Shown here piece after piece: positions 1 to 64,000 of a stretch of 64,000 nt of DNA. Origin of the DNA: Bradyrhizobium sp. CB1015. GTDB taxonomy: Bacteria > Pseudomonadota > Alphaproteobacteria > Rhizobiales > Xanthobacteraceae. Below the pieces are notes generated by a model. The model saw nothing but the letters and a program-made list of their open reading frames with translations. It was not told where the DNA came from and searched no databases. Position numbers and translations under genes: made by a program. Where the stretch lies: assembly GCF_025200925.1 (NCBI RefSeq), contig NZ_CP104174.1:2232001-2296000 (forward strand), in the 5' to 3' direction. The number at the start of each line of letters is the position of its first letter. Positions within the stretch are counted from its first letter, which is position 1.

Positions 1-483
1 GAGCCCGATCGGCTGCTGCCGCTGCGGCAGCTTGGTGAAGACAAGGGTGAACGCCATGGGGATCAGCACGCCGCCGAAAAATCCCTGGAAGGCACGGAAC
101 GCGATCATGGTCGGCAGATCAGTCGCGAAGGCACAGGCCACCGAGAACGCCGCAAACAGGCTCGCGAACCACAGCATGATGTTGCGGAAGGAGAAGACGC
201 GGCTGAGGTAATCGGTCAGCGGGATGACGATGATCTCGCCGATCAGGTAGGAGGTCGAGATCCAGGAACCGTTGTCGACGCCGGTGCCGATGCCGCCCTC
301 GATGTTCAGCAGCGAGGCGTTGGTGATCTGGATGTTGAGGATCGCCATGAACGCGCCGATCATGGCAGCGAAGATGGCGATCCAGATCGTGGCGCTGGCG
401 CGCGCGGGTGGGGCGATCAGCGGGGCCGGTGCAGGCGCAACGCGTGCTGCGGGGGCGGAGCCGGTGAGGACGAGGTCTGACAT
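1..483 (-). CDS. EmrB-type DHA2 family MFS drug transporter (N-terminal part, cut by window edge)
   Basis: The reading frame starts with ATG at 483 and runs off the left edge; about 161 N-terminal residues are present. It begins with an Ala/Pro-rich cytoplasmic tail. Hydrophobic helices follow, including AAMIGAFMAILNIQITNAS and the DNGSWISTSYLIGEIIVIPL segment typical of the 14-helix DHA2/EmrB family. FRAFQGFFGGVLIPM is the usual helix-4/5 region. The gene starts 12 bp after the stop of the adjacent membrane fusion protein, so the two form an emrA-emrB operon. The predicted role is proton-driven export of hydrophobic toxicants across the inner membrane. The C-terminal two thirds cannot be seen. 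Confidence 0.9.
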   Translation of the reverse strand, partial: MSDLVLTGSAPAARVAPAPAPLIAPPARASATIWIAIFAAMIGAFMAILNIQITNASLLNIEGGIGTGVDNGSWISTSYLIGEIIVIPLTDYLSRVFSFRNIMLWFASLFAAFSVACAFATDLPTMIAFRAFQGFFGGVLIPMAFTLVFTKLPQRQQPIGL

Positions 484-495
484 GAGGTCACCTGT

Positions 496-1704
496 TCACC
501 TGTTCGATGCGATCTGCGATGAGGCGGGGCGAGGGCGGGCCGGCTGCGGGACAGCCGCCGTCTCGACCGTCGCCTTGGTGTGAATGCTGGGGATCACCGA
601 CATGCCGGGCCGCAGCTCGACGTCGTGGCCGTCGAGCACGATCTTCACGGGGATACGCTGCACGATTTTGGTGAAGTTGCCGGTGGCATTGTCAGGCGGC
701 AGCAGCGCGAACTCCTGGCCGCTGGCCGGGGCAAGACTGTCGACATGGCCCCGCACGGCCTTGCCAGGAAACATATCGACCTCGATCTCGACGGGCTGTC
801 CGGCGCGCACCTGGCCGAGTTGGGTTTCCTTGAAGTTGGCGATGACATAGGCGCCATTCGACGGCACCAGCGACATCAGCTGCGTGCCGGCTTGCACGAA
901 TTGTCCGACGCGGAGCGTGCGGTTGCCGACCACGCCGTCGATCGGCGAAACGATTGTTGTATAGGAGAGATTGAGCTCGGCTTGCCGTTGCAGCGCTTTT
1001 GCCCGCGCGTCGGCCGCCACGGCCTGCGCCACCTCCGCCTTCAGCAGTTCGACCCGCTTTTGTGCGGAAGCCAGATTCGCCTTGTCGCGGGCGATCGCGG
1101 CAACCGCAGTGTTGTCGCGGGCCCGCGCGTTCTGGGCGTTCTGCACGCTGCCGTAACCGGTCTTCTCGAGATCGGTATAGCGCTTGTTCTCCTGCCCGGT
1201 GAAGACCTGCGCCGCGATGTCGACATCCAGGGTCGCCCTGGCCGCATCGATCGTGGCCTGTTGAACGTCGAGTTGCGCGCGCTTGCTTTCGACAGCGGCG
1301 TCGGCGGCCGCGACGTCAGCCTTGGCCTGATCCAGCGCGACCTTGAAGTCGCGGTCGTCGATCCGCGCCAACACCTGGCCTGTCTTCACGTGCTGGTTAT
1401 CGCCGACCAGAACCTGGGTGAGATAGCCCGAGACTCTTGGCGCGATGGTGGTGTTGTCAGCCTTCACATAGGCGTCATCGGTCGACACCAGGAAGCGCCC
1501 CACACTCCAATAATCCCAGCCATACCACGATGCGGTGGCCAGCAAGGCCAGCGCCGCGCCCGCGATCAAGGCTTTGCGGATTCGCTCCTTTTTCGAAGGA
1601 CTTGCGGCCTGAACGGCAGCGCTTGGTCCAGGAACGGGGACCTGCGCCGGTTCCTGGGCGGGTTCAGCCGGGACGGCCTTAAGAGTGGCGGTTTGGGCGC
1701 TCAT
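496..1704 (-). CDS. HlyD/EmrA-family efflux periplasmic adaptor
   Basis: This 402-aa membrane fusion protein has a Pro/Ala-rich cytoplasmic N-terminus and one transmembrane anchor near residues 48-66 (ALIAGAALALLATASWYGW). The lipoyl/barrel half-motif TDDAYVKADNTTIAPRVSGY follows, then a long Ala-rich periplasmic coiled-coil hairpin. The C-terminal barrel contains SPIDGVVGNRTLRVGQFVQAG and LLPPDNATGNFTKIVQRIPV, hallmarks of EmrA. It should bridge EmrB to an outer-membrane channel. It is transcribed before emrB and divergently from a TetR gene, with a palindromic operator in the shared promoter region, so TetR repression is likely. Confidence 0.93.
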   Translation of the reverse strand: MSAQTATLKAVPAEPAQEPAQVPVPGPSAAVQAASPSKKERIRKALIAGAALALLATASWYGWDYWSVGRFLVSTDDAYVKADNTTIAPRVSGYLTQVLVGDNQHVKTGQVLARIDDRDFKVALDQAKADVAAADAAVESKRAQLDVQQATIDAARATLDVDIAAQVFTGQENKRYTDLEKTGYGSVQNAQNARARDNTAVAAIARDKANLASAQKRVELLKAEVAQAVAADARAKALQRQAELNLSYTTIVSPIDGVVGNRTLRVGQFVQAGTQLMSLVPSNGAYVIANFKETQLGQVRAGQPVEIEVDMFPGKAVRGHVDSLAPASGQEFALLPPDNATGNFTKIVQRIPVKIVLDGHDVELRPGMSVIPSIHTKATVETAAVPQPARPRPASSQIASNR

Positions 1705-1716
1705 AGCGAGCCTCCG

Positions 1717-1746
1717 TATTTTGGAAACTTGATGTTTTCCAAAATA
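1717..1746. promoter_or_regulatory. Palindromic operator between emrAB and its TetR gene
   Basis: The arms TATTTTGGAAA and TTTCCAAAATA are perfect 11-bp inverted repeats separated by 8 bp. The site is 12 bp upstream of the emrA start and 58 bp upstream of the TetR start. Size, symmetry and position fit a TetR-family operator that controls both divergent genes. The binding protein is inferred from position. Confidence 0.75.
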
Positions 1747-1804
1747 GCCCCTATGTTGGTTCTGTCAATGGAATGACAGTTCTCATGCAAAGGCATGGCT
1801 CGTT

Positions 1805-2464
1805 ATGGCGATCACGAAGGTGGGAGACGTGAGCGAAGAACGGCGCGGCCGCGGCCGGCCGCAGGTGCGGCCGGACGAGGAGACGCGCGCCGTCATCTTG
1901 GACGTGGCGCGGCAGCAATTCGCGACGAGCGGTTATGCCGCCACCAGCATGGAAAGCGTGGCGCGGCGCGCCGGCGTTTCCACCAAGACGCTGTACCGGC
2001 TGATCCCTAACAAGGGCGCACTGTTCGAGGCCATCATCACCGACGGTATCGATCGTTTTGTCTCGCGCATCCGGTTGCGACCGTGCGAAAACGAAGATAT
2101 CGAGTGCGCGTTGCGCGACGCGCTGATTGCCTGCGGCGAACTGATTCTTGACGGCGCCGTGATCGGGCTGCTGCGGATGGTGATCGGGGAGGGCGACAAT
2201 TTCCCGGAGATCACCGAGACCTTCTACAACAAGGCGATCAAGCGTACCGAGAGCACGCTGGCGAGCTGGCTGAAGGCGCAGGCCGAGCGCAGGCTGATCG
2301 CGATCGACAATCCAACCGAGGCCGCCGGCATGCTGCTCGGCATGCTCGCCTTCCAGCCGCAGCGCGCGGTGATGCTGGGTCAAGCGCCGCCGCCCGGACG
2401 TGAGGAGCTGGAGCGGCGTGCGCACAAAGCCGCCGCGCTATTCTTGCGGGGCTGCGCATCCTAA
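1805..2464 (+). CDS. TetR/AcrR-family transcriptional regulator
   Basis: This is a 219-aa protein. Residues ~25-72 form the TetR helix-turn-helix ([20 protein letters not shown], then [19 protein letters not shown]). The ligand-binding region is AefR-like ([20 protein letters not shown]). It lies divergent from emrAB with a strong inverted repeat in between, so it is probably the local drug-responsive repressor of the pump. The ATG at 1805 is adopted; a GTG at 1829 is an alternative that still keeps the whole DNA-binding domain. Confidence 0.93.
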
Positions 2465-2475
2465 CGCTTTGCTTC

Positions 2476-2712
2476 GCAAACAGCCATACGGTCTCATCAA
2501 CGGAGATCGTCATTCCGTCGATGTTGACGGCGACACGCCGCTGTTGTGGGTGTTACGCGACGCACTGGGCCTGACTGGCACTGATTCGGCAGCGGCATGG
2601 CGCTGGGCGGCGCGTACGCCCGATTTGGTCTTGCATCACCACAATCGACGGATTGGCGACTCCGCCATTACGACGATTGAAGCGATAGGCAAGACGCCGA
2701 AGGGCATCGGGT
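2476..2712 (+). pseudogene. Remnant of a [2Fe-2S] subunit (IorA/CoxS type) of a molybdenum hydroxylase
   Basis: Translation gives [20 protein letters not shown] then RDALGLTGT, the ferredoxin-like N-terminus of isoquinoline 1-oxidoreductase alpha-type subunits. The next stretch, [10 protein letters not shown], corresponds to the first cluster motif FGCGxxxCGAC, but it lies in another frame and its cysteines are replaced. A third segment, [16 protein letters not shown], matches the start of the second domain. Frame changes, lost cluster cysteines, no start signal and missing C-terminal half show a decayed fragment. No intact large subunit lies next to it. Confidence 0.7.
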
Positions 2713-2724
2713 CGAACTCCATTC

Positions 2725-3171
2725 TTAGGTTCCGTCGGCGGTGCTACCCGCGCCGTCGAGGCTCGGATAATCCGTGTAGCCACGCTCGGCCTCGCCGCAG
2801 AACGTAGATATGTCGGGGGCGTTGAGCGCGGCCCCGAGGACGATGCGCTTCGGCAAATTCGGGATTGGCGATTAATGTTCTTCCGAAGACCACGAGGTCC
2901 GCCGTTCCCTCGACCAGGGCTTCCTCGGCCATCTCGACGGTGAAGCCGCCCGACTCGATCATCGGCCCTGGAAACAGCGGGCGGAAGAGCGTGGCGACGG
3001 ACTGCGGTACGGCATCGTTCGTCTTATCCACCAGGCCCGCCCAGGCGCGGGCCTCGATGAGATGCAGGTAGCAGATGCCGCGGTTGGCAAGCCCTCTATA
3101 ACGAACGAGTAGATCTTCGCCCGATCGCTGTCGCCCGCGTCGTCGCTGAAGGGCGAGATAACAGCTCACAT
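2725..3171 (-). pseudogene. C-terminal remnant of an old yellow enzyme (NemA-like alkene reductase)
   Basis: Three pieces in shifting minus-strand frames reconstruct the C-terminal ~145 residues of an OYE-family flavoprotein: SPFSDDAGDSDRAKIYSFVI, then GLANRGICYLHLIEARA, then GPMIESGGFTVEMAEEALVE with ADLVVFGRTLIANP, and finally [20 protein letters not shown] ending [10 protein letters not shown]. At least two one-base frameshifts separate them (a GGG run near 3090 and AATTT near 2865). The N-terminal ~220 residues are absent; the fragment abuts the stop of the porin gene. It is clearly non-functional. Confidence 0.75.
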
Positions 3172-4782
3172 CTAGAACGCGAACTGCGTTCGCATCGCCA
3201 CGGCGTCGAACTTCGAGCCCACGTCGGCGGCAGACATCGGCGTCGCCTGTCTCGCGACGTTGCCGTGCAGGTAATCCAGCATGAAGCGGACGTTGCCGTT
3301 GACGTACCAATTCAGTGCGGCGGTGTAGACGGTTTGCCGGCCGCCTGCGATGCCGGTAGCGGCACCTAGCTGATTGTTGAGGTCGATCGTACTCACGCGC
3401 CCGGCGATCTCCCAAGCGCCCCAGCCGCCGCCGTCAAGCGAGAACGGATGCGCCGGTTTGATACCGCTATAGGAGGCCGACGCCGGATTATAGGCATGAG
3501 TCTCGCCCGTCAGCACGTATCCGGCTTGCGCGTAGCCGCCCTGGAATTTCAGGCTCGGTGCGCCGACAGGCGGCAGACCGGTATTTGCGCTGCGATCGAC
3601 GTTGAACCAGAAATACTCGCCCTGCAGGATCAGCGGACCATACATTGCCGCCGCTTCGACGCTGTAGACCTGCGCGCCTGAGGCATTGGCAATTGCGCCC
3701 GTGGAAACCAGGGTCGTCGGATCGATGCGCAACTCGGGCCGGTCGCTGAGCGTGACCGTCTGTGCGCCTGTTATCAGATTGCGCGGCGGCTGGATCAGCC
3801 ATTGCGCATCGCCACCAAGATGCAGGGAGTAATCCTTGCCGTTGACGATCTGGCCTGCAATACGTGCGACTGCGCCATACTGCTCGCTGGTGCCGTTCGG
3901 CGCGAGGCTGGATGCGGAGTGGATCGCGCCCGTGGAAGGTCCGGTGATGTAGCCGCCCGCCCAGAACACGTCATTGTACCAGCGCGTGCCGACCGCGGAG
4001 CGGAAGTCACCGGCGGCGATATTTGTCGCGATGACGCCTGCCGAGGCGCGCTCCATGAACAGGATGTCGTTGGAGCTCGTGGCTTCGTCGAGCGTGTAGG
4101 GCAGGTCCATGATGCCACCTTCGATCGCCATTTTGCCGCCGAAGGGTTTTAGCCCCGTATAGCTCAGATAGGCGTTCTCGATGCCGGAGACGCCGCCGCC
4201 TGGCAATGACCCAGGCGCCGTACCGGCGAACCCATCGGAGGACCCGCCGAAGTCATAAATCAGCGCAAAATTCCAGTCGCTGAGGAATTTGCCAGCGACA
4301 CCGATGCGCGCGCGGCGCACATTTTGGCCGCTGTCGAGCTTCTGAGGAACCGTCGCTGCAGTATTGGGACGATAGTCATAACCGCCGACGTCCCAGTGTA
4401 CGCGGCTCGTGATTCCGACGCAATTCTGCTCGTCCGCCGTGCAAAACGTCGGGCGGTTGTTCGGCATCGTCAGGATGCCGCCGGTTGAGGCCGACGGGCC
4501 CTTGACCGGAATGGCGGCATTGGCATTCGTGACGCTGGAGGCCTTTGCGTCCGCGGCTTTCGCATTTGCCTTCGCCGCTTTAGCATTGGCGTCCGCGGCG
4601 GCTTGGGTATTGGCGTTGGTCTGTTTCTGCAGCCGGTCGAGCTTCTGCTCGAGCATATGTAGCTGTTGCTTTAGCAGCGCGATCTCTGCGTCTCTGCTAC
4701 TGGCCGATTCCGACCGAGCCGGCGAGGCGGCCAATGCCCCGGTGATGCCAAGTGCCACTGCCGTGAGTCGTGTTGCATCCAT
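3172..4782 (-). CDS. OprO/OprP-family outer-membrane porin
   Basis: This is a 536-aa outer-membrane protein. Residues 1-24 form a signal peptide (TAVALGITGALAASPARSE). A coiled coil follows (EIALLKQQLHMLEQKLDRLQ) and then an Ala/Asn/Lys repeat built on ANAKAA, a common periplasmic trimerisation stem. The rest is beta-barrel sequence ending in Phe (MRTQFAF), as expected for outer-membrane insertion. The family is known for phosphate or general anion uptake; the substrate here is not evident. The start has a good ribosome site (GGGGAG). The gene is monocistronic; only an oxidoreductase remnant follows. Confidence 0.88.
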   Translation of the reverse strand: MDATRLTAVALGITGALAASPARSESASSRDAEIALLKQQLHMLEQKLDRLQKQTNANTQAAADANAKAAKANAKAADAKASSVTNANAAIPVKGPSASTGGILTMPNNRPTFCTADEQNCVGITSRVHWDVGGYDYRPNTAATVPQKLDSGQNVRRARIGVAGKFLSDWNFALIYDFGGSSDGFAGTAPGSLPGGGVSGIENAYLSYTGLKPFGGKMAIEGGIMDLPYTLDEATSSNDILFMERASAGVIATNIAAGDFRSAVGTRWYNDVFWAGGYITGPSTGAIHSASSLAPNGTSEQYGAVARIAGQIVNGKDYSLHLGGDAQWLIQPPRNLITGAQTVTLSDRPELRIDPTTLVSTGAIANASGAQVYSVEAAAMYGPLILQGEYFWFNVDRSANTGLPPVGAPSLKFQGGYAQAGYVLTGETHAYNPASASYSGIKPAHPFSLDGGGWGAWEIAGRVSTIDLNNQLGAATGIAGGRQTVYTAALNWYVNGNVRFMLDYLHGNVARQATPMSAADVGSKFDAVAMRTQFAF

Positions 4783-5250
4783 TTGAAGCTCCCCTGTCCG
4801 ATTTAAGCCCCATTTCCTGCAGTTCGAGTTCTGGAATCAGTGACTGCTCCACAAGGGAGCTACAGCGGGTTCGGATCCCGTTTGTTGTTCGCTGCCAACA
4901 GGCGGGACTCACGCTGGTATGATAGCCAGCATAGAAGTCCGAGGAGGCGATGCAATGGGCGAGCAATGCTAACGCGGGCGCCCGATGATCTTAGCTGATG
5001 CAACAATAAATTGCGTGCCGAAGAGTACCTATACTTCGGCGACTTCTGCGTAAGCGGCGATGGTCCGATCTGTCGGCGTGCCCCGGGCAGCATCGTTCGA
5101 CGAGAGCCAAAGCATTCGTTCCGTCGCCAAACGCGTATGTTCGATTGGGCCAGCGTTGTCGGCCCGAGCCGACATGCACGCGTTCGCGCAAAAGTCGCTT
5201 TCGGGAGCAACTCTGAGCCACCGAGAGCTCGCCGCAGGGTGCCCGCGGCG
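4783..5250. other. Non-coding stretch upstream of the porin
   Basis: Besides the porin leader and promoter, I see no convincing gene. Near 4872-4888 a tRNA T-arm-like hairpin occurs without the rest of a tRNA. Around 5209-5273 the block GGGAGCAAYTC appears twice about 45 bp apart, a local direct repeat of unknown meaning. Open frames across this stretch have no family signature. Confidence 0.4.
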
Positions 5251-5382
5251 TTAGGGAGCAATTCCGATCCAGATGCCGATCCCGATAATCGCCAGGGAAG
5301 CGGCAATCACCAGCAAGTCGATCGTCAACCAGTTAAGGATGCGTTTCGCAGATTGAGGCGTAGTATGTCCCTCTGCGCTCAC
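5251..5382 (-). CDS. Possible 43-aa single-pass membrane protein
   Basis: A GTG at 5382 opens a short frame beginning MSAEGHTTPQSAKRILNW and ending with one strong transmembrane helix (LLVIAASLAIIGIGIWIGIA) followed by Pro and stop. The layout (short polar N-terminus, one helix, no tail) resembles many small inner-membrane proteins. No good ribosome site is visible before the GTG, and a longer frame extends upstream without recognisable content. I do not recognise a family, so this is a candidate only. Confidence 0.35.
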   Translation of the reverse strand: MSAEGHTTPQSAKRILNWLTIDLLVIAASLAIIGIGIWIGIAP

Positions 5383-6323
5383 GTTATGTATCCAACAGCC
5401 GCAAGTGGCTGTGAACGAATTCACATTTCTGCACGGCTCGACTGATCGAAAAAATGGCAGCGCCGCCGCCCGATTGCGTTGCAACTGATTGGTCAAGGCG
5501 CGGCACGATCGGTTGAGCTCAGGCGGGATCAGGCGCAGAATCACTGTGCTCTGCAATGCGGCCGACTTGATCACTCGGCCCTGCGACTTTCGAGCAAGGA
5601 ATTTGCCCGGGGCATTTGCGGCAATCACGCCAGCGAGAGGAGTACGCCATTAACGATCGCAAAGACCCGCGCATTGCGAAAGACAGCGCTACCGATGCCA
5701 GAATGATCAACATTTCATTGTGCCAGGTATGGCCGATCGTCCGTGAGGCTTGACCTATGGTGGCGGGCGCGGCGACCCTCGCTGAGCGAGCCGTGGACGA
5801 TCCGATCAACGGGGTAACGGGCGGATTGCCGGTGAGGAGCAAGGCGCGCGGGTGATACGGCTGCGCGCTGTTAGCTGCAATTAAATCAGCATGGAACCCC
5901 CGGCTGGCTGGGGCTGGGGTCCGGCCGGGGGAACAGCTTGCACAGGCGAGCGGGTACATCGCCAGTGCGAGCCGATGCTTGGCCCGTGGGAGCCGTAGCC
6001 ATTGATACAGATCAACGGATGCACGATCACATCCTTTGGAATCTCCTCAGTCCACCGCTCTGCAGCGTTGGGTGCGACCACGCGGAATGGTTCCTATATT
6101 GACCGGTCGGCAAATCCTAGATGACAGTTTGCAGATCCGTGGCTTCAATCATCTGCGACCAAATACCTTTCATCGTAATCATTGACGTAATCGACCCCGT
6201 CCAACTAAACCTGCACAAACCGCTGCGCCACTCACAACGCCGATTCAACTCGCCTGAGTCAAATCGTTGCCGCAGAGACGGAACTAGCATCATGTCGCGC
6301 GCGGCGAACGGAGGTATCGTAGG
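5383..6323. other. Long stretch with no recognisable gene
   Basis: About 0.9 kb without a supported gene. A minus-strand frame across ~5520-5960 contains one hydrophobic segment (EMLIILASVALSFAMRG) but no start signal or family match. A minus-strand frame at 5881-6081 reads PKDVIVHPLICINGYGSHGP but is likewise unrecognised. The region may hold decayed genes. Confidence 0.35.
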
Positions 6324-6431
6324 ATGCCAAAGAAGCCTTCGAGCCGCGGCGCAACCAGGACCGCAACCAGGCTGTTCGTCGAATCTGAAAGCATCTACGT
6401 CACTGCTTTGGCCAGCATAGGAGAAATCGCC

Positions 6432-6839
6432 GTGCATCCACTACGCAAACTACGAGAGTCCGGCAGCGCTACGCCCGCGCAAGTGAGCGCGTTGCTCGCC
6501 GAAAACATCATATTTAACAGCCCGATCCTAGTGCGGGCGATCAAGGGACGTGAGACCATCGCGGCAATTTTTGCTCAGTCGAGCTCGACGCGTGGGTCCG
6601 GTGCCTATACAGCCGAGTATAAGCTGGATGAGCGGACGACCTTCTTACGCTGGGAAGGAACCATGGATGGTCACAAGATCGAAAGTCTCGAGGTCATCGT
6701 CGACAACGAGCAGGGGCTGATCGTGGAGCGTACAATTGCCCTCCGACCATATCCGGCCGTGAAGCTGTTCCGCGACGCTATGTACGCATCGCTCAAGGAC
6801 AAACTGCCACCCGATGTTTGGGACTACCCGACGCCCTGA
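6432..6839 (+). CDS. Nuclear transport factor 2-like (SnoaL-fold) protein
   Basis: This is a small alpha+beta barrel protein of the NTF2/SnoaL-like class. Characteristic features are the early HPLRKLRESG helix, ALLAENIIFNSPILVRAIKG, and the C-terminal IALRPYPAVKLFRDAMYASL followed by DVWDYP. Such proteins are cytoplasmic ligand-binding or isomerase-like domains; no substrate can be named. I chose the GTG at 6432 because AGGAG sits 8 bp upstream and family members begin near HPLR. An ATG at 6324 with GGAGG 9 bp upstream would give 171 aa and is a real alternative. The gene stands alone. Confidence 0.75.
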   Translation: MHPLRKLRESGSATPAQVSALLAENIIFNSPILVRAIKGRETIAAIFAQSSSTRGSGAYTAEYKLDERTTFLRWEGTMDGHKIESLEVIVDNEQGLIVERTIALRPYPAVKLFRDAMYASLKDKLPPDVWDYPTP

Positions 6840-7326
6840 CGGGACTACACGGGGCTGTGCTCGATGCTCGGCGCTCGCCATTCTTTCAGAGGAAACGCTC
6901 CGAGCTCCAGCCGGGCCGCGGCACACGCGCCGCTCGATAGGGCCGCCCCGCTTGCCGACAGTCGATGCTAGGCCCTTCCGACTTTTACTGCCTCGTTGCC
7001 AAGATCAATGGCTGGATGGCGGCCCCGAGCTTCCCCCCGGAACAGCCGGCGGAACAGACGCAGAGCATGCGCAACAGTAGAAACAAGCCTCGCCTGTGGT
7101 AGGCCGCTTTCAACTTAGCCATCTGCTTGCATTATCCTAGCTGATCGAGCAAGGCGCTCGCTTCCTGTCGAACCCTTCGGTGAACCAGCTATACAATGGC
7201 GTCAAGTAATCGCATGCCTGATTGCGCTTCCCCCGACCGCGCCACAACCTAGCAGCCAGGCCCCATTTCGGACATGGTCCTAGCCGGACATCGGCCTACA
7301 ATACTGCTATATAACGAATTCAATTT
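6840..7326. other. Intergenic stretch with a TPR-gene scrap
   Basis: No intact gene is seen. Around 6979-7017 the plus strand reads FYCLVAKINGW, closely matching FCYLIAKINGW in the TPR region of the protein at 19635-21281 and FCYAHGKTNGW in that at 7351-9132. It is followed by unrelated sequence, suggesting a small remnant of a third copy of this family just upstream of the intact cyclase gene. Confidence 0.35.
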
Positions 7327-7342
7327 CCCCAAGCTTTTGGGG
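7327..7342 (+). promoter_or_regulatory. Hairpin overlapping the ribosome-binding region of the cyclase gene
   Basis: CCCCAAGCTTTTGGGG is a perfect 6-bp stem with a 4-nt loop. Its right arm runs into the G-rich Shine-Dalgarno region (7339-7344) ahead of the TTG start at 7351. In mRNA it would hide the ribosome site. Control of translation is inferred. Confidence 0.45.
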
Positions 7343-7350
7343 GGTGCAGC

Positions 7351-9132
7351 TTGAGCAGCAAGCACGTTGGGCGGCGGCTGGCGGCCATTATGGCGGCAGA
7401 TGTCGTGGGTTCTTGTCGCCTGATAGGGGTCGACGAAGAAGGCACGCTGGCGCAACTGAAAGCACTTAGAAATACGCTTTTTGATCCCAAAGTCTCTGAT
7501 CATCGCGGACGCATCGTCAAGAACACCGGGGACGGCGCTCTCGTCGAGTTCGCAAGCGTGGTCGATGCCGTCCGATGCGCCGACGAAATCCAACGCAGCG
7601 TGGCGGAACAAAATACCGATGTGCCCCACGACAAGCGGATCGAATTTCGCATCGGCATTCATGTTGGGGATATTATCATCGCTGATGATGATATCTTTGG
7701 TGATGGGGTCAATATTGCAGTGCGTCTCGAAGGGATCGCGGAGCCCGGTGGGATTTGCATTTCCGACGATGCTCGGCGGCAGGTTCGGGGCAAGGTTGAG
7801 AACACCTTAGAGAACATGGGTTCGCAATCTTTGAAGAATATCGCCGAACCGATGCGGGCTTGGCGCGTGCTCGGCCCAAGCTCTTCACCGACAACAAAAC
7901 CGTTGACCGAGACTGCGTTGCCGCTCGCTCTCCCTGACAAACCCTCCATCGCCGTGCTGCCGTTCCAGAACATGAGCGGCGATCCGGAACAGGACTACTT
8001 CGCCGATGGAATGGTGGAGGAGATTATTACCGCGCTCTCTCATTTCAAGGCGCTGTTCGTCATCGCCCGCAACTCAAGCTTCACATACAAGGGGCGCGCT
8101 GTCGATGTGAAGCAGATCGGGCGCGAGCTTGGGGTGCGCTACGTCTTGGAAGGGAGCGTTCGCAAAGCGGCAAACCGGGTGCGCATCACGGGACAGCTCG
8201 TCGATACCGCAGCTGGGGCACATCTTTGGGCGGACCGGTTCGACGGCGGGCTCGGCGACATCTTCGATCTGCAGGACCGGGTGACCGAGAGCGTTGTCGG
8301 GGCGATCGCGCCGGCGATGGAAAAGGCCGAGATCGAGCGTGCCAAGCGCAAGCCGACCGAGAGTCTCGACGCCTATGCCCTCTATTTACGCGGCTTGGCC
8401 AAGTTTTATCGGTTTACTAGCCGGCAAGCGAACGAAGAGGCATTGAGCCTCTTCAACAGCGCGATCGAGCTCGATCCGGATTTTGCATCGGCTTATGGTC
8501 GCGCCGCCTTTTGCTATGCCCATGGAAAGACCAATGGCTGGACCTCAAACACTACGAACCAGATTGCCGAAGTGATGAGGCTCGCTCGACGGGCGGTCGA
8601 GCTGGGTAAGGATGACGCAATCGCGCTCGCCGCTAGTGGATGGGCGTTAGCTTATTTTGTCCGCGATCTCGGGGCAGGCGCCGCCTTAATCGATCGCGCG
8701 CTTGTGCTCAATGCCAATTTGGCCGAGGCATGGTTTTGCGGTGGCTGGGTAAAAACTTGGCTCGGCGAGCCGAAACTTGCGATCGAGCGCTTCGCGCGTG
8801 CCATGCGCCTGAGCCCACTTGGCCCGTGGGTCACGCCGATGCAAAGCGGGACCGCGACTGCACATTTCTTCCTGGGCCACTATGACGAAGCGGCAAGGTG
8901 GGCAGCGATGGCATTGCAGGATAACCCGGACTTTTCATCAGCACTGCGTGTCGCTGCCGCAAGCAACGCGATGGCCGGTCGGCCGGAGCAAGCGCAAAAG
9001 GCGGTGGTTCGGTTGCGGCAACTTAATCCCGCGCTACGTGTTTCCAATCTCAAAGATGTGGTGGGCCCTTGGCGTGCCGAAGACCTCTTGCGATTAGAGG
9101 AAGTGTTGCGGCAAGCCGGACTGCCCGAATGA
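7351..9132 (+). CDS. Class III adenylate/guanylate cyclase fused to TolB-like and TPR domains
   Basis: This is a 593-aa protein in three parts. Residues ~8-170 are a class III nucleotide cyclase domain: metal Asp in IMAADVVGS, second Asp in KNTGDGALVEF, then FRIGIHVGDI and GDGVNIAVRLEGIAEPGGIC. Residues ~195-330 are a TolB/FlgO-like domain (PSIAVLPFQNMSGDPEQDYF). The rest is TPR repeats. Such proteins make cAMP or cGMP under control of the C-terminal sensor region. Translation starts at a TTG preceded by a G-rich site inside a hairpin. The C-terminal ~400 residues are closely paralogous to the protein at 19635-21281, which has a winged helix instead of a cyclase. Confidence 0.92.
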   Translation: MSSKHVGRRLAAIMAADVVGSCRLIGVDEEGTLAQLKALRNTLFDPKVSDHRGRIVKNTGDGALVEFASVVDAVRCADEIQRSVAEQNTDVPHDKRIEFRIGIHVGDIIIADDDIFGDGVNIAVRLEGIAEPGGICISDDARRQVRGKVENTLENMGSQSLKNIAEPMRAWRVLGPSSSPTTKPLTETALPLALPDKPSIAVLPFQNMSGDPEQDYFADGMVEEIITALSHFKALFVIARNSSFTYKGRAVDVKQIGRELGVRYVLEGSVRKAANRVRITGQLVDTAAGAHLWADRFDGGLGDIFDLQDRVTESVVGAIAPAMEKAEIERAKRKPTESLDAYALYLRGLAKFYRFTSRQANEEALSLFNSAIELDPDFASAYGRAAFCYAHGKTNGWTSNTTNQIAEVMRLARRAVELGKDDAIALAASGWALAYFVRDLGAGAALIDRALVLNANLAEAWFCGGWVKTWLGEPKLAIERFARAMRLSPLGPWVTPMQSGTATAHFFLGHYDEAARWAAMALQDNPDFSSALRVAAASNAMAGRPEQAQKAVVRLRQLNPALRVSNLKDVVGPWRAEDLLRLEEVLRQAGLPE

Positions 9133-9267
9133 CCATCCCAAGACGCCTGCCTACGGCACCCACGTGATGCAACAACTGGCCCATAGCTATTAGGGCAGGG
9201 CGCCACGGATCACCCGAACCCAACTTGGAGCTCGCAGCCAGGTTTGCTGCCGCTTTGAAAGGCCTCC

Positions 9268-10155
9268 TCACTTTCCGGGTTGAACCTGCTCCAAGGCGGT
9301 TTGGATAAAGCTCTCCACTTTCGGGAGTGCATACTGGCGACCGGCATAGACAAAGTACAGGGTCGCCTGCCGCTGCTGCTTCGTACGCCATTCCGACAGG
9401 ACCCTCACCAGCTTGCCGGCTTTCGCCGCGTCTGCGGTTAGATATTCCGGCAACCATGCCATACCTTCTCCCGACACGACGAGGGACTTGCACAGTTCTG
9501 CGTCATCGACCTGAACCCGTCCCTTCATTTCAACCTCAAAGTCTGACTTCCCGTTCGTGAGAGTCACGGATGTCTTTTGGAAGAGGTACTTTATGAATGC
9601 AGCATCAGCCAAGTCGCGCGGATGGCTGAGCTTGCCTAACCGCTTCATATATTGCGGCGAGGCCCACAGGTCTGATCTTATTTCGATGAAACGTCGAGCT
9701 ATGATTGACGAGTCCTTCAGCGCCCCAGCAAAGCGAATAGCAAGGTCGACACCTTCCTCAACTATATCGACGATCCGGTTCGTGAGGATGAACTGGAGTG
9801 AAACGTCCGGACACCTCGCCGCATAGGCACGGGCGATACGAGGCAAAATAGCGTGCCCAACGTCCACTGGCGCCGTAACCTTGAGGATACCGGACGGTTT
9901 GGTTTTCGAGACCTGAAGCGCCGCCTCACCTTGTTCGACTTCGCGGACGGCGATCGCACAGTGTTGGAAATAAGTGTCGCCTGCTTCGGTCATCCGCAGT
10001 TTGCGGGTGTTTCGCTGGATCAACCGCACCCCGAGACGCTTTTCCAATCCCGCCACTTTGGCGCTGACCGTTGTCTTGGGCATGCCCAAGCGTCTCGCAG
10101 CGGCGGAGAAATTGCCTGCTTCCACGACCTTCACGAATACCGTGATTGCATCCAT
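9268..10155 (-). CDS. LysR-family transcriptional regulator
   Basis: This is a 295-aa protein with the canonical LysR start MDAITVFVKVVEAGNFSAAA and a winged helix-turn-helix over residues 1-60 (RRLGMPKTTVSAKVAGLEKR). A type 2 periplasmic-binding-like effector domain follows. The ATG at 10155 is chosen because family members begin here; a longer in-frame extension overlaps the divergent gene. It faces the epoxide hydrolase operon across a 136-bp promoter region, so it probably regulates that operon and itself. The inducer is unknown. Confidence 0.93.
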   Translation of the reverse strand: MDAITVFVKVVEAGNFSAAARRLGMPKTTVSAKVAGLEKRLGVRLIQRNTRKLRMTEAGDTYFQHCAIAVREVEQGEAALQVSKTKPSGILKVTAPVDVGHAILPRIARAYAARCPDVSLQFILTNRIVDIVEEGVDLAIRFAGALKDSSIIARRFIEIRSDLWASPQYMKRLGKLSHPRDLADAAFIKYLFQKTSVTLTNGKSDFEVEMKGRVQVDDAELCKSLVVSGEGMAWLPEYLTADAAKAGKLVRVLSEWRTKQQRQATLYFVYAGRQYALPKVESFIQTALEQVQPGK

Positions 10156-10291
10156 GGTCGCTGTCCAAATACTTGCACAGTAAATCCCGACTTTACCAGC
10201 TAGTGGATGGTCTGGCGAGGCTCCTAGTTTCAAGGACGAGCGGAGGTTGACGTTGCTCCGCACATTGATCCTTCAAGCAGGAGAGCCAGTC

Positions 10292-11623
10292 GTGACTAAG
10301 GTTGATAAGCCCGAAACAATCGACATCGGTCGTCGTGGTATTCTAACCGGCATCGCGGCGGGAGTTGCCGTGGCCGGCACCGCCAGCTTGCTTTCAGAAC
10401 ATTCGGCATCTGCTGCGGATGGCGACGGCATTCGTCCCTTCAAGGTGAAGGTCCCGCAGGATCAACTCGACGATCTTCGCCGGCGCCTGGCAGCGACCCG
10501 TTGGCCCGACAAGGAGACAGTCGCCGATCAGACGCAAGGCGCGCAACTCGCAAAGCTCCAGCAACTAGTCCGCCATTGGGCGACCGACTATGACTGGCGC
10601 AAGGGCGAGGCAAAGTTGAACGCCTTCCCGCAGTTCAAGACGATGATCGACGGCCTCGATATCCACTTCATCCACGTGCGCTCTCGCCATCCTAACGCAC
10701 TGCCGCTCATCATCACGCATGGATGGCCCGGGTCGGTCTTCGAGCAGATCAAGCCCATTGGCCAGCTCACAGATCCGACTTCGTACGGCGGCCGGGCAGA
10801 GGATGCGTTCGACGTCGTGATCCCGTCGCTGCCGGGCTTCGGCTTCTCGTCGCGACCGACCGAGACCGGCTGGGGCGTGGAGCGCATCGGCCGCGCATGG
10901 GACATGCTCATGAAGCGGCTCGGTTACACAACCTACGTCGCGCAGGGCGGAGACTGGGGCGCCGGCGTTGTCGAGGCAATGGGGCGGCAGGCACCAACGG
11001 GATTGCTGGGCATCCACACCAATCTGCCGGCGGTCTTCCCGCCCGATGCGGCCGAAGCGATCGGCAACGGTGGGCCCGCGCCTGCTGGACTGTCCGCAAA
11101 GGAGCGCGCTGAATTCGACGCCATGCAGTCGTTCATCAAGAGCGGCGGCTGGGGATACCTGACAATGATGAGCGCGCGACCACAGGCAGTCGGTTACGGC
11201 CTGACCGACTCTCCGGCCGGCCTTGCGGGGTGGATGCTCGTCCATGGAGGGTTCGGGAAGTGGACGTACGGCAAGGATCCCAAGCAGGCGCCTACGCCGG
11301 ACGAGGTGCTGGACAACTTCTCGCTTCACTGGCTGACCAACACGGTAACCTCAGGAGCGAGGCTCTACTGGGAGAACCGCGATCAGAACCTGATCAGCGC
11401 GGCCGCGCAGAAGACTGACAAGATTACTCTACCGGTGGCCATCACGACGTTCCCGAACGACGATCTGTTCCGAGCCCCGGAGACTTGGGCCCGTCGCGCC
11501 TTTCCCAATCTGATCTACTTCCGCGACGCTGAGCGGGGCGGCCACTTCCCGGCCTGGGAGGAGCCCGAGCTTTTCGCCTCCGAGCTTCGTGCGGCGTTCA
11601 AGCCGCTTCGCCAATCGATCTGA
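10292..11623 (+). CDS. Epoxide hydrolase (EHN-domain alpha/beta hydrolase), exported
   Basis: This is a 443-aa enzyme. A twin-arginine-like leader (GRRGILTGIAAGVAVAGTAS) precedes the EHN cap domain (IRPFKVKVPQDQLDDLRRRL). The alpha/beta-hydrolase core carries oxyanion motif HGWPGS, nucleophile Asp in GGDWGAG, and the catalytic His in GGHFPAWEEPE. It should open epoxides to diols, here probably in the periplasm. The GTG at 10292 has AGGAG 8 bp upstream; a TTG at 10247 lacks a better site. It is the first gene of an operon with DUF6875, DUF6130 and SDR genes, opposite a LysR regulator. Confidence 0.9.
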   Translation: MTKVDKPETIDIGRRGILTGIAAGVAVAGTASLLSEHSASAADGDGIRPFKVKVPQDQLDDLRRRLAATRWPDKETVADQTQGAQLAKLQQLVRHWATDYDWRKGEAKLNAFPQFKTMIDGLDIHFIHVRSRHPNALPLIITHGWPGSVFEQIKPIGQLTDPTSYGGRAEDAFDVVIPSLPGFGFSSRPTETGWGVERIGRAWDMLMKRLGYTTYVAQGGDWGAGVVEAMGRQAPTGLLGIHTNLPAVFPPDAAEAIGNGGPAPAGLSAKERAEFDAMQSFIKSGGWGYLTMMSARPQAVGYGLTDSPAGLAGWMLVHGGFGKWTYGKDPKQAPTPDEVLDNFSLHWLTNTVTSGARLYWENRDQNLISAAAQKTDKITLPVAITTFPNDDLFRAPETWARRAFPNLIYFRDAERGGHFPAWEEPELFASELRAAFKPLRQSI

Positions 11624-11659
11624 AAACCGCGATCCTGCATTCAACAGATGGAGAATATC

Positions 11660-12388
11660 ATGACTCACGTCGACACGTTTGACGCAGCCGCGGCTGGCTC
11701 CGCGACAGTAGACCCTTTGCAAGCACAGAACACCAATCTCTTCGCGCTCGACGATCTCGACTACGCGTCCATGACGAGGACGCTCCCGGAAAGGGATCTG
11801 ACTGCGCTTCAAGCCGTCGCAGACTGGATCCGGACTTTCGTGGCCAGGCCTCACAAAGATCTCGGCCGCGATGGCGCGGTATGTCCCTTCGTGCCCGCGG
11901 CCCGCGAGCGCAAGACGATCTGGCTCGCGCCCGAGCGGATCGCCAAGCTGAGCGTGCCGGAAGTTGTCCGGCTCGTGAAGGACTACAAGAAGCTGTTCAC
12001 GGAAGCCCAGTCTTCGAACGGCCATGACGCACACTACAGATCGATCGTCCTGGTCTTCACCGATTTGGCGTCAGATCGTGCAAGGGATCTCTTTGACGAC
12101 GTCCTGCAGCATCTTGCAGTTCCATCGTACGTGGAGGATGGACTTGTGCTGGGAGCCTTCTACGAGCGTAATGAAGCGACAGCGATACACAGCTCCAGCT
12201 TCAGGCCGTTCACACCACCCGCACCGTTTCTGCTGATGAGGCCCGCAGTCATCAGCGACTGGAAGTTCTTCCTGGAAAGCGAGGACTGGCTCGACCGTTG
12301 GCCGCGCCGCTTCGGAGCGTCCGCTGTCCGGGGTCTTGCCGACGAACTACGGCAGTTGCCGTGGCGCAAGAGCCGCAGCTCGTTCTGA
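11660..12388 (+). CDS. DUF6875-like protein of unknown function
   Basis: This is a 242-aa soluble protein without signal peptide or membrane segments. It has conserved-looking blocks ALQAVADWIRTFVARPHKDL, GAVCPFVPAARERKTIWLAP and SDWKFFLESEDWLDRWPRRF. I associate the VCPF-containing layout with DUF6875, whose function is not established. The ATG at 11660 is chosen because GGAG lies just upstream; the ATG at 11648 has no ribosome site. It lies 36 bp after the epoxide hydrolase and 49 bp before the DUF6130 gene, so it belongs to the same transcript. Confidence 0.75.
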   Translation: MTHVDTFDAAAAGSATVDPLQAQNTNLFALDDLDYASMTRTLPERDLTALQAVADWIRTFVARPHKDLGRDGAVCPFVPAARERKTIWLAPERIAKLSVPEVVRLVKDYKKLFTEAQSSNGHDAHYRSIVLVFTDLASDRARDLFDDVLQHLAVPSYVEDGLVLGAFYERNEATAIHSSSFRPFTPPAPFLLMRPAVISDWKFFLESEDWLDRWPRRFGASAVRGLADELRQLPWRKSRSSF

Positions 12389-12437
12389 CCGTCTTCCAAA
12401 TCAACCCGAGATTCTGCTCTTCGAAGGAGACAATTCC

Positions 12438-12917
12438 GTGCCTCGCATCAAGACGCTTGCCGTAGCGGCGGTCGCTGCTACCGCTGTGCTCACCGGCCGT
12501 GCCTTTGCCCAAAGCGCGAACGAAGTCCGCGGCGCTTCCCCGTACGTCGCCATCCAGAACGAGCCCGCACCCAGGCTAGTAGTCGACCCCCCGCTTCCCG
12601 AAGGCCTCGCTCGGGGTGTCTTCTGGGCGCAGTATCGCGTCGAAAATCTGCGCATCGTGCAAGTGTTCGGTGCTGGTGCTCGCCAGGTATCTCCCCGCAT
12701 CGGGCATCTGCATATCAATGTCGACGACCTGCCGTGGTGGTGGGCGGACGCGAGCGACAGCAACACGATCGACATCGCCGGGCTGCCGGCCGGCCCGCAC
12801 AAGGTGAAGATCTCGCTAGTCGATCCGGACCACAACGTCTTCCCGGGTCAGGTGACGACGCTGACGTTCATCGTGCCCGAGCACGCCAAAATGAAGCACG
12901 ACGGCCAGGACCAATGA
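12438..12917 (+). CDS. Secreted DUF6130-family protein
   Basis: This is a 159-aa exported protein. A signal peptide occupies residues ~1-26 (KTLAVAAVAATAVLTGRAFA). The mature part has LVVDPPLPEGLARGVFWAQY, GHLHINVDDLPWWWADASDS and LPAGPHKVKISLVDPDHNVF, a small beta-sandwich pattern I recognise as DUF6130. Its biochemical role is unknown. The GTG at 12438 has AAGGAG 8 bp upstream. Cotranscription with an exported epoxide hydrolase suggests a periplasmic function in the same process. Confidence 0.85.
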   Translation: MPRIKTLAVAAVAATAVLTGRAFAQSANEVRGASPYVAIQNEPAPRLVVDPPLPEGLARGVFWAQYRVENLRIVQVFGAGARQVSPRIGHLHINVDDLPWWWADASDSNTIDIAGLPAGPHKVKISLVDPDHNVFPGQVTTLTFIVPEHAKMKHDGQDQ

Positions 12918-12950
12918 GTCTCGCTCGGCGAGAACAACTAGGAGAGTTCC

Positions 12951-13712
12951 ATGCTTAACGGAAAGACTGCCCTCGTCACTGGCGGGACTTCGGGGATTGG
13001 CCTCGCCACCGCCAGGCTGCTGCACGCCAACGGTGCGCGGGTCGCCATTTCAGGCCGCGAGTCTGATGCTCTTGAGCGGGCGCGCAAGGTCATCGGCGGC
13101 GATGTGCGCACATTGCAGACGGACGTGCTTTCTCTAGATGCCCTCCAAAAGATGGCTTCGGACGTGCGGCAAGCCTTCGGCGCGCTCGACGTCTTCTTCG
13201 CTAATGCGGGCGTAGCCTATGTCACACCGCTGGCGACGACCAGCGAAGCGCAATATGAGCGCCTCATGGACACGAATGTCAGGTCCGTGTTCTTTTCCAT
13301 TCAGGCAGTCGAACCGGTCATGCGCGAGGGCGGCTCGATCATCCTGAACACAGCTTGGCTGAACCAGATCGGTGTCCCCGGTCGTGCTATCCTTTCGGCT
13401 TCGAAGGCGGCGGTTCGCTCGTTCGCACGCACCTTGTCGGCCGAACTCCTTGGCCGGCGCATTCGCGTCAACGCAGTCAGCCCGGGCCTGATAGAGACAC
13501 CCATCCTTCGGGGCGTAGGCCGATCCGAGCATCCCGGGCAGACTGAAGATGAATTCCGCGAATATATTGCGGGCGCAAGCAAGCTGATTCCTCTCGGACG
13601 GCTCGGAAAGCCCGAAGAAATTGCCGCTGCCGTGCTGTTCCTCGCCAGCGATGCATCGAGCTATATGCTTGGATCGGAAGTGGTTGTCGATGGCGGGTTC
13701 GCAGAACTGTGA
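12951..13712 (+). CDS. SDR-family protein lacking the catalytic Ser and Tyr
   Basis: This 253-aa classical-length short-chain dehydrogenase has an intact Rossmann motif (TGGTSGIG), NAG at 85-87 and C-terminal DGG. The active site is altered. Where Ser is expected it reads NTAWLNQ (Ala135), and the YxxxK motif reads LSASK (Leu148, Lys152 kept). Flanking sequence is well conserved, so the alignment is secure. The gene is full length with a good ribosome site (AGGAG) and closes the epoxide hydrolase operon. It may bind NAD(P) without normal dehydrogenase chemistry, or act as a structural or regulatory partner. Confidence 0.9.
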   Translation: MLNGKTALVTGGTSGIGLATARLLHANGARVAISGRESDALERARKVIGGDVRTLQTDVLSLDALQKMASDVRQAFGALDVFFANAGVAYVTPLATTSEAQYERLMDTNVRSVFFSIQAVEPVMREGGSIILNTAWLNQIGVPGRAILSASKAAVRSFARTLSAELLGRRIRVNAVSPGLIETPILRGVGRSEHPGQTEDEFREYIAGASKLIPLGRLGKPEEIAAAVLFLASDASSYMLGSEVVVDGGFAEL

Positions 13713-13934
13713 CAGTTCGCACGCCGCCACCCAGGCCCAAGGGATCCTTTGCCGCCATCGGTTCTTGCGAATCCTTTGACGCAACGCTGCAAGGATGCGA
13801 CAGGTTCCGGAACGCCCCTTGCTGTGGCCCCGCGCTTTGGAGCGCCGGGCCGCGAGCCCCAAAGGTGCCTTCATCGACGGAGCAGTCTCGACGCAACCCA
13901 CCGAACCATAGGTGAAGGCGGGCGTTTACCGATC
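13713..13934. other. Intergenic region between the SDR operon and the DNA-repair island
   Basis: About 220 bp with no supported gene. It must hold the promoter for the small gene at 13935 and the PolX operon. I could not identify a convincing -35/-10 pair or terminator. Confidence 0.3.
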
Positions 13935-14216
13935 ATGTCAGACGCATTCGACTATTTCCGCGCCTACGCCGTCCGAGCTCTTTGTAAAGCGCGGTCGATG
14001 CCGAAGGGCCGGATGAAGCACCTGCAGCTTGTGGTCGGCCGGATCTATAACCTTCTCAAGAAGGAGGCGGCGTTTGGCCCGAACACGCAGCACCTGGATG
14101 ACTTCCGGGCAGCGCAGAAGGTAGAAAGATCTCTGGATGGTCGCCCGAACGATCCGGCGGCTGGAACTCGCTTTGCCGCAACGAATCCTCATCGCGCAGA
14201 GCAGGAGGTTCGTTGA
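13935..14216 (+). CDS. Small basic protein of unknown function upstream of PolX
   Basis: This is a 93-aa, Lys/Arg-rich soluble protein starting MSDAFDYFRAYAVRALCKAR, with helical segments MKHLQLVVGRIYNLLKKEAA and HLDDFRAAQKVERSL. I do not recognise a named family. Its stop codon touches the GTG start of polX, implying translational coupling and a shared function in DNA metabolism, though this is only context. A longer upstream extension in the same frame has no ribosome site. Confidence 0.65.
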   Translation: MSDAFDYFRAYAVRALCKARSMPKGRMKHLQLVVGRIYNLLKKEAAFGPNTQHLDDFRAAQKVERSLDGRPNDPAAGTRFAATNPHRAEQEVR

Positions 14217-15896
14217 GTGGCCTCCCTCGACGCTCGCGGTGTGGCAAGTCTCCTGCGGGAATATGCGCAGCGCACCGCCCTGCGAGGCGGCAATCCCTAC
14301 CGGGCGAAAGCCTACTCTCGGGCCGCCGACAGCGTGGCGGCCCTTGCCGTCCCTTTGGACGTGCTCATCGCCGAGGATCGTCTTACTGAGATCCCGGGGG
14401 TCGGCGACGCGATAGCCGACATCATCACCAAGCTTCACAAGACGGGCAGTCACCCCAGCCTCGAAAAGCTGCGGAAGGAGATTCCCGCGGGCGTGCTCGA
14501 GATGCTCGCTGTGCCCGGCCTTCGTCCGGAGAAGGTGCTGCGCCTGTACAAGGATCTCGGCATCGGCTCGCTCTCGGAGTTGGAGGCCGCCGCCAAGGAT
14601 GACCGCATCAAGAAGGCGAAAGGACTCGGCGCCGCGCTGCAGACCAAGATCTTGCATAACCTGGCGATCGCCAAGAGCGGAGAAGGCCGCCTCCACCTGC
14701 ACCGAGCCGCCGCTCTGCTGGAACATGCGAAGGACTCGATCCGCAAGTCCCGCCCCGAACTCAAGCGTGTGACGATCGCCGGCGAGTTCCGCCGCGGCTG
14801 CGAACTCGTTGGCGATCTCGCGATCGTTGCGGAGGCTGCCAAGCAGGTCAAGGCATCGACGCCACCGGCCGACGGGCTGCAAATCCGAGTATCTGACCGC
14901 AAGCACTTCGGCGCTGCTCTCCTCTTCGCGACAGGCTCCGCCACTCATATCGAACAACTCCAGGCTTTGGCGGCGGAAAAGAGGATGCGATTGGAGCCCG
15001 ATGGCTTGCACAAGGGCCGCATGCTGATCGCCAGCGAGGAGGCTGAGATCTACCGCGCCCTCGGTCTGCCCTTCATCGACCCTGAGCTCCGGGAAGGGCG
15101 CGGCGAGATCGAGGCGGCTCTGAAAGGCAAGCTCCCGAAGCTCGTCACCGACCAGGACCTGCGCGGGATCCTTCACTGCCACACGGATGCCTCTGACGGC
15201 ACCGAGACGCTGGAGACCATGGCTAAGGCCACGCGCCAGCGGGGCTTTGAGTATTTCGGCGTGGCCGACCATTCCAAGTCCGCCCACTATGCCGGCGGCC
15301 TCTCCGTCGAGGAGATAGCGCAGCAGCACTGGGAAGCCGACCGGCTGAACAAGCGCTTCGGCAAGGATTTCCGGATCCTGAAAGGCATCGAGTCCGACAT
15401 TCTGGTAGACGGGTCGCTCGACTACGACGACGGGGTGCTTGAACGTTTCGACTTCGTCGTGGCCAGCATCCATGGCCGATTCAAGTTGGACCGCAAGGCG
15501 CAGACGCAGCGGCTGCTTCGGGCCATTTCCGATCCCCACACGACCATCATCGGCCACATGACCGGGCGGCAGCTCCAGCGACGGCCCGGCTACGAAATCG
15601 ATGTCGAAAAGGTGCTGCGGGCCTGCGCCAAGCATGACGTGGTGGTCGAAATCAACGCGCACCCATGGCGTCTCGACCTAGATTGGCGCTGGCATCAGGC
15701 GGCGCTGGGATTCGGCTGTATGCTGAGCATCAATCCGGACGCCCACTCCATTCCAGAGCTCGACCACATGCACTGGGGCGTCCAGATGGCCCGCAAGGGC
15801 GGCGTCCCCGCCGATCGGATCCTAAACGCGATGACGCTTGCGGAGATCACGCGCTATCTGCGCCAGAAGCGGCGCTCGCTCGCCCGCGCCGCCTGA
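14217..15896 (+). CDS. polX: PolX-like protein: degenerate family X polymerase domain plus PHP domain
   Basis: This is a 559-aa protein. Residues ~1-130 carry helix-hairpin-helix motifs (LTEIPGVGDAIADII). The nucleotidyltransferase palm follows (VTIAGEFRRGCELVGDLAIV). The C-terminal PHP phosphoesterase (~residue 318 on) keeps its metal ligands: LHCHTDASDG, VADHSKSAHY, KGIESDI, VASIHGRF, GHMTGR and NPDAHS. The palm motif usually reads GDxDI, but here the second Asp is Ala and the later VDLR motif is also lost, so polymerase activity is doubtful while 3'-5' exonuclease activity is likely. GTG start with AGGAGG 8 bp upstream. Confidence 0.9.
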   Translation: MASLDARGVASLLREYAQRTALRGGNPYRAKAYSRAADSVAALAVPLDVLIAEDRLTEIPGVGDAIADIITKLHKTGSHPSLEKLRKEIPAGVLEMLAVPGLRPEKVLRLYKDLGIGSLSELEAAAKDDRIKKAKGLGAALQTKILHNLAIAKSGEGRLHLHRAAALLEHAKDSIRKSRPELKRVTIAGEFRRGCELVGDLAIVAEAAKQVKASTPPADGLQIRVSDRKHFGAALLFATGSATHIEQLQALAAEKRMRLEPDGLHKGRMLIASEEAEIYRALGLPFIDPELREGRGEIEAALKGKLPKLVTDQDLRGILHCHTDASDGTETLETMAKATRQRGFEYFGVADHSKSAHYAGGLSVEEIAQQHWEADRLNKRFGKDFRILKGIESDILVDGSLDYDDGVLERFDFVVASIHGRFKLDRKAQTQRLLRAISDPHTTIIGHMTGRQLQRRPGYEIDVEKVLRACAKHDVVVEINAHPWRLDLDWRWHQAALGFGCMLSINPDAHSIPELDHMHWGVQMARKGGVPADRILNAMTLAEITRYLRQKRRSLARAA

Positions 15897-16459
15897 TGCC
15901 GCCGGGGCACGATATGGTGGTCGAGGGGAGAGTCGTGGCGGTCGCCGCCGACCCGGGGCACCATTTCAGCAAGCCGATTCGGGATCGCATAGCTCTGGTG
16001 GAAGGCCATGGCGTCGAAGGGGACGCCCACGCCGGCCCCTTCGTCCGCCACCGCTATCTCGCCCGTCGTCAGCCACGCCTTCCCAATCTGCGGCAGGTTC
16101 ATCTGGTCCCATCCGAGCTCTTCGCGTCCCTCTCGGATGCCGGCTTCTCAGTTGCAGCGGGAGAGCTCGGCGAGAACATCAACACCGCCGGCTTGGACCT
16201 CGAACGGATGCCGCTCGGGACCCTGATCGAGCTCGGGCCGGCCGCTATCGTTGAGCTAACCGGCCTCCAGACGCCGTGCGTCCTCATCGACCGCTTCCGA
16301 GCCGGCCTCAAGCGGCAGGTGCTCTCGTCGGCGGAAAGGGGCCCTCCATTCAAATCCGGCGTGCTGGTCGTGGTCCGGGCCGGGGGACCGGTCGTGGCCG
16401 GCGACAGCGCGCGGGTTCGCCTTCCATCCTCCTCGTTTCGGCCTTTGCCGGCCCTATAG
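15896..16459 (+). CDS. MOSC-domain protein
   Basis: This 187-aa soluble protein consists of one MOSC domain. It has EGRVVAVAADPGHHFSKPIR, VEGDAHAGPFVRHRYLAR, VHLVPSELFASLSDAGFSVA, ELGENINTAGLDLERMPLGT and LTGLQTPCVLIDRFRAGLKR, the last carrying the conserved cysteine. MOSC domains bind sulfur or molybdenum cofactor and act in sulfur transfer; a substrate is not evident. Its ATG overlaps the polX TGA (TGATG), so translation is coupled. The place of a MOSC protein in a repair operon is unexplained. Confidence 0.85.
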   Translation: MPPGHDMVVEGRVVAVAADPGHHFSKPIRDRIALVEGHGVEGDAHAGPFVRHRYLARRQPRLPNLRQVHLVPSELFASLSDAGFSVAAGELGENINTAGLDLERMPLGTLIELGPAAIVELTGLQTPCVLIDRFRAGLKRQVLSSAERGPPFKSGVLVVVRAGGPVVAGDSARVRLPSSSFRPLPAL

Positions 16460-16469
16460 AGCCCGTATC

Positions 16470-17417
16470 ATGGCCCGAAAATCGACCCTGCCTCGTCGCC
16501 TGCAGCCCATGCTGGCCACGTTAACCGGTTCGCCGTTCGACGATGCCAATTGGGTGTTCGAGGACAAATTCGATGGTTTCCGCATGGTCGCGGAAATCCG
16601 GCGTGGTCGGGTTGCGCTCTACAGCCGCAACGGGAAAATCGTCAGCCACTCCTATGTCGAGGTCGCGAAAGCACTTGAAGACGTGAAGTCGGACGCCGTC
16701 ATCGATGGCGAGCTCGTCGCGATCGGGAAGGACGGCGTGTCTCATTTCCAGTTGCTTCAGAACGCCCTGCACCATGAGGCCAAGCTTTCGTACTGCATAT
16801 TCGACCTCATGTTCGCAGACGGCGAGGACCTGCGTGCGCTGCCGCTTCTCGAGCGCAAGAAACGTCTCAAAGCCATTTTGCCGCGCCACAAGCTGATCGC
16901 GTTCAGCAAGCACCGCAAAGGCAGTGGCACAAAGTTCTTCGCAGAAGCCGAGCAGAGACATCTCGAAGGCATCATGGCCAAGCCCGCCGACAGCCCGTAC
17001 GCGTCCGGACGCCGGACCGCCGATTGGCTGAAGGTAAAGACCGCGCAGCGGCAGGAGGTCGTGATCGCCGGCTTCACCGCCCCGAGGCGAACCCGGCCTT
17101 TCTTCGGCGCGCTCGTGCTGGCAGTACGCGAAGGGGATGCATGACGGTACATCGGCCACGTCGGCACCGGATTCAGCCACCAGGTTCTGGAAGAGCTTCA
17201 CGGCAAACTCATGAAGCTCCAGACAGCCAAGTCGCCCTTCACTGCAAAGGTAAAGGACGAGCGGGTCACGACCTGGGTGCGTCCTTCGTTGGTCGCAGAA
17301 GTGAAGTTCGCGGAGTGGACCAGCAAGGGCGAGCTGCGCCAGCCGGTCTATCTCGGCCTGCGCTCCGACAAGAACCCCAAGGACGTCGTTCGCGAAAGGA
17401 GCCGGTCGCGACATTAA
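16470..17417 (+). pseudogene. LigD-type ATP-dependent DNA ligase interrupted by an in-frame TGA
   Basis: The frame begins MARKSTLPRRLQPMLATLTG and holds the adenylation motif EDKFDGFR (Lys33), VIDGELVAI and LEGIMAKPADSPYASGRRTA. At 17142-17144 a TGA replaces what should be Trp in REGDA(W)RYIGHVGTGFS. The same frame then continues unbroken through the OB domain (KFAEWTSKGELRQPVYLGLR SDK) to a stop at 17415-17417. Read through, it would be a normal ~315-aa NHEJ ligase domain. The truncated 224-aa product keeps the adenylation core but loses the OB fold. It is 10 bp from the MOSC gene. Confidence 0.8.
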
Positions 17418-17448
17418 TGCCGCCCAGACGAAGCGTTCGACTGAGAGT

Positions 17449-18273
17449 TCAGCCGGCGGTGCGCTCGGGTGCCGAAGGCCACGGCGGCAGTGGCGGTAGC
17501 CCGAGAGCCTTGCGTACAGGTCCGAACGATCGCCGGTGAGCGGCGCATGCGCCGAGCCTGGCGAGTGCGTCGTAATGAGCCGGCACCGGGTAGCCCTTGT
17601 GATCGGCGAAGCCATAGCCGGGGTAACGCAGGTCGAGCGTCCGCATGACTCTGTCCCGCTCGACTTTCGCGAGGATGGAGGCGGCGGCGATGCTGGCGGA
17701 CTTGGCGTCGCCTTTAACGATGGCCTGCTGAGGGATGTCGATTTCCTTCAACCGCTTCGCATCGATCAGCAAGTGCTGCGGCGTCAACCCCAGTCCCCGG
17801 ACCGCACGCTGCATAGCCTGGATGCCCGCCCAATAGATATTGATCGCGTCGATCTCCTCGACATCGACGAACGCCACACACCAACTCTCGGCCTTTTCCT
17901 TGATCTCCTTGGCGAGTTCTTCGCGAGCCGCAGCGTCGAGTTTCTTCGAGTCGTCGATTCCGACTATCCGCGTGCCAGGTTTCAGGATCACCGCGCCAGC
18001 GGACACTGGCCCGGCGAGAGGGCTCATTCCAGCCTCGTCCACACCTGCCACGGCAAAGTAGCCACTTTCCCAGAGAGAGGTCTCGAAGCGGAGCATCTTG
18101 CGAAGTCGCTGCCCTTCGGACTTATTCTCGAAACGGCGTTTATCGATTGAAGCGAGAATGGCACGCGCTCCCGCACGGGTGTCTGCCCGCAAGGTCTGCT
18201 CGACGCTGGCCTCGAGCGGTCTTTTCTCGACGACATAGCGCTGACGCAATACATCGAGTGAGTACTGGGACAT
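17449..18273 (-). CDS. rnhB: Ribonuclease HII with variant signature motif
   Basis: This is a 274-aa protein with an N-terminal extension of ~75 residues before the RNase HII fold. Active-site pieces: Asp/Glu of AGVDEAGMSPLAGPVSAGAV, GIDDSKKLDAA, Asp of HLLIDAKRLKE, and AASILAKVERDRVM. The usual GRG after DEA is GMS here; in typical RNase HII this motif reads the RNA-DNA junction. It should cleave RNA in RNA/DNA hybrids, perhaps with changed specificity. The ATG at 18273 has GAAGG 5 bp upstream; a TTG at 18312 is less likely. It converges on the ligase gene. Confidence 0.88.
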   Translation of the reverse strand: MSQYSLDVLRQRYVVEKRPLEASVEQTLRADTRAGARAILASIDKRRFENKSEGQRLRKMLRFETSLWESGYFAVAGVDEAGMSPLAGPVSAGAVILKPGTRIVGIDDSKKLDAAAREELAKEIKEKAESWCVAFVDVEEIDAINIYWAGIQAMQRAVRGLGLTPQHLLIDAKRLKEIDIPQQAIVKGDAKSASIAAASILAKVERDRVMRTLDLRYPGYGFADHKGYPVPAHYDALARLGACAAHRRSFGPVRKALGLPPLPPWPSAPERTAG

Positions 18274-18463
18274 TACGGCCTTCGCGAAGATTGACTGTGG
18301 GGAGCGTGTCAATGAACTTTATGGCAATTGTCTGAAGTTCAAGCCATGCCTTTGTCGATTGCGCGGCGGCTTGTCGGAAGGAACCGGGCCGGCACTCATC
18401 TGAGGTTCGGATATTTTGCGCTGCCGCGGTCCTGGGACCATGGCGAATTCCGCACAGGGAGCG

Positions 18464-19411
18464 TTAACGTGCACGCCGCCGCCAATTGCTCGGGGTGTCG
18501 CCCGTCAGCTTCTTGAAGGCGGCGGCGAACGCGGTCTGGGAGGCATAGCCGAGCGCGACCGCGATCGAGATGACCGACGCGTCGGTGTTGCGAAGCATGT
18601 TTTTGGCCTCCTCGTGCCGTTGCTCGCGCCGCCATGCATGGGGGGAAAGCCCGGTGCTTTCCTTGAAGGCTCGGCAGAAGTGGAATCGCGAAAGACCAGC
18701 ATCAGAAGCGAGCGCCGCGAGCGATACGTCCGCATCGTTATCCGAACGCAGGCGCTCGATGGCGCGGCGCAACACTATCGGTGAGAGGCCGCCAAGCGTC
18801 GGCTGGAACGTGGTCGGCACACCGACATGCGCTGTCAGCAGGCGCGTGGCCACGAGGTCCATTAGCTGATGCCTGAAAAGTGTATCCAGGCCATTGCCGT
18901 CCATGGCGCCGGCCGCGGTCAGGAGTAATCGGGATGTAATGGGATCGGGCTGCGCCGTTCGCTCCAGGAGATCGGTTGAGGTGGCGCTGTCGAGCTCGCT
19001 TGCAACCCGCTCGAGCGTGGTGTGCGGAAGATAGAGTTGGACGACATCGACGGGCTTCGGAATATCCCACCGGGAGCTCGATCCTTCGGGAATGATGATC
19101 ACGACTCCGGGGCGAAACGTACCGATTGCAACCGCGCTTCCCGTCCGCCGCACTATGCGCTGCACCGTGCCGTTGTACGCCATGATGACGTGATGGCTCA
19201 TGGGGCCGACGACGTCGTGCAGCGGGTCATGCTTCCAGTGGGCGATTCCGGCGCCGGAGGAATCCAAGGCCATGTCAAATGGCGTGGTTCCCAGCACCCG
19301 CGCCAGTTCCGCACTAGGGTGAGGTCGCTCGGCATTGCGCGGAGTGACTTGGCACGCCTCAGGCGCAGCTGACGCGTCCTCCAAGGAATCGCGCAAGATG
19401 TGCTTGTTCAT
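18464..19411 (-). CDS. AraC-family transcriptional regulator (paralogue of 31924-32877)
   Basis: This is a 315-aa protein. The N-terminal half is a cupin-like sensing domain (RPGVVIIIPEGSSSRWDIPK). The C-terminal ~100 residues hold two helix-turn-helix motifs (ADVSLAALASDAGLSRFHFC, then AVALGYASQTAFAAAFKKLT). It resembles the protein at 31924-32877 over its full length, including WKHDPLHDVV/WRHDPLHDVV. It stands alone between rnhB and the winged-helix/TPR gene, so its target is not obvious from position. Confidence 0.93.
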   Translation of the reverse strand: MNKHILRDSLEDASAAPEACQVTPRNAERPHPSAELARVLGTTPFDMALDSSGAGIAHWKHDPLHDVVGPMSHHVIMAYNGTVQRIVRRTGSAVAIGTFRPGVVIIIPEGSSSRWDIPKPVDVVQLYLPHTTLERVASELDSATSTDLLERTAQPDPITSRLLLTAAGAMDGNGLDTLFRHQLMDLVATRLLTAHVGVPTTFQPTLGGLSPIVLRRAIERLRSDNDADVSLAALASDAGLSRFHFCRAFKESTGLSPHAWRREQRHEEAKNMLRNTDASVISIAVALGYASQTAFAAAFKKLTGDTPSNWRRRAR

Positions 19412-19634
19412 GAACGTATGCTCGCCTCAGCGGGAATGCGGGTTGGGGCCGTGAACCGGCCTGGCTGGGTTCGTTGGGGGATTGCGCACGTCAATGCGCG
19501 TCGGGTGCAGGGCGGGCAGAACCCTTGTTCCCGAAGGATGGGAAAATGTGTACAGTTTCGAGCGGAAAAGACCTTGCAGCGGACCTGAATTGCGATTGAG
19601 TTTTCCTTGGCTTCTTGTCCAAGAAGGACCACAA

Positions 19635-21281
19635 GTGCCGTTTCTGTTCGAAGATTATCGCCTGGATGCCGAGCGGCGCGAGCTCAAGCGAGGCTCCGAG
19701 CTCATCGCGGTTGGACCGAAGGTGTTCGACCTGCTGCTCTTCCTGGTCCGAAACCGCGAACAGGTCGTGACAAGGGACGATCTTCTGGAGGCGGTGTGGG
19801 AAGGACGCATCGTGTCCGAATCCACGCTGACCAGCCACGTCAATGCCGTGCGCAAGGCAATCGGGGACACCGGCAAAGAGCAACGCCTGATCCGGACGGT
19901 TTCTCGCAAAGGCCTCCGGTTTGTTGGCCACATCACCGAGGAGGAATTGCCGCGAGCCTCGGTGCAACCTGTAGAGAACATCCAGGAGACAATCAGGGCC
20001 TTTGAGGTCGATGCGGCTACTGGAGCGCGAGAGGCTGCGCCATTTCTTGCCGCCGCGGCAGAGAGCCCGCCTCCGCTGCCGGACAAGCCTTCAATTGCGG
20101 TGCTTCCGTTCCAGAACATGTCCGGCGATGTCGAACAGGAATACTTTGCCGATGGAATGGCCGAGGACATCATCACGGCGCTGTCCCGTTTCAAGGAGCC
20201 ATTCGTCATCGCCCGAAACTCCAGCTTCACCTATAAGGCACGCGCCGTCGACGTTAAGCAAGTGGGGCGAGAGCTTGGGGTGCGCTACGTGTTGGAAGGG
20301 AGCGTTCGCAAGGTGGCAAATCGGGTGCGCATCACGGGACAGCTCGTCGATGCCGCCACAGGGGCGCATATTTGGGCCGACCGGTTCGATGGCGAGCTCG
20401 GCGACATTTTCGAGTTGCAGGACCAGGTGACCGAGAGCGTTGTCGGGGCAATCGCGCCCGCGGTGGAAAAGGCCGAGATCGAGCGCGCCAAGCGCAAGCC
20501 GACCGCCAGTCTCGACGCCTATGCCCTCTATTTGCGCGGTCTCGCCCAGCTTCATCAGTTTGGCAACCGGCAAGCGAACGAGGAGGCATTGCGCCTGTTC
20601 AAGCGTGCGATCGAGCTCGACCCGGAGTTCGCCTCCGCCTACGGTCGTGCAGCCTTTTGCTACCTCATTGCGAAAATCAATGGCTGGATTCCGGACACGG
20701 CGAACGCGATTACCGAAGTGAAGAAGCTCGCCCGACGGGGAGTCGAGTTGGGCAAGGACGACCCGATCGCGCTCTCCGCCGGCGGAAATGCCCTGGCGTT
20801 CGTCGTTGGGGATCTCGGGGTAGGTGCCGGCTTAGTCGATCGCGCGCTTACGCTTAATTCCAATTTGGCTGAGGCGTGGAATTTCGGCGGCTGGGTGAAA
20901 CTCTGGCTCGGCGAGCCGGAATCGGCGATCGAGCGCTTCTCGCGCGCCATTCGCCTGAGCCCACTTGATCCTTGGCTGATGGCAATGCGAGCCGGAACCG
21001 CGTATGCACATTTCTTTTTGGACCGCCATGACGAAGCGGCATCATGGGCGGCAATGGCTTTGCAATGCAGTCCAGACTATGGACCTGGATTACGTATCAC
21101 CGCCGCGAGCAACGCAATGGCCGGTCGGCCGGAGCAGGCTCAGAAGGCAGTGGCTCGGTTGCGTGAACTGAGCCCCACGCTGCGGCTTTCCAATTTCAAG
21201 GACGTGATTGGCCCTTATCGACGTGCTGAGGACGTCGCGCGATATGAAGAAGGATTGCGGAAAGCAGGGCTGCCCGAATGA
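19635..21281 (+). CDS. Winged-helix (OmpR/CadC-type) regulator fused to TolB-like and TPR domains
   Basis: This is a 548-aa protein. Residues 1-95 form a Trans_reg_C DNA-binding domain (FEDYRLDAERRELKRGSELI, then QVVTRDDLLEAVWEGRIVSE and RLIRTVSRKGLRFVG). From ~150 onward the TolB-like segment (PSIAVLPFQNMSGDVEQEYF) and TPR repeats closely follow the C-terminal module of the cyclase at 7351-9132, including long stretches of near-identical DNA. There is no transmembrane segment, so it is probably a soluble regulator. The GTG at 19635 has AAGGA 6 bp upstream; the upstream frame extension is ignored. Confidence 0.9.
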   Translation: MPFLFEDYRLDAERRELKRGSELIAVGPKVFDLLLFLVRNREQVVTRDDLLEAVWEGRIVSESTLTSHVNAVRKAIGDTGKEQRLIRTVSRKGLRFVGHITEEELPRASVQPVENIQETIRAFEVDAATGAREAAPFLAAAAESPPPLPDKPSIAVLPFQNMSGDVEQEYFADGMAEDIITALSRFKEPFVIARNSSFTYKARAVDVKQVGRELGVRYVLEGSVRKVANRVRITGQLVDAATGAHIWADRFDGELGDIFELQDQVTESVVGAIAPAVEKAEIERAKRKPTASLDAYALYLRGLAQLHQFGNRQANEEALRLFKRAIELDPEFASAYGRAAFCYLIAKINGWIPDTANAITEVKKLARRGVELGKDDPIALSAGGNALAFVVGDLGVGAGLVDRALTLNSNLAEAWNFGGWVKLWLGEPESAIERFSRAIRLSPLDPWLMAMRAGTAYAHFFLDRHDEAASWAAMALQCSPDYGPGLRITAASNAMAGRPEQAQKAVARLRELSPTLRLSNFKDVIGPYRRAEDVARYEEGLRKAGLPE

Positions 21282-21450
21282 TCGTCCCAGCCAATTGCTC
21301 GCCGTCGGCAACGAGGTGATCTAATAAGGGCGACTGCCGCCAATGGCGCTGAGCGCATGTGCTCGGGTTGGCTTTTCCTGTAACTCGGCCGTCAGATGGG
21401 GCGGATGCTGCTGGCCAACGTCGAGCTGTGTGTGAGCCAACTGGCCTTTG
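21282..21450. other. Intergenic spacer after the winged-helix/TPR gene
   Basis: No gene is seen between the stop at 21281 and the tiny minus-strand gene at 21451. Both flanking genes end here, so it is a convergent terminator region, but no clear hairpin with a T-tract was found. Confidence 0.3.
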
Positions 21451-21585
21451 TTAGTCTTTCGCTCGCCGCGACAAGTCGGCTTTCGAGAAGTCGGGTTCCT
21501 CTGCGGGGTGGCTTGTGTGCAAGGCGTCGATAGCATGCGCCGCGAAGATACTTGTGCTGAACATTGCGAGGATGGTTATCAACAT
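21451..21585 (-). CDS. Tiny hydrophobic protein (44 aa), related to 43765-43860
   Basis: The ATG at 21585 opens MLITILAMFSTSIFAAHAID followed by ALHTSHPAEEP and a charged tail. It aligns with the tiny protein at 43765-43860 (MKMLVAFLAMLSTGIFAAH): both have LAMxSTxIFAAHxxxALHT, and a Lys codon precedes the Met here, matching the MK of the other. The shape is a short signal or membrane anchor. It lies 3' of an emrAB pair on the same strand, while the other lies 3' of an Aae-type adaptor gene. It has its own upstream tandem-repeat promoter at 21693-21723. Function unknown. Confidence 0.6.
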   Translation of the reverse strand: MLITILAMFSTSIFAAHAIDALHTSHPAEEPDFSKADLSRRAKD

Positions 21586-21662
21586 TTTGATGGATCCACG
21601 TTCATCATGAGTTCAAAACGAGGAGGCCATTTCGCCTCCGCTTCTGTTGGTGTCACGACGAC

Positions 21663-21723
21663 GTTTTAGCGAATTGGCGTGCTTTCTGCGCCAGAGCGAT
21701 TGGCGCAACTGTAGAGAGATTGC
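21663..21723 (-). promoter_or_regulatory. Tandem GCAATCGCTCT-type promoter (copy D)
   Basis: In the minus-strand sense, GCAATCTCTCT (21713-21723) and CCAATCGCTCT (21693-21703) are direct repeats 20 bp apart. A TTCGCTAAAAC element (21663-21673) follows 20 bp later as a likely -10. The same arrangement occurs at 30687-30717, 31051-31081, 35243-35273 and 39053-39083. It would drive the tiny gene starting at 21585. Confidence 0.6.
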
Positions 21724-21842
21724 TGTTAGTACGATTGGCTACCAAACAGCGGCCGGATCCTGAAGCGTATTTCTCATGAATAGCGACCGACGCATGACCA
21801 GCACCGAACATACGGGTGCGAAACAACGCCAAACATTATTTT

Positions 21843-23437
21843 CTATTTCGCTCCTGCGGGCGTCAGCGGGCCTGGCGGCGCCGCTCGCATCAGGCCGATC
21901 AGCAGCAGCCCGAGGATCGCAGCCCAGAACGCGACCTGGAAGCCGTCGATAATCGAGAGGACGTTCGCTTCACGCCGCACCAGCGACCCCAGCATCGTCG
22001 TTGCCCGCGCCAGCGTCGTCTCCGCGGCGGCGCTATGCTGGGCGACCCGGCCGGTCATTCGACCGAGCGCCTGCGCCACCTCGCTGTCGCCGGCAGCAAC
22101 GTGCAGGCCGATCAGATGCGAATGGACCTGTTCGCGAACCCGCAGCCATGTGGCCATCGCTGTCGCCGCAACCTCGATCACGTCCAGCCGTAGGACCTGG
22201 ATGTAGGCGACCAGAGCGGTTGCCTGCGCCGGGTTCGAATTCGAGAGCATGAAGATCAGGAGGGCGGTGAAGGTGAAGCCCTGGCCGACGGACTGCACCA
22301 GCGCCATCGCTGTGAAATCGTCTGGCGCCCAGTCGTGCGTGATGCGGGTGCCCATCCAGGCGGCTATCGCGAAGCTCGCCATCCCGAGCAAGGCCACGAT
22401 CCGGGCGTCGACCCGGCGAAGCAGCCAGACGGCGGCGGATACTGTGACTACCAGCGGCAATGCCGTGTAGAGGAGGAGAACTCCGCCGGCCTGCTCGGGC
22501 CGAAGCCCGGCGACAACGGTCAGGAAGTTGGGGACCAGTATGATGTTGGATAGGCTCGTGACCATGTAGGTCGTCAGGGTCAACAGCAGCAGAGCGACGT
22601 TTCGTGACATCAGCACCGTGGGGCTTGCCCATGGCTTCGGGACGATCGCCTCGTTGACGAAGAAGGCGAAGACGAGCGCGGCGCCACCAGCGATCAGCCC
22701 GGTCACGACGCCGGATTCGAACCAATCCAACCTGTTGCCCTGGTCGCAGCCGGCGTAGATCAGGGCAAGACCAGTGCCGAGCAACAGCATGCCGCCCCAG
22801 TCGGCCTGCTCTATAAGCTGCCGATTGATGCCTTCCCGGGGTGTGCCCAGCCAGGTCAGCAACGCCATGAGCAGGGCGATCACGGCGTCCTGCCAATACA
22901 GCCACTGCCAGCCAACATGATCCACATAGAAGCCCACCAGCGACACGCCGGCGTTGCCAGTGAAGGTCAATCGGAAGGAATAGGCGGCGAGGCCGACGAT
23001 CCACCATCGCACCGGCAGATTGTGCAGGACGATCATGATCGTCGCCGGAACGAAGACGCCCAGCAGAAGCCCGTGAACGAAGTGGAGGGTCAGCAGTGCC
23101 TGGTAGTCACGGACGAAGGGAATGGCGAGCGAAGTTGCGACATAAAGCAGGCTAGGCCCAACCAGCACGCGACGCAAACCGAAGACAGTGGCAAGCCAGG
23201 CGGGACGGCGGGAGCGATGAGGATCTGCGGCGCAGTCGCAGTCGTTGCCAACCATGCCCCCTCGTCGAAGCTTAGCCCGAACGCGCCTCTCAGGTCCGGC
23301 AGCCCAAGCGCGAACAGCCGCACGTCGAAGCTCGCGATGAAGGCGCCGAGCAGCACGGCTCCGACGGCGAGCCGAGGATAGTGGGAGGAGCGGCCGGGGG
23401 ATACGGAGCCAATAGTGATGGTTGCAGTCGTCATCAC
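21843..23437 (-). pseudogene. EmrB-type DHA2 MFS transporter split by a one-base frameshift
   Basis: The start at 23437 overlaps the emrA stop (ATGA). The N-terminal frame reads VGAVLLGAFIASFDVRLFAL and EGAWLATTATAPQILIAPAV. Near 23202-23204 the frame shifts, and the rest (AWLATVFGLRRVLVGPSLLY to the C-terminus) continues in another frame with all expected helices. Restoring one base in a C run gives IAPAVPAWLATVFG, the normal family sequence. It would then be a ~530-aa, 14-helix exporter partnered with the adjacent EmrA. It could be a true pseudogene or a homopolymer sequencing error. No other damage is seen. Confidence 0.85.
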
Positions 23438-24633
23438 GCGCCTCGATCAACCCGGATGCGAGTGACGACCGACATGCCCGGCCGTAACCGGTCGACCATG
23501 GGCTGGCCCGGGTCGAAGGAGATGCGGACCGGGATACGTTGCACCACCTTCGTGAAATTCCCGGTCGCGTTGTCAGGCGGCAGCAGGGCAAACGTCGATC
23601 CGCTTGCTGGCGAAATGCGCTCCACACGGCCGCGCAGGCGCACGCCGGGGAACATGTCGACTGTGACGTCGACCGGATAGCCCGGCGCCACGCGCGTAAG
23701 CTGCGTCTCCTTATAGTTCGCCACCACGTAGACGTTCGGCAGGGGCACCACGGCAATCAGGTTGCTCCCGACGTTGACGTAGTTGCCTTCCTGGACCATG
23801 CGCTCGCCAACGACGCCGTCGAATGGGGCCACGATCCGTGTATACCCCAGACGCAGTTGCGCCGTGGTGAGGTCCGCCTCGCTGGCACGGAGCTTCGCTC
23901 GCAGCAGATGCTCCTCGCCGTTGAGAACCTCGAGCTCGCTGCGCTGCGCCTCGATCGTCGCTTCGGTTGCCGCTACAGCGGCGCTGGCGGTGTCATGCGC
24001 GGCCGTAGCCTGCTCAAGTCGCTGCTTGGTGCCGGCGACGCCGCCGCGAAGAAGCTGCTCCTGGCGTTCCAGCTCCTGCCGCGTTTCCAGCTCACGGGCG
24101 AGGGCGGACCGGCCCTGTGCCTCGGCCTGGGCGATGACGGCTCGTTGATGGGCCTTCTGACTCTCCAGCTTGTCGAGAGTGGCTTGGGCTGCGGCGACGC
24201 TCGCCTCCGCCTGGGCGACGACCGCGTTATAATCCGCCGGCTCGATCTCCATCAGCAGTTCGCCGGCTCTGACGCGCTGGAAATCCCTCACCAGAACCTG
24301 CCTGATGTTGCCGCTTACCCGAGCGCTCAAGCGCGACATCTCGGCATGAACCGTGGCATTGTCGGTCGTCTGGACCGCGCTCGCCCCGACCCAGGCGTCC
24401 CAGCGGGCCGACGTCATGAGAACGAGTGCTGCCGCTGCGCCGACAGCCGCCAGCGGTATGATCAGGGGTCTGAGGCCGCGCGAAGGGGTGCCCGGATCGG
24501 ATCCCTTGGGGGCGGACTGAACCCTGGCCTGCGCCGGCCCGGACTCAGCCGCGGGGAGTTCGTTCTCGGCTGCGCTGGCTTCAGCCGGGGTCGCGGCACG
24601 GGCGGCTTCGGAGATTTTTGTGACGGCATTCAT
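23434..24633 (-). CDS. HlyD/EmrA-family efflux periplasmic adaptor
   Basis: This is a 399-aa protein. It has a cytoplasmic N-terminus rich in Ala/Glu/Pro and one membrane anchor (LIIPLAAVGAAAALVLM). TDNATVHAEMSRLSARVSGN, a long coiled-coil hairpin, and APFDGVVGERMVQEGNYVNV with LLPPDNATGNFTKVVQRIPV follow. These are EmrA signatures. The ATG at 24633 has GGAGGG 7 bp upstream. Its stop overlaps the start of the emrB-type gene, so translation is coupled. No TetR lies next to this pair; it follows bdhA by 38 bp in a long minus-strand gene run. Confidence 0.92.
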   Translation of the reverse strand: MNAVTKISEAARAATPAEASAAENELPAAESGPAQARVQSAPKGSDPGTPSRGLRPLIIPLAAVGAAAALVLMTSARWDAWVGASAVQTTDNATVHAEMSRLSARVSGNIRQVLVRDFQRVRAGELLMEIEPADYNAVVAQAEASVAAAQATLDKLESQKAHQRAVIAQAEAQGRSALARELETRQELERQEQLLRGGVAGTKQRLEQATAAHDTASAAVAATEATIEAQRSELEVLNGEEHLLRAKLRASEADLTTAQLRLGYTRIVAPFDGVVGERMVQEGNYVNVGSNLIAVVPLPNVYVVANYKETQLTRVAPGYPVDVTVDMFPGVRLRGRVERISPASGSTFALLPPDNATGNFTKVVQRIPVRISFDPGQPMVDRLRPGMSVVTRIRVDRGA

Positions 24634-24671
24634 GTCGCTTCCCTCCATGTACCTCGCCGGTTCATTGACGC

Positions 24672-25454
24672 TTATCGCGCGGTCCAACCGCCATCGACGG
24701 AGATTGCCGTGCCGGTGATCTGGTCTGCCGCGGCCGAGCACAGGAAAGCGACCGTGCCGCCGAGTTGTTCGGGAGATGCGAAATCAAGGGATGGCTGCTT
24801 CTCCGCGAGAAGCTCCTCGGTGGCTTGCGTCTGAGTGATGCCCCGCTGCGTGGCGATGTCGCTGATCTGCTTCTCGACCAGCGGCGTTCGTACCCAGCCG
24901 GGGCAGACCGCGTTGCAGGTCACGCCGCTTCCGGCGGTCTCGAGGCCGACCACTTTGGTAAGGCCGACGAGACCATGCTTGGCAGCCACGTAGGCCGCTT
25001 TGTGGGTCGAGGCGACGAGGCCGTGCGCAGAGGCGATGTTGACGATCCGCCCCCAACGCTGCTGCTTCATCTGCGACACGGCCGCCGCGATTGCGTGGAA
25101 TGCCGCCGACAGATTGATATCGAGGATGGCCTGCCACTTGGCGGCCGGGAATTCATCCACCGGTGCAGTGAACTGGATGCCGGCATTGTTGACGAGGATG
25201 TCGAGGCGGCCGAATTTATCGACCGTCGCCTGGATCAATCCGCGCACGGCCTCGCCCTTCGACATGTCGGCGCCATCATAGACGCAGCGCACGCCGTGAT
25301 CGCGCTCTATGCCGCTGCGGATGGCCTCGATCCCATTCGCGTCGCCGAAACCGTTGAGCACGATGTCAGCACCGACCCTGGCGAGCTCTCTGGCGATTCC
25401 AAGCCCGATGCCGCTGGTCGATCCTGTGACGGCTGCTACTTTGCCCTTCAACAT
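24672..25454 (-). CDS. bdhA: 3-hydroxybutyrate dehydrogenase
   Basis: This 260-aa SDR has TGSTSGIGLGIARELA, NNAGIQFTAPVDEFP, catalytic Ser in VNIASAHGLVAS, YVAAKHG (Tyr/Lys) and CNAVCPGWVRTPLVEKQI. The last block and LLAEKQPSLDFASPEQLGGT are typical of D-3-hydroxybutyrate dehydrogenase. It interconverts 3-hydroxybutyrate and acetoacetate with NAD. Neighbours on the same strand include acetoacetate decarboxylase and a patatin-like lipase, which suggests polyhydroxybutyrate or ketone-body turnover: release of 3-hydroxybutyrate, oxidation, then decarboxylation to acetone. Confidence 0.92.
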   Translation of the reverse strand: MLKGKVAAVTGSTSGIGLGIARELARVGADIVLNGFGDANGIEAIRSGIERDHGVRCVYDGADMSKGEAVRGLIQATVDKFGRLDILVNNAGIQFTAPVDEFPAAKWQAILDINLSAAFHAIAAAVSQMKQQRWGRIVNIASAHGLVASTHKAAYVAAKHGLVGLTKVVGLETAGSGVTCNAVCPGWVRTPLVEKQISDIATQRGITQTQATEELLAEKQPSLDFASPEQLGGTVAFLCSAAADQITGTAISVDGGWTAR

Positions 25455-25466
25455 GGCAGATTCCTT

Positions 25467-25871
25467 TCAACCTCGATCTTGCAGTGGAAGCTTGCGGTCC
25501 GTCCGCATGGCCTGCGATTCAATCCTCGGACGATTTATTCGCTTTTGACTCGCGTCCGACCCGATCAGCACGGGAGGTTCGTCGTACCCGTTGCGACTGC
25601 TGTAGAAGATGAGGGTCATGAGCCCGCATCCGACGATGAGCGAGAAGAGCACGCCGGCAGCCATGGCGAAGTAGCCGGCTGCCGAAACCTCGACCCCGTC
25701 AGCAAGCGTCCAGCCGACGTAGGCGACGAAATCGGTCGCCACCAGAAGCAGGACGAGCACCAGGATGATCGTCCATGAGGCGGCGCCGGAACGTGCCGGA
25801 GCAGAGCGTCCGGCGAGCGGATGAAGCTCCGTCGTGGCGTTCTTCTCGGGAGCATCGGAAGGGATACGCAT
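25467..25871 (-). CDS. Two-helix membrane protein of unknown function
   Basis: This is a 134-aa protein with two predicted transmembrane helices, ASWTIILVLVLLLVATDFVA and GYFAMAAGVLFSLIVGCGLM, a polar N-terminus and a basic C-terminal tail. I do not recognise a family. It lies 12 bp upstream of bdhA and 33 bp downstream of the patatin gene, all on one strand, so it is probably cotranscribed with the 3-hydroxybutyrate genes. Confidence 0.7.
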   Translation of the reverse strand: MRIPSDAPEKNATTELHPLAGRSAPARSGAASWTIILVLVLLLVATDFVAYVGWTLADGVEVSAAGYFAMAAGVLFSLIVGCGLMTLIFYSSRNGYDEPPVLIGSDASQKRINRPRIESQAMRTDRKLPLQDRG

Positions 25872-25904
25872 AGTGTTCTCCTGATCTAAGCGCGACGCGA
25901 AAGT

Positions 25905-27080
25905 TCAATCGCGGCGATGGATGTCGTGGGTGACGATGCCGAGCTCGGGCGGCGGCGGATCGAGGCGCCGTCCGTCGGCGAGCGTGCGGCGGATGTCTTC
26001 CAGCCCGCTCTGCCAGTGGGCGCGCATCGCGCTCAGTCCGAACTCGTAGTCCCTCGAATGGCCTTCGTGGAGCTTGGTCTGGTAGATCAGGTGGATGATG
26101 TTGTGGGAGCGATGGCGGGCCATATCCGCGATCGCGCGGATTTCCGGATCCTTCTTGGCGGCCTCGGGCAGTCGCTCGATTACCCGCTTCAGCGCCTGAC
26201 GCATTTTCTGCATGCGCAGCGCCTGGTCGGTGACGGCGCGCGTGCGGCTCGAATATTGAATGTCCTTCTGCCGGCTCGATACATCCATCATGTCGTAGGG
26301 AACGCGGCCTCTGGCCGACCAAAGGTCGATCTGGAACGTCAGAGTGTCGCGCGGTTCGCCGGACAGCACGCGTGACAAGGGTGTGTTGGAGACCACGCCG
26401 CCATCCCAGTAGTGCTCGCCCTCGATCTCGACGGCAGGAAACCCGGGCGGCAGGGCGCCGGAGGCCATGAAGTGCTTCGGGCAGAGCCGGCGTTCGGCGG
26501 TGTCGAAATACGTCAGGTTGCCGGTGCGGACGTTGACCGCGCCGACGCTGACGCGCACCTCGCCGGAGTTCAGCCGGTCGAAATCGACGAGCGTCTCCAG
26601 CGTCCGGTGCAGGGGCGCGGTGTCGTAGAAGCTGGTCGCCGCATCGCCCGAGAACGGCGAGAAAAGGGGAGAAGGGAAGCGCGGCCGGAAGAAGCCGGGC
26701 TGACCCTGAAACAGCGCCCGCATCGCCGCCAGCGCATTGCGGATCGAGTGTATGTCGAAAGCGAAAGGCAGGGCATTGGCCAGTCCTTCCCCGGCCGGCC
26801 ATTCGATCGACTGGGCGCAGATGATCTCCCAGAACTCGCGCAGGCGTTCCACGCGCTCTTCTTCCGGGGAGCCGGCGATGATGGCAGCGTTGAGTGCGCC
26901 GATCGAAATGCCGGCCAGCCAGTTCGGCCGGATCCCGGCCTCATGCAGGCCCTCATAGACGCCGGCCTGATAGGCGCCGAGCGCGCCGCCACCCTGCAGG
27001 ACCAACGCCACGACGTCGTAGGGCAGTGACCGGGTCTGCTGCGCTACCGGATAAGTCTGTTCGCGCATCACGTTCAACAT
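25905..27080 (-). CDS. Patatin-like phospholipase/hydrolase (paralogue of 40297-41574)
   Basis: This 391-aa patatin-fold hydrolase has oxyanion loop LVLQGGGALGAYQAG, nucleophile Ser in GISIG, and Asp of the dyad in YWDGGVVSNTP. The C-terminal part includes RQKDIQYSSRTRAVTDQALR and IIHLIYQTKLHEGHSRDYEF. Patatins hydrolyse acyl esters; with adc and bdhA beside it the substrate could be a storage polyester or lipid, but this is inference. The ATG at 27080 has AAGGAG 7 bp upstream. The same patatin-adc pair occurs at 40297-42369. Confidence 0.9.
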   Translation of the reverse strand: MLNVMREQTYPVAQQTRSLPYDVVALVLQGGGALGAYQAGVYEGLHEAGIRPNWLAGISIGALNAAIIAGSPEEERVERLREFWEIICAQSIEWPAGEGLANALPFAFDIHSIRNALAAMRALFQGQPGFFRPRFPSPLFSPFSGDAATSFYDTAPLHRTLETLVDFDRLNSGEVRVSVGAVNVRTGNLTYFDTAERRLCPKHFMASGALPPGFPAVEIEGEHYWDGGVVSNTPLSRVLSGEPRDTLTFQIDLWSARGRVPYDMMDVSSRQKDIQYSSRTRAVTDQALRMQKMRQALKRVIERLPEAAKKDPEIRAIADMARHRSHNIIHLIYQTKLHEGHSRDYEFGLSAMRAHWQSGLEDIRRTLADGRRLDPPPPELGIVTHDIHRRD

Positions 27081-27109
27081 TGCAGGGCTCCTTGGATGGT
27101 GATGACGGT

Positions 27110-27910
27110 TCAACCGGCGTCGGCTCCGATCAGGATTTCGGAAACAGTCTCCCGCGAGCGCGCCACCGCGGCCGGACTGAGATAGTCGTGGACCACGGCG
27201 CCGAGCCCGAGCGTGAGATCGGCAACGACGTGCTTTGCCGACAGCACCTGCAGTACCGGCAGCTCCGCGACTGGCGCAAGCGCGTGCGAGTGGAGGTCGA
27301 GCGCAGCCGGGCCGGTCCATGCGCCTTTCACGGCGATATCCTCGCAGTGGTAGCGGACCAGCTCGCAGATGCGCGCGGTGCCGTCGACATGCGGAATGAT
27401 CTTGAGCAGGAAATTCGGCGCGGCGAGTTTCTTTGCCTCGGTTGCGGCGTCGAGGGCGCGATGCTTGTAGCCCATCGTGCCGGTCGCGATGCGCACCGAG
27501 CCGTAGTTCAGCGTGCCGACCAGCGTGTCGATCTCGACGGCGAGCTTGGGCTCTGCCAGCTTCTTGGGAAAACCCCACAGCTCGCGTCCGCCCGCGATCG
27601 GCGGATGATCGTTGAGGAACATCTGGTGGACGAAGCTGCCGCACTGGCCGCGAAACGAGACCGGGATGACCTGGCCACTCTCGGTGTAGTCGCCGAACCC
27701 GGTGGAGTCGGGCATCCGGATGAATTCGTAATTCACCACTGGCTCGGACACTTCCAGCGGCTCGGGCACGATGCGGCGCAATGCCTCCGGATCGGTGCGG
27801 TATTGGATGATGAAGTATTCGCGGTTGACGAACCGGTAGGGGCCGGGCGGAAAGGCCGGATTCGTCAACGGCATGGCGAACGCCCCCGTGCGCACGGTCT
27901 CGTGTTTCAT
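27110..27910 (-). CDS. adc: Acetoacetate decarboxylase (paralogue of 41632-42369)
   Basis: This is a 266-aa protein. The Schiff-base region [15 protein letters not shown] places the catalytic Lys at 116/117, close to Lys115 of the clostridial enzyme. Other family blocks are [20 protein letters not shown] and [20 protein letters not shown]. It converts acetoacetate to acetone and CO2. The ATG at 27910 has GGAG upstream; a TTG at 27919 is too close to that site. It sits 29 bp before the patatin gene. The second adc in the window is alike over nearly the whole length. Confidence 0.92.
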
Positions 27911-27979
27911 CGTCGTCAAGCTCCAGATTGATCCAAGTGAAAGGGCCGCGCCCCGCGTTCGAAACGCGGCCGATAGCAG

Positions 27980-28895
27980 TCAATAGTCCCAGGCGGCCGG
28001 CACCCAGCGGAAAGCGTCGCCGGCAACCGCCACATGTCCAATGGAAGGGAACGGCATGTGCGTGGCTACCAGCAGACCGCCGGTTTCAGCCACTTCCCGC
28101 AACAGCTTGATGCGAACGCGAACCGCTTCCTCGGGGTCGTGCTCGAAGCCGTTGAACCAGTCGGGGTGTTCGAACCCGACCGTGAACACGAGGTCGCCGG
28201 CGAATGTCAGTTGCTCGCCGCCGGAAGTCACGCGAACGATGCTGTGCCCGGGCGTGTGGCCGCCGGTGCGCGTAACGAGTACGCCAGGGGCGACCTCGTG
28301 CTCATCCTCGAAGGTCCGCAACTGGTTGCGATACTCCGCCGCGAACTTCTTGGCCGTCTTCCGGAGCGCGTCGGGAAACCCGTCCGGCATCGAGACGCGC
28401 GAGAAATCCGGAGCCTCCCCAGAACTTGACCTCGGCGGCCGCCACGTGGATGCGAAGGTCAGGGCGCAGCCGCGCTTTCACTCCGTCGATGAGCAGCCCG
28501 CCAACGTGGTCCATGTGCATGTGGGTCAGCACCACGTCGGTCACGGCTGCGAGGTCGACCCCCGCGGCCTCCAGTCGATGGATGACGTGCCCGGACTTCT
28601 CCAAATCCGGAAACTCCGTTCCCATCCCGGCGTCGATGAGGATGGTCCGGTTGCCGCTGCGCACCACGACCACGTTCAGCGCCCAATCGAACGCGTCCGG
28701 CGGCAGGAAATTCTCCTTCAGCCAGGCCGCCCGCACCGCCGGTTCGGCATTGTGGGCCAGCATCGCACCGGGCAGCAGCAGCACGCCATCGCTGACCACC
28801 ATCACGTCAATGTTGCCGATCTTCAGCGCGTAGCGCGACGGGACCAACTCGTCGACCTTTGATCCAGCGGAGGGTGAAGTCATGGGCAGGTTCAT
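27980..28895 (-). pseudogene. MBL-fold metallo-hydrolase interrupted by a one-base frameshift
   Basis: The N-terminal frame (from ATG 28895, GGGAG upstream) reads YALKIGNIDVMVVSDGVLLL and contains the zinc motif THMHMDHVGG. After EVKFW the frame is lost at a run of four G (28417-28420 on the plus strand). The continuation DFSRVSMPDGFPDALRKTAK, GGHTPGHS, FAGDLVFTV and ATHMPFPSIGHVA lies in another frame. Removing one G gives VKFWEAPDFSRVS, as in intact homologues. The whole fold would be ~305 aa. It is either a real pseudogene or a homopolymer error. It is cotranscribed with adc and the flavoprotein. Confidence 0.82.
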
Positions 28896-28988
28896 GTTCG
28901 TCTCCCGTTTCATGTATGGCTGCTGGCTGGTTTCCCTGGAGCAGGCCGCGCAGCCAGCACGGAGCGCGGCCCGTTTCGCGTGAAGGGT

Positions 28989-30206
28989 CTAGAGGAAGCC
29001 AGTCACGTCGGTCACACGCTCCGGATCGGCCGAGGCAAGCGCGGCGGCGCGCTGGGCCTTGGGCGGATAGATCCAGACGGTGTTGATCTCCTGCTTGGTC
29101 TTCTTGGCAACGTCGCCGACCATGGCCACCTTGCGTTCCCAGCCGGTCGTGAAGAGCGCACCGGCCTCGCCAAGGTCCAGGCAGGTCACGTAACCCTTCT
29201 GGTGGTAGCGTTTGGTTGGGACCCCCAGCAGCTCCGCGGCAGCGTTATTGCCAGCGAACGCGCCCATGCGCGTGGCATGCTGGCAGGACATCAGCGCGTA
29301 GTTGCCGTCGCTGTCGCAGGCGGCGCGCGCGGCGTCGCCGGTGGCAAAGACGCCGTCAACTCCCGGTACGCGCAGATCGCGGTCGACCAGCAGCCGGCCG
29401 AAATTGTCGCGTTCGGCAGGAATCTGCTGGGTCAAGGGTGCGGCGCGAATACCGGCCGCCCAGATTACGGTCTCGCTTTCGATGTGCTCGCCGCTGGAGA
29501 GCGTGACGCCCGACCCGTCGAGCGAGGCGACGCCGGCACCTAGCCGCGTCTCCACGCCGAGCTTGCGCAGGGCGTCCTCGATGACGGGGCGGGGCCCTTC
29601 GCCCATGTCGGGAGCGATCGCAGAATTGCGGTCGACGATGATGACGCGCGGCTTGGCGTCCTTGCCGAAGATCTCGCGCAGCCGCGCCGGCATTTCGGTT
29701 GCGGCCTCGATGCCTGTGAAACCGCCGCCCGCCACGACGACGGTATCGCGGCCGTTCACGGCCGGGCGCTTGGCGAGGCCTTTCAGGTGCTTGTCGAGCG
29801 CTACCGCATCATCGAGCGAGTCGACGGCATAGCCGTGCTCGGCGAGCCCCGGAATCTTCGGACGGAACAGTTTGCTGCCGGTGGCCACGACCAGGCGGTC
29901 GTAGGACAGCGTCTTCCGCGGTCCCTTGCTAGTTGCGATCTGCACCGTGCGTGACTTGGTGTCGATCGTCTCGGCGCTGCCCTGCACGTAGTTGACGTCG
30001 ACCGCGTTGAGGACATCCAGCAGCGGCGCCGTCAGGGTCTCCGGCTTCCGCTCGTAAAGCCGCGGGCGGACGACGAGCGTCGGCTCCGGCGCGACCAGCG
30101 CGATCTCGAGCTCTTCCGGCGAAACGCCCTGGATGTCGCGCAGGCGGGCGGCGGAGAGGGCGGCGTACATGCCGGCGAAGCCGGCGCCGATGATGACTAA
30201 TCTCAT
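28989..30206 (-). CDS. NDH-2-like NAD(P)/FAD-dependent oxidoreductase
   Basis: This is a 405-aa flavoprotein. The FAD-binding motif is MRLVIIGAGFAGMYAALSAA, the NAD-binding motif VVVAGGGFTGIEAATEMPAR, and the second FAD region VDGVFATGDAA. It resembles type II NADH:quinone oxidoreductases, which oxidise NADH at the membrane surface without proton pumping; it lacks an obvious C-terminal membrane helix. The ATG at 30206 has AAGGAG 8 bp upstream. It heads the MBL-adc-patatin-bdhA-emrAB gene run, so it could recycle NADH formed by BdhA. Confidence 0.88.
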   Translation of the reverse strand: MRLVIIGAGFAGMYAALSAARLRDIQGVSPEELEIALVAPEPTLVVRPRLYERKPETLTAPLLDVLNAVDVNYVQGSAETIDTKSRTVQIATSKGPRKTLSYDRLVVATGSKLFRPKIPGLAEHGYAVDSLDDAVALDKHLKGLAKRPAVNGRDTVVVAGGGFTGIEAATEMPARLREIFGKDAKPRVIIVDRNSAIAPDMGEGPRPVIEDALRKLGVETRLGAGVASLDGSGVTLSSGEHIESETVIWAAGIRAAPLTQQIPAERDNFGRLLVDRDLRVPGVDGVFATGDAARAACDSDGNYALMSCQHATRMGAFAGNNAAAELLGVPTKRYHQKGYVTCLDLGEAGALFTTGWERKVAMVGDVAKKTKQEINTVWIYPPKAQRAAALASADPERVTDVTGFL

Positions 30207-30253
30207 GTGTTTTGCTCCTTGGTTTGGACTTCCGAAAGTCCGCGCGCTACCGC

Positions 30254-30277
30254 CGCCGCCCTTCACCAAGGGCGGCG
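30254..30277. terminator. Strong GC hairpin between the small gene and the flavoprotein gene
   Basis: CGCCGCCCTT and AAGGGCGGCG are perfect 10-bp arms around a CACC loop. A second small hairpin (GGACTT-CCGA-AAGTCC, 30226-30241) lies nearby. Neither is followed by a T-tract on either strand, so this could be a pause or terminator structure after the gene at 30320-30622, or a leader structure of the gene starting at 30206. Confidence 0.4.
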
Positions 30278-30319
30278 ATCGACGACGACGCGAAGGCGTG
30301 AAACGAGGGCGTCAGCCCG

Positions 30320-30622
30320 TTATGGGGGGAGGCACTCCGGCGAGCGCGCTGACATCGGAGACTTCAGCGACCAGCCTTGTCGGAGAACGACGGGCTGAGC
30401 CGAGCCCAGAACCCAATCCTGGTAGGGCAGCGAAGGGCGGTCCCTGGTCATGACGGAGATCCCGGGATAGGTCCTCTGCAGGGATTGCACCGGGATCTCC
30501 ACCTCCTCGCCCGTTGCTGAGGTGAAGCGCACGGCCAGCGAAAGTCCGTACACGATCGCTGTGGCAAGGCCGCGCCGGCGCGACGTGATTGCAAGCTGGT
30601 TGATGAAGGTTTTCCGGATCAT
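30320..30622 (-). CDS. Small protein (100 aa) sharing its leader with 30720-30983
   Basis: The protein begins MIRKTFINQLAITSRRRGLA and has SLAVRFTSATGEEVEIPVQS and a Pro-rich tail; no family is recognised. The first codons resemble those of the neighbouring gene (MIRKSTVNSRAIALNF), and both start codons lie 65-68 bp from a tandem GCAATCGCTCT promoter. This suggests that promoter plus leader was duplicated and attached to different downstream sequence. Protein reality rests on this conserved promoter and start. Confidence 0.5.
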   Translation of the reverse strand: MIRKTFINQLAITSRRRGLATAIVYGLSLAVRFTSATGEEVEIPVQSLQRTYPGISVMTRDRPSLPYQDWVLGSAQPVVLRQGWSLKSPMSARSPECLPP

Positions 30623-30650
30623 CGTCGATCTCCACCGGCGTTCGTTGGAC

Positions 30651-30717
30651 GGTGATGGTCTAGTCCGTCTCGCGTACCGCTGCCCCAGAGGGATTGCCGT
30701 ACATGTCGAGCGATTGC
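30651..30717 (-). promoter_or_regulatory. Tandem GCAATCGCTCT-type promoter (copy A)
   Basis: In the minus-strand sense the repeats are GCAATCGCTCG (30707-30717) and GCAATCCCTCT (30687-30697), exactly 20 bp apart. They are followed 21 bp later by GGACTAGACCATC as a likely -10 region. The start codon of the small gene at 30622 is 65 bp from the inner repeat. Confidence 0.6.
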
Positions 30718-30719
30718 TG

Positions 30720-30983
30720 CTAATGAACGCGTTTGCGCCGGTCGCTCGGGACTGGGTCAGTTTCCAGCCAGGGCTGATGCTTGGCGCGCCACTTGGGTCC
30801 GGGGCCGCGCATGTAGTGCAGCTCGGGCCGGTAGCTGTCGCGGATGTCCATGACCAGGTTGCGGACGACGCCTGCGAAGTCGGAGACTGTCTCAGCCGTC
30901 TTGCTGGCGAAATCGGAAACTGCGGACCAATGCGAGAAATTCAGTGCTATCGCGCGGGAATTGACGGTGCTCTTGCGGATCAT
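30720..30983 (-). CDS. Small protein with RDSYRPELHYMRGPGPKWR core (87 aa)
   Basis: After MIRKSTVNSRAIALNF comes a ~50-residue block: AETVSDFAGVVRNLVMDIRD then SYRPELHYMRGPGPKWRAKH. This block is about 75% identical to the 90-aa protein at 57510-57782, whose N-terminus differs. A decayed third copy is at 35085-35178. The protein is soluble and basic, without signal peptide. It is not a family I recognise. Strong conservation between two loci under different promoters argues for a real function. It is preceded by the tandem-repeat promoter at 31051-31081. Confidence 0.7.
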   Translation of the reverse strand: MIRKSTVNSRAIALNFSHWSAVSDFASKTAETVSDFAGVVRNLVMDIRDSYRPELHYMRGPGPKWRAKHQPWLETDPVPSDRRKRVH

Positions 30984-31020
30984 CTTCCTTCTCCATCCAA
31001 TCGGATGTGGGCATTGCGAT

Positions 31021-31081
31021 GATCTAGCGTATCTGAGCCGCGGCCGCCCCAGAGCGATTGCGCTACCTGTAGAGCGATTGC
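31021..31081 (-). promoter_or_regulatory. Tandem GCAATCGCTCT promoter (copy B, the best copy)
   Basis: Two perfect GCAATCGCTCT repeats (31071-31081 and 31051-31061 read on the minus strand) are exactly 20 bp apart. ACGCTAGATC (31021-31030) follows 21 bp later as a likely -10. Periodicity of two helical turns fits a dimeric or AraC-type activator that overlaps the -35 region. The start of the small gene at 30983 is 68 bp from the inner repeat. Confidence 0.65.
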
Positions 31082-31194
31082 TGCCAACTCATGTGCCTGC
31101 GGCAATCGCTTGGTGCTGCGGTCACCTCCTGTGACGAATGTGGCCGGCGAGGAACGGCCCAGTGCGGCTGCGTTAGGAGGACGTCTCGTCCGTA

Positions 31195-31869
31195 TCACGC
31201 AGCATTTTCATGCGCCGCAGGGGCGTAGCTGGTTTCGACGGTCCAGGAGTCCTTGGGCTGGCTGTAGAGATGCCAGAACTGCTCGGCCACCGCCGAGGCC
31301 TCCTTCGATTCCGGAGACACAAGGGTACAGACGGTCACTGTCGCGACGTGAATTCCCTTGTCACGGAACGGTTCGAAAAGCGCGTGGGCCAAGGCGCGAA
31401 TGCCGGCCTTGCCGATGCTGATCGAGAGAAATGCCGCGCTGGGAGCGAGTGCGAAGCCGCCTCCCGTCAACAGGATCGCACCCGATCCTTGCTCTTCCAT
31501 CTTCGGAGCGGCAGCCTGTGCCGCCACGAGCGCTCCTCCGATGTTCACGGCGAGATCCTCGTTGAAGCTATCGCGAGGCTGTTCAGCCAGAGTCGCCTTG
31601 CGCGCGGAGGCGGCGTTGTAGTGCAGGACGTCGATCGAGCCGTGCTCTTTCTGAACTTCGGCGATCAGTTCGGCGACGCCCCTTGGATCGCTCGAGTCCA
31701 CCTGTCGTGCGTCCGCCTTGTACCCTTTACTTGTCAACCTTTCGGCCAGCTCTTGCGTCCTGGCGGCGCTGCGGGCGGCCAAGACCACCTGGAAACCTTC
31801 TTTGGCGAACCGTTCGGCGGTCGCGAGACCCATTCCCGGGCCCCCGCCGATGCTGAGAAATGTCTTCAT
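31195..31869 (-). CDS. Atypical SDR-family oxidoreductase
   Basis: This is a 224-aa Rossmann protein beginning MKTFLSIGGGPGMGLATAER, where GGGPGMG replaces the usual TGxxxGIG. The catalytic region reads LLTGGGFALAPSAAFLSISI then GKAG; Lys154 is present but the Tyr position is Ile150. This pattern belongs to a known divergent SDR group with a GxGPGxG motif, so the lack of Tyr is a family trait rather than damage. AGGAG lies 7 bp before the ATG at 31869. It lies 54 bp downstream of an AraC gene and may be its target. Substrate unknown. Confidence 0.85.
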   Translation of the reverse strand: MKTFLSIGGGPGMGLATAERFAKEGFQVVLAARSAARTQELAERLTSKGYKADARQVDSSDPRGVAELIAEVQKEHGSIDVLHYNAASARKATLAEQPRDSFNEDLAVNIGGALVAAQAAAPKMEEQGSGAILLTGGGFALAPSAAFLSISIGKAGIRALAHALFEPFRDKGIHVATVTVCTLVSPESKEASAVAEQFWHLYSQPKDSWTVETSYAPAAHENAA

Positions 31870-31923
31870 CGCCTGTCTCCTGTCGACGCTACAATAGAAC
31901 GGTGAGACCACCGTCGCGGAAGC

Positions 31924-32877
31924 TCACCGCATGCGTTTCCGCCAATCGGTGGGGGTCTCGCCGGTCAGCTTCCTGAACGCCGCAGCGAAGGCGGTCTGGG
32001 AGGAATAGCCGAGCGCGGCGGCGACAGAGACGACCGACACGTCGGTATCGCGCAGCATGCTCATGGCTTGCTCAAGATGGTACTGGCGCAGCCAAGCATG
32101 CGGCGAGAGCCCCGTGCTCTCCTTGAAGGCGCGGCAGAAGTGGAAGCGCGACAAGCCGGCGTCGGCAGCAAGCGCGGCCAGCGATACGTCCGCATCGCAG
32201 TCCGAGCGCAGGCGTTCGATGGCGCGACCCAGTACCTTTGGCGACAACCCGCCCATGACCGGTCGGACCGCTGCAGGCGAGCCGGAGTGGGCCGCGAGAA
32301 GGCGCGTGGCCAGAAGGTCCGTCAGTTGGTGCCTGAACAGCGAATCCAGCGCGGCGCTGCCTTCCAGGGCGTCCGCCGCGCTCAGGAGCAATCGAGATGT
32401 AACGGAGTCGGGATGCGCCGTTCGCTCCACGAGGTCGCTGGGAGCGGCTGTTCCGGCTTCACGGGCTACGCGTTCCAGCGTTGTCTGCGGAATGTAGAGT
32501 TGGACGACGCTCAAGGGCTGGTAGATATCCCAGCGCGAGGATGAACCGGCCGGAATGATCGTCACGGTGCCGGGGCGCGTCATTCCGTTCACGAACTCCT
32601 TTCCGTCACGGCGCTCGAACCGGACCGGCTCGGCGGGAAAAGCCATGACGACATGATCGATCATCGGTTTGACGACGTCGTGCAGGGGGTCATGCCTCCA
32701 GAAGGTGATCACACCGCTGGACGGATCCGAAGCCATGCGCAGTGGCGCCATCTTGAGCACGCGCGACATTTCCTCGTCCGCGTGAGGGCTGTGCTCGCCG
32801 ATCGGCAAATCGCGTGGCTGGGTCGGAGGCGCGTCCCGCTGATTGTGCGGAATATCTTTCAAGCGTGGACTGCTCAT
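31924..32877 (-). CDS. AraC-family transcriptional regulator (paralogue of 18464-19411)
   Basis: This is a 317-aa protein. The sensing domain includes RPGTVTIIPAGSSSRWDIYQ and VVQLYIPQTTLERVAREAGT. The C-terminal AraC DNA-binding domain has ADVSLAALAADAGLSRFHFC and AAALGYSSQTAFAAAFRKLT. It lines up with the AraC protein at 18464-19411 from end to end. It is divergent from another, unrelated AraC gene at 33218 and upstream of an atypical SDR gene on the same strand. Confidence 0.93.
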   Translation of the reverse strand: MSSPRLKDIPHNQRDAPPTQPRDLPIGEHSPHADEEMSRVLKMAPLRMASDPSSGVITFWRHDPLHDVVKPMIDHVVMAFPAEPVRFERRDGKEFVNGMTRPGTVTIIPAGSSSRWDIYQPLSVVQLYIPQTTLERVAREAGTAAPSDLVERTAHPDSVTSRLLLSAADALEGSAALDSLFRHQLTDLLATRLLAAHSGSPAAVRPVMGGLSPKVLGRAIERLRSDCDADVSLAALAADAGLSRFHFCRAFKESTGLSPHAWLRQYHLEQAMSMLRDTDVSVVSVAAALGYSSQTAFAAAFRKLTGETPTDWRKRMR

Positions 32878-33217
32878 GGACCGTCCTCGTCGTTGAGGCG
32901 CACCCGGATCGAGCTTTCGGCCTCCGTTCTAGCCGTGGTCGGGTGCGCCGTCTTGCCTGAATTCGCCGTGGATTGTCCAATTCTGAACGGTCGATATGCT
33001 GGCAGGCGCCTAAAATCGCATTCCATTGGCGCAGCCGGCCATGGTCCATGCACGGGGCGCTGCGCACGAGATGGTCAGCACCGCTGACGTTCTTACGTGT
33101 CTCGGACGGCGGTGAAGCTTCGACGAAGCTGGACGACCGCTTTCCGAGGGCCGATAGTCCATGCACGGTGCGGGGATGACGACATCCGCCGCCCGGCGCG
33201 ACCAGCAGGACCGGCCA
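32878..33217. other. Divergent promoter region between two AraC genes
   Basis: About 340 bp separate the starts of the AraC genes at 32877 (minus) and 33218 (plus). No gene is supported here. The plus-strand regulator could start earlier (ATG at 33161 or 33176). I did not find a convincing palindrome or tandem repeat. Confidence 0.35.
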
Positions 33218-34147
33218 ATGGCGCAGAGTGGCTTCCACGGTCAGAAGTACAGAGAATTTCTCCGCCTTCGACAGGCACCGTCGTCGCTGACCACTCGGTC
33301 AATCCGTGGCGTCCACGTCGCTGTCACCGAAACTCGGGATGACAATCCCGTTCACGGTCTCTGCGGCGAAATTCCCCCCGAAGACGCGTACATTGTCAGC
33401 TTGAAACTTCGCGATTATCCCGATTGCGAATATTGGGAGCGCGGCAAGTGCGTGGTCAGGCCCGACGTCCGGGCAGGCGCGACGTATCTCTACGACCTGA
33501 AGTACAACCCGCGTTTCGTGATCGAAAAGCCGTTCCACTCCCTTCATTTCTATCTCCCGGCGCTGGCGCTCAACGGTGTGGCGGAAGACGCCGGCGTGCG
33601 TAGCGTGGGCCAACTCGACTGCCAGTTCGGCACCGGCTTCCGCGACGAAATCGTGCGTCATATCGGCGCGTCGCTCATGCAGGCATTGCGACGGCCGTCC
33701 GAGGCGAACCAGCTTTTCGTCGATCACATGATGCTTGCGCTCACGGCGCACGTCGCTGAGGCCTATGGTGGCCTGCATGTCAGCAAGCCGGCACGTGGCG
33801 CCCTTGCTCCGTGGCAGGTCAGGCGAGCTTGCGAAAGACTCGAAGCCAATCTCGCAGGAACGGTTTCGCTGCAGCAGATCGCGGCCGAGTTCGATCTGTC
33901 GGTCAGCTATTTCTCCCGCGCGTTTCGTGTCTCCACCGGTCTGCCGCCACACCGGTGGTTGCTTCGGCAGCGCATCAAGGTGGCCAAGCAGTTGATGGCC
34001 ATTCGCGAGCTGACGCTATCGGAGATCGCGATTTTCGCCGGCTTCGCCAATCAAAGTCATTTCACACGGGTGTTTTCGTCCGCCGTCGGTGTGAGTCCCG
34101 GCATGTGGCGCCGCGAAAAACTCGGTTCGACGGAAGCTGAGGCATGA
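33218..34147 (+). CDS. AraC-family transcriptional regulator
   Basis: This is a 309-aa protein from ATG 33218 (AGGA 7 bp upstream; ATGs at 33161 and 33176 are alternatives). The N-terminal domain contains IVSLKLRDYPDCEYWERGKC and YDLKYNPRFVIEKPFHSLHF. The C-terminal double helix-turn-helix reads VSLQQIAAEFDLSVSYFSRA and EIAIFAGFANQSHFTRVFSS. It belongs to a different AraC subgroup from the others in this window. It converges on a catalase-like remnant, so its target is not clear. Confidence 0.9.
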   Translation: MAQSGFHGQKYREFLRLRQAPSSLTTRSIRGVHVAVTETRDDNPVHGLCGEIPPEDAYIVSLKLRDYPDCEYWERGKCVVRPDVRAGATYLYDLKYNPRFVIEKPFHSLHFYLPALALNGVAEDAGVRSVGQLDCQFGTGFRDEIVRHIGASLMQALRRPSEANQLFVDHMMLALTAHVAEAYGGLHVSKPARGALAPWQVRRACERLEANLAGTVSLQQIAAEFDLSVSYFSRAFRVSTGLPPHRWLLRQRIKVAKQLMAIRELTLSEIAIFAGFANQSHFTRVFSSAVGVSPGMWRREKLGSTEAEA

Positions 34148-34161
34148 GAAGCTTGGTGAGG

Positions 34162-35025
34162 TCAGCCCCCTCCGATCCGTGAGGCGGCGTAGGCGGCGCA
34201 GCGGGCCGCAAATACCTCGTCGGGCGGATGCCCGATGCCTTCGGCGAGATTTGCCGGATCGAAGGCCAATCCGTTCCACACCTCGTTCGTCTCCAAACCA
34301 GTGATGACGATCGTGCCCAGCCGCACCGCTTCGCGCTTGTCCTCGTCCGGCCAGCGGATGGCGACGTCCATGATCGGGTCGCCCGGACGATCGAGCACCG
34401 CCATCACGCTGAAACGGACATCGCGTGCCGCGATGCGCAACTCGAGGTCATCTTTTAGGACGCCGGCGAGCGTTGTCCTGGCCTCGTCCTCGGTCACCGT
34501 GACCTGCGCGCCGACCGGCTCGACCTTAAACTTGATGAAGCGGGTTTCGCCCTTGGCATTTGTCGCGCGAAACGCGTGTACGCCCCAAAAGGTAGTGCGG
34601 GCAAAACTCCCCCGCTGGGCCCCGGCGGTGGGAAATCTCGTCCGACGGGGCTTTTCGCCGTTGGCGGAGGATAACGTATTGACTTTCGGGTCCGACCTGC
34701 CAGTTGATCCGGACATGCCCCTCCCTACGAAAGGCAGCATATGTTCGAGCATTCTCGCACCGTGAATTGGGGCGCTCTGCGTGAGGATGTCCGACCGCCG
34801 ATCGACGTCTCCGAGCCTGAAAGCGAAGCCTCGCAGCACTCCATTCTCGGCGTCCGCCGTTGCGGGAAAGCCATCGTCCGCCGAGAATTGCGCCAGCACG
34901 CGCGATGGTCTTGTGAAGCTCAGCGATCTGGTGATCTCTGCCGCCCGCTCCGAGGGGAAATAGGTCCCGCGGACGCATTGGCCCTCTTCGGAAACCGCGC
35001 GCCGTCTTGGTGAAGGCCTGGTCAC
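34162..35025 (-). pseudogene. 5'-truncated catalase-related peroxidase
   Basis: The sequence matches catalase-family peroxidases from CVRGTYFPSERAAEITRSLS onward: FTRPSRVLAQFSADDGFPAT, RSDILTQSAPIHGA, TTFWGVHAFRATNAKGETRF, DVRFSVMAVLDRPGDPIMDV and EAVRLGTIVITGLETNE. The ~50 N-terminal residues are missing. The segment that normally reads HAKG and supplies the distal haem His reads SEEG here, because the frame differs upstream. The middle (MSGSTGRSDPKVNTLSSANG) is also degenerate. Loss of the N-terminus and distal His means peroxidase activity is unlikely. Confidence 0.65.
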
Positions 35026-35084
35026 AGCAGTTGCGACCTAGAGCTGTTGATCGTATGCGAAATGATCGGATGCCCTCGTGTATG

Positions 35085-35178
35085 GGTTCGGGCCGCGCCA
35101 ATGCGGATGCAATGCAACACGGGCGGGTAGCTGCCGCGTCTATGGTGCGCGGGGCACTATGATGCTTTTCCGGATCAT
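35085..35178 (-). pseudogene. Decayed copy of the RDSYRPELHYMRGPG small-protein gene
   Basis: Downstream of a good tandem-repeat promoter the minus strand opens MIRKSIIVPRAP and stops, matching the MIRKS leader of the gene at 30983. About 60 bp on, another frame reads GSYPPVLHCIRIGAARTHT, a degenerate match to DSYRPELHYMRGPGPKW. The intervening segment is deleted. This is a third locus of the family, now inactive. Confidence 0.55.
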
Positions 35179-35210
35179 CTTTCATCCGTGCGTCGGGCAT
35201 GGACACGGAG

Positions 35211-35273
35211 ATGATCTAGCGGACCGACGGTGCCGCCGCGCCAGAGCGATTGCCCCAGCTGTAGAGCGATTGC
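35211..35273 (-). promoter_or_regulatory. Tandem GCAATCGCTCT promoter (copy C)
   Basis: Two perfect GCAATCGCTCT repeats on the minus strand (35263-35273 and 35243-35253) lie 20 bp apart, with CCGCTAGATCAT (35211-35222) 21 bp further on. The layout is base-for-base that of copy B, including 65 bp to the start codon, although the gene it served is decayed. Confidence 0.6.
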
Positions 35274-35339
35274 TGCCTTTCTTTCGTGTCCGCCCATCCC
35301 GCGTTTCGGTAGGCGGCCCCCCGGCCTGGCTGCCCGAAT

Positions 35340-36872
35340 TCAATGGCTCACCTGCTTCAGGGGGCCTTTCGGTCGCTTCGCCAGCCAGACGACACCCGCG
35401 AAGATCAGAATGAGTATCGTCGCCATCGCGTAGAAATCATTGGTGGCGAGCATCACCGCCTGCGCATCGACCATCCTGGAGAACACGGCGAGGCCGGAGT
35501 CGGCCGGCAGTCCCGGTGGCGTCGCTGGAGTTGTCGCCGGATCGATGATCGAGACGAGGTTGGCCCGGTTCTCCTTGGTGGCATCCTCCCAATATGTGGA
35601 GGTGAGCGAGGCTCCGACCGCCATCGCCATGATGCGAATGAAGTTCTGCAGCCCGGAGCCGTTCGCTACTTTCTCCGGCGGGAGATCGGAGACGGCAAGC
35701 GAGGTCAGCGTCACGAGGCAAGCCGGTACGCCCGCTCCCAGCACGAACATCGCGATCGCAACGGACATGTAGTCGGCCTGCGCGTTGAGATGTGCCCGCA
35801 TGTAGAAGGAGACCGCCAGCATCGCCATGCCGTAGCTGACGATAAGTCTCGGATCTACTTTCGCCATGAGCCGGCCGACGATCGGAGCCGTGATCACCGC
35901 CAGAATGCCCATCGGTGCCGTCGCGAAGCCAGCCCACGTCGCCGTGTATCCCATCATCTGCTGCAGCCAGAGCGGCGTCAGGACGATGTTGCCGAAAAAT
36001 AGGCCGAACATCAGGCCCAGCGACACCGTCGACACGACCCAGTTGCGGGATCTGAACACCGAAAAATCGAGCACGGGCTCTTCGTCGGTCAATTCCCAGA
36101 TGACGAGAGCGACCAGCGCAACGAAGGCCACGATGGCCGAACCGACGATGAACGGGGACGAAAACCAGTCCAGCTCGCGGCCCTTGTCGATCATCATCTG
36201 GAAGGCGCTAACGAAAACGACGAGCAAAAGTAGTCCGACGATGTCGAAGCGCTTGCTTTTGGTCGGGGTCTCGCGGCCACGCATCAACCACCACGCGATG
36301 CTGCCGACTGCCGCGCCGAACGGGATGTTGATATAGAAGATCCAGCCCCAGGCGTAGTTGTCCGAGATATAGCCTCCGAGGATCGGTCCGAAGATGGGAG
36401 CCACCACGGTCGTCAAACCCCATACCGCCAATCCGACGTTCGCCTTTCCCCTCGGAAAGATCGACATCAGCAGCGTGGAGGAGAGGGGGATGATTGGCCC
36501 GCCCACGACGCCCTGCAGAATCCGGAACAGCACCAGCAGGCCAAGGCTTCCCGACAGGCCGCACAGGATCGAGCTGATCACGAAGGCGACGACGCAGGCC
36601 GAGAAGAGGCGAACCTCCCCGAACCGTCGCGCGAGCCAACCCGTCAGCGGGACAGTGATCGCCTCGGCAACCGCGTAAGCCGTGATGATCCAGGTGCCCT
36701 CAGTCGTCGAAACACCGAGGTCGCCCGAGACCGTCGGCATGGCGACATTGGCGATCGTGGTGTCGAGCACCACCATGAAGTTGCCGAACGACAGCGCCGC
36801 GGCCGCCAGCACGAGAGTCGCCCCGCCCAGCGGCGGATGACCGGATTTGCGATGTCTTGTCTCTTCCGACAT
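35340..36872 (-). CDS. EmrB-type DHA2 family MFS drug transporter
   Basis: This is a 510-aa, ~14-helix transporter. It starts MSEETRHRKSGHPPLGGATL and contains NFMVVLDTTIANVAMPTVSG, TTEGTWIITAYAVAEAITVP, FRILQGVVGGPIIPLSSTLL and FGPILGGYISDNYAWGWIFY, all diagnostic of the DHA2/EmrB family. It should export hydrophobic compounds by proton antiport through an EmrA-type adaptor. Its ATG lies 1 bp after the adaptor stop (TAGAATG), so the two are coupled. The TetR gene at 38210 divergent from this pair is the probable repressor. Confidence 0.93.
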   Translation of the reverse strand: MSEETRHRKSGHPPLGGATLVLAAAALSFGNFMVVLDTTIANVAMPTVSGDLGVSTTEGTWIITAYAVAEAITVPLTGWLARRFGEVRLFSACVVAFVISSILCGLSGSLGLLVLFRILQGVVGGPIIPLSSTLLMSIFPRGKANVGLAVWGLTTVVAPIFGPILGGYISDNYAWGWIFYINIPFGAAVGSIAWWLMRGRETPTKSKRFDIVGLLLLVVFVSAFQMMIDKGRELDWFSSPFIVGSAIVAFVALVALVIWELTDEEPVLDFSVFRSRNWVVSTVSLGLMFGLFFGNIVLTPLWLQQMMGYTATWAGFATAPMGILAVITAPIVGRLMAKVDPRLIVSYGMAMLAVSFYMRAHLNAQADYMSVAIAMFVLGAGVPACLVTLTSLAVSDLPPEKVANGSGLQNFIRIMAMAVGASLTSTYWEDATKENRANLVSIIDPATTPATPPGLPADSGLAVFSRMVDAQAVMLATNDFYAMATILILIFAGVVWLAKRPKGPLKQVSH

Positions 36873-36873
36873 T

Positions 36874-38128
36874 CTAACGCGCACCCGACAGATCAATCGT
36901 CGCATGCATCGAGAGGCCCACGCGCAAAGGGTGCCTGGCGAGCTCCTTCGGATCGAGCCGCACCCGCACGGGAAGGCGCTGAACCACCTTGATCCAATTG
37001 CCCGTCGCATTCTGTGCCGGGATCGCGGCAAAGGCCGAGCCGGTCCCGCCGGCAAAGCCGGCAACGCGACCGTGGTAGAAAACGTCAGACCCGTAGAGAT
37101 CAGACTTGAGAAGCACCGGCTGTCCGGGCTTGACGCGGCTGAGCTGCACTTCCTTGAAGTTGGCGTCGACGTACATGTCCTGCAGGGGCACCACGACCAT
37201 GATGGGAGTGCCGGCCTGAACGCGCTGACCGTCGGCAACCCGGCGCTGGTCGACGATGCCGTCGATGGGCGCACGGATCACCGCACGAGCGAGATCAACC
37301 TTGGCCTGGTCCAGCTTTGTTTGGGCAGCGATGACCTCGGGATTCGTATCGACGGTGGTGTCCTCGAACAGCACCTGATTGGCTCGACGTGCGCCGGCGG
37401 CGGCGGCCCGGGCGGCCTCCGCGGCCTTGACGCGGGCCTCCCCCTGCGAAACCGCGGCCTGGGCTTGCAGGACAGCGGTCTCGTTGTCGTCGAGCCGTTG
37501 AACCGTGGCCCATCCGCCGGCCGCAAGTTTTTTCGACCGCGCCTGGTCGTTCAGGGCCTTGGCGAGGTCGGCCTGAGCGCGAGCGAGATCGGCACGTGCC
37601 GTTCCCTCATCCGCAGCGCGAACATCTTCCTGGCCGGCAAGATTCTCGTCGTTCGCGATGATTTGGCGGACTTTGCGCCGTGCCTGGCCCAAAGCTGCCT
37701 CGGCCTGCGCGGCTGCCAGCCGCAGATCCGTGTCATCGAGTTCGACCAAGGTGTCGCCGGCCCGGACATGCTGACTGTTGACCACCAGGACGTGCTTGAC
37801 GGGCGCGCCGACGAGCGGCGTGACTTGGAATACCTCGACGTTGGTGTAGGCGTTCTCGGTGGTTTCGGTGTCTGGGGCGAGGAAGGTCGCCCAGCCCCAC
37901 CGCCAATCCAACTGCGAACATGAGAAACAACCGTTTGCGCCGTTGCCTGTTCTGCACCGGTTGACCTGCGGGGACATCGTCCGCGATGCCGAAGCTCGAT
38001 CCGTCCTCGCCCGGGGGGGCCGCTTTTGCGGCGGGATCAGGCGAGGACTTGGGGAATTGGAGCGCGCGCCGGGGATCGGCCTGGTAGCTCGTGGATGCCG
38101 CCTGCTTCGCGAGTTCCATATTCGCCAT
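36874..38128 (-). pseudogene. EmrA-type adaptor with a one-base frameshift after its membrane anchor
   Basis: The start at 38128 gives MANMELAKQAASTSYQADPR and a membrane anchor LFLMFAVGLAVGL. The frame is then lost at a run of four G (CCCC at 37895-37898 on the plus strand). The rest is intact in another frame: TETTENAYTNVEVFQVTPLV, a coiled-coil hairpin, APIDGIVDQRRVADGQRVQA and IPAQNATGNWIKVVQRLPVR. Removing one G restores FAVGLAVGWATFLAPDTETT, the expected sequence (~417 aa). The neighbouring emrB and tetR are intact, so a sequencing error is quite possible. Confidence 0.85.
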
Positions 38129-38143
38129 CCAAATGGTAATCGT

Positions 38144-38169
38144 CGTTACCGTTGACAGGTAAGGTAACG
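38144..38169. promoter_or_regulatory. Inverted repeat in the emrA-tetR divergent promoter
   Basis: CGTTACC (38144-38150) and GGTAACG (38163-38169) are perfect 7-bp inverted arms 12 bp apart. A further partial palindrome (GGTA-ACG-TACC) overlaps the right arm. The site lies 15 bp upstream of the emrA start and 40 bp upstream of the tetR start, as expected for a TetR operator. Confidence 0.65.
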
Positions 38170-38209
38170 TACCGTACCGGTCAAGTTACGAATGTTGAAC
38201 GGAGCCACC

Positions 38210-38875
38210 ATGACAGCAGCGGCTCGCTCCAGGCGGCCGTCTCAAGAATACCGGCGCACCGCTATGCTCGAGGCGGCCGCTCAGGTGTTTTTCGAACAGG
38301 GTTATGCCGCGGCCAGCATCGACGCCATCATCGCGCGCATCGGCGGCTCGAAGCGAACCATCTACAACGAGTTCGGAAGCAAGGAAGGCATATTCACCGC
38401 CCTGGTTTCCGAGAGCGCGGACACCGCCCTTGCGGCGCTCTCCGTGGAGCAGTTCGCCGGCCGCAACCTCGGTGAGATCCTGCGCGACTTCGGGCGGCGA
38501 CTGCTGGCGATCTACATGTCGCCTGCCGTCATCGGTATCTATCGATCGATTATGACCGAAGCGCCGCGGTTTCCCGAACTGGCGAAGGCTTTCTACGAAA
38601 AGGGACCAGGCCGCGCCTCAGCCCGCCTCGCCGAGGTGCTGGAGCAGGCAAGGGCCCGCGGGGAGATCCACGTCGAGGACTGCCATGCGGCGGCGGACCA
38701 CTTCGTTGGGATGCTGCGCGACAACCTCCATCTGCGGGTCATCCTCGGATTGCGGCCACCGCCGTCCCCGGAGGAAGCGGAAGCCGCTGTGGCATCTGCG
38801 ATCGGCATCTTCCTTCACGGAATCTATGGCGCGGTACGTCGGTCCGCCCCGAAGCGAGGCGCACGAAGGCGGTAA
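38210..38875 (+). CDS. TetR/AcrR-family transcriptional regulator
   Basis: This is a 221-aa protein from ATG 38210 (GGAG 5 bp upstream). The helix-turn-helix is AMLEAAAQVFFEQGYAAASI then GGSKRTIYNEFGSKEGIFTA. The effector domain includes IYRSIMTEAPRFPELAKAFY and HFVGMLRDNLHLRVILGL, the AefR-like C-terminal type. It is divergent from the emrAB pair at 35340-38128 with inverted repeats between, so it is the likely local repressor of that pump. Confidence 0.93.
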   Translation: MTAAARSRRPSQEYRRTAMLEAAAQVFFEQGYAAASIDAIIARIGGSKRTIYNEFGSKEGIFTALVSESADTALAALSVEQFAGRNLGEILRDFGRRLLAIYMSPAVIGIYRSIMTEAPRFPELAKAFYEKGPGRASARLAEVLEQARARGEIHVEDCHAAADHFVGMLRDNLHLRVILGLRPPPSPEEAEAAVASAIGIFLHGIYGAVRRSAPKRGARRR

Positions 38876-39052
38876 GGGCCGGCGTGCATAACCTCTTCGT
38901 GCTTGGCTACGCAGGCGCCGACTGTCGGATCGGGCGCGTGGAAACGACACATCGCTCGTATCGATCGCACCGATAGCCATGTTGCCGCCAGCGTCCGCTG
39001 CGGACCCTAGTGTACGCGCAAACTTCCGGTGTCGGGCGCGCACATCTTAACA

Positions 39053-39115
39053 GCAATATCTCTACAACCGCCTCAATCGCTCTGGGGCAGGCGTACGCTC
39101 GATCCGTTAAACGGT
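39053..39115 (+). promoter_or_regulatory. Tandem GCAATCGCTCT-type promoter (copy E)
   Basis: On the plus strand, GCAATATCTCT (39053-39063) and TCAATCGCTCT (39073-39083) are repeats 20 bp apart. TCCGTTAAAC follows about 20 bp later in the place of the -10. This is the only copy pointing right; it lies 89 bp before the membrane-protein gene at 39172. Orientation relative to the gene is the same as in the four other copies. Confidence 0.55.
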
Positions 39116-39171
39116 GAGCCTACCAAACATATGGAGGCGACAATGGCTCGGATCGAATTTGGAGACGCATC

Positions 39172-39750
39172 ATGATACTGGGTACAAGCCTGGCGACGTT
39201 CACGATCGTGCACGTGATCATCAGCCTGATTGCAATCGCGGCGGGCCTGGTGGTGATGTTCGGAATGCTCGGCTCGAAGCGGATGCCGAGCCTCACTGCC
39301 GTTTTCCTTGCATCCACCATCCTGACCAGCGCTTCGGGGCTTCTGATTCCGCCGCTGCTGTTCGAGAAGCCGTTGCCGTCCCATATGATCGCCATCCTCT
39401 CGCTGGTTCTGCTGGGGATCGCCTGTTTCGCGCTTTACGGCACGAGGCTCGCCGGCTCTTGGCGCTGGATCTACGTGCTCTCCGCGCTCGTCTCGCTTTA
39501 TCTCAACGTCTTCGTGCTGGTGATCCAGTCCTTCCTGAAAGTGCCGGCATTGCATGCGCTGGCGCCAAGCGTACCACCCGCCGAGCCGCCGTTCGCGATC
39601 GTCCAGGGCATCGTGCTGGTATTTTTCGTGATCGTGATCATTGGCGCGATCCGGCGCTACCGCCCGGCGTCGGCTGCCGCGGACATGCGCCCCCAACGAG
39701 ACCTGAACCAGGCAGCCTGGAGCACACGCTCCCTCTCGACGCGCAAATGA
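39172..39750 (+). CDS. Multi-pass membrane protein of unknown function
   Basis: This 192-aa protein has about five transmembrane helices: ATFTIVHVIISLIAIAAGLV, TAVFLASTILTSASGLLIPP, HMIAILSLVLLGIACFALYG, RWIYVLSALVSLYLNVFVLV and AIVQGIVLVFFVIVIIGAI, with a cytoplasmic tail. I recognise no family. The ATG at 39172 has GGAG 7 bp upstream. Its promoter carries copy E of the tandem repeat, which places it in the same putative regulon as the small proteins at 21.6, 30.6 and 31.0 kb. Confidence 0.75.
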   Translation: MILGTSLATFTIVHVIISLIAIAAGLVVMFGMLGSKRMPSLTAVFLASTILTSASGLLIPPLLFEKPLPSHMIAILSLVLLGIACFALYGTRLAGSWRWIYVLSALVSLYLNVFVLVIQSFLKVPALHALAPSVPPAEPPFAIVQGIVLVFFVIVIIGAIRRYRPASAAADMRPQRDLNQAAWSTRSLSTRK

Positions 39751-40296
39751 GCCGTTCGTGCGGCTGCAGATCGATCAGTCTTGTTGACGATCGCGGACCG
39801 CCGGCAAAGCCTCGCGTATGGTATCGTTGAACGGGGCTGGGTGAGTTTATTTCGCTTCTCGCCCGGCCCAGCAGTGCGTAGAGCGATGCGCTCATGATCC
39901 CTTGAAGCTAGACCTGAGCACGTCTAACGACAACGGAGGATGTTGCGCGATCTTTAGAGGCTCTGCCAGTCACGCGTTGGAAGTGCGGAGAGCGACCGAC
40001 GCGGGATTTGACGCCGTCTTTGACTGTCTGATGAGCCTGCGTCATGCAGGCGTCGTCCAGATTGCTGGCGGCAGGCGACCCAACTCGGATATGAGCCACC
40101 GGGACCTCCACAAATAGACCAGTATAGCTGACCAGTCGACGCTATCGAAGAAAGCGGCGCGGCATGTTATCCTGGTGTTGAGTGCGAAGGGGCGACCAGA
40201 TCATTTCTTCTCACTAGCATTTGAACCTGCTTTTCGAATCGCAATTAAGGCGCCCCGGTCATCAAAGATTCCCAGTCATCGACGAGGGAGGTCAAC
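39751..40296. other. Intergenic stretch before the second patatin gene
   Basis: Nothing convincing is seen across ~545 bp. A plus-strand frame at 39902-40117 opening with TTG (FDAVFDCLMSLRHAGVVQIA) has no ribosome site or family match. Around 39876-39888 a single GTAGAGCGATGCGC resembles half of the tandem promoter repeat but lacks its partner. A promoter for the patatin-adc operon must lie near 40200-40290. Confidence 0.35.
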
Positions 40297-41574
40297 ATGG
40301 CCAAGAGCACGATCTCGGAGAGCCTGCCGACGGTAGCGCTGCGCCAACGCGTGCCCGACACGCCGCTCGCGGAAAGACCGCCCGTTCCGAAACCGCGCAC
40401 AGCGAGCAAGGGCCGGAACCTGCGCGAGGGCCTCCCTTTCAATCGCGTCGTGCTGCTGCTGCAGGGGGGCGGCGCGCTCGGCGCCTACCAGGCGGGCGTT
40501 TATCAGGCCTTGGCCGAGACTGGACTTCATCCGGATTGGGTCGTCGGCATTTCGATCGGCGCCATCAACGCCGCCATCATCGCCGGCAACGCGCCCGAGC
40601 GACGCGTCGATAGGCTGCGCGAGTTCTGGGAGGAGATCTCCACCCCGGCCATGGGCTTCGACACCGACGCCGTGGGTCCCTTTGGACGAGGCGAAGCTGC
40701 GCGCACGCTCGCCAATCAGCTGAGCGCGCTCACAGTTGCCTGCGCCGGAACGCCGGGCTTCTTCGGGCCGCGACTGCCCAATCCGTGGTTTCATCCGCCC
40801 GGCACGATCGAGGCGACGAGCTACTATGACACGCTGCCGCTGAGAGCGACGCTCGAGCGCTTCGTCGATTTCGACCGCATAAACTCCGACGATCGCGACA
40901 CGCGTCTCAGCCTCGGCGCGGTGAATGTGCGCAGCGGCAATCTGGTCTATTTCGCCCCCGGAACGCAGGTGATCGGACCCGAGCACGTGATGGCCAGCGG
41001 CGCGCTACCGCCCGGCTTCCCAGCCATCGAGATTGAGGGCGAACACTATTGGGATGGCGGCCTCGTCTCGAACACGCCACTCCAGTGGCTTGTGACGAAC
41101 ACGCGCGTGACGGGCCAGCGGATGCCCGATGCGCTCGTGTTTCAGGTTGATCTCTGGAATGCACGCGGCGAGTTCCCGCGCAACCTCCTTGAAGTTGCCA
41201 CCCGTCAGAAAGAGATCCAATACTCGAGCCGCACCCGCGCTTTCACGAATTTCATTAAGCTGCTGCACAAAATGGAATACTCCGTCGCCACGCTCCTGGA
41301 CCAACTGCCGGACGAGTTCAAGCAAAGCGAGGAAGCCAAATTCCTGGCCTCGCGCGCGCAACGCCACGCCTACAACCTCGTGCACCTCATCTATCGGCCG
41401 AGAGGCTACGAAGGCGACTCGAAAGACTATGAGTTCTCCCGGATTTCCATGACGGAGCATTGGCGTTCCGGCTACTACGACACCATCCGCACGCTGCGCC
41501 ATCCCGAGGTGCTGGAGCGCGCCGGCAATGGCCAGGAACTCACCATCTTCGACTTTGCTGGGGATCGCGATTGA
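40297..41574 (+). CDS. Patatin-like phospholipase/hydrolase (paralogue of 25905-27080)
   Basis: This is a 425-aa patatin-fold protein with a ~45-residue polar N-terminal extension. The oxyanion loop is LLLQGGGALGAYQAG, the nucleophile lies in GISIG, and the catalytic Asp in YWDGGLVSNTP. The C-terminal half has RQKEIQYSSRTRAFTNFIKL and NLVHLIYRPRGYEGDSKDYE. GAGG lies upstream of the ATG at 40297. It heads a plus-strand set of patatin, adc, NAD(P)-binding protein and cupin. The patatin-adc pair duplicates the one at 25905-27910, in the opposite gene order. Confidence 0.9.
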   Translation: MAKSTISESLPTVALRQRVPDTPLAERPPVPKPRTASKGRNLREGLPFNRVVLLLQGGGALGAYQAGVYQALAETGLHPDWVVGISIGAINAAIIAGNAPERRVDRLREFWEEISTPAMGFDTDAVGPFGRGEAARTLANQLSALTVACAGTPGFFGPRLPNPWFHPPGTIEATSYYDTLPLRATLERFVDFDRINSDDRDTRLSLGAVNVRSGNLVYFAPGTQVIGPEHVMASGALPPGFPAIEIEGEHYWDGGLVSNTPLQWLVTNTRVTGQRMPDALVFQVDLWNARGEFPRNLLEVATRQKEIQYSSRTRAFTNFIKLLHKMEYSVATLLDQLPDEFKQSEEAKFLASRAQRHAYNLVHLIYRPRGYEGDSKDYEFSRISMTEHWRSGYYDTIRTLRHPEVLERAGNGQELTIFDFAGDRD

Positions 41575-41631
41575 GCCCCGGCCCGTGAGAGGCGGCGTCC
41601 CTTCGACACACCGATATCAGGAGCTGCAACG

Positions 41632-42369
41632 ATGAGAGAAGGCGACATTCGCGAGCGAGCGTTTGCGATGCCATTGACGAGCCCGGCCTATCCGCCGGGG
41701 CCCTATCGCTTCATCGATCGCGAGTATCTGATCATCACCTACCGCACTGATCCTGAGAAGTTGCGCGCGCTGGTGCCGGAGCCGCTCGTGCCGGATGGCG
41801 ACGTCGTCAAGTATGAGTTCATCCGCATGCCGGATTCGACCGGCTTCGGCGACTACACCGAGACCGGCCAGGTCATTCCGGTCACGTTCCGCGGCCGCCA
41901 GGGCGGCTATTCGCACTGTATGTTCCTCAACGACGAGGGGCCGATCGCCGGCGGCCGCGAGCTTTGGGGCTTCCCCAAGAAGCTCGCCGATCCTACGCTA
42001 CACATCGAGGTCGACACGGTTGTCGGCACGCTCGATTACGGGCCGGTGCGCATCGCCACCGGGTCAATGGGTTACAAGCACAAGACTTTGGATTTGGCGG
42101 CTGTTAAGGCATCGCTCGCCGCGCCGAACTTCCTCCTCAAGATCATTCCGCATGTCGACGGCACACCGCGCGTCTGCGAGCTCGTCGAGTACTATCTCGA
42201 GGACATTACTGTCAAAGGCGCCTGGACCGGTCCGGCCGCGCTCGACCTCCGCGCGCATGCGCTGGCGCCGGTGGCCGAGCTACCAGTGCTCGAGGTCTTG
42301 TCGGGCGTCCACATTATCGCCGATCTGACCCTCGGCTTGGGCAAGGTCGTGCACGACTACTTGCGCTGA
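41632..42369 (+). CDS. adc: Acetoacetate decarboxylase (paralogue of 27110-27910)
   Basis: This is a 245-aa protein with the Schiff-base segment [15 protein letters not shown] (Lys116/117) and the blocks [20 protein letters not shown] and [20 protein letters not shown]. It is highly similar to the adc at 27110-27910 and ends slightly earlier. AGGAG lies 8 bp before the ATG. It decarboxylates acetoacetate or a related beta-keto acid. Without a nearby bdhA, the second copy may serve another substrate. Confidence 0.92.
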
Positions 42370-42471
42370 AAGGAGAGGGCTAGCTCATGCCGGACGTCAT
42401 GTCCCTTCTGCGCCAGCTGAACCGATAATAGATGTCCAGCACGTCGCTGGGCCGAATTCGGGAGTCATCAC

Positions 42472-43224
42472 ATGAAGATCGTCGTCATCGGCGGCACCGG
42501 CCTGATCGGCTCGAAGACCGTCGCCATTTTGCGCCAGGGCGGCCATGAGGTCATCGCCGCTTCGCCCAACACCGGCGTCAACACCATCACCGGCGAGGGG
42601 CTCAAAGAGGCCCTGGCCGGCGCGCAGGTGGTAATTGATCTCGCCAATTCGCCGTCATTTGAAGACAAAGCGGTGCTAGAGTTCTTCGAGACCTCCGGCC
42701 GGAATCTCCTCGCAGCGGAGGCCGCAGCGAACGTCCGGCACCATGTCGCGCTATCCATCGTCGCAACCGACCGGACGGATAATGGCTATTTCCGCGGCAA
42801 GGTTGCCCAGGAGAAACTGATCGAGGCCTCCGGCATTCCATACACCATCGTCCGTTCGACCCAGTTTCTGGAATTTCTCGGTGGCATCGCCGATTCAAGT
42901 TCAGATGGAAAAACGGTCAGGCTGCCGCCCATCCTGTTCCAGCCCATCGCATCGGACGACGTTGCTGCGAACGTCGCCGAAGTGGCGGTCGCGGCGCCAC
43001 GAAGTGGCATCGTCGAGATCGCCGGCCCGGAACGAGCCCCATTCAACGAAATCATCGCCCGCTATCTGAAGGCGCTCGGCGATCCGCGAGAGGTCGTGAG
43101 CGATCCGGAGGCCTTATACTGGGGCGGTCGGGTCGAGGAGAAATCGCTGGTGCCGCTGGGCGAGGCACGCCTCGGCCGCATCGGTTTGGACGAATGGCTC
43201 CGCCGCTCACAGCCAAAAGCCTGA
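42472..43224 (+). CDS. NAD(P)-binding NmrA-like protein (atypical SDR)
   Basis: This 250-aa Rossmann protein begins MKIVVIGGTGLIGSKTVAIL (GGTGxxG) and has VVIDLANSPSFEDKAVLEFF, NLLAAEAAANVRHHVALSIV and KVAQEKLIEASGIPYTIVRS. There is no YxxxK motif. Such proteins act as NAD(P)H-binding regulators or reductases. It lies ~100 bp after adc and 46 bp before the cupin gene on the same strand, and probably shares their transcript. Substrate unknown. Confidence 0.87.
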   Translation: MKIVVIGGTGLIGSKTVAILRQGGHEVIAASPNTGVNTITGEGLKEALAGAQVVIDLANSPSFEDKAVLEFFETSGRNLLAAEAAANVRHHVALSIVATDRTDNGYFRGKVAQEKLIEASGIPYTIVRSTQFLEFLGGIADSSSDGKTVRLPPILFQPIASDDVAANVAEVAVAAPRSGIVEIAGPERAPFNEIIARYLKALGDPREVVSDPEALYWGGRVEEKSLVPLGEARLGRIGLDEWLRRSQPKA

Positions 43225-43270
43225 TCCCACGACCAGTCTGCGTCCCGGACAACCAACAAAAGAGACGACT

Positions 43271-43660
43271 ATGATGATCAAACTCGTTGCGTTGGTTCTT
43301 CTGTGCCTCACCGCCGGCACCGCGGTGGCTCAGGAGCCGAAGGTCACGCCACTGATGTCCAAGGATCTTGCGGAGACTCCCGGCCGGGAAGCTCTGATGA
43401 TCACGGTGGAGCACGCGCCCGGCGGATCAAGCGCGATCCATCGGCACAATGCCCACGCGTTTGTCTACGTGCTGGAGGGCTCGGTGGTGATGCAGCTGAA
43501 GGGCGGACAAGAGGTGATGCTGACGCCGGGACAGTCCTTCTATGAAGGCCCATCTGACGTTCATGTCGTCGACCGGAACGCGAGCGCCACCCAGCCGGCG
43601 AAATTTCTGGTGCTCCTGATCAAGGACAAGGGTGCCCCGGCGCTGGTACCAGTACAATGA
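43271..43660 (+). CDS. Secreted cupin-domain protein
   Basis: This is a 129-aa protein. A signal peptide covers residues 1-20 (MIKLVALVLLCLTAGTAVAQ) and a single cupin domain follows (GGSSAIHRHNAHAFVYVLEG, then LTPGQSFYEGPSDVHVV). The His residues of HRHNAHAF and DVH could hold a metal. Small exported cupins of this kind often accompany NmrA-like and other stress genes; the activity is unknown. It ends the patatin-adc operon and converges on the Aae-like efflux operon. Confidence 0.85.
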   Translation: MMIKLVALVLLCLTAGTAVAQEPKVTPLMSKDLAETPGREALMITVEHAPGGSSAIHRHNAHAFVYVLEGSVVMQLKGGQEVMLTPGQSFYEGPSDVHVVDRNASATQPAKFLVLLIKDKGAPALVPVQ

Positions 43661-43764
43661 TCGTACGTACCCCAAGTGCACGAAACCAACTGGGGAAAGC
43701 CCTGCCTGATTGAGGCCTTCGCGAAGCGGAAGCGGCATCCGGCTATCGGCTACGATCGGCCATG

Positions 43765-43860
43765 TTACGTTCTCGACAGGCCCGTGTGCAGCGCTTCGAG
43801 AATATGGGCCGCGAAAATACCGGTGCTCAGCATTGCCAGAAACGCGACCAACATCTTCAT
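43765..43860 (-). CDS. Tiny hydrophobic protein (31 aa), related to 21451-21585
   Basis: The ATG at 43860 gives MKMLVAFLAMLSTGIFAAH then ILEALHTGLSRT and stop. It matches the 44-aa protein at 21451-21585 through LAMxSTxIFAAHxxxALHT. It starts 22 bp after the stop of the Aae-type adaptor, on the same strand, with AAGG upstream. The product is a minimal membrane or signal-anchored peptide. Function unknown. Repeated placement just 3' of efflux genes suggests an accessory of such pumps, in the way small peptides modulate AcrB-type pumps. Confidence 0.6.
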   Translation of the reverse strand: MKMLVAFLAMLSTGIFAAHILEALHTGLSRT

Positions 43861-43882
43861 GGAGCCTTTGTATGGTCAGCTT

Positions 43883-44857
43883 TCAGCTGCATGACGGTGC
43901 GATCGCGATCGCGGTTTGCGCCATGCGGCAGCTGGAGAGCTGTTCGGTCCTGTGTTGATTTTTGGTTGCGGTCGCATAGCTGTGTGATCCGGGGCCGAGC
44001 ACCTCGACGGTCGCGGTAGCGCCCGCAACGAGTTCGTCTCGCTCGGTGCCTTCTAGCGCGATCCGGACTGGGACACGTTGCGCCAGGCGGACCCAGTTGA
44101 AGGTCGGGTTGACGTTGGCAAGCAGGGTCGAGCCGTTGCTGCGATCGCGGTCCTCGATGCCGGCTGCAACGCTCTCGACCTTGCCCAGCAACGCACGGCT
44201 GCTTCCCATCAGGCGCACGTTGACGGGATCGCCGATATGGATGCGCTGCAGCTTGGTTTCCTCGAAGTAGCCCTGGACGTGCAGCGTGCCGGTGTCGAGC
44301 AGCGCCATCACGCCCTTTCCGGGGGTGAGGTAGGCGCCCGGCCGCAGCTCATTGTTGGTGACAATGCCGCTAACCGAGGCCCGCACCTCGCTGCGCTCGA
44401 TGTTGAGCTTCGCAAGTGCAACGTCCGCGACGGCTTGGTCATAGGCCGCCTGGGCCGAGCCCTGGATGGCGACAACCTGGTCCATCCGCTGCGTGGAAAC
44501 CACGACGCCGGGCGTCAGCGCACTGTAGCGCTTCAGATCGGCGCTGGCGTTGTCGAGCGTGGCGCGCTTGCCTTCCTGTACCGCCTCTGCCTGCTTGAGC
44601 GCGATTTCATAGCGCGCCCGGTCGATCCGGAAGAGCACGTCACCCTTTTGTACTTGCTGATTGTCCCGAACCAGAACCTCGCTCACAAAGCCGGAAACAT
44701 CGGGAGCCACGGGCACCACGTCGGCGCGTACGTGGCCGTCACGGGTCCAGGGCGCATCAAAGTAGTAATCCCACAGCTTGTAGCCGGCCCAAAGCGCGAC
44801 CAGCACGATGAGACCGGTCAGCGCGAAAGGACGCAGCGAATTCACGACGGCTTTCAT
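43883..44857 (-). CDS. AaeA-like HlyD-family efflux adaptor
   Basis: This is a 324-aa adaptor. The membrane anchor is LTGLIVLVALWAGYKLWDYY. TRDGHVRADVVPVAPDVSGF and VSEVLVRDNQQVQKGDVLFR are the AaeA/YibH-type lipoyl half-motifs, and VRASVSGIVTNNELRPGAYL, VQGYFEETKLQRIHIGDPVN and NWVRLAQRVPVRIAL form the barrel. It partners with the FUSC-family protein encoded upstream to export aromatic or similar acids. The C-terminal ~30 residues after LGPGSHSYA look non-conserved. Its start overlaps the DUF983 stop. Confidence 0.92.
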   Translation of the reverse strand: MKAVVNSLRPFALTGLIVLVALWAGYKLWDYYFDAPWTRDGHVRADVVPVAPDVSGFVSEVLVRDNQQVQKGDVLFRIDRARYEIALKQAEAVQEGKRATLDNASADLKRYSALTPGVVVSTQRMDQVVAIQGSAQAAYDQAVADVALAKLNIERSEVRASVSGIVTNNELRPGAYLTPGKGVMALLDTGTLHVQGYFEETKLQRIHIGDPVNVRLMGSSRALLGKVESVAAGIEDRDRSNGSTLLANVNPTFNWVRLAQRVPVRIALEGTERDELVAGATATVEVLGPGSHSYATATKNQHRTEQLSSCRMAQTAIAIAPSCS

Positions 44858-45297
44858 GACACCAACTCCTTAGAGGCGAGGTGAGGAACGGGCGTGACGC
44901 CATCGGGCGCCTCTCGATCCCGCCGGCGTCTGGCGGCCTCGAAATCGTGCATGCCGGTCTGCCATTGCAGGCCGACGATTGTCCCCTTCATGGGCTGTAG
45001 CAGAAAGAAGGCGGAAAGCCCGGTGACAGGGAGCCAGATCAGCAATTGAAGCCAGGCCGGAGGTGAATAGGTCATCTCGACGGCAAGAAGCCCTGGCACG
45101 ACGAGGTGGCCGACGATCGCGATCACAAGATAGGCCGGAAGGTCATCGGCGCGTTGCGGCGTGTAATCTTCGCCGCAGACCTCGCAGTTGCCGACCACCT
45201 TGAGAAAGCGGCCGAACAGACGGCCTCGACCGCAGTTCGGGCACTTCATCGTGAACCCCCGCCATAAGGCTTTCTGGAATGAAACGGGTGCTGTCAT
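44854..45297 (-). CDS. DUF983-family membrane protein with zinc-ribbon-like start
   Basis: This 147-aa protein has a CPNCGRGRLF and CEVCGEDY pair (possible metal site), then two transmembrane helices (AYLVIAIVGHLVVPGLLAVE and LLIWLPVTGLSAFFLLQPMK) and a charged tail. This is the DUF983 layout. The ATG at 45297 overlaps the stop of the DUF1656 gene (ATGA). DUF983 is not a usual member of aae operons. Its strict translational coupling on both sides implies a role with this pump. Confidence 0.85.
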   Translation of the reverse strand: MTAPVSFQKALWRGFTMKCPNCGRGRLFGRFLKVVGNCEVCGEDYTPQRADDLPAYLVIAIVGHLVVPGLLAVEMTYSPPAWLQLLIWLPVTGLSAFFLLQPMKGTIVGLQWQTGMHDFEAARRRRDREAPDGVTPVPHLASKELVS

Positions 45298-45503
45298 GAG
45301 AATAACTCCGTGGAGCCCAAGACGAGGCCGGTGACCAGGCAGATGAAAAGCGCGAAATCGAAGAGTGCGGGATGCCAGATCCATCGATAGAGGCCGATAC
45401 GCGCAATCAGCTTGCTGACGAGGCGCGCAAGCACGTAGGCAACCACGCTCCAGAGCAGGAGCGTCGGAACGAGCACGCCGAAAAGGTCAAGTTGGTAATT
45501 CAT
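45294..45503 (-). CDS. AaeX-like DUF1656 small membrane protein
   Basis: This is a 69-aa protein beginning MNYQLDLFGVLVPTLLLWSV with two transmembrane helices (the first at ~8-28, the second WHPALFDFALFICLVTGLVL). DUF1656/AaeX proteins regularly sit between the adaptor and FUSC genes of aromatic-acid efflux systems. Its ATG overlaps the FUSC stop codon. Its exact role is unknown even in well-studied systems. Confidence 0.88.
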   Translation of the reverse strand: MNYQLDLFGVLVPTLLLWSVVAYVLARLVSKLIARIGLYRWIWHPALFDFALFICLVTGLVLGSTELFS

Positions 45504-47554
45504 GCGGCGATCGTCCCAGATTCGATTTGCTGTGCTTGATAGGCCGGCGACTCCGGAAAGAGCCCGGAACGAACGCCGGTGAGACCGATCAGCACGTGAT
45601 CGCGGGCTTCGCTCGAGGGTTCCTGCAACGTCAATGCGATGGTGCTATCGAGCTGTCCGATTAGGCCATCTGGAAGCGGCCCCGCCGCATGGATCCTGCA
45701 AATCGGGGCAAGACGAGCGAAAAAGGCTTCGACTGCCGCTCTTGTGCAGCGTGACAGGCCCAAGCTCGCCCGCCTCACGCCGACAATGTTGAGCGCCGTC
45801 CGAAGCTGGCGGAGATTGGCGGCGCCGCTCCTTGCGTCGGCAGGAACGACGGTGATGCGCGCAGCAATCAGGGCGAGGCGATGCTGCATAAGACTGGCAA
45901 GCGCACAGGGATCTTGATCCGACGTACGCTCGGCGACCGATGCAAGCGTAGTCCAATTGCTTCGTAGCAACCGGTTTGCGATCCAGTCAGCCCCGACCAG
46001 GCGAACCATGCCGCAGGTCACGCCGGTCAGCGCCACGCCCAGCATCAGCGCAACGCTGGAGTTGGCATAGGAGGTAAAGTCGGCCGAATAGGTCTCGGTC
46101 AACGCCAGTTGCACCGAGAGATAGATGGCGAGTATGGCGCCGAGGCGTGCGGTCGCGGGTCGCGCAGCCATCCAGCCGAATAAAAGGAAAATCGGCATCA
46201 ATGCGACAATGAGCACCTCGAGAGTCGTAATCCGCGGCAGCACGCCAAACAGGTAGATGCCATGCACGGCGATAACGATGAGGAACACGCCGTAGAAATT
46301 GCGAAACGCTGGAAGCGGATCGTCCACGCCTGCCAGGAAACTGCCGACGACGGCGGCAAAGAGCGGAGCGGCAACCCCGTCCGACCAGCCGGTCGCAATG
46401 GAGAAGCAGCTGCAGCAAAGCACCGCAAGGGCTACGGACCCGGCCGCCAGCAGCGCAGACCAGTGGTCGCGATGCGGAACGGCAACAGCCGCGGCGCCAT
46501 GAGAGAAGACCAGAGGAAGCGCTTCCGGATTGCGCCCCTCTGAGATGGCCTCGCGCAGGAGCTGGCAATCCTGCATGACGTCGATGAGGTTGCGAAGCCG
46601 CGCAACGAGACCGAAGATCGTGATCTCGATCCAGTCAGCATCCACGCTCGGTGTCGGTCGTACGTCATCGAGTGCTGCGCGCAACGCGTTTGCTTCCTGT
46701 CCATCGCCCCAACTCGCTTCGAGCCATGCCGCTATCCTTGTGCAGATGGAGGCAACGCGCGCAGCCGCCTCGTCCTGCGAGTTGATTGGCAGCTTGCGGT
46801 CTTCGATCGATCCGAGCAGCGGAAGCAGCGATAGCATATGCTGCCGGAGGCGCTGCAGCGCTCGCACGATATTCGCGGAAGCGGTCGCCTCATAGCCGAG
46901 ATGGCGCCCAAGCTGGTCGATTTCGGAGGCCGCAGCGGCAAGACGCATGCGTTCATTGTCACGCTTCTGATCGCTGCCGCGGCCCGTCAGGACGTCCGCA
47001 GCGAGCCGGCGCGCGCCGGCGAGCCATGCGTCGGTTTGTGCGGTGACTGCGGAAGCCACGCTGCGGGGCAGCACGAGCATCGCGACGACGCTCGCGCAGA
47101 CGATTCCGAGCGTGATCTCCTGCACGCGGGAAACCACGATGTCGAAGGCCGACTGGGGCGTCGAGACGATGGGAAATCCGAGCAGCGCTACGGTGTAGCC
47201 GGCCAGCATGAAGACGTAGCTGCGCGGCGTGCCGTCGATCAGCGAGAGATACAGGCAGATGCCAACCCACAGCGCGATGCAGAGGCTGAGCAGCTCCGGC
47301 GCATTGACGAGGTTCGGGATCAGCACGATCGTTCCTGCCGCGCCAATCAGCGTGCCCAGAATGCGGTAGACGGCCTTGGAGGTGGTCGCCCCCGTGAACA
47401 GGTTGGAGGTGATATAGACCGACGCCATGGCCCAATAGGGGCGCGGCATGTCCAGCAGCAGCGCGATCGAGAACGCCAGCATCGCCGCTGCAAAGGTCCG
47501 CAGCGCGAAGATGAGGGCGGCATGTCGATCCCGGAATGAGGCAATTTGGGTCAT
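45500..47554 (-). CDS. AaeB-like FUSC-family inner-membrane efflux protein
   Basis: This is a 684-aa protein with the FUSC arrangement: an N-terminal membrane block (AMLAFSIALLLDMPRPYWAM to SVVAMLVLPRSV), a cytoplasmic region of ~200 residues, a second membrane block (AGSVALAVLCCSCFSIATGW to MLGVALTGVTCGMVRLV), and a C-terminal cytoplasmic domain. PYWAMASVYITSNLFTGATT is the family hallmark. It should form the inner-membrane component of an aromatic-acid type exporter with the downstream HlyD adaptor. It starts 29 bp after the 76-aa gene; the genes downstream are overlapped. Confidence 0.9.
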   Translation of the reverse strand: MTQIASFRDRHAALIFALRTFAAAMLAFSIALLLDMPRPYWAMASVYITSNLFTGATTSKAVYRILGTLIGAAGTIVLIPNLVNAPELLSLCIALWVGICLYLSLIDGTPRSYVFMLAGYTVALLGFPIVSTPQSAFDIVVSRVQEITLGIVCASVVAMLVLPRSVASAVTAQTDAWLAGARRLAADVLTGRGSDQKRDNERMRLAAAASEIDQLGRHLGYEATASANIVRALQRLRQHMLSLLPLLGSIEDRKLPINSQDEAAARVASICTRIAAWLEASWGDGQEANALRAALDDVRPTPSVDADWIEITIFGLVARLRNLIDVMQDCQLLREAISEGRNPEALPLVFSHGAAAVAVPHRDHWSALLAAGSVALAVLCCSCFSIATGWSDGVAAPLFAAVVGSFLAGVDDPLPAFRNFYGVFLIVIAVHGIYLFGVLPRITTLEVLIVALMPIFLLFGWMAARPATARLGAILAIYLSVQLALTETYSADFTSYANSSVALMLGVALTGVTCGMVRLVGADWIANRLLRSNWTTLASVAERTSDQDPCALASLMQHRLALIAARITVVPADARSGAANLRQLRTALNIVGVRRASLGLSRCTRAAVEAFFARLAPICRIHAAGPLPDGLIGQLDSTIALTLQEPSSEARDHVLIGLTGVRSGLFPESPAYQAQQIESGTIAA

Positions 47555-47583
47555 GGCGATTGTGGCGTCGGCGGACAGTTGCT

Positions 47584-47814
47584 TTAGCAGTGAGCGATGC
47601 TTCTATGTCCGATGCATGACTTCGCGTCGGTCAGCGACGCTGTTGCAAATGCGTTCGAGACGCATTGCTGCAACCCTGAACGCTCCATCCTGCAGTCAGC
47701 AGGATCGGACGACGTCTGGGCGACGCCGATGACGTCCGGCTTCAGAATGTTCACGAACATCAGAAGGCACAGGATTTTGCCAGCGAGCACGGCGAGGCAC
47801 AGAACGTCTTTCAT
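47584..47814 (-). CDS. Small protein with N-terminal hydrophobic helix (76 aa)
   Basis: The protein starts MKDVLCLAVLAGKILCLLMF, a signal-anchor-like helix, and continues with a Cys-containing polar part (DPADCRMERSGLQQCVSNAF). I recognise no family. It lies 12 bp after the 133-aa gene and 29 bp before the FUSC gene, with a GGGGA ribosome site, so it belongs to the efflux operon. A periplasmic or membrane accessory role is possible. Confidence 0.6.
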   Translation of the reverse strand: MKDVLCLAVLAGKILCLLMFVNILKPDVIGVAQTSSDPADCRMERSGLQQCVSNAFATASLTDAKSCIGHRSIAHC

Positions 47815-47826
47815 GTCGTTCCCCGA

Positions 47827-48228
47827 TCAATGGGTTTTGGCTGCACTCGTCGTACGGGTTCTGGACTGCCGTGGCTTTGCCCGGGTTGCCGATGCATTTT
47901 CATTTCTTGCTGTCGGAGCGGCGGCCGGAGCCTCTTCGACCGTCGCGAACGCATCGAGCGGGCTGCGCCGCGCGGTCAGAGGTTCGTCTTCGCGAACGAC
48001 GTTCGGCGCGGGCCCGGACGCAGCAGCGTGCGTCACTGGCGCGCGCCCAGGGTCGAACACCACCCGTTCCGGCCATTTGTGATCCGAGCGGATGCGCAAA
48101 TTGGCCCGTTCGCTCGGAGCGATTGCGGAATGCGAATGAGCACGGGGCGCTGGAAGCAACCAATCGGCGGCAAACAACGCCACAAGCAGGACGCTTCCCA
48201 CCCACACAAAGTACTGACGTATCGGCAT
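47827..48228 (-). CDS. Membrane-anchored protein of unknown function heading the Aae-like operon
   Basis: This is a 133-aa protein with one N-terminal anchor (YFVWVGSVLLVALFAADWLL), then APSERANLRIRSDHKWPERV VFD, and a low-complexity Ala/Arg/Thr-rich C-terminus. I recognise no named family. It is the first gene of a run of seven minus-strand genes ending at 43765, all close together. Upstream lies copy S3 of a promoter shared with two other loci, and then an AraC gene. Confidence 0.65.
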   Translation of the reverse strand: MPIRQYFVWVGSVLLVALFAADWLLPAPRAHSHSAIAPSERANLRIRSDHKWPERVVFDPGRAPVTHAAASGPAPNVVREDEPLTARRSPLDAFATVEEAPAAAPTARNENASATRAKPRQSRTRTTSAAKTH

Positions 48229-48252
48229 GGCAGGCGGTCTCTCAGTGACCTA

Positions 48253-48324
48253 CCATGGCGAAGATAGTCGTATGACGGCTCGCGGGCTTTGCATCGCGTG
48301 CTGTCGTCTTATCATTTGTTGCTG
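48253..48324 (-). promoter_or_regulatory. CAGCAACAAATGA-type promoter block (copy S3)
   Basis: Read on the minus strand it runs CAGCAACAAATGATAAGACG then ACAGCACGCGATGCAAAG, followed by an ACTAT element. It aligns with 57359-57423 and 59102-59169. It lies between the end of an AraC gene (48353) and the 133-aa gene start (48228), 96 bp from that start. It is likely the activator-bound promoter of the Aae-like operon. Confidence 0.6.
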
Positions 48325-48352
48325 CCGGCTGGTGCGCAAACGATATGCAGGT

Positions 48353-49381
48353 TCAGGCAAAAACCGAAAGCGACTGCCTGATATCCGCCAGAGAGGATTT
48401 GGACCCTTGTGATCCCGCCGCTTGACGATATTGACCTGGCGCCTGCCCGGTCGCCTGCTTGAAGGCCCGCGTAAAATTGGCTTGGCCTGAGAAGCCCAGC
48501 GAGAGCGCGATGTCGACCAGCGGGAGATCACCGCGTGTCAAAAGCGTTTTTGCGCGCTCAAGACGCCTCGCACTGACGTAGCGATGCGGCGCTTGACCAA
48601 TGGCTTGCCTGAAGGCTCGTGCGAAATGAAATCGACTGAGACACGCAATCGATGCCATGCGATCGATGCTGAGATCTCCTTCGAGGTTTGCTTCAATGTA
48701 GTCCAGCACACGGGAGAGTCTGCGCCGATCGAGCCCGTGGTTTGTATGGTGAGGAAAGGATCGAGCGGATAATGCGCTGGCGTATCTCTGAACTAGCCTC
48801 GCTGCCAGGCTGGCCGCGAGGGCATCGACAAGCAGATTGCCGGTGGAGGTTTCCGTCTTTAGCTCCGATGCGACCGCAAAGCCGATCTCGGCCAGTAGCG
48901 GATCTTCGAAAGCGCTCTCGTAGCTTAGCGCGCCGACTACGGATTGATGGATATCCGTATTTAGATGGGCCGACGAGAAATAGCTCAGTGGAAGATGGAG
49001 ATGCAGGAATTCCGGCGTATCTTGAGCAAAATCAACCGAACCGTCCTGCAAACCAGGAGGAGAGAACCAAACCGCACCACGCCTCGCGACTATCCGGCTC
49101 TCGATGCCAGGCGCCCGGCGTGTTACAGTCGATTCACCGCTGCTACGGAGAGCGACGCAAATCCTGATATCGGATTGTGGGGTCCTCCATGGAACCAAGC
49201 CTCTTCTCGCTGTGCACAATTCGGCCGACAAGCCAGACCAGCCCCGACCGGCTGAAGACAGCAGCAGCTTCCCGGGACAATCGGTTTCACCAGCGCCGCG
49301 GTGCGGCCACGGCTCATAGTGGCCTGCGGCGGTCGGTTCTGATTGCGTCACCATGGGGCGCTCCGGGATCGCATCCATCAT
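48353..49381 (-). CDS. AraC-family transcriptional regulator (paralogue of 56284-57285)
   Basis: This is a 342-aa protein. The N-terminal half contains RGWSGLSAELCTARRGLVPW and FLHLHLPLSYFSSAHLNTDI. The AraC DNA-binding domain reads DLSIDRMASIACLSRFHFAR, then ALSLGFSGQANFTRAFKQAT, with tail SLADIRQSLSVFA. It aligns end to end with the AraC protein at 56284-57285 (RGWSCLSAEMRYVGKGVIPW; DIRQALPVLA). Both genes are followed directly by the same promoter block, so this protein is a strong candidate activator of the Aae-like operon. Confidence 0.93.
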   Translation of the reverse strand: MMDAIPERPMVTQSEPTAAGHYEPWPHRGAGETDCPGKLLLSSAGRGWSGLSAELCTARRGLVPWRTPQSDIRICVALRSSGESTVTRRAPGIESRIVARRGAVWFSPPGLQDGSVDFAQDTPEFLHLHLPLSYFSSAHLNTDIHQSVVGALSYESAFEDPLLAEIGFAVASELKTETSTGNLLVDALAASLAARLVQRYASALSARSFPHHTNHGLDRRRLSRVLDYIEANLEGDLSIDRMASIACLSRFHFARAFRQAIGQAPHRYVSARRLERAKTLLTRGDLPLVDIALSLGFSGQANFTRAFKQATGQAPGQYRQAAGSQGSKSSLADIRQSLSVFA

Positions 49382-49479
49382 TGTTGCGAACTAACTTGGC
49401 ATAGGCGGCGCAATTTGCTCGTTATCGGTTGTTAGAGGCTGTCAGGGTTTGTGAGTCTCACACATCGCGAACAATCGGC

Positions 49480-50238
49480 TCACACGAGATAGCCGGAGAC
49501 CCCGTCCCACAGCAGTTTCAGCGCCGTCACGACCAGCAATCCGTAGCAGACCCGATAGATCTGGCGTTGGTCCAGGCTTCCGTGAAGCCGCCAACCCGCC
49601 CACACGCCAGCGGGAATGGCGAGCAGGCAGATCGCCATCAATGTCCAGACGTTTCCGGTCGGCTTGACCAGCAGGAGCCATGGCACGGCCTTGGTCGCGT
49701 TGCCGACGGTGAAGAACAGGCTGGTCGTGCCTGCGTAGATCTCCTTGCTGAGGCCGAGGGGCAACAGATACATCGCAAGCGGCGGTCCGCCCGAATGCGT
49801 TACCATGGTCGTGACTCCCGAGGCGAGGCCAGCCGTGATCGCCTTCGGCGTCGAACGCGGACGAGTTATCACCTCCGCGCCTGCGGCAAGCCACAGTGCC
49901 ACGAAGATCAACGTGGTCGCGGCCATCGCGATCGCGATGGCGCGGTGATCAAGGAAGCGGAACAGCAGATATCCAAATCCAATGCCGGCCACGAGACCCG
50001 GTAACAGCAGCAGAAGATCTGGCTTCGACCAGGTCGAAGGCCTCCAGTAGCGAAGGGCGAACAAGTCCATCGCGATGAACAATGGCGCGAGAAGGCCGCC
50101 GGCGGTGACGGGATCCATTACGAGCGACAATAGCGGAATGCCCACAATTGAGAATCCGCCGCCAAACGCGCCCTTCATGAAGCAGATCAGGAACACACCG
50201 GCAAAGGCGATCAGGATCGTGGCGACGGTCAGCTCCAT
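49480..50238 (-). CDS. TSUP-family (TauE/SafE) membrane transporter
   Basis: This is a 252-aa protein with about eight transmembrane helices. The TSUP-type repeats include FLICFMKGAFGGGFSIVGIP LLS and GLASGVTTMVTHSGGPPLAM. TSUP proteins export sulfite, sulfoacetate or other organic anions; the substrate cannot be told. It overlaps the DUF1127 gene by 10 bp (start 50238, DUF1127 stop 50229), so they form a short operon. A palindrome at 50686-50702 may regulate both. Confidence 0.88.
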   Translation of the reverse strand: MELTVATILIAFAGVFLICFMKGAFGGGFSIVGIPLLSLVMDPVTAGGLLAPLFIAMDLFALRYWRPSTWSKPDLLLLLPGLVAGIGFGYLLFRFLDHRAIAIAMAATTLIFVALWLAAGAEVITRPRSTPKAITAGLASGVTTMVTHSGGPPLAMYLLPLGLSKEIYAGTTSLFFTVGNATKAVPWLLLVKPTGNVWTLMAICLLAIPAGVWAGWRLHGSLDQRQIYRVCYGLLVVTALKLLWDGVSGYLV

Positions 50239-50540
50239 GGCGCCGACTCCATGGTTGGCGCGCGCCGGCGCTCGCGTGAGATCGTGACGGCGGGGTTCAC
50301 CATCTCTTGGTCCGCTTGACCAGAGAATGTGATGAGACCGTCAACTGCCGCCTCGATCTGAAAACGGCGGATGCCGATGTCCCGCAGTGCGCGGTCGTCG
50401 AGATCGTGAAGGCAGGCAATGGCGGTCCGCCGGCCGAGATAGCCCGCGAGTCTCTCGCAAGCGCCGGCAAGCAGCCGAGATGCGATCCCGGACCCCTTGA
50501 TGGCAGCAGGAAGGATGATCGTCGAGACTATCGCAGGCAT
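50229..50540 (-). CDS. DUF1127-domain protein
   Basis: This is a 103-aa protein. The C-terminal half is a DUF1127 domain: YLGRRTAIACLHDLDDRALR then DIGIRRFQIEAAVDG. In other alphaproteobacteria small DUF1127 proteins influence RNA turnover and phosphate, carbon or stress adaptation. The ATG at 50540 is adopted. The frame extends upstream without family content. It overlaps the TSUP transporter gene and is probably cotranscribed with it. Confidence 0.75.
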   Translation of the reverse strand: MPAIVSTIILPAAIKGSGIASRLLAGACERLAGYLGRRTAIACLHDLDDRALRDIGIRRFQIEAAVDGLITFSGQADQEMVNPAVTISRERRRAPTMESAPWS

Positions 50541-50685
50541 TTTGGATCCAATGCTCCGAGGCGAGATTTCAATGCTCCGGGGGAGGGGCTTCACGGCCGG
50601 CACTGATAGCGGCTCGTGATTTGGTTCTGAACGCCGGCCCAGGTCGAGTAGAATGTTCCGATACAATACTCGGTGCAATCGAAAC

Positions 50686-50702
50686 ATTGTACGGAGTACA
50701 AT
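50686..50702. promoter_or_regulatory. Palindromic operator-like site upstream of DUF1127-TSUP
   Basis: ATTGTACGGAGTACAAT has perfect 7-bp arms around GGA. A related TACAAT/ATTGT pair lies ~20 bp to the left. The site is ~145 bp upstream of the DUF1127 start and looks like a repressor operator (TetR or GntR size). No cognate regulator is obvious next to it. Confidence 0.5.
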
Positions 50703-50779
50703 TTCAAGCTTCGGCTGAGGCGGATTGTCAGAGCCGGCCGACACGGAAGCCCAGCGGTCCACGCAATGGCGGCCGACAC

Positions 50780-50920
50780 TCAGTCCTCCGCCGAATTTGG
50801 AATCATCCACGCCGAAACCGTCTGCCAGACGCCGTCGCTCGATTTGCGCTGATACGTGACGAAGTCGGCGTCGTCGCTGTACTGGATTTCGTACCGATAG
50901 GATTCGAGATGCCTTGTCAT
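50780..50920 (-). CDS. Small soluble protein (46 aa) of unknown function
   Basis: The ATG at 50920 has AGGAG 6 bp upstream and opens MTRHLESYRYEIQYSDDADF then VTYQRKSSDGVWQTVSAWMI. The protein is compact, with mixed polar and aromatic residues, no signal and no membrane segment. I recognise no named family, but the strong ribosome site and non-repetitive composition favour a real gene. Confidence 0.6.
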   Translation of the reverse strand: MTRHLESYRYEIQYSDDADFVTYQRKSSDGVWQTVSAWMIPNSAED

Positions 50921-51105
50921 TGAACTCTCCTGTGTTGAGACGGCGCTTCTCGCGTCATCATCCAAAAACATCGATTGGAAAGCCCGCTTCAGAAAGGGCC
51001 ATAGATGGAAAGGGTCCTTCCAGGCAGCGGAAGGCTCGCTCGAATGGCCAACCGGATCATCTCAGGCGATGCCGCCTTCCGCCGTCCGGGGCGATATGGC
51101 AAGAT

Positions 51106-51122
51106 CGGGAGGTATCCTCCCG
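51106..51122. promoter_or_regulatory. 17-bp palindrome upstream of a LysR gene
   Basis: CGGGAGG and CCTCCCG are perfect arms around TAT, ending 18 bp before the ATG of the LysR gene at 51141. It may be an autoregulatory site, or a structure in the leader that masks the GGAGG-like sequences. Confidence 0.45.
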
Positions 51123-51140
51123 AATTTTGGAAGGGATCCG

Positions 51141-52037
51141 ATGGATCGCCTGGAAGCGATGTCGACCTTTCTGACCGTGGTCGAGCAGGGCAGCTTGTCC
51201 GCCGCGGCGCGTCGGTTGAAAACGCCACTCACAACAGTCAGTCGCAACGTATCCGAGCTCGAGGCTCACCTGCGGACCAAACTCTTCAACCGGTCGAGCC
51301 GGCAGCTGGTGTTGACGGATGCAGGCACGTCCTACGTTGCGGCTTGCAAGCGCATTCTCAACGATGTGAGCGAAGCGGAGCGTACCGCCTCCGGGGAGTA
51401 CACCACGCCGACGGGCGAGCTGGCCGTGACCACCCCGCTGGGCCTTGGGCGCATCATTCTGATGCCGATCATCGCGGACTTCCTCAAGACCTATCCGGAC
51501 ATCAAGGTCAGGATGATCCCCACCGATCAGAAGCTGAGCCTGGCCCAGGAGCAAATCGACGTTGCGGTGCGCATCGGCGAGTTGCCGGATTCGAGCCTGG
51601 TCGCGCTACGGCTCGGCAGGACGCGCCGAGTGGTGTGCGCCAGTCCCGCTTATCTGGCGGCGCGCGGAACGCCGCGTACGCCTGAAGATCTGGCCGGACA
51701 TGATTGCATCAGCTATCCCGGCTTCTCGCCACCCGACGTCTGGACATTCGTCAGAGGCAAGGCGACCATCGCGGCGCCGGTGCATACGCGGCTCATTGTG
51801 GGCAGCGCGGAAGCAGCTTGCACGGCAGCCCGCGCTGGCGTGGGAATTTGCATCGCCTTCGCTTACCAGCTCGAAGCTGCTCCCGAAGCAGGAGCATTGA
51901 GAACCGTGCTGGATGAATTCCAGCCACCGTCAATGCCGGTTAATCTCGTCTACACGGCCAACCGGTTTCTGCCGATCAAGGTGAGAGTATTCCTGGACTT
52001 TGCAGCACCGCGGCTGAAGCGAGCTTTCGCCGAGTAG
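51141..52037 (+). CDS. LysR-family transcriptional regulator
   Basis: This is a 298-aa protein starting MDRLEAMSTFLTVVEQGSLS, with winged helix AAARRLKTPLTTVSRNVSEL and a LysR effector domain (TGELAVTTPLGLGRIILMPI; AVRIGELPDSSLVALRLG). It resembles the subgroup that includes local regulators of SDR or quinone-reductase genes. The ATG at 51141 has AAGG 6 bp upstream and fits the family start; the in-frame ATG at 51069 lacks support. No divergent target is adjacent: the minus-strand 46-aa gene is 220 bp away. Confidence 0.93.
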   Translation: MDRLEAMSTFLTVVEQGSLSAAARRLKTPLTTVSRNVSELEAHLRTKLFNRSSRQLVLTDAGTSYVAACKRILNDVSEAERTASGEYTTPTGELAVTTPLGLGRIILMPIIADFLKTYPDIKVRMIPTDQKLSLAQEQIDVAVRIGELPDSSLVALRLGRTRRVVCASPAYLAARGTPRTPEDLAGHDCISYPGFSPPDVWTFVRGKATIAAPVHTRLIVGSAEAACTAARAGVGICIAFAYQLEAAPEAGALRTVLDEFQPPSMPVNLVYTANRFLPIKVRVFLDFAAPRLKRAFAE

Positions 52038-52178
52038 ATCCCGACAGTGTGAGCTCTGCTGTCGAGCTTCCAAAATCCGGAAGGATGACTCCCGGTTTCC
52101 CCGCCTGTTGACCCGGGCCTTTCGCCCCACCTCCCAGTCACGACCTGCCGGAAACGGCGTTACCAACTGGAGGCGAAT

Positions 52179-52361
52179 ATGGGTGAAGTCATCCAATTTA
52201 TCCCGAAGGCCGAGCGTGAACGGCTCCGCCTGATACGAGAAGCCCGCGCGATCTACGACAGCGTCTTCCCGCCGGGCGATCCGGTCAGCGGGCAGCCCGA
52301 CAGCGCACCGATCGTCATCAACGGAACCTGGATTCATCGGGGCGGCGAACCGTTGTCGTGA
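52179..52361 (+). CDS. Small soluble protein (60 aa) of unknown function
   Basis: The sequence is MGEVIQFIPKAERERLRLIR, EARAIYDSVFPPGDPVSGQP and a C-terminus VINGTWIHRGGEPLS. It has an amphipathic, charged helical N-terminal half and a Pro-rich middle. It has a ribosome site (GGAGG upstream) and normal codon use. I have the impression that similar small proteins are common in rhizobia, but I can name no family or role. Confidence 0.65.
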   Translation: MGEVIQFIPKAERERLRLIREARAIYDSVFPPGDPVSGQPDSAPIVINGTWIHRGGEPLS

Positions 52362-52408
52362 TCCACGACTTCGCCGTGTTCGATCGCCAATCATTAGGAG
52401 CAATCGTC

Positions 52409-52735
52409 ATGTCAATCCGCAACACGCTTTTCGCCGCCGCATTCGGTATCGCTTCTCTGACGGCGGCCCACGCAGAAGGGCTGCGTCCCATTGAGGCCAA
52501 GAGCATTAACCTCGGCCGGATATCGGGGGTCGCCTACTACACCGTCGAGCGCGATGGATTTCGCGTGGTCGCCACTCTGGCGCAAGGCGAGACAGGAACA
52601 CCGTTCCGCGTCGTATCTCTTCTCACACCTGGTCAGCGCCTGCTGCTCTCGACACCGCAGCCAGCGGGCGTGATCGAAATCAGCCGGGAAGGGGACAGCG
52701 TGCTCGTTCGCAAACTGAACACAGCCTCGAACTGA
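52409..52735 (+). CDS. Small exported protein (108 aa)
   Basis: The ATG at 52409 has AGGAG 8 bp upstream. A signal peptide (RNTLFAAAFGIASLTAAHA) is followed by a mature ~85-residue domain containing SINLGRISGVAYYTVERDGF and RVVATLAQGETGTPFRVVSL. It looks like a compact beta protein secreted to the periplasm. I recognise no family. It lies between a small cytoplasmic protein gene and a SRPBCC-like gene on the same strand. Confidence 0.7.
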   Translation: MSIRNTLFAAAFGIASLTAAHAEGLRPIEAKSINLGRISGVAYYTVERDGFRVVATLAQGETGTPFRVVSLLTPGQRLLLSTPQPAGVIEISREGDSVLVRKLNTASN

Positions 52736-52788
52736 ACCCGAGTTGAACGGCTGCGCTCACCAAGGAGCACGGCCAAGGAAAACTGCAT

Positions 52789-53274
52789 ATGTCGACCATC
52801 CACCTTCATCGAACCACCACGGCGACGCCCGAGCAGTACGTCGCCGGCCTGACTGATTTCGGGCCTGGTCGCTCGAAGCTCTTTAGCAACAGCGCCGATG
52901 CGTATCTCAAGGTGCATCACTGGGGCGACTCCTTCGCCGATGTCACGGAAGGTTCGGGCGGAATCTGGGAGCGCCTGGATTATGACTGGTCTGATCCTGA
53001 CCGCGTCGTCCTCACGACAACCGACTCCAACGTGTGGGGTGGTGCCTCGCGTCACACCTACACCTTTACGCGTAAATCCGACGGCACGGCCAACATTGAT
53101 GTGGTCGTGATACGCGACGGCAAAAACCTGATGGGGCGGCTGCTCGGCTTCGTGCTCGGGACCATCGGCAGGGGTGTTCTGGAGAAGGCGTTTGAAAACT
53201 CCGTAAAGGCCATCGAAGCCCGGAACAGCAGGGCTGGACGCCCAGACCCAGACATTTCCGACCTCGCCGCTTAA
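52789..53274 (+). CDS. SRPBCC-fold (polyketide cyclase-like) protein
   Basis: This 161-aa protein has the START/SRPBCC-like pattern: an N-terminal strand and helix TTTATPEQYVAGLTDFGPGR, core strands ADVTEGSGGIWERLDYDWSD and DRVVLTTTDSNVWGGASRHT, and a long C-terminal helix (RGVLEKAFENSVKAIEARN). These folds bind hydrophobic ligands. The assignment is from overall pattern, not a catalytic motif. It is followed closely by the large LuxR-type regulator gene on the same strand. Confidence 0.65.
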   Translation: MSTIHLHRTTTATPEQYVAGLTDFGPGRSKLFSNSADAYLKVHHWGDSFADVTEGSGGIWERLDYDWSDPDRVVLTTTDSNVWGGASRHTYTFTRKSDGTANIDVVVIRDGKNLMGRLLGFVLGTIGRGVLEKAFENSVKAIEARNSRAGRPDPDISDLAA

Positions 53275-53377
53275 GCAGTTGGCTAGCACCCCGATGCTCT
53301 CGTTGCCGGCGCATGGTAGGATGTTGCCCAGAGTTCTGGTTGAGAGATCACCCCAACGGACTGCTCCGGAACCGGCA

Positions 53378-56182
53378 ATGGTGAAACGGCTGAAGGAAAC
53401 TGCGCCACCGCAGCGAAATCAGCGCGCGCGGGCCCCGCGCTCCGGGCGGCCGTCCTTGCTTGGCCGAGAAGTCGAACTTGCTCTCATCGATCAGCTTCTC
53501 GATAAGATCCATGACGGAGGAGCTACTCTCTTTATCAGCGGGGCACCGGGAATTGGAAAATCAGCGCTGCTCGAGGAGGCCAAACACAGGGCCCGTGAAC
53601 GGGACATCGTCGTGCTGGGCATGACCGGCGTGCTCGCTGAAGTTAATCTGGCGTTTGCCGGACTTCAGCAGGCATTGCGTCCACTCATGAAGCTGGCAAA
53701 GGCTTTGCCGCCCCGCCAGCAGTCTGCCTTGCTGAATGCGTTCGGCCTGGGCGAGAAAGCTCCTGAACCACCCGATGTCTGGCTGGTCGCGCTTTCGACA
53801 CTGACGCTGCTCACCGAGAGCGCAACTCACAAACCGATCCTGCTGGTCGTTGACGATGCGCAATGGCTGGATGAAGCGACGCGTGACGTGCTGTCGTTTG
53901 TCTCTCGGCGCCTGAGTTCGGATTCGATCGTTCTGCTACTCGCTCTACGAGAGGGTTTTTCTCTTCCATTTGGTGACGCCGACACATTGCGGCATGTCGT
54001 TTCTGCGCTCAGCGAAGTCGATGCGGCCCGCCTGCTCGACATCCGGGCCCCTGGCCTTTCCGGGAAGCTGCGCGACCGCTTTCTCAAGGAAGCCGCCGGC
54101 AATCCATTGGCGTTGGTAGAGTTGCCGCACAGCTTGCGAACTGAGGACGATGGGGAAGCTCCATGGCTTCCCTTGACGGAGCGACTTGAACGCACCTTCT
54201 CCAGCCGCTTGTCCGGCCTTCCGGGCGCCACTCAGATGCTGTTGAACGTTGCCGCTGAAAACGACGGAACGTCTCTCCACGAAATCCTGCGGGCCGGCGA
54301 AGTTCTGCTGACCCAGAATATCGGTGTCGAGGCCCTTGCGCCCGCCGTCTCCGCCCAGCTGATCGATCTCGATGCAATGCAGGTGCGGTTTCGACACCCG
54401 CTCGTGCGATCCGCTATCCATCAAGCCGCCGACGTCGCAACGCGCCAAAGGGTTCATTCCGCGCTCGCGGCGATCATCGAGGATCAGGACCGCCGACTTT
54501 GGCATCGTGCTGCGGCGACTGTGGGGCCCGACGATGACCTGGCCGCCGAGCTCGATCTCATGGCGAACCGTGCGCAGAGCCGGGGCGCCAACACCATGGC
54601 CATCGAGGTTCTGCAGATCGCGGCAAAGCTGAGCAGCACGGCGCAGGCCAGGAGAGAACGTTTTTTGCAGGCCGCTGAGATTGCAACCGACCTCGGACGG
54701 CCAGGGTTGCTGGAGCACCTGTTGCGGGGGGCCGAGGTGGAGCCGTCGGATAAGCTGGGCATCGCCCGGGTCGGCTGGTGCCGCGAGATGAGTCAACCGC
54801 TCATGGTCGTTGATATCGGCAAGATTTCCGCGCTTGTAAATCTTGCTGACCAGGCGCGCGCGGCTGGCGCGAAGGATTTGGCGAGCAATCTTCTCTGGCG
54901 AGCGGCGCAACGCTGCTGGTGGAGCAACGCGAGCAGCGAGCTTCGCGCGAGCGTCCTCACCGGGGCAAGATCACTCGAGTTGTCGGAGCTCGACCCACGC
55001 GGCATCGCCATATCCGCCTATTCCGAGCCGCTTCGACGAAGCAGCGAGGTATACGCGGGGCTGAAGTTGCTTTCGCAAAAGGGCAGCCACGAACCGCATG
55101 TTGCGCGAATCCTGGGAAGCACTGCGAACGTCATCGGCGCGTTTGACCTTGGCGTAAGTTTCCTGGCTGAGTCCACCGCGGGGCTGCGCAAACAGGCGCG
55201 AATCGGCAATTTGGCGCGTGCGTTGTTCGCTCAGGCATGGGCTGAAATGGAAGTCGGCGATTGGATCGGGGCGAGGCGAGAAGCTGAGGAAGCCGCCCGT
55301 TTTGCCGAGGAGACCGGATCAGCTGTATGGACGGCAGCGGCCACGATCGTGAAAGCGCAGCTTGCGGGCATGCAGGGCAGGCTTGAGCAGGCCGAGACAT
55401 ATGCGATGGAAGCCGAGCGCCTGGTCTTGTCGACTGGCGCCAGTTTCCTGCTAGCGATGCTGCAATTGGGGCGCGGCATAACGGCCATCGGTGCCGGTCG
55501 GCATTTGGAGGCCTTCGAGCACCTGCGGCGCCTGTTTGCGCCGGCCGATCCAGCTTTCAACTCTGGCCTGCAATTCTTTGCGCTGGCCGACTTTGTCGAA
55601 GCGGCCGTCTATTCCGATCATTCGCAGGATGCGCGAAAGCTGATCGATGAGGTCGAGCGCGTATCCGCTCCGGATCCGGTGCCGTGGGTCGCAACGATGT
55701 TATGCTACGGTAAGGCGCTGATCGCGACAAATGAGGAGGCAGAGCAATACTTCCTGAAGGGGCTTGGGCCGGCTGCAAAGAATTGGCCCTTCCTGCGAGG
55801 GCGCCTGCTGCTCGGTTACGGCGCGTGGCTTCGCCGACAGCGCCGCTCTTCCGATGCGCGGGCGCCGCTGCGTCAGGCCCGCGATATCTTCGACGCGCTC
55901 GGCGCTTCGCCCTGGAGCGATCGCGCCCGGGAGGAGTTGCGCGCAGCCGGCGAGGCAAGCCTTCGCCGGACAGCACAGGTTTGGGAAAGTCTGACCCCAC
56001 AGGAACTGCACATCGCACAGCTCGCGGCCCAGGGGCATTCGAACAAGATTATCGGAGCCAGACTCTATCTGTCTCATCGGACCGTCGGCTACCATCTGCA
56101 GCGGGTCTTTTCGAAGATTGGGATCACCTCGCGGTCCGGCCTGTCGTCCGTTCTGGCTACAGCCGGTAATACGGCCCAGTGA
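53378..56182 (+). CDS. Large LuxR-family ATPase regulator (LAL/MalT type)
   Basis: This is a ~934-aa protein from ATG 53378; ATGs at 53294 and 53321 or a TTG at 53279 are alternatives. The N-terminal NTPase domain has Walker A SGAPGIGKSALLEEAK and Walker B ILLVVDDAQWLDEATRD. A long helical TPR-like middle follows, and the C-terminal LuxR helix-turn-helix is LTPQELHIAQLAAQGHSNKI then YLSHRTVGYHLQRVFSKIGI. LAL regulators use ATP and a ligand to switch on target genes. The preceding SRPBCC gene, which may bind a ligand, is cotranscribed or nearly so. Confidence 0.9.
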   Translation: MVKRLKETAPPQRNQRARAPRSGRPSLLGREVELALIDQLLDKIHDGGATLFISGAPGIGKSALLEEAKHRARERDIVVLGMTGVLAEVNLAFAGLQQALRPLMKLAKALPPRQQSALLNAFGLGEKAPEPPDVWLVALSTLTLLTESATHKPILLVVDDAQWLDEATRDVLSFVSRRLSSDSIVLLLALREGFSLPFGDADTLRHVVSALSEVDAARLLDIRAPGLSGKLRDRFLKEAAGNPLALVELPHSLRTEDDGEAPWLPLTERLERTFSSRLSGLPGATQMLLNVAAENDGTSLHEILRAGEVLLTQNIGVEALAPAVSAQLIDLDAMQVRFRHPLVRSAIHQAADVATRQRVHSALAAIIEDQDRRLWHRAAATVGPDDDLAAELDLMANRAQSRGANTMAIEVLQIAAKLSSTAQARRERFLQAAEIATDLGRPGLLEHLLRGAEVEPSDKLGIARVGWCREMSQPLMVVDIGKISALVNLADQARAAGAKDLASNLLWRAAQRCWWSNASSELRASVLTGARSLELSELDPRGIAISAYSEPLRRSSEVYAGLKLLSQKGSHEPHVARILGSTANVIGAFDLGVSFLAESTAGLRKQARIGNLARALFAQAWAEMEVGDWIGARREAEEAARFAEETGSAVWTAAATIVKAQLAGMQGRLEQAETYAMEAERLVLSTGASFLLAMLQLGRGITAIGAGRHLEAFEHLRRLFAPADPAFNSGLQFFALADFVEAAVYSDHSQDARKLIDEVERVSAPDPVPWVATMLCYGKALIATNEEAEQYFLKGLGPAAKNWPFLRGRLLLGYGAWLRRQRRSSDARAPLRQARDIFDALGASPWSDRAREELRAAGEASLRRTAQVWESLTPQELHIAQLAAQGHSNKIIGARLYLSHRTVGYHLQRVFSKIGITSRSGLSSVLATAGNTAQ

Positions 56183-56283
56183 CCGGGTCTGTCATCGGAC
56201 TGGTCATTTGACGGATGCCGCCCGCGCCCTCCGACATCTACCTTCCATGCGTGCAAACCTGCGACGAATGGTAGGAGGCCGCC

Positions 56284-57285
56284 TTGGACATCAGATTGGA
56301 ACAGCCGCCCGCTGTGAACCGAAATGAACCGCAGCCTTGTTGTCACTCCTGGACGGCTGGTGGCCAGACCAAACTGGTATTGTCTTCGAAAAATCGTGGC
56401 TGGTCGTGCTTGTCGGCGGAAATGCGGTACGTTGGAAAGGGCGTGATTCCCTGGCGCGGTGCGCTGTCCGACATCGAAGTTTGCGTCGACGTGTGCGGCA
56501 ATGGGTCGCTGGTCACACGGTGCGCCTCCACGATCCAGGACTCGACTGTCGCCCTCCAGAATACTGTTTGGCTCACTCCTCCGAGCTGGAATGAGGGTTC
56601 CATCGCGATCGCCGGCGATCTGCCCGAGATCATGCATATTCATCTTCCCCCAAGCCAATTCACCCCGGGCAGGCTGGGCCTCCACGTCGACAAATCCGTG
56701 ATCGGCGCGCTGAGATATGACAACGCATTCCGGGATCCGCTGCTGGGCGAGATCGCCCGCGCCCTTGCGTCAGAACTGCAGGATGAGACCTCGGCCGGCA
56801 GGCTGCTGGTTGAATCCTTGGCCAACAGCATGGCGGCCAGGCTCGTTCAAACGCACTCCGGTGCACCGACAAGCCAGCCCACTGTCTCTGCTTCAAAGGA
56901 AGGCCTAGATCGTCGCAGGCTGGCCCGTGTGCTGGATTACGTCGAGGCAAACCTGGAAGGCGATCTTACTCTTGATGGCATGGCTTCGATCGCCTGTCTG
57001 AGCCGATACCATTTTGCCCGCGCCTTCAAGCAGGCCGTCGGACATTCTCCTCATCGCTATGTCAGCATCAGGCGCCTTGATCGCGCGAAAGCCCTGTTGA
57101 TGCAAGGTGATCGATCGTTGGTGGATATTGCGCTGGCGCTCAGCTTTTCCGACCAAGCCAGTTTCACACGCGCATTCAGCCAGGCAACAGGACGGGCGCC
57201 CGGCCAATATCGCCGCGAGTTCGGCTCGCGACAACACGATTTTTCGCCAGCTGATATCAGGCAGGCTCTTCCGGTGCTGGCGTGA
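56284..57285 (+). CDS. AraC-family transcriptional regulator (paralogue of 48353-49381)
   Basis: This is a 333-aa protein. Its TTG start at 56284 is supported by AGGAGG 5 bp upstream. The sensing half contains RGWSCLSAEMRYVGKGVIPW and IMHIHLPPSQFTPGRLGLHV. The DNA-binding half has DLTLDGMASIACLSRYHFAR and ALALSFSDQASFTRAFSQAT, ending DIRQALPVLA. It is a full-length paralogue of the AraC at 48353-49381. It is followed within 75 bp by promoter block S1 and the 90-aa protein gene, and S2 of the acyl-CoA operon lies 1.8 kb further. Confidence 0.92.
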   Translation: MDIRLEQPPAVNRNEPQPCCHSWTAGGQTKLVLSSKNRGWSCLSAEMRYVGKGVIPWRGALSDIEVCVDVCGNGSLVTRCASTIQDSTVALQNTVWLTPPSWNEGSIAIAGDLPEIMHIHLPPSQFTPGRLGLHVDKSVIGALRYDNAFRDPLLGEIARALASELQDETSAGRLLVESLANSMAARLVQTHSGAPTSQPTVSASKEGLDRRRLARVLDYVEANLEGDLTLDGMASIACLSRYHFARAFKQAVGHSPHRYVSIRRLDRAKALLMQGDRSLVDIALALSFSDQASFTRAFSQATGRAPGQYRREFGSRQHDFSPADIRQALPVLA

Positions 57286-57358
57286 ATCCGGAGGCCGCGT
57301 CATCACCACTCTCAAATACGCGCGGCCATCATCCAGCATCTGCATCTGTCTTCTTTGG

Positions 57359-57423
57359 CCAGCAACAAATGACAAAACGAAAGCATGTGACGCAAAGAAT
57401 TCGCTCGGTCCCTTAACTATGTT
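57359..57423 (+). promoter_or_regulatory. CAGCAACAAATGA-type promoter block (copy S1)
   Basis: The block CAGCAACAAATGACAAAACG then AAAGCATGTGACGCAAAG ends in AACTATGTTCGAT. It aligns with 59102-59169 over at least 65 bp; similarity to that copy extends upstream to ~57320 (GCGCGGCCAT). It lies 150 bp before the start of the 90-aa protein gene and directly after an AraC gene. Confidence 0.6.
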
Positions 57424-57509
57424 CGATCGCGACGAAGCAAGGCACACGAAACGTCCAGCGATTGCCTAGCGCCGACATCGAACGGCAACACAAACTGAGG
57501 AGTTCTGTG

Positions 57510-57782
57510 ATGAGCATCATAGATGCAAGCGCATTGTCAGGTTTCGTTCGCGAGACGGCTGAGTCGGCATCCGACTTCACCAGGGTCGTTCACAATTTGA
57601 TCATGGACGTGCGCGACAGCTACCGGCCCGAACTGCACTACATGCGCGGTCCCGGCCCAAAATGGCGGATCAAGCATCAACCCTGGCAGCGCTCCGGTTC
57701 TGAAGCGGCACCGTCGACCGGACACCATCAGCTGTCGCCAGTGTATGTACACCGTCTCGGGTCGACCAACCCCACCCGATAG
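57510..57782 (+). CDS. Small protein with RDSYRPELHYMRGPGPKWR core (90 aa)
   Basis: The sequence begins MSIIDASALSGFVRETAESA and continues SDFTRVVHNLIMDVRDSYRP then ELHYMRGPGPKWRIKHQPW, with a variable His/Ser/Pro-rich tail. The central ~50 residues are about 75% identical to the protein at 30720-30983, but the N- and C-termini differ. GAGGAG lies 7 bp before the ATG at 57510. It is soluble and basic. The family is unrecognised. Its promoter is of the CAGCAACAAATGA type, whereas the paralogue has the tandem-repeat type. Confidence 0.75.
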   Translation: MSIIDASALSGFVRETAESASDFTRVVHNLIMDVRDSYRPELHYMRGPGPKWRIKHQPWQRSGSEAAPSTGHHQLSPVYVHRLGSTNPTR

Positions 57783-57802
57783 GTGGTCGAGGTCATGCAA
57801 TC

Positions 57803-58789
57803 ATGTTCGTGATAGCCGTGTACCTGGTTGCGGTTTCGCTCCTCCTCAACCTGGCGAGAATTTCGAGAGCCGAATCCTCGGAGCGCACCCGCATCTCCGG
57901 TGGAGCCAATAATCGCACTCGCTGGACGGAAGTTCGGGGATGGATGCTGCTCGTTGGCGCCTTCCTTTGCATCGCATTGATGGCTGTGCTGAGCGGTTCG
58001 GTCTATGCCGGCGTCGCCCTCGAAGAACGCAAACTGCCGATGAAGTTCAGTTGGGTCGACTGCCAGCCGAATTGCCGGGGCTGGGTCAGCGCGACCGGTA
58101 TCGTGACCGACGACAGTCCGGGCGATTTTGATGAATTTGCTCGTGGACGACAACTCGGCGGCGCTACCATCGTGCTGGATTCCAGCGGCGGTTCAGTCAA
58201 TGCCTCGATCGCGCTTGGAAGGCGTTTCCGCGAGCTTGGGGCACTGACCACCGTCGGCGTCAGCGTTCAGACCAATACCGCCCAGAGTGCTCCTGCAGGT
58301 ATGGCACCCGTAGCCTATTGCGAATCGATGTGCGTGTTCCTTCTGCTGTCGGGCAAGACGCGTTACGTGCCCGAGACGGCCCATGTTCGGGTGCATCAGA
58401 TCTGGCTCGGCGACCGCGCCAATGACGCCAAGGCCGCAACCTACAGCGCGGAGGATCTGGTGATCGTAGAACGCGATATCGGGCGTCTCGCCAAGTACAC
58501 CTTCGATATGGGCGGCGCGGGCGATCTGTTGTCGCTGTCGCTGAGCGTGCCACCGTGGGAAGATCTGCATGAACTGTCTCGGGATGAATTGCGACTGACC
58601 AATCTCGTCACCACCGATAAGGTAGCTCGAGCGGGCGGTCCCGATGCAGCGATGGCCGAACTGATGCCCAAACCGGCGCAGGGTCGCATCGTAAGCAGCG
58701 CGGATGCGACTTCCCCGGAGCCGGCAAAACCTGTCAAGTCGGCCGAAGCTATGAGCCGCAAGGAGATGACTCCGCGTAGGCAAGAGTAG
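57803..58789 (+). CDS. ClpP-like periplasmic protein (COG3904 type)
   Basis: This is a 328-aa protein. A hydrophobic N-terminus (MFVIAVYLVAVSLLLNLARI) and a second helix (MLLVGAFLCIALMAVLSGSV) precede a ClpP/crotonase-like domain. Its elements are ATIVLDSSGGSVNASIALGR, AYCESMCVFLLLSG with the likely nucleophile Ser, and HVRVHQIWLGDR with the likely His. Such proteins are predicted envelope serine peptidases or their relatives. The ATG at 57944 would skip the first helix and is an alternative start. It begins 20 bp after the 90-aa gene and probably shares its promoter. Confidence 0.75.
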   Translation: MFVIAVYLVAVSLLLNLARISRAESSERTRISGGANNRTRWTEVRGWMLLVGAFLCIALMAVLSGSVYAGVALEERKLPMKFSWVDCQPNCRGWVSATGIVTDDSPGDFDEFARGRQLGGATIVLDSSGGSVNASIALGRRFRELGALTTVGVSVQTNTAQSAPAGMAPVAYCESMCVFLLLSGKTRYVPETAHVRVHQIWLGDRANDAKAATYSAEDLVIVERDIGRLAKYTFDMGGAGDLLSLSLSVPPWEDLHELSRDELRLTNLVTTDKVARAGGPDAAMAELMPKPAQGRIVSSADATSPEPAKPVKSAEAMSRKEMTPRRQE

Positions 58790-59101
58790 CAGGTAGCGCC
58801 CTATCTGAGGAACTGCCAAAGGCTTCCTGTTCCGCGCCATACGCGCGTCGTTAGTCGCGTTGTTCGGGAGACCGCATAATCCCACTTGCTAGCGGTTCGA
58901 CCTGCGCTGGGCGCTGAAGCGTGCTTGCCTCCGTCAGCCTCGTCATCTGGTGCAAGAGCTTCGTCACCTGACGGAGGCTTGAACACTTGCGCTCCTTGCT
59001 CTGGGCAGCACGCGCGACTTCGGCACTTGTAACCCCATACGTCAGACAGTCTTGAGTAGGGCGCGGCCATTATCCCGCATTGCATCTGCCGTCTCGCTCG
59101 C
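58790..59101. other. Intergenic region with a large inverted repeat
   Basis: No gene is supported. It holds an 11-bp perfect inverted repeat (58927-58978) and the upstream part of promoter S2: sequence from ~59060 is similar to that upstream of S1. Confidence 0.4.
58927..58978. repeat. Inverted repeat GCCTCCGTCAG / CTGACGGAGGC
   Basis: The two 11-bp arms are perfect and enclose 30 bp that can itself fold (AAGAGCTT lies near the centre). No T-tract follows on either strand. It may be a terminator after the ClpP-like gene, a protein-binding site or part of a small RNA. Confidence 0.5.
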
Positions 59102-59169
59102 CAGCAACAAATGACAAAATGACAGCACGCGATCCAAAGCCGTCAGCCAGTTGCTTCACTATGTTCGAT
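59102..59169 (+). promoter_or_regulatory. CAGCAACAAATGA-type promoter block (copy S2)
   Basis: CAGCAACAAATGACAAAATG then ACAGCACGCGATCCAAAG, ending CACTATGTTCGATG. It matches S1 and S3 in sequence and spacing and lies 124 bp before the acyl-CoA dehydrogenase start. It is likely the main promoter of the acyl-CoA operon, under the same regulator as S1 and S3. Confidence 0.6.
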
Positions 59170-59225
59170 GCGTTGGACGAGACGCCTGCTGCAGTCGCAG
59201 GCCCCACATCGAAATGGAGATCGAA

Positions 59226-60446
59226 ATGGCCACCGCTGCTGCACTGAAGCCTTCGGGACCGAAACAGCTTCCTCCGCCGAACGCCGACTTCTTTCAATTC
59301 GCTGACACGCTGAGCGAGGGGGAGAGGGCGATCGTCAAGAAGGTGCGCGCCTACATGGAGACGAAGGTAGCTCCAATCATCAACAAGCATTGGGTCGAGG
59401 ACACGTTCCCCTTCGAGCTGCTCTCGTCTTACAAGGAACTGAACATCGCCGGCATCGGCATCAACGGCTACGGCTGCCCGGGCGGAAGCCCGCTGCTGGT
59501 TGCCCTGGTCGCCCTGGAGATCGCGCGAACCGACGTTTCGTTCTGCACCTTCCATGGTGTCCACACCGGTCTCGCCATGGAATCCATCTACCTCGCGGGC
59601 ACCGAGGAGCAGAAGCAGAAGTGGTTGCCGCCGATGGCGCGCATGGAAAAGGTCGGCTGCTTCGCGCTGACCGAACCGCTGGTGGGCTCGGGGACCGGCG
59701 CAGGTCTCATGACCACGGCGAAGCGCGAGGGCGACACCTGGGTCCTCAACGGCCAGAAGCGCTGGATCGGCAACGCGCCGTGGTGCGATATATCGATCGT
59801 CTGGGCGCGCGACGTGGCCGACAACCAGGTCAAGGGGTTCATCGTCGAGAACAAGACGACGCCCGGGTTCAGCGTCGAGAAGATCGAGAACAAGATCGCG
59901 CTGAAGGTCGTGCAGAACGGCCAGATCACGATGTCCGACTGTCGCGTGCCGGATGCAAACCGCCTTCAGGGAGGCAAAGGGACGTTCCGCGATCCCGCGC
60001 TGGTGCTGCGCGGCACCCGGCATGGCGTCGGCTGGGAGATCACCGGGGCCCAGATGGGCGCCTACGAGAACGCCCTCAAATACGCCCAGGAACGCCTCCA
60101 GTTCGGCAAGCCGATCGCCTCGTTCCAGCTCATTCAGGAACTGCTGGCGAAGATGCTGGGCAACATCGTGGCCTGTCAATCCATGCTGGCCCGCGCGGTG
60201 CAGCTGGAAACCGAGGGCAAGCTTACGGACGCGCAGGCAGCGATCGTCAAGGCGTTCTGCACGAGCAAGGCGCGGGAAACCGTCGCCTGGGCCCGCGAGG
60301 TGCTGGGCGGCAACGGGATCGTGGTCGACTACAACGTCGCGCGCTTCTTCGCCGACACCGAAGCGATCTACTCCTACGAAGGCACCTACCAGATGCAGAA
60401 CCTGATCGTCGGCAAGGCGATCACCGGGTTCAGTGCTTTCGTCTGA
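59226..60446 (+). CDS. Acyl-CoA dehydrogenase of the glutaryl-CoA dehydrogenase-like group
   Basis: This is a 406-aa flavoenzyme. FAD and substrate motifs are GCFALTEPLVGSGTGAGLMT and WVLNGQKRWIGNAPWCDISI. The catalytic Glu (~385) lies in YSYEGTYQMQNLIVGKAITG, the position used by glutaryl-CoA and short-chain dehydrogenases. It removes two hydrogens from an acyl-CoA; the chain type is not certain. The ATG at 59226 has GGAG 6 bp upstream. It is the first gene of an operon with two crotonases, a CoA-transferase and a YWTD protein, and is preceded by promoter S2. Confidence 0.9.
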   Translation: MATAAALKPSGPKQLPPPNADFFQFADTLSEGERAIVKKVRAYMETKVAPIINKHWVEDTFPFELLSSYKELNIAGIGINGYGCPGGSPLLVALVALEIARTDVSFCTFHGVHTGLAMESIYLAGTEEQKQKWLPPMARMEKVGCFALTEPLVGSGTGAGLMTTAKREGDTWVLNGQKRWIGNAPWCDISIVWARDVADNQVKGFIVENKTTPGFSVEKIENKIALKVVQNGQITMSDCRVPDANRLQGGKGTFRDPALVLRGTRHGVGWEITGAQMGAYENALKYAQERLQFGKPIASFQLIQELLAKMLGNIVACQSMLARAVQLETEGKLTDAQAAIVKAFCTSKARETVAWAREVLGGNGIVVDYNVARFFADTEAIYSYEGTYQMQNLIVGKAITGFSAFV

Positions 60447-60504
60447 TGTCACGAACGGGCCGGCACTCGGCTGCCGGCCCATCCCTCAGTCAGGATCGAT
60501 CAAC

Positions 60505-61311
60505 ATGTCAACATCAGCAGTTGCCGCGCCGCCGCTCGCGAATGTCCTCTACGAGACACGAGGTGCGATCGCCTATGTAACGGTCAATCGGCCCAAGGTG
60601 CTCAACGCTCTCAACGTAGCAACCTGGCAGGACCTGTCGACCGCATTCGAGAATGCCAAAAGCGACCCGACCGTGCGCGGCGTCATCCTGACGGGAGCGG
60701 GCGACAAGGCCTTCATCGCCGGCGCTGATATCGGCGGTTTGGCGCAAGCGAGCGCGATCGAGGCCGAGCGGTCCAGCCGCTTCGGACAGCAGGTCCTCGA
60801 TCTGATCGAGACTCTCGGCAAACCAGTAGTCGCGGCGATCAACGGCTTTGCACTCGGCGGCGGCTGCGAGACTGCGATGGCTTGCACCATCCGCATCGCG
60901 GTGGAGCACGCGAAGTTTGGCCAGCCGGAGGTGAAGCTCGGATTGCTTCCGGGTGGTGGCGGCACGCAACGGCTGCCGCGTCTCGTCGGCAAGGGCCGGG
61001 CTCTCCAGCTCATTCTGACAGGCGGACTGATCAGTGCGCAGGAGGCGCACCGTATCGGGCTGGTCAACGAGATCGTCCCCGCATCTGACCTGATCCCGCG
61101 CGCGGAAGCGATCCTGAGCGAGATCGCCGCCAATGCCCCGCTCGCCGTCAAGTTCGCGCTGGACGCGACCAACAAGGGAATGGAGACGAGCCAAAGCGAA
61201 GGCCTGGTCCTCGAAGCCTCCTATTTCGGGCTATGCGCGGGCACGGAAGACAAGAAGGAAGGCACGTCGGCTTTCCTCGAGAAACGCGCGCCGCAATTTC
61301 ACGGCCGCTGA
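60505..61311 (+). CDS. Enoyl-CoA hydratase/isomerase (crotonase), both Glu present
   Basis: This is a 268-aa crotonase. The CoA-binding loop is AFIAGADIGGLAQ. The two catalytic acids are in NGFALGGGCETAMACTIRIA and FGQPEVKLGLLPGGGGTQRL, as in true hydratases. It adds water to an enoyl-CoA, the step after the acyl-CoA dehydrogenase encoded 58 bp upstream. The ATG at 60505 has AGGA upstream; the frame extends further without family content. Confidence 0.9.
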   Translation: MSTSAVAAPPLANVLYETRGAIAYVTVNRPKVLNALNVATWQDLSTAFENAKSDPTVRGVILTGAGDKAFIAGADIGGLAQASAIEAERSSRFGQQVLDLIETLGKPVVAAINGFALGGGCETAMACTIRIAVEHAKFGQPEVKLGLLPGGGGTQRLPRLVGKGRALQLILTGGLISAQEAHRIGLVNEIVPASDLIPRAEAILSEIAANAPLAVKFALDATNKGMETSQSEGLVLEASYFGLCAGTEDKKEGTSAFLEKRAPQFHGR

Positions 61312-61352
61312 GATTGCAAACCAACAAACCAAATCGAATTCAGGAGCCTCCC

Positions 61353-62594
61353 ATGGCAAACGACAACATCTTTTCCGGCTTGAAGGTCGTTGACTTCTCG
61401 AGCTTCGTCGCCGCACCGGGCGCTGCCGTAATCCTCTCCGACTTCGGCGCCGATGTCATCAAGGTCGAGCCGCCGCATGGCGATCCCTGGCGCAACGGGC
61501 ATAAGGTGCCATTCCAGCCGAACGCCCACGATCCCTATCAGTGGCATCTCGCCAACCGCAACAAGCGCAGCATCGCGCTGGATCTGAAGTCAGAGAGCGC
61601 GCAGCAGATTATCTTCGAACTCGCCAACTGGGCCGACGTGTTCATCGTCAACACGCCGCATCATGCACGGAAGAAGCTGAAGCTCGAATATGATGACGTC
61701 GCGGGATGGAATCCGCGCCTGATCTATGCCGACCTCACAGGCTTCGGCGAGCAGGGGCCTGACGCCGAACTGCCGGGTTTCGACATCACCTCCTACTGGG
61801 CGCGCAGCGGTCTGTTGTCGATGACGCGCGATGCCGGCGCGCCGCCGACCTGGCCGGTGGGTGGCAGCGGAGACAATGCCACGGCCGTCGGTCTCTACGC
61901 AGCGATCGTCACCGCCCTGTACCGGCGCGAGCGTACCGGCAAAGGCTCCTATGTCACGACGTCGCTGTTGGCCCAGGGCGTGTGGTCTGCGAGCGTTTCC
62001 ATTCAGGCAGCTCTCGCCGGCGCCAAGTTCCCGCCGATGCACGACCGCACGCATCCGGCCAACGCCGCGGCGAACGTCTACCGTTCCTCCGACGGCACGT
62101 GGTTCGTTCTCATCGTCACGCCGGACAAGCTCGTCCCTGTCGTGAATGCCATTGGCCGCCACGACCTGCTGACCGACTCGCGCTTTTCCGATCCTGCTCA
62201 GCTGGTCGCGAACATGCCGCAACTGACGGCAATCTTCGACGAGGTTTTCGGCGCCAAGCCGATGGCGCACTGGCATGAAGTCTTTTCCGGCGTGAACGTC
62301 ACTTTTGGCGAAGTGCGCGGACCGCAGGAGGTCGTCAACGACCCGCAGCTCGCGGCCAACGATATCGTCGTGCCGCTCAACGGCGCCGGCGGCAAGCTGA
62401 CCTCGACGATCTCGAGCCCGCTCACGGTGCACGGCGTCACCAAGGCTCCGGCCCAGCGCGCGCCCGACCTTGGCGAGCACACTGAGCAGATCCTCCGCGA
62501 ACTCGGCTTCGACGCCAACAGTATCCTCAACCTGCGTGAAAACGGCGTCATCGCGAAGGCAGCGCCACCGCGCAAGCAGGAAAGCGCGGTCTGA
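61353..62594 (+). CDS. CaiB/BaiF (class III) CoA-transferase
   Basis: This is a 413-aa protein. It begins MANDNIFSGLKVVDFSSFVA, followed by APGAAVILSDFGADVIKVEP, the classic class III start. LIYADLTGFGEQGPDAELPG precedes the active-site Asp (FDITSYWARSGLLSM). It moves CoA between carboxylic acids and so activates the substrate of this operon using an acyl-CoA donor. AGGAG lies 6 bp before the ATG. Position between two crotonase genes suggests a pathway for a branched or dicarboxylic acid, but the substrate is not known. Confidence 0.92.
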   Translation: MANDNIFSGLKVVDFSSFVAAPGAAVILSDFGADVIKVEPPHGDPWRNGHKVPFQPNAHDPYQWHLANRNKRSIALDLKSESAQQIIFELANWADVFIVNTPHHARKKLKLEYDDVAGWNPRLIYADLTGFGEQGPDAELPGFDITSYWARSGLLSMTRDAGAPPTWPVGGSGDNATAVGLYAAIVTALYRRERTGKGSYVTTSLLAQGVWSASVSIQAALAGAKFPPMHDRTHPANAAANVYRSSDGTWFVLIVTPDKLVPVVNAIGRHDLLTDSRFSDPAQLVANMPQLTAIFDEVFGAKPMAHWHEVFSGVNVTFGEVRGPQEVVNDPQLAANDIVVPLNGAGGKLTSTISSPLTVHGVTKAPAQRAPDLGEHTEQILRELGFDANSILNLRENGVIAKAAPPRKQESAV

Positions 62595-62626
62595 TAGCCA
62601 ACAGACAGTTGAAAAGGAAGCACGCA

Positions 62627-63412
62627 ATGAGCGACATCATAACCGAAAGTTCCGGCGGCATTCTTCGGCTCGAGCTCAATCGCCCGGCGCAGAAGAATGC
62701 GATGACGGCCGGGATGTATGCGAGCCTTGCCGGCATTCTCGGGGAAGCCGACAAGGATGAGCACATCCGCGTCGTGCTCTGGCACGGCGCCGGCGACGCG
62801 TTCTGCGCCGGCAACGACATCGGGGACTTCCTGAAGAATCCCCCCGGACCAGGTGAATCCCCGCAATCCGCCCTGATCAATGCGTTCGTCGCGTTCGAAA
62901 AGCCGATCGTCGCGGCCGTGCAGGGCGCCGCGGTCGGCGGCGGGACCACCATGCTGACGCACTGCGATTTCGTCTACGCAGGCGAGAGTGCGAAGTTCAA
63001 GCTGCCGTTTATTGATCTTGCGCTGGTGCCGGAGTTCGGTTCGAGCTTTTCGATACCGGCGCGTGTCGGCCATCTCCGGGCGGCGGAATTGTTCCTGCTC
63101 GGCGAACCGTTCTCGGCCGCGCGGGCGGCAGAGCTTGGGCTCGTGACCCGCGTGGTGCCTGATCGCGATCTGCTCGCGACCGCCACCGCGACGGCGCAGA
63201 AGCTTGTGGCAAAACCGGCCGGCGCGCTGCGCGCCTCCAAGCGCTTCATCAAGCAGGCCTGGATCGGGCAGCTCAGAGAGGCTGCGAAATCCGAAAGCCG
63301 GGAGTTCAGCGCGCGTATCCATTCCCCGGAAGCCACGGAAGCCTTCACGGCGTTCCGAGAAAAGCGCCCGCCCAATTTCGCCAACCTGCGGAAGCCGCAC
63401 CCGGCCGAATAG
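62627..63412 (+). CDS. Crotonase-family protein with both hydratase Glu positions replaced
   Basis: This 261-aa crotonase has an intact CoA pocket (AFCAGNDIGDFLKNPP) and oxyanion loop (VQGAAVGGGTTMLTHCDFVY). Where hydratases carry Glu it has Thr (GGGTTM) and Asp/Leu (FIDLALVPEFGSSFS). This is typical of enoyl-CoA isomerases or other crotonase chemistry rather than hydration. AAGGAAG lies upstream of the ATG at 62627. It is the second crotonase of the operon and may shift a double bond or cleave a C-C or thioester bond. Confidence 0.85.
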   Translation: MSDIITESSGGILRLELNRPAQKNAMTAGMYASLAGILGEADKDEHIRVVLWHGAGDAFCAGNDIGDFLKNPPGPGESPQSALINAFVAFEKPIVAAVQGAAVGGGTTMLTHCDFVYAGESAKFKLPFIDLALVPEFGSSFSIPARVGHLRAAELFLLGEPFSAARAAELGLVTRVVPDRDLLATATATAQKLVAKPAGALRASKRFIKQAWIGQLREAAKSESREFSARIHSPEATEAFTAFREKRPPNFANLRKPHPAE

Positions 63413-63446
63413 TCGGCGCCAGCGAAGCGATACAGAAGGACAGACT

Positions 63447-64000
63447 ATGACCGTACTCCATGCCACGCAGACCAAGGTCGTATCGGGCGCGACCCGGTCC
63501 GGCCGCTTGTTTCTCCTCGACCTGAGCGGCGGGCGCGTCCTGTCGATGGGTCCGGACGGCTCGCATCCTCGCGTCATCGCCGCCGACTGTTCCCATCCCG
63601 ACGGCATCGTCGTTGATGCGGAAGCAGGGCACGTCTATTGGACCAATATGGGCGTTCCCAGCCGGAACGACGGCTCCATCGAACGCGCCGACCTCGATGG
63701 CGGCAATCGCAGATTCATCGTCGCCCCAGGCGGCACATTCACGCCGAAGCAGCTCCATCTCGATAAGGCGAACGGCAAACTCTACTGGTCCGATCGCGAA
63801 GGGATGCGAGTCATGCGCGCCAATCTCGACGGATCGCAGATCGAAACCCTCGTCCAGACCGGAACGGGCGAAAACGACCGCCGCGACCAGTCCAGATGGT
63901 GCGTTGGGATCGCCGTCGATTCCAAACGGCAGCAGATCTACTGGACGCAAAAAGGCGGCGATAATGCCGAAGTCGGACGCATCTTGCGCGCCGGGATCGA
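63447..64000 (+). CDS. YWTD-repeat beta-propeller protein (partial, cut by window edge)
   Basis: The frame opens at ATG 63447 (AGAAGGA 6 bp upstream) and runs off the right edge; 184 residues are visible. It has repeated blades with the motifs HVYWTNMG, KLYWSDREG and QIYWTQKG and the pattern GSIERADLDGGN / MRVMRANLDGSQIETL, the LDL-receptor YWTD or SMP-30-like propeller pattern. There is no signal peptide. It follows the second crotonase by 34 bp and belongs to the acyl-CoA operon, where a lactonase or sensing role is possible. Confidence 0.8.
   Translation, partial: MTVLHATQTKVVSGATRSGRLFLLDLSGGRVLSMGPDGSHPRVIAADCSHPDGIVVDAEAGHVYWTNMGVPSRNDGSIERADLDGGNRRFIVAPGGTFTPKQLHLDKANGKLYWSDREGMRVMRANLDGSQIETLVQTGTGENDRRDQSRWCVGIAVDSKRQQIYWTQKGGDNAEVGRILRAGI

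Follow-up and report, generated by a model that had tools for sequence, protein, structure and literature searches.

A paired direct-repeat site in Bradyrhizobium and its likely AraC/XylS-type regulator

The window, a 64,000-nucleotide stretch of the genome of Bradyrhizobium sp. CB1015, contains five places at which the 11-bp word GCAATCGCTCT occurs twice with a 20-bp period, which raises the question of what these pairs do and which protein reads them. Each site is 31 letters long, with mismatches scored over the 22 specified bases. The sites at 31051..31081 and 35243..35273 (both on the minus strand) consist of two exact words, with 0 mismatches, those at 21693..21723 and 30687..30717 (also minus) have 2 mismatches each, and the one at 39053..39083 (plus) has 3. 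The coordinates and strands agree with those given in an earlier note on this DNA, and no GCAATCGCTCT-N9-GCAATCGCTCT site was found in 100 dinucleotide shuffles. Lone words, with 2 mismatches allowed, are about as frequent as chance predicts (34 against an expected 32.8), so the informative signal is the spaced pair only, and the single-word search was dropped. A position-weight matrix trained on 82 sites outside the window, one of them from the same genome, recovers the same five sites with scores of 58.8 to 80.1; no other window position scores above 0, and neither does any position in 40 Markov-1 simulated windows. Among direct word pairs in the window and 60 further stretches (1.26 Mb), which had been selected by their content of period-20 sites, 86 of 87 have a period of 20 and one has a period of 22, while the remaining periods between 12 and 40 are not represented.

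The 60 stretches were hand-picked among the matches listed (up to genome G090, with G091-G264 left out), a choice that favored low-mismatch and clustered sites. Overlapping second-register matches (L077 4277, L095 5783, and L056 7560) were removed before counting, and the resulting 88 sites share one common architecture, in which conservation fades beyond about -40..+65. A -10-like TA is found at +55/56 in 85 of these sites. In the window, a GCTARA-like element begins 22 bp past the second word at all five sites, and not at 20 to 21 bp as previously stated. As read from the sequence, it is GCTAAA at 21665..21670, ACTAGA at 30659..30664, GCTAGA at both 31023..31028 and 35215..35220 (all minus), and GTTAAA at 39106..39111 (plus). 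The last of these had been described as an exception but keeps the register of the other four and therefore is none. Both hexamers are poor: the -35 region matches TTGACA at about 2.3 of 6 positions on average, and the -10-like element matches TATAAT at 2.9 of 6 at best. With a 17-bp spacer, a -35 element would begin at +30 to +32, no more than 2 bases from where the second word ends (+30). This is the layout of AraC/XylS direct-repeat promoters, with repeats 20 to 21 bp apart and the proximal one at -35. It upholds the suggestion of a two-turn spacing at this region, which would put both direct repeats on one helix face with a word beside the -35 region. An inverted third half-site, AGAGCGATTG at -31, is found at 15 of 32 sites adjacent to an AraC gene and at only 2 of 56 non-adjacent ones; its letters fall on codons at the end of the AraC gene, and hence it is not assigned to the operator. 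An RNA element was also considered and ruled out, as an Rfam search of the window gave no matches at the gathering score.

The paired pattern is found in 175 of 265 genomes of the genus, which are not independent of one another, against 14 for the reversed pattern. CB1015 itself has a single site beyond those in the window, and 5 of its 6 copies fall within 18 kb. The predicted regulon is thus far wider than the window across genomes, as had been expected, whereas its own genome adds just one member. Outside the genus, the order sample includes five genomes (G494, G478, G541, G572, and G608) that have a site with no more than 2 mismatches and with CA in its spacer. In the papers retrieved by literature searches, the operator is absent from titles and abstract openings, and GCAATCGCTCT from the texts searched, which did not extend to supplements or most subscription journals.

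Of the 88 sites, 83 have the start of a gene from a recognized family 25 to 420 bp downstream, compared with 6 of 88 in an antisense control; leaving out sites whose matched protein is itself the reference, the count is 72 of 77. This bears out the constant orientation of sites relative to genes and speaks against the refuting cases named in the earlier note, namely a motif lying mostly inside genes or at random distances from starts, or a known mobile repeat. The recognized targets include alpha/beta-hydrolases (usually in a short form), FAD oxidoreductases, AidB-like lactonases, EmrA-like pumps, a catalase-family enzyme, and a membrane protein.

In the window, the sites at 30687 and 31051 head a codirectional array of about 9 kb on the minus strand. 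The site at 31051 is followed by an 87-aa open reading frame (ORF) of the MIRKS type (30720..30983), a family that comes first after 9 sites, this one included, and the site at 30687 by a 100-aa ORF (30320..30622) that represents the short, N-terminal form of the alpha/beta hydrolase, with 46% identity to residues 7 to 86 of the full-length L055 hydrolase. The array continues with an FAD-dependent oxidoreductase (28989..30269), an AidB-like lactonase gene split into two frames (27980..28913; below the NCBIfam cut-off), and genes for acetoacetate decarboxylase, patatin, SDR, and an HlyD plus MFS pump (21843..27919), relatives of which are found near sites elsewhere. The site at 35243 precedes a catalase-family ORF (34162..35025, minus; PF00199), which starts 217 bp past it, has a shorter N terminus than its homologues, and is 58% identical to residues 26 to 292 of the L046 homologue. 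Downstream of the site at 39053 lies a gene for a 192-aa membrane protein (39172..39750, plus), which has homologues behind sites in both L077 and L096. The description of the targets as orphan genes therefore does not stand, given the array and the damaged catalase-family gene; the sole ORF without a recognized family is the 44-aa one (21451..21585, minus) behind the site at 21693. Across 396 pairs, the short proteins of about 100 aa have a median dN/dS of 0.43, which becomes 0.50 when only the 94 pairs with dS below 0.8 are counted. The comparison used the 34 of 88 sites (30 short, 4 long) retained by a sequence filter and indicates weak constraint at most.

The likely regulators, which the earlier note overlooked, are two AraC-family proteins encoded in the window. 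AraC2 (317 aa; 31924..32877, minus) is a candidate binder of the sites, as is its paralogue AraC1 (18464..19411, minus), which is 61% identical to it; the genome contains three AraC copies, the third at C1:6589133-6590062, and neither AraC1 nor AraC2 is adjoined by an operator in the window. AraC2 has the C-terminal two-HTH domain of about 100 aa (HTH_AraC, PF00165, 1.1e-20; HTH_18, PF12833, 1.6e-26), which corresponds to helices 213-316 of its predicted model. The N-terminal part, which has no Pfam match, is modeled as a barrel (strands 47-130) followed by helices 131-197, i.e., as a sensor/dimerization domain. Foldseek searches with this model give AraC-type proteins (ToxT, Rns, CuxR, BgaR, and AraC) as the best matches. 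Over 39 members, the recognition helix of HTH1 has a mean identity of 97%, against 71% for the N-terminal domain. The best 25 of 29 NCBIfam families of named AraC equivalogs (FtrA, RclR, SoxS, GbdR, FeaR, and others) all score below cut-off, led by FtrA (65.6 bits, cut-off 425) and RclR (49, cut-off 400).

The AraC1/AraC2 subfamily is linked to the sites in two ways. An AraC stop codon lies exactly 2 bp ahead of 27 of the 88 sites, and among 125 sites in named records, 58 have an AraC end between -30 and +80 bp. Among the 265 genomes, 166 have both site and AraC, 9 the site only, 2 the AraC only, and 88 neither, and closer inspection removes most of the exceptions. G039, G116, and G040 (a decayed site) have a site and no AraC of the subfamily; G578 has an AraC that is 47% identical and no site. 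The AraC is encoded in all five order-sample genomes with a site and within the same 8 kb in all six named stretches examined from outside Bradyrhizobium (Reyranella, two Tardiphaga, Hyphomicrobium, "Sinorhizobium medicae," and a Rhizobiaceae bacterium). In G566, where the AraC is 66% identical, both adjoining words are altered in an identical way, for which the recognition helices offer no obvious explanation. The wider class was considered as a source of changed operators and dropped, as AraC relatives at E<=1e-60 are found, among 385 genomes, only in CB1015 and one other genome of the genus.

Adjacency and co-occurrence may in part reflect a single inherited cluster. The pair could then be the operator of another regulator of the cluster, with AraC1/2 a mere neighbor; the window encodes AraC3 (at 33161), a TetR (at 38192), and a CadC-like protein (at 19482). 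A true AraC3 relative (at least 61% identity) is indeed found in 23 of 61 stretches, window included, and the cluster tends toward joint inheritance. However, an AraC1/2-type protein is found in 40 or 41 of the 61, a CadC-like protein in 7, and a TetR in 3, and AraC1/2 recurs in other genera and ends 2 bp from 27 operators, which makes this explanation improbable.

Taken with the observed conservation, fixed geometry, and constant orientation, the adjacency and co-occurrence, along with the predicted fold and the 3'-end remnants described below, make it very probable that each site forms the upstream half of a promoter that depends on an activator, namely an AraC/XylS-type regulator from the AraC1/AraC2 subfamily. 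In a promoter of the sigma-70 type, two subunits would occupy the two direct words on one helix face, with the proximal word abutting the poor -35 element, and would recruit RNA polymerase to the -10-like hexamer fixed 22 bp past that word. Transcription would start about 65 to 67 bp after the first operator base, which predicts starts near 31015, 30651, 35207, and 21657 (minus) and 39119 (plus) in the window, and the cupin-like N-terminal domain might sense a small molecule.

The same AraC protein might instead bind the pair and repress, given how closely the second word adjoins the -35 position. This is slightly less probable still than another regulator, because a -35 region that is poor on average is expected of activator-dependent promoters and the layout agrees with those of XylS and CphR, both of which are activators. 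The clustering of copies within 18 kb and the same flank on some of them might suggest a mobile or structural repeat that has no role as a promoter, but this reading is rejected as very unlikely in view of the fading conservation beyond about -40..+65, the constant orientation to genes, the preserved -10-like spacing, and the lack of Rfam families.

Under activation by AraC1/AraC2-type proteins, the basic unit would consist of araC, its stop codon, 2 bp, the operator, the promoter, and the target operon. Of the 56 non-adjacent sites, 16 carry an AraC 3' end as detected with a matrix of such ends, including two window sites (both minus, matrix p=2.5e-5): the remnant at 31082..31119 reads AAPSDCRRHMS, with TGG at the stop position, and the one at 30718..30755 reads PVPSDRRKRVH-stop and supplies the C terminus of the 87-aa ORF. 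Some promoters therefore seem to descend from duplications of an AraC promoter, so that additional promoters could partly have arisen by duplication of the unit and loss of the araC copy. A tentative extension, which we consider somewhat less than an even bet, is that the regulon grows through dying regulators: the araC-operator-promoter unit is duplicated, araC decays, and the solo promoter is kept before a new or chimeric gene, such as the 87-aa ORF with its AraC-derived tail, while the surviving promoters answer to the remaining AraC.

From these remnants next to solo promoters, one could read how a bacterial regulon may acquire new targets. The analysis also provides a precise putative operator for an uncharacterized AraC-type regulator, the two being found together in 166 of the 265 genomes. 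Across many Bradyrhizobium soil bacteria, one site type spans efflux, detoxification, and carbon-metabolism genes, tying together efflux, lactone hydrolysis, ketone-body metabolism, and redox functions in a set whose make-up recalls a plant-flavonoid response.

One of the closest known systems is XylS/Pm, where the repeats have a period of 21, compared with 20 at the window sites. At Pm, two XylS subunits with two HTHs each are described as binding two 15-bp direct repeats that overlap the polymerase site (PMC5481539). The two direct repeats near -35 are common to both, whereas the XylS word, TGCA-N6-GGTA, and the targets differ. In CphR/cphA2A1 of Rhodococcus, imperfect 15-bp direct repeats from -35 to -69 overlap the -35 hexamer by two bases (PMC6205950), so that direct repeats reach -35 as at the window sites; however, that system is described for one gene cluster with the word TGCA-N6-GGNTA, whereas the window type belongs to dispersed promoters in Alphaproteobacteria. 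In gene content, the array resembles BjG30, a genistein-inducible locus of B. japonicum USDA110 that combines acetoacetate decarboxylase, beta-hydroxybutyrate dehydrogenase, HlyD/efflux, and TetR genes; its authors suspect a TetR regulator, and the main text of that paper does not mention AraC (PMC4070704).

Each of the five paired sites claimed in the earlier note is present in the window as described, at 21693, 30687, 31051 and 35243 (minus strand) and 39053 (plus strand), as two direct 11-bp words with a period of 20. Single words occur at chance-level frequency, unlike the spaced pair, which is absent from all 100 shuffles. At all five sites a downstream element (GCTAGA at 31051 and 35243, ACTAGA at 30687, GCTAAA at 21693 and GTTAAA at 39053) starts 22 bp past the second word. 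A weight-matrix scan of the window recovers these five sites and no others above 0. The genome-wide search for the spaced pair that the same note proposed finds six in the 8.41-Mb genome, five of them within the window, and a reversed-pattern control there gives no matches. The window and 60 other stretches contain 86 direct word pairs of period 20, one of period 22 and none at the other periods from 12 to 40; as these stretches were selected by a period-20 search, this count mainly shows the absence of additional sites with another period.

The site is found in at least one copy in 175 of 265 genomes of the genus (reversed pattern, 14 of 265), with up to 11 (G079) and 10 (G054) per genome among the matches listed. 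A separate search of named records has among the matches listed Reyranella, Tardiphaga and Hyphomicrobium, as well as one record called Sinorhizobium medicae and one Rhizobiaceae bacterium. In the order sample, 23 of 397 genomes have a match, 10 from the same genus and 13 from others. In five of these 13 (G494, G478, G541, G572 and G608), the site has 2 mismatches or fewer and its spacer contains CA; the remaining eight matches, with 3 mismatches and no such spacer, look like chance.

The sites adjoin AraC genes of the subfamily that includes AraC1 (18464..19411, minus strand) and AraC2 (31924..32877, minus strand). We compiled 88 distinct sites from the window and 60 neighborhoods hand-picked among the matches listed (genomes up to G090). 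Thirty-two of them lie within -20 to +60 bp of an AraC stop codon, 27 exactly 2 bp past it; in named records, an AraC end is found within -30 to +80 bp of 58 of 125 sites among the matches listed. The 61 stretches encode 47 members of this subfamily (ORFs scoring >200 bits), of which 15, including both AraC1 and AraC2, have no full neighboring site. Proteins of this subfamily are the likely binders of the sites, and the genome of strain CB1015 has three AraC copies, each a candidate for the one that acts.

With AraC called at E<=1e-60, 166 genomes of the genus have both AraC and the site, 9 the site only, 2 AraC only and 88 neither (n=265); because the genomes are related, the Fisher value of 7e-57 overstates this co-occurrence. 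In six of the nine site-only genomes the matches lack the CA spacer and look like typical chance hits; the exceptions left are G039, G116 and G040, the last with a decayed site. In one of the two AraC-only genomes, G085, a site with 4 mismatches lies 2 bp past the AraC stop; in the other, G137, the AraC gene is cut off by the end of the contig. Outside the genus, AraC is present in all five genomes with credible sites and in two more (G566 and G578) with no site at 3 mismatches. No changed operator is found at the expected place in G578, whose AraC is 47% identical. G566 (AraC 66% identical) carries at the usual position a direct repeat, GCAATTCCGCT twice with a 19-bp period, with GGCGCAG and a CGCTAGATCATC -10 region after it. 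Both operator words are altered identically and the AraC recognition helices are nearly unchanged, so the helices alone do not explain the changed words; this repeat is a natural operator variant usable for specificity studies.

Across 39 AraC members, mean identity is 97% in the HTH1 recognition helix and 71% in the N-terminal domain. The predicted AraC2 model (pLDDT 82.6, pTM 0.56, 42 sequences) consists of a barrel, linker helices and two HTHs. Foldseek searches show best matches to ToxT, Rns, CuxR and CsvR, then to AraC and BgaR domains; TM-scores over the whole chain are low, as the domains are arranged differently. None of the best 25 of 29 NCBIfam AraC equivalogs reaches its cut-off.

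Upstream of AraC-adjacent sites, the bases are the araC end itself (PSDWRRRMR-stop or similar). Of the 56 non-adjacent sites, 16 show such an end in that register when scored with a matrix built from 27 AraC 3' ends (p<1e-3), and 18 do so with small shifts allowed (p<1.4e-4). In the window, the 31051 site retains AAPSDCRRHMS and the 30687 site PVPSDRRKRVH-stop, the tail of an 87-aa ORF; matrix scoring finds no remnant at 21693, 35243 and 39053. Forty of the 56, including all 8 preceding HlyD, fall below the in-register threshold, so the upstream sequence is dispensable for the operator. Larger AraC pieces lie further upstream of some non-adjacent sites (e.g., the sites at 1320 in stretch L093, 9972 in L054 and 10277 in L040), and one worn word persists past the stop of several AraC genes that lack a full site (L095, L083 and L046). 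The simplest account of these sequences would be that araC-operator units were duplicated and either part then decayed. That decay of the araC copy, leaving a solo promoter, is a general cause of regulon growth is a proposal we consider somewhat less likely than not.

A reference family starts 25 to 420 bp downstream of 83 of the 88 sites; setting aside the 11 sites that match their own reference protein gives a fairer count of 72 of 77. The control on the antisense side (6 of 88) is weak, since references were picked downstream and AraC fills many upstream sides. The first downstream family is a short hydrolase form (33 sites), alpha/beta hydrolase (10), the 87-aa type (9), lactonase (9), HlyD (8), catalase (6), a membrane protein (2) or a single case (6), with none at 5 sites, 21693 included; lactonase, pump and hydrolase names are based on matches below NCBIfam cut-offs. 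The 100-aa ORF at 30320 aligns to residues 7 to 86 of the full hydrolase. Behind the tandem promoters at 31051 and 30687, minus-strand genes all point the same way as far as 21843 (two short ORFs, FAD oxidoreductase, lactonase, acetoacetate decarboxylase, patatin, SDR, HlyD and MFS), and this array may form one transcript.

The AidB-like lactonase gene (27980-28913, minus strand) is split over two overlapping frames, equivalent to residues 9-177 and 173-317 of its L050 homolog, indicating a frameshift or sequencing error. Patatin and acetoacetate decarboxylase form two pairs in opposite orientation (25905-27919, minus; 40297-42369, plus), and L064, which has a site, carries the second of these patatin types (88% identity). 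In L076, the small ORF past the site at 9651 joins a MIWES-AIAP start to a stretch resembling the C-terminal part of FAD oxidoreductase, apparently a deletion fusion. The catalase-family ORF in the 34162-35273 region (minus strand) starts later than its homologs, 217 bp past the site; full-length homologs in L046 and L083 begin 57 bp past a site. At 35340-38875, a TetR gene with an AefR-type C-terminal domain is divergent from an HlyD/MFS pump, an arrangement presumably like frrA-emrAB of B. japonicum.

With the operator start at 0, the consensus of the 88 sites is TAGCA-GCAATCgCTCTaCAgnnaCgGCAATCGCTCT-GGgGCAGccGca...CGcTAgA, and a TA that was not part of the search pattern is found at +55/56 in 85 of them. 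At best, 2.9 of 6 positions in the -10-like hexamer agree with TATAAT. In the region about 17 bp above it, agreement with TTGACA is about 2.3 of 6, so the -35 that the proximal word adjoins is a poor one. The sites are very probably parts of promoters that depend on a putative AraC-type activator. By gene content, the array is reminiscent of BjG30, a locus of strain USDA110 that genistein induces (PMC4070704); by this analogy, flavonoids might be inducers, which is only a lead. XylS (PMC5481539) and CphR (PMC6205950) each bind two 15-bp direct repeats, and the placement of the repeats in their promoters is much like that of the sites described here.
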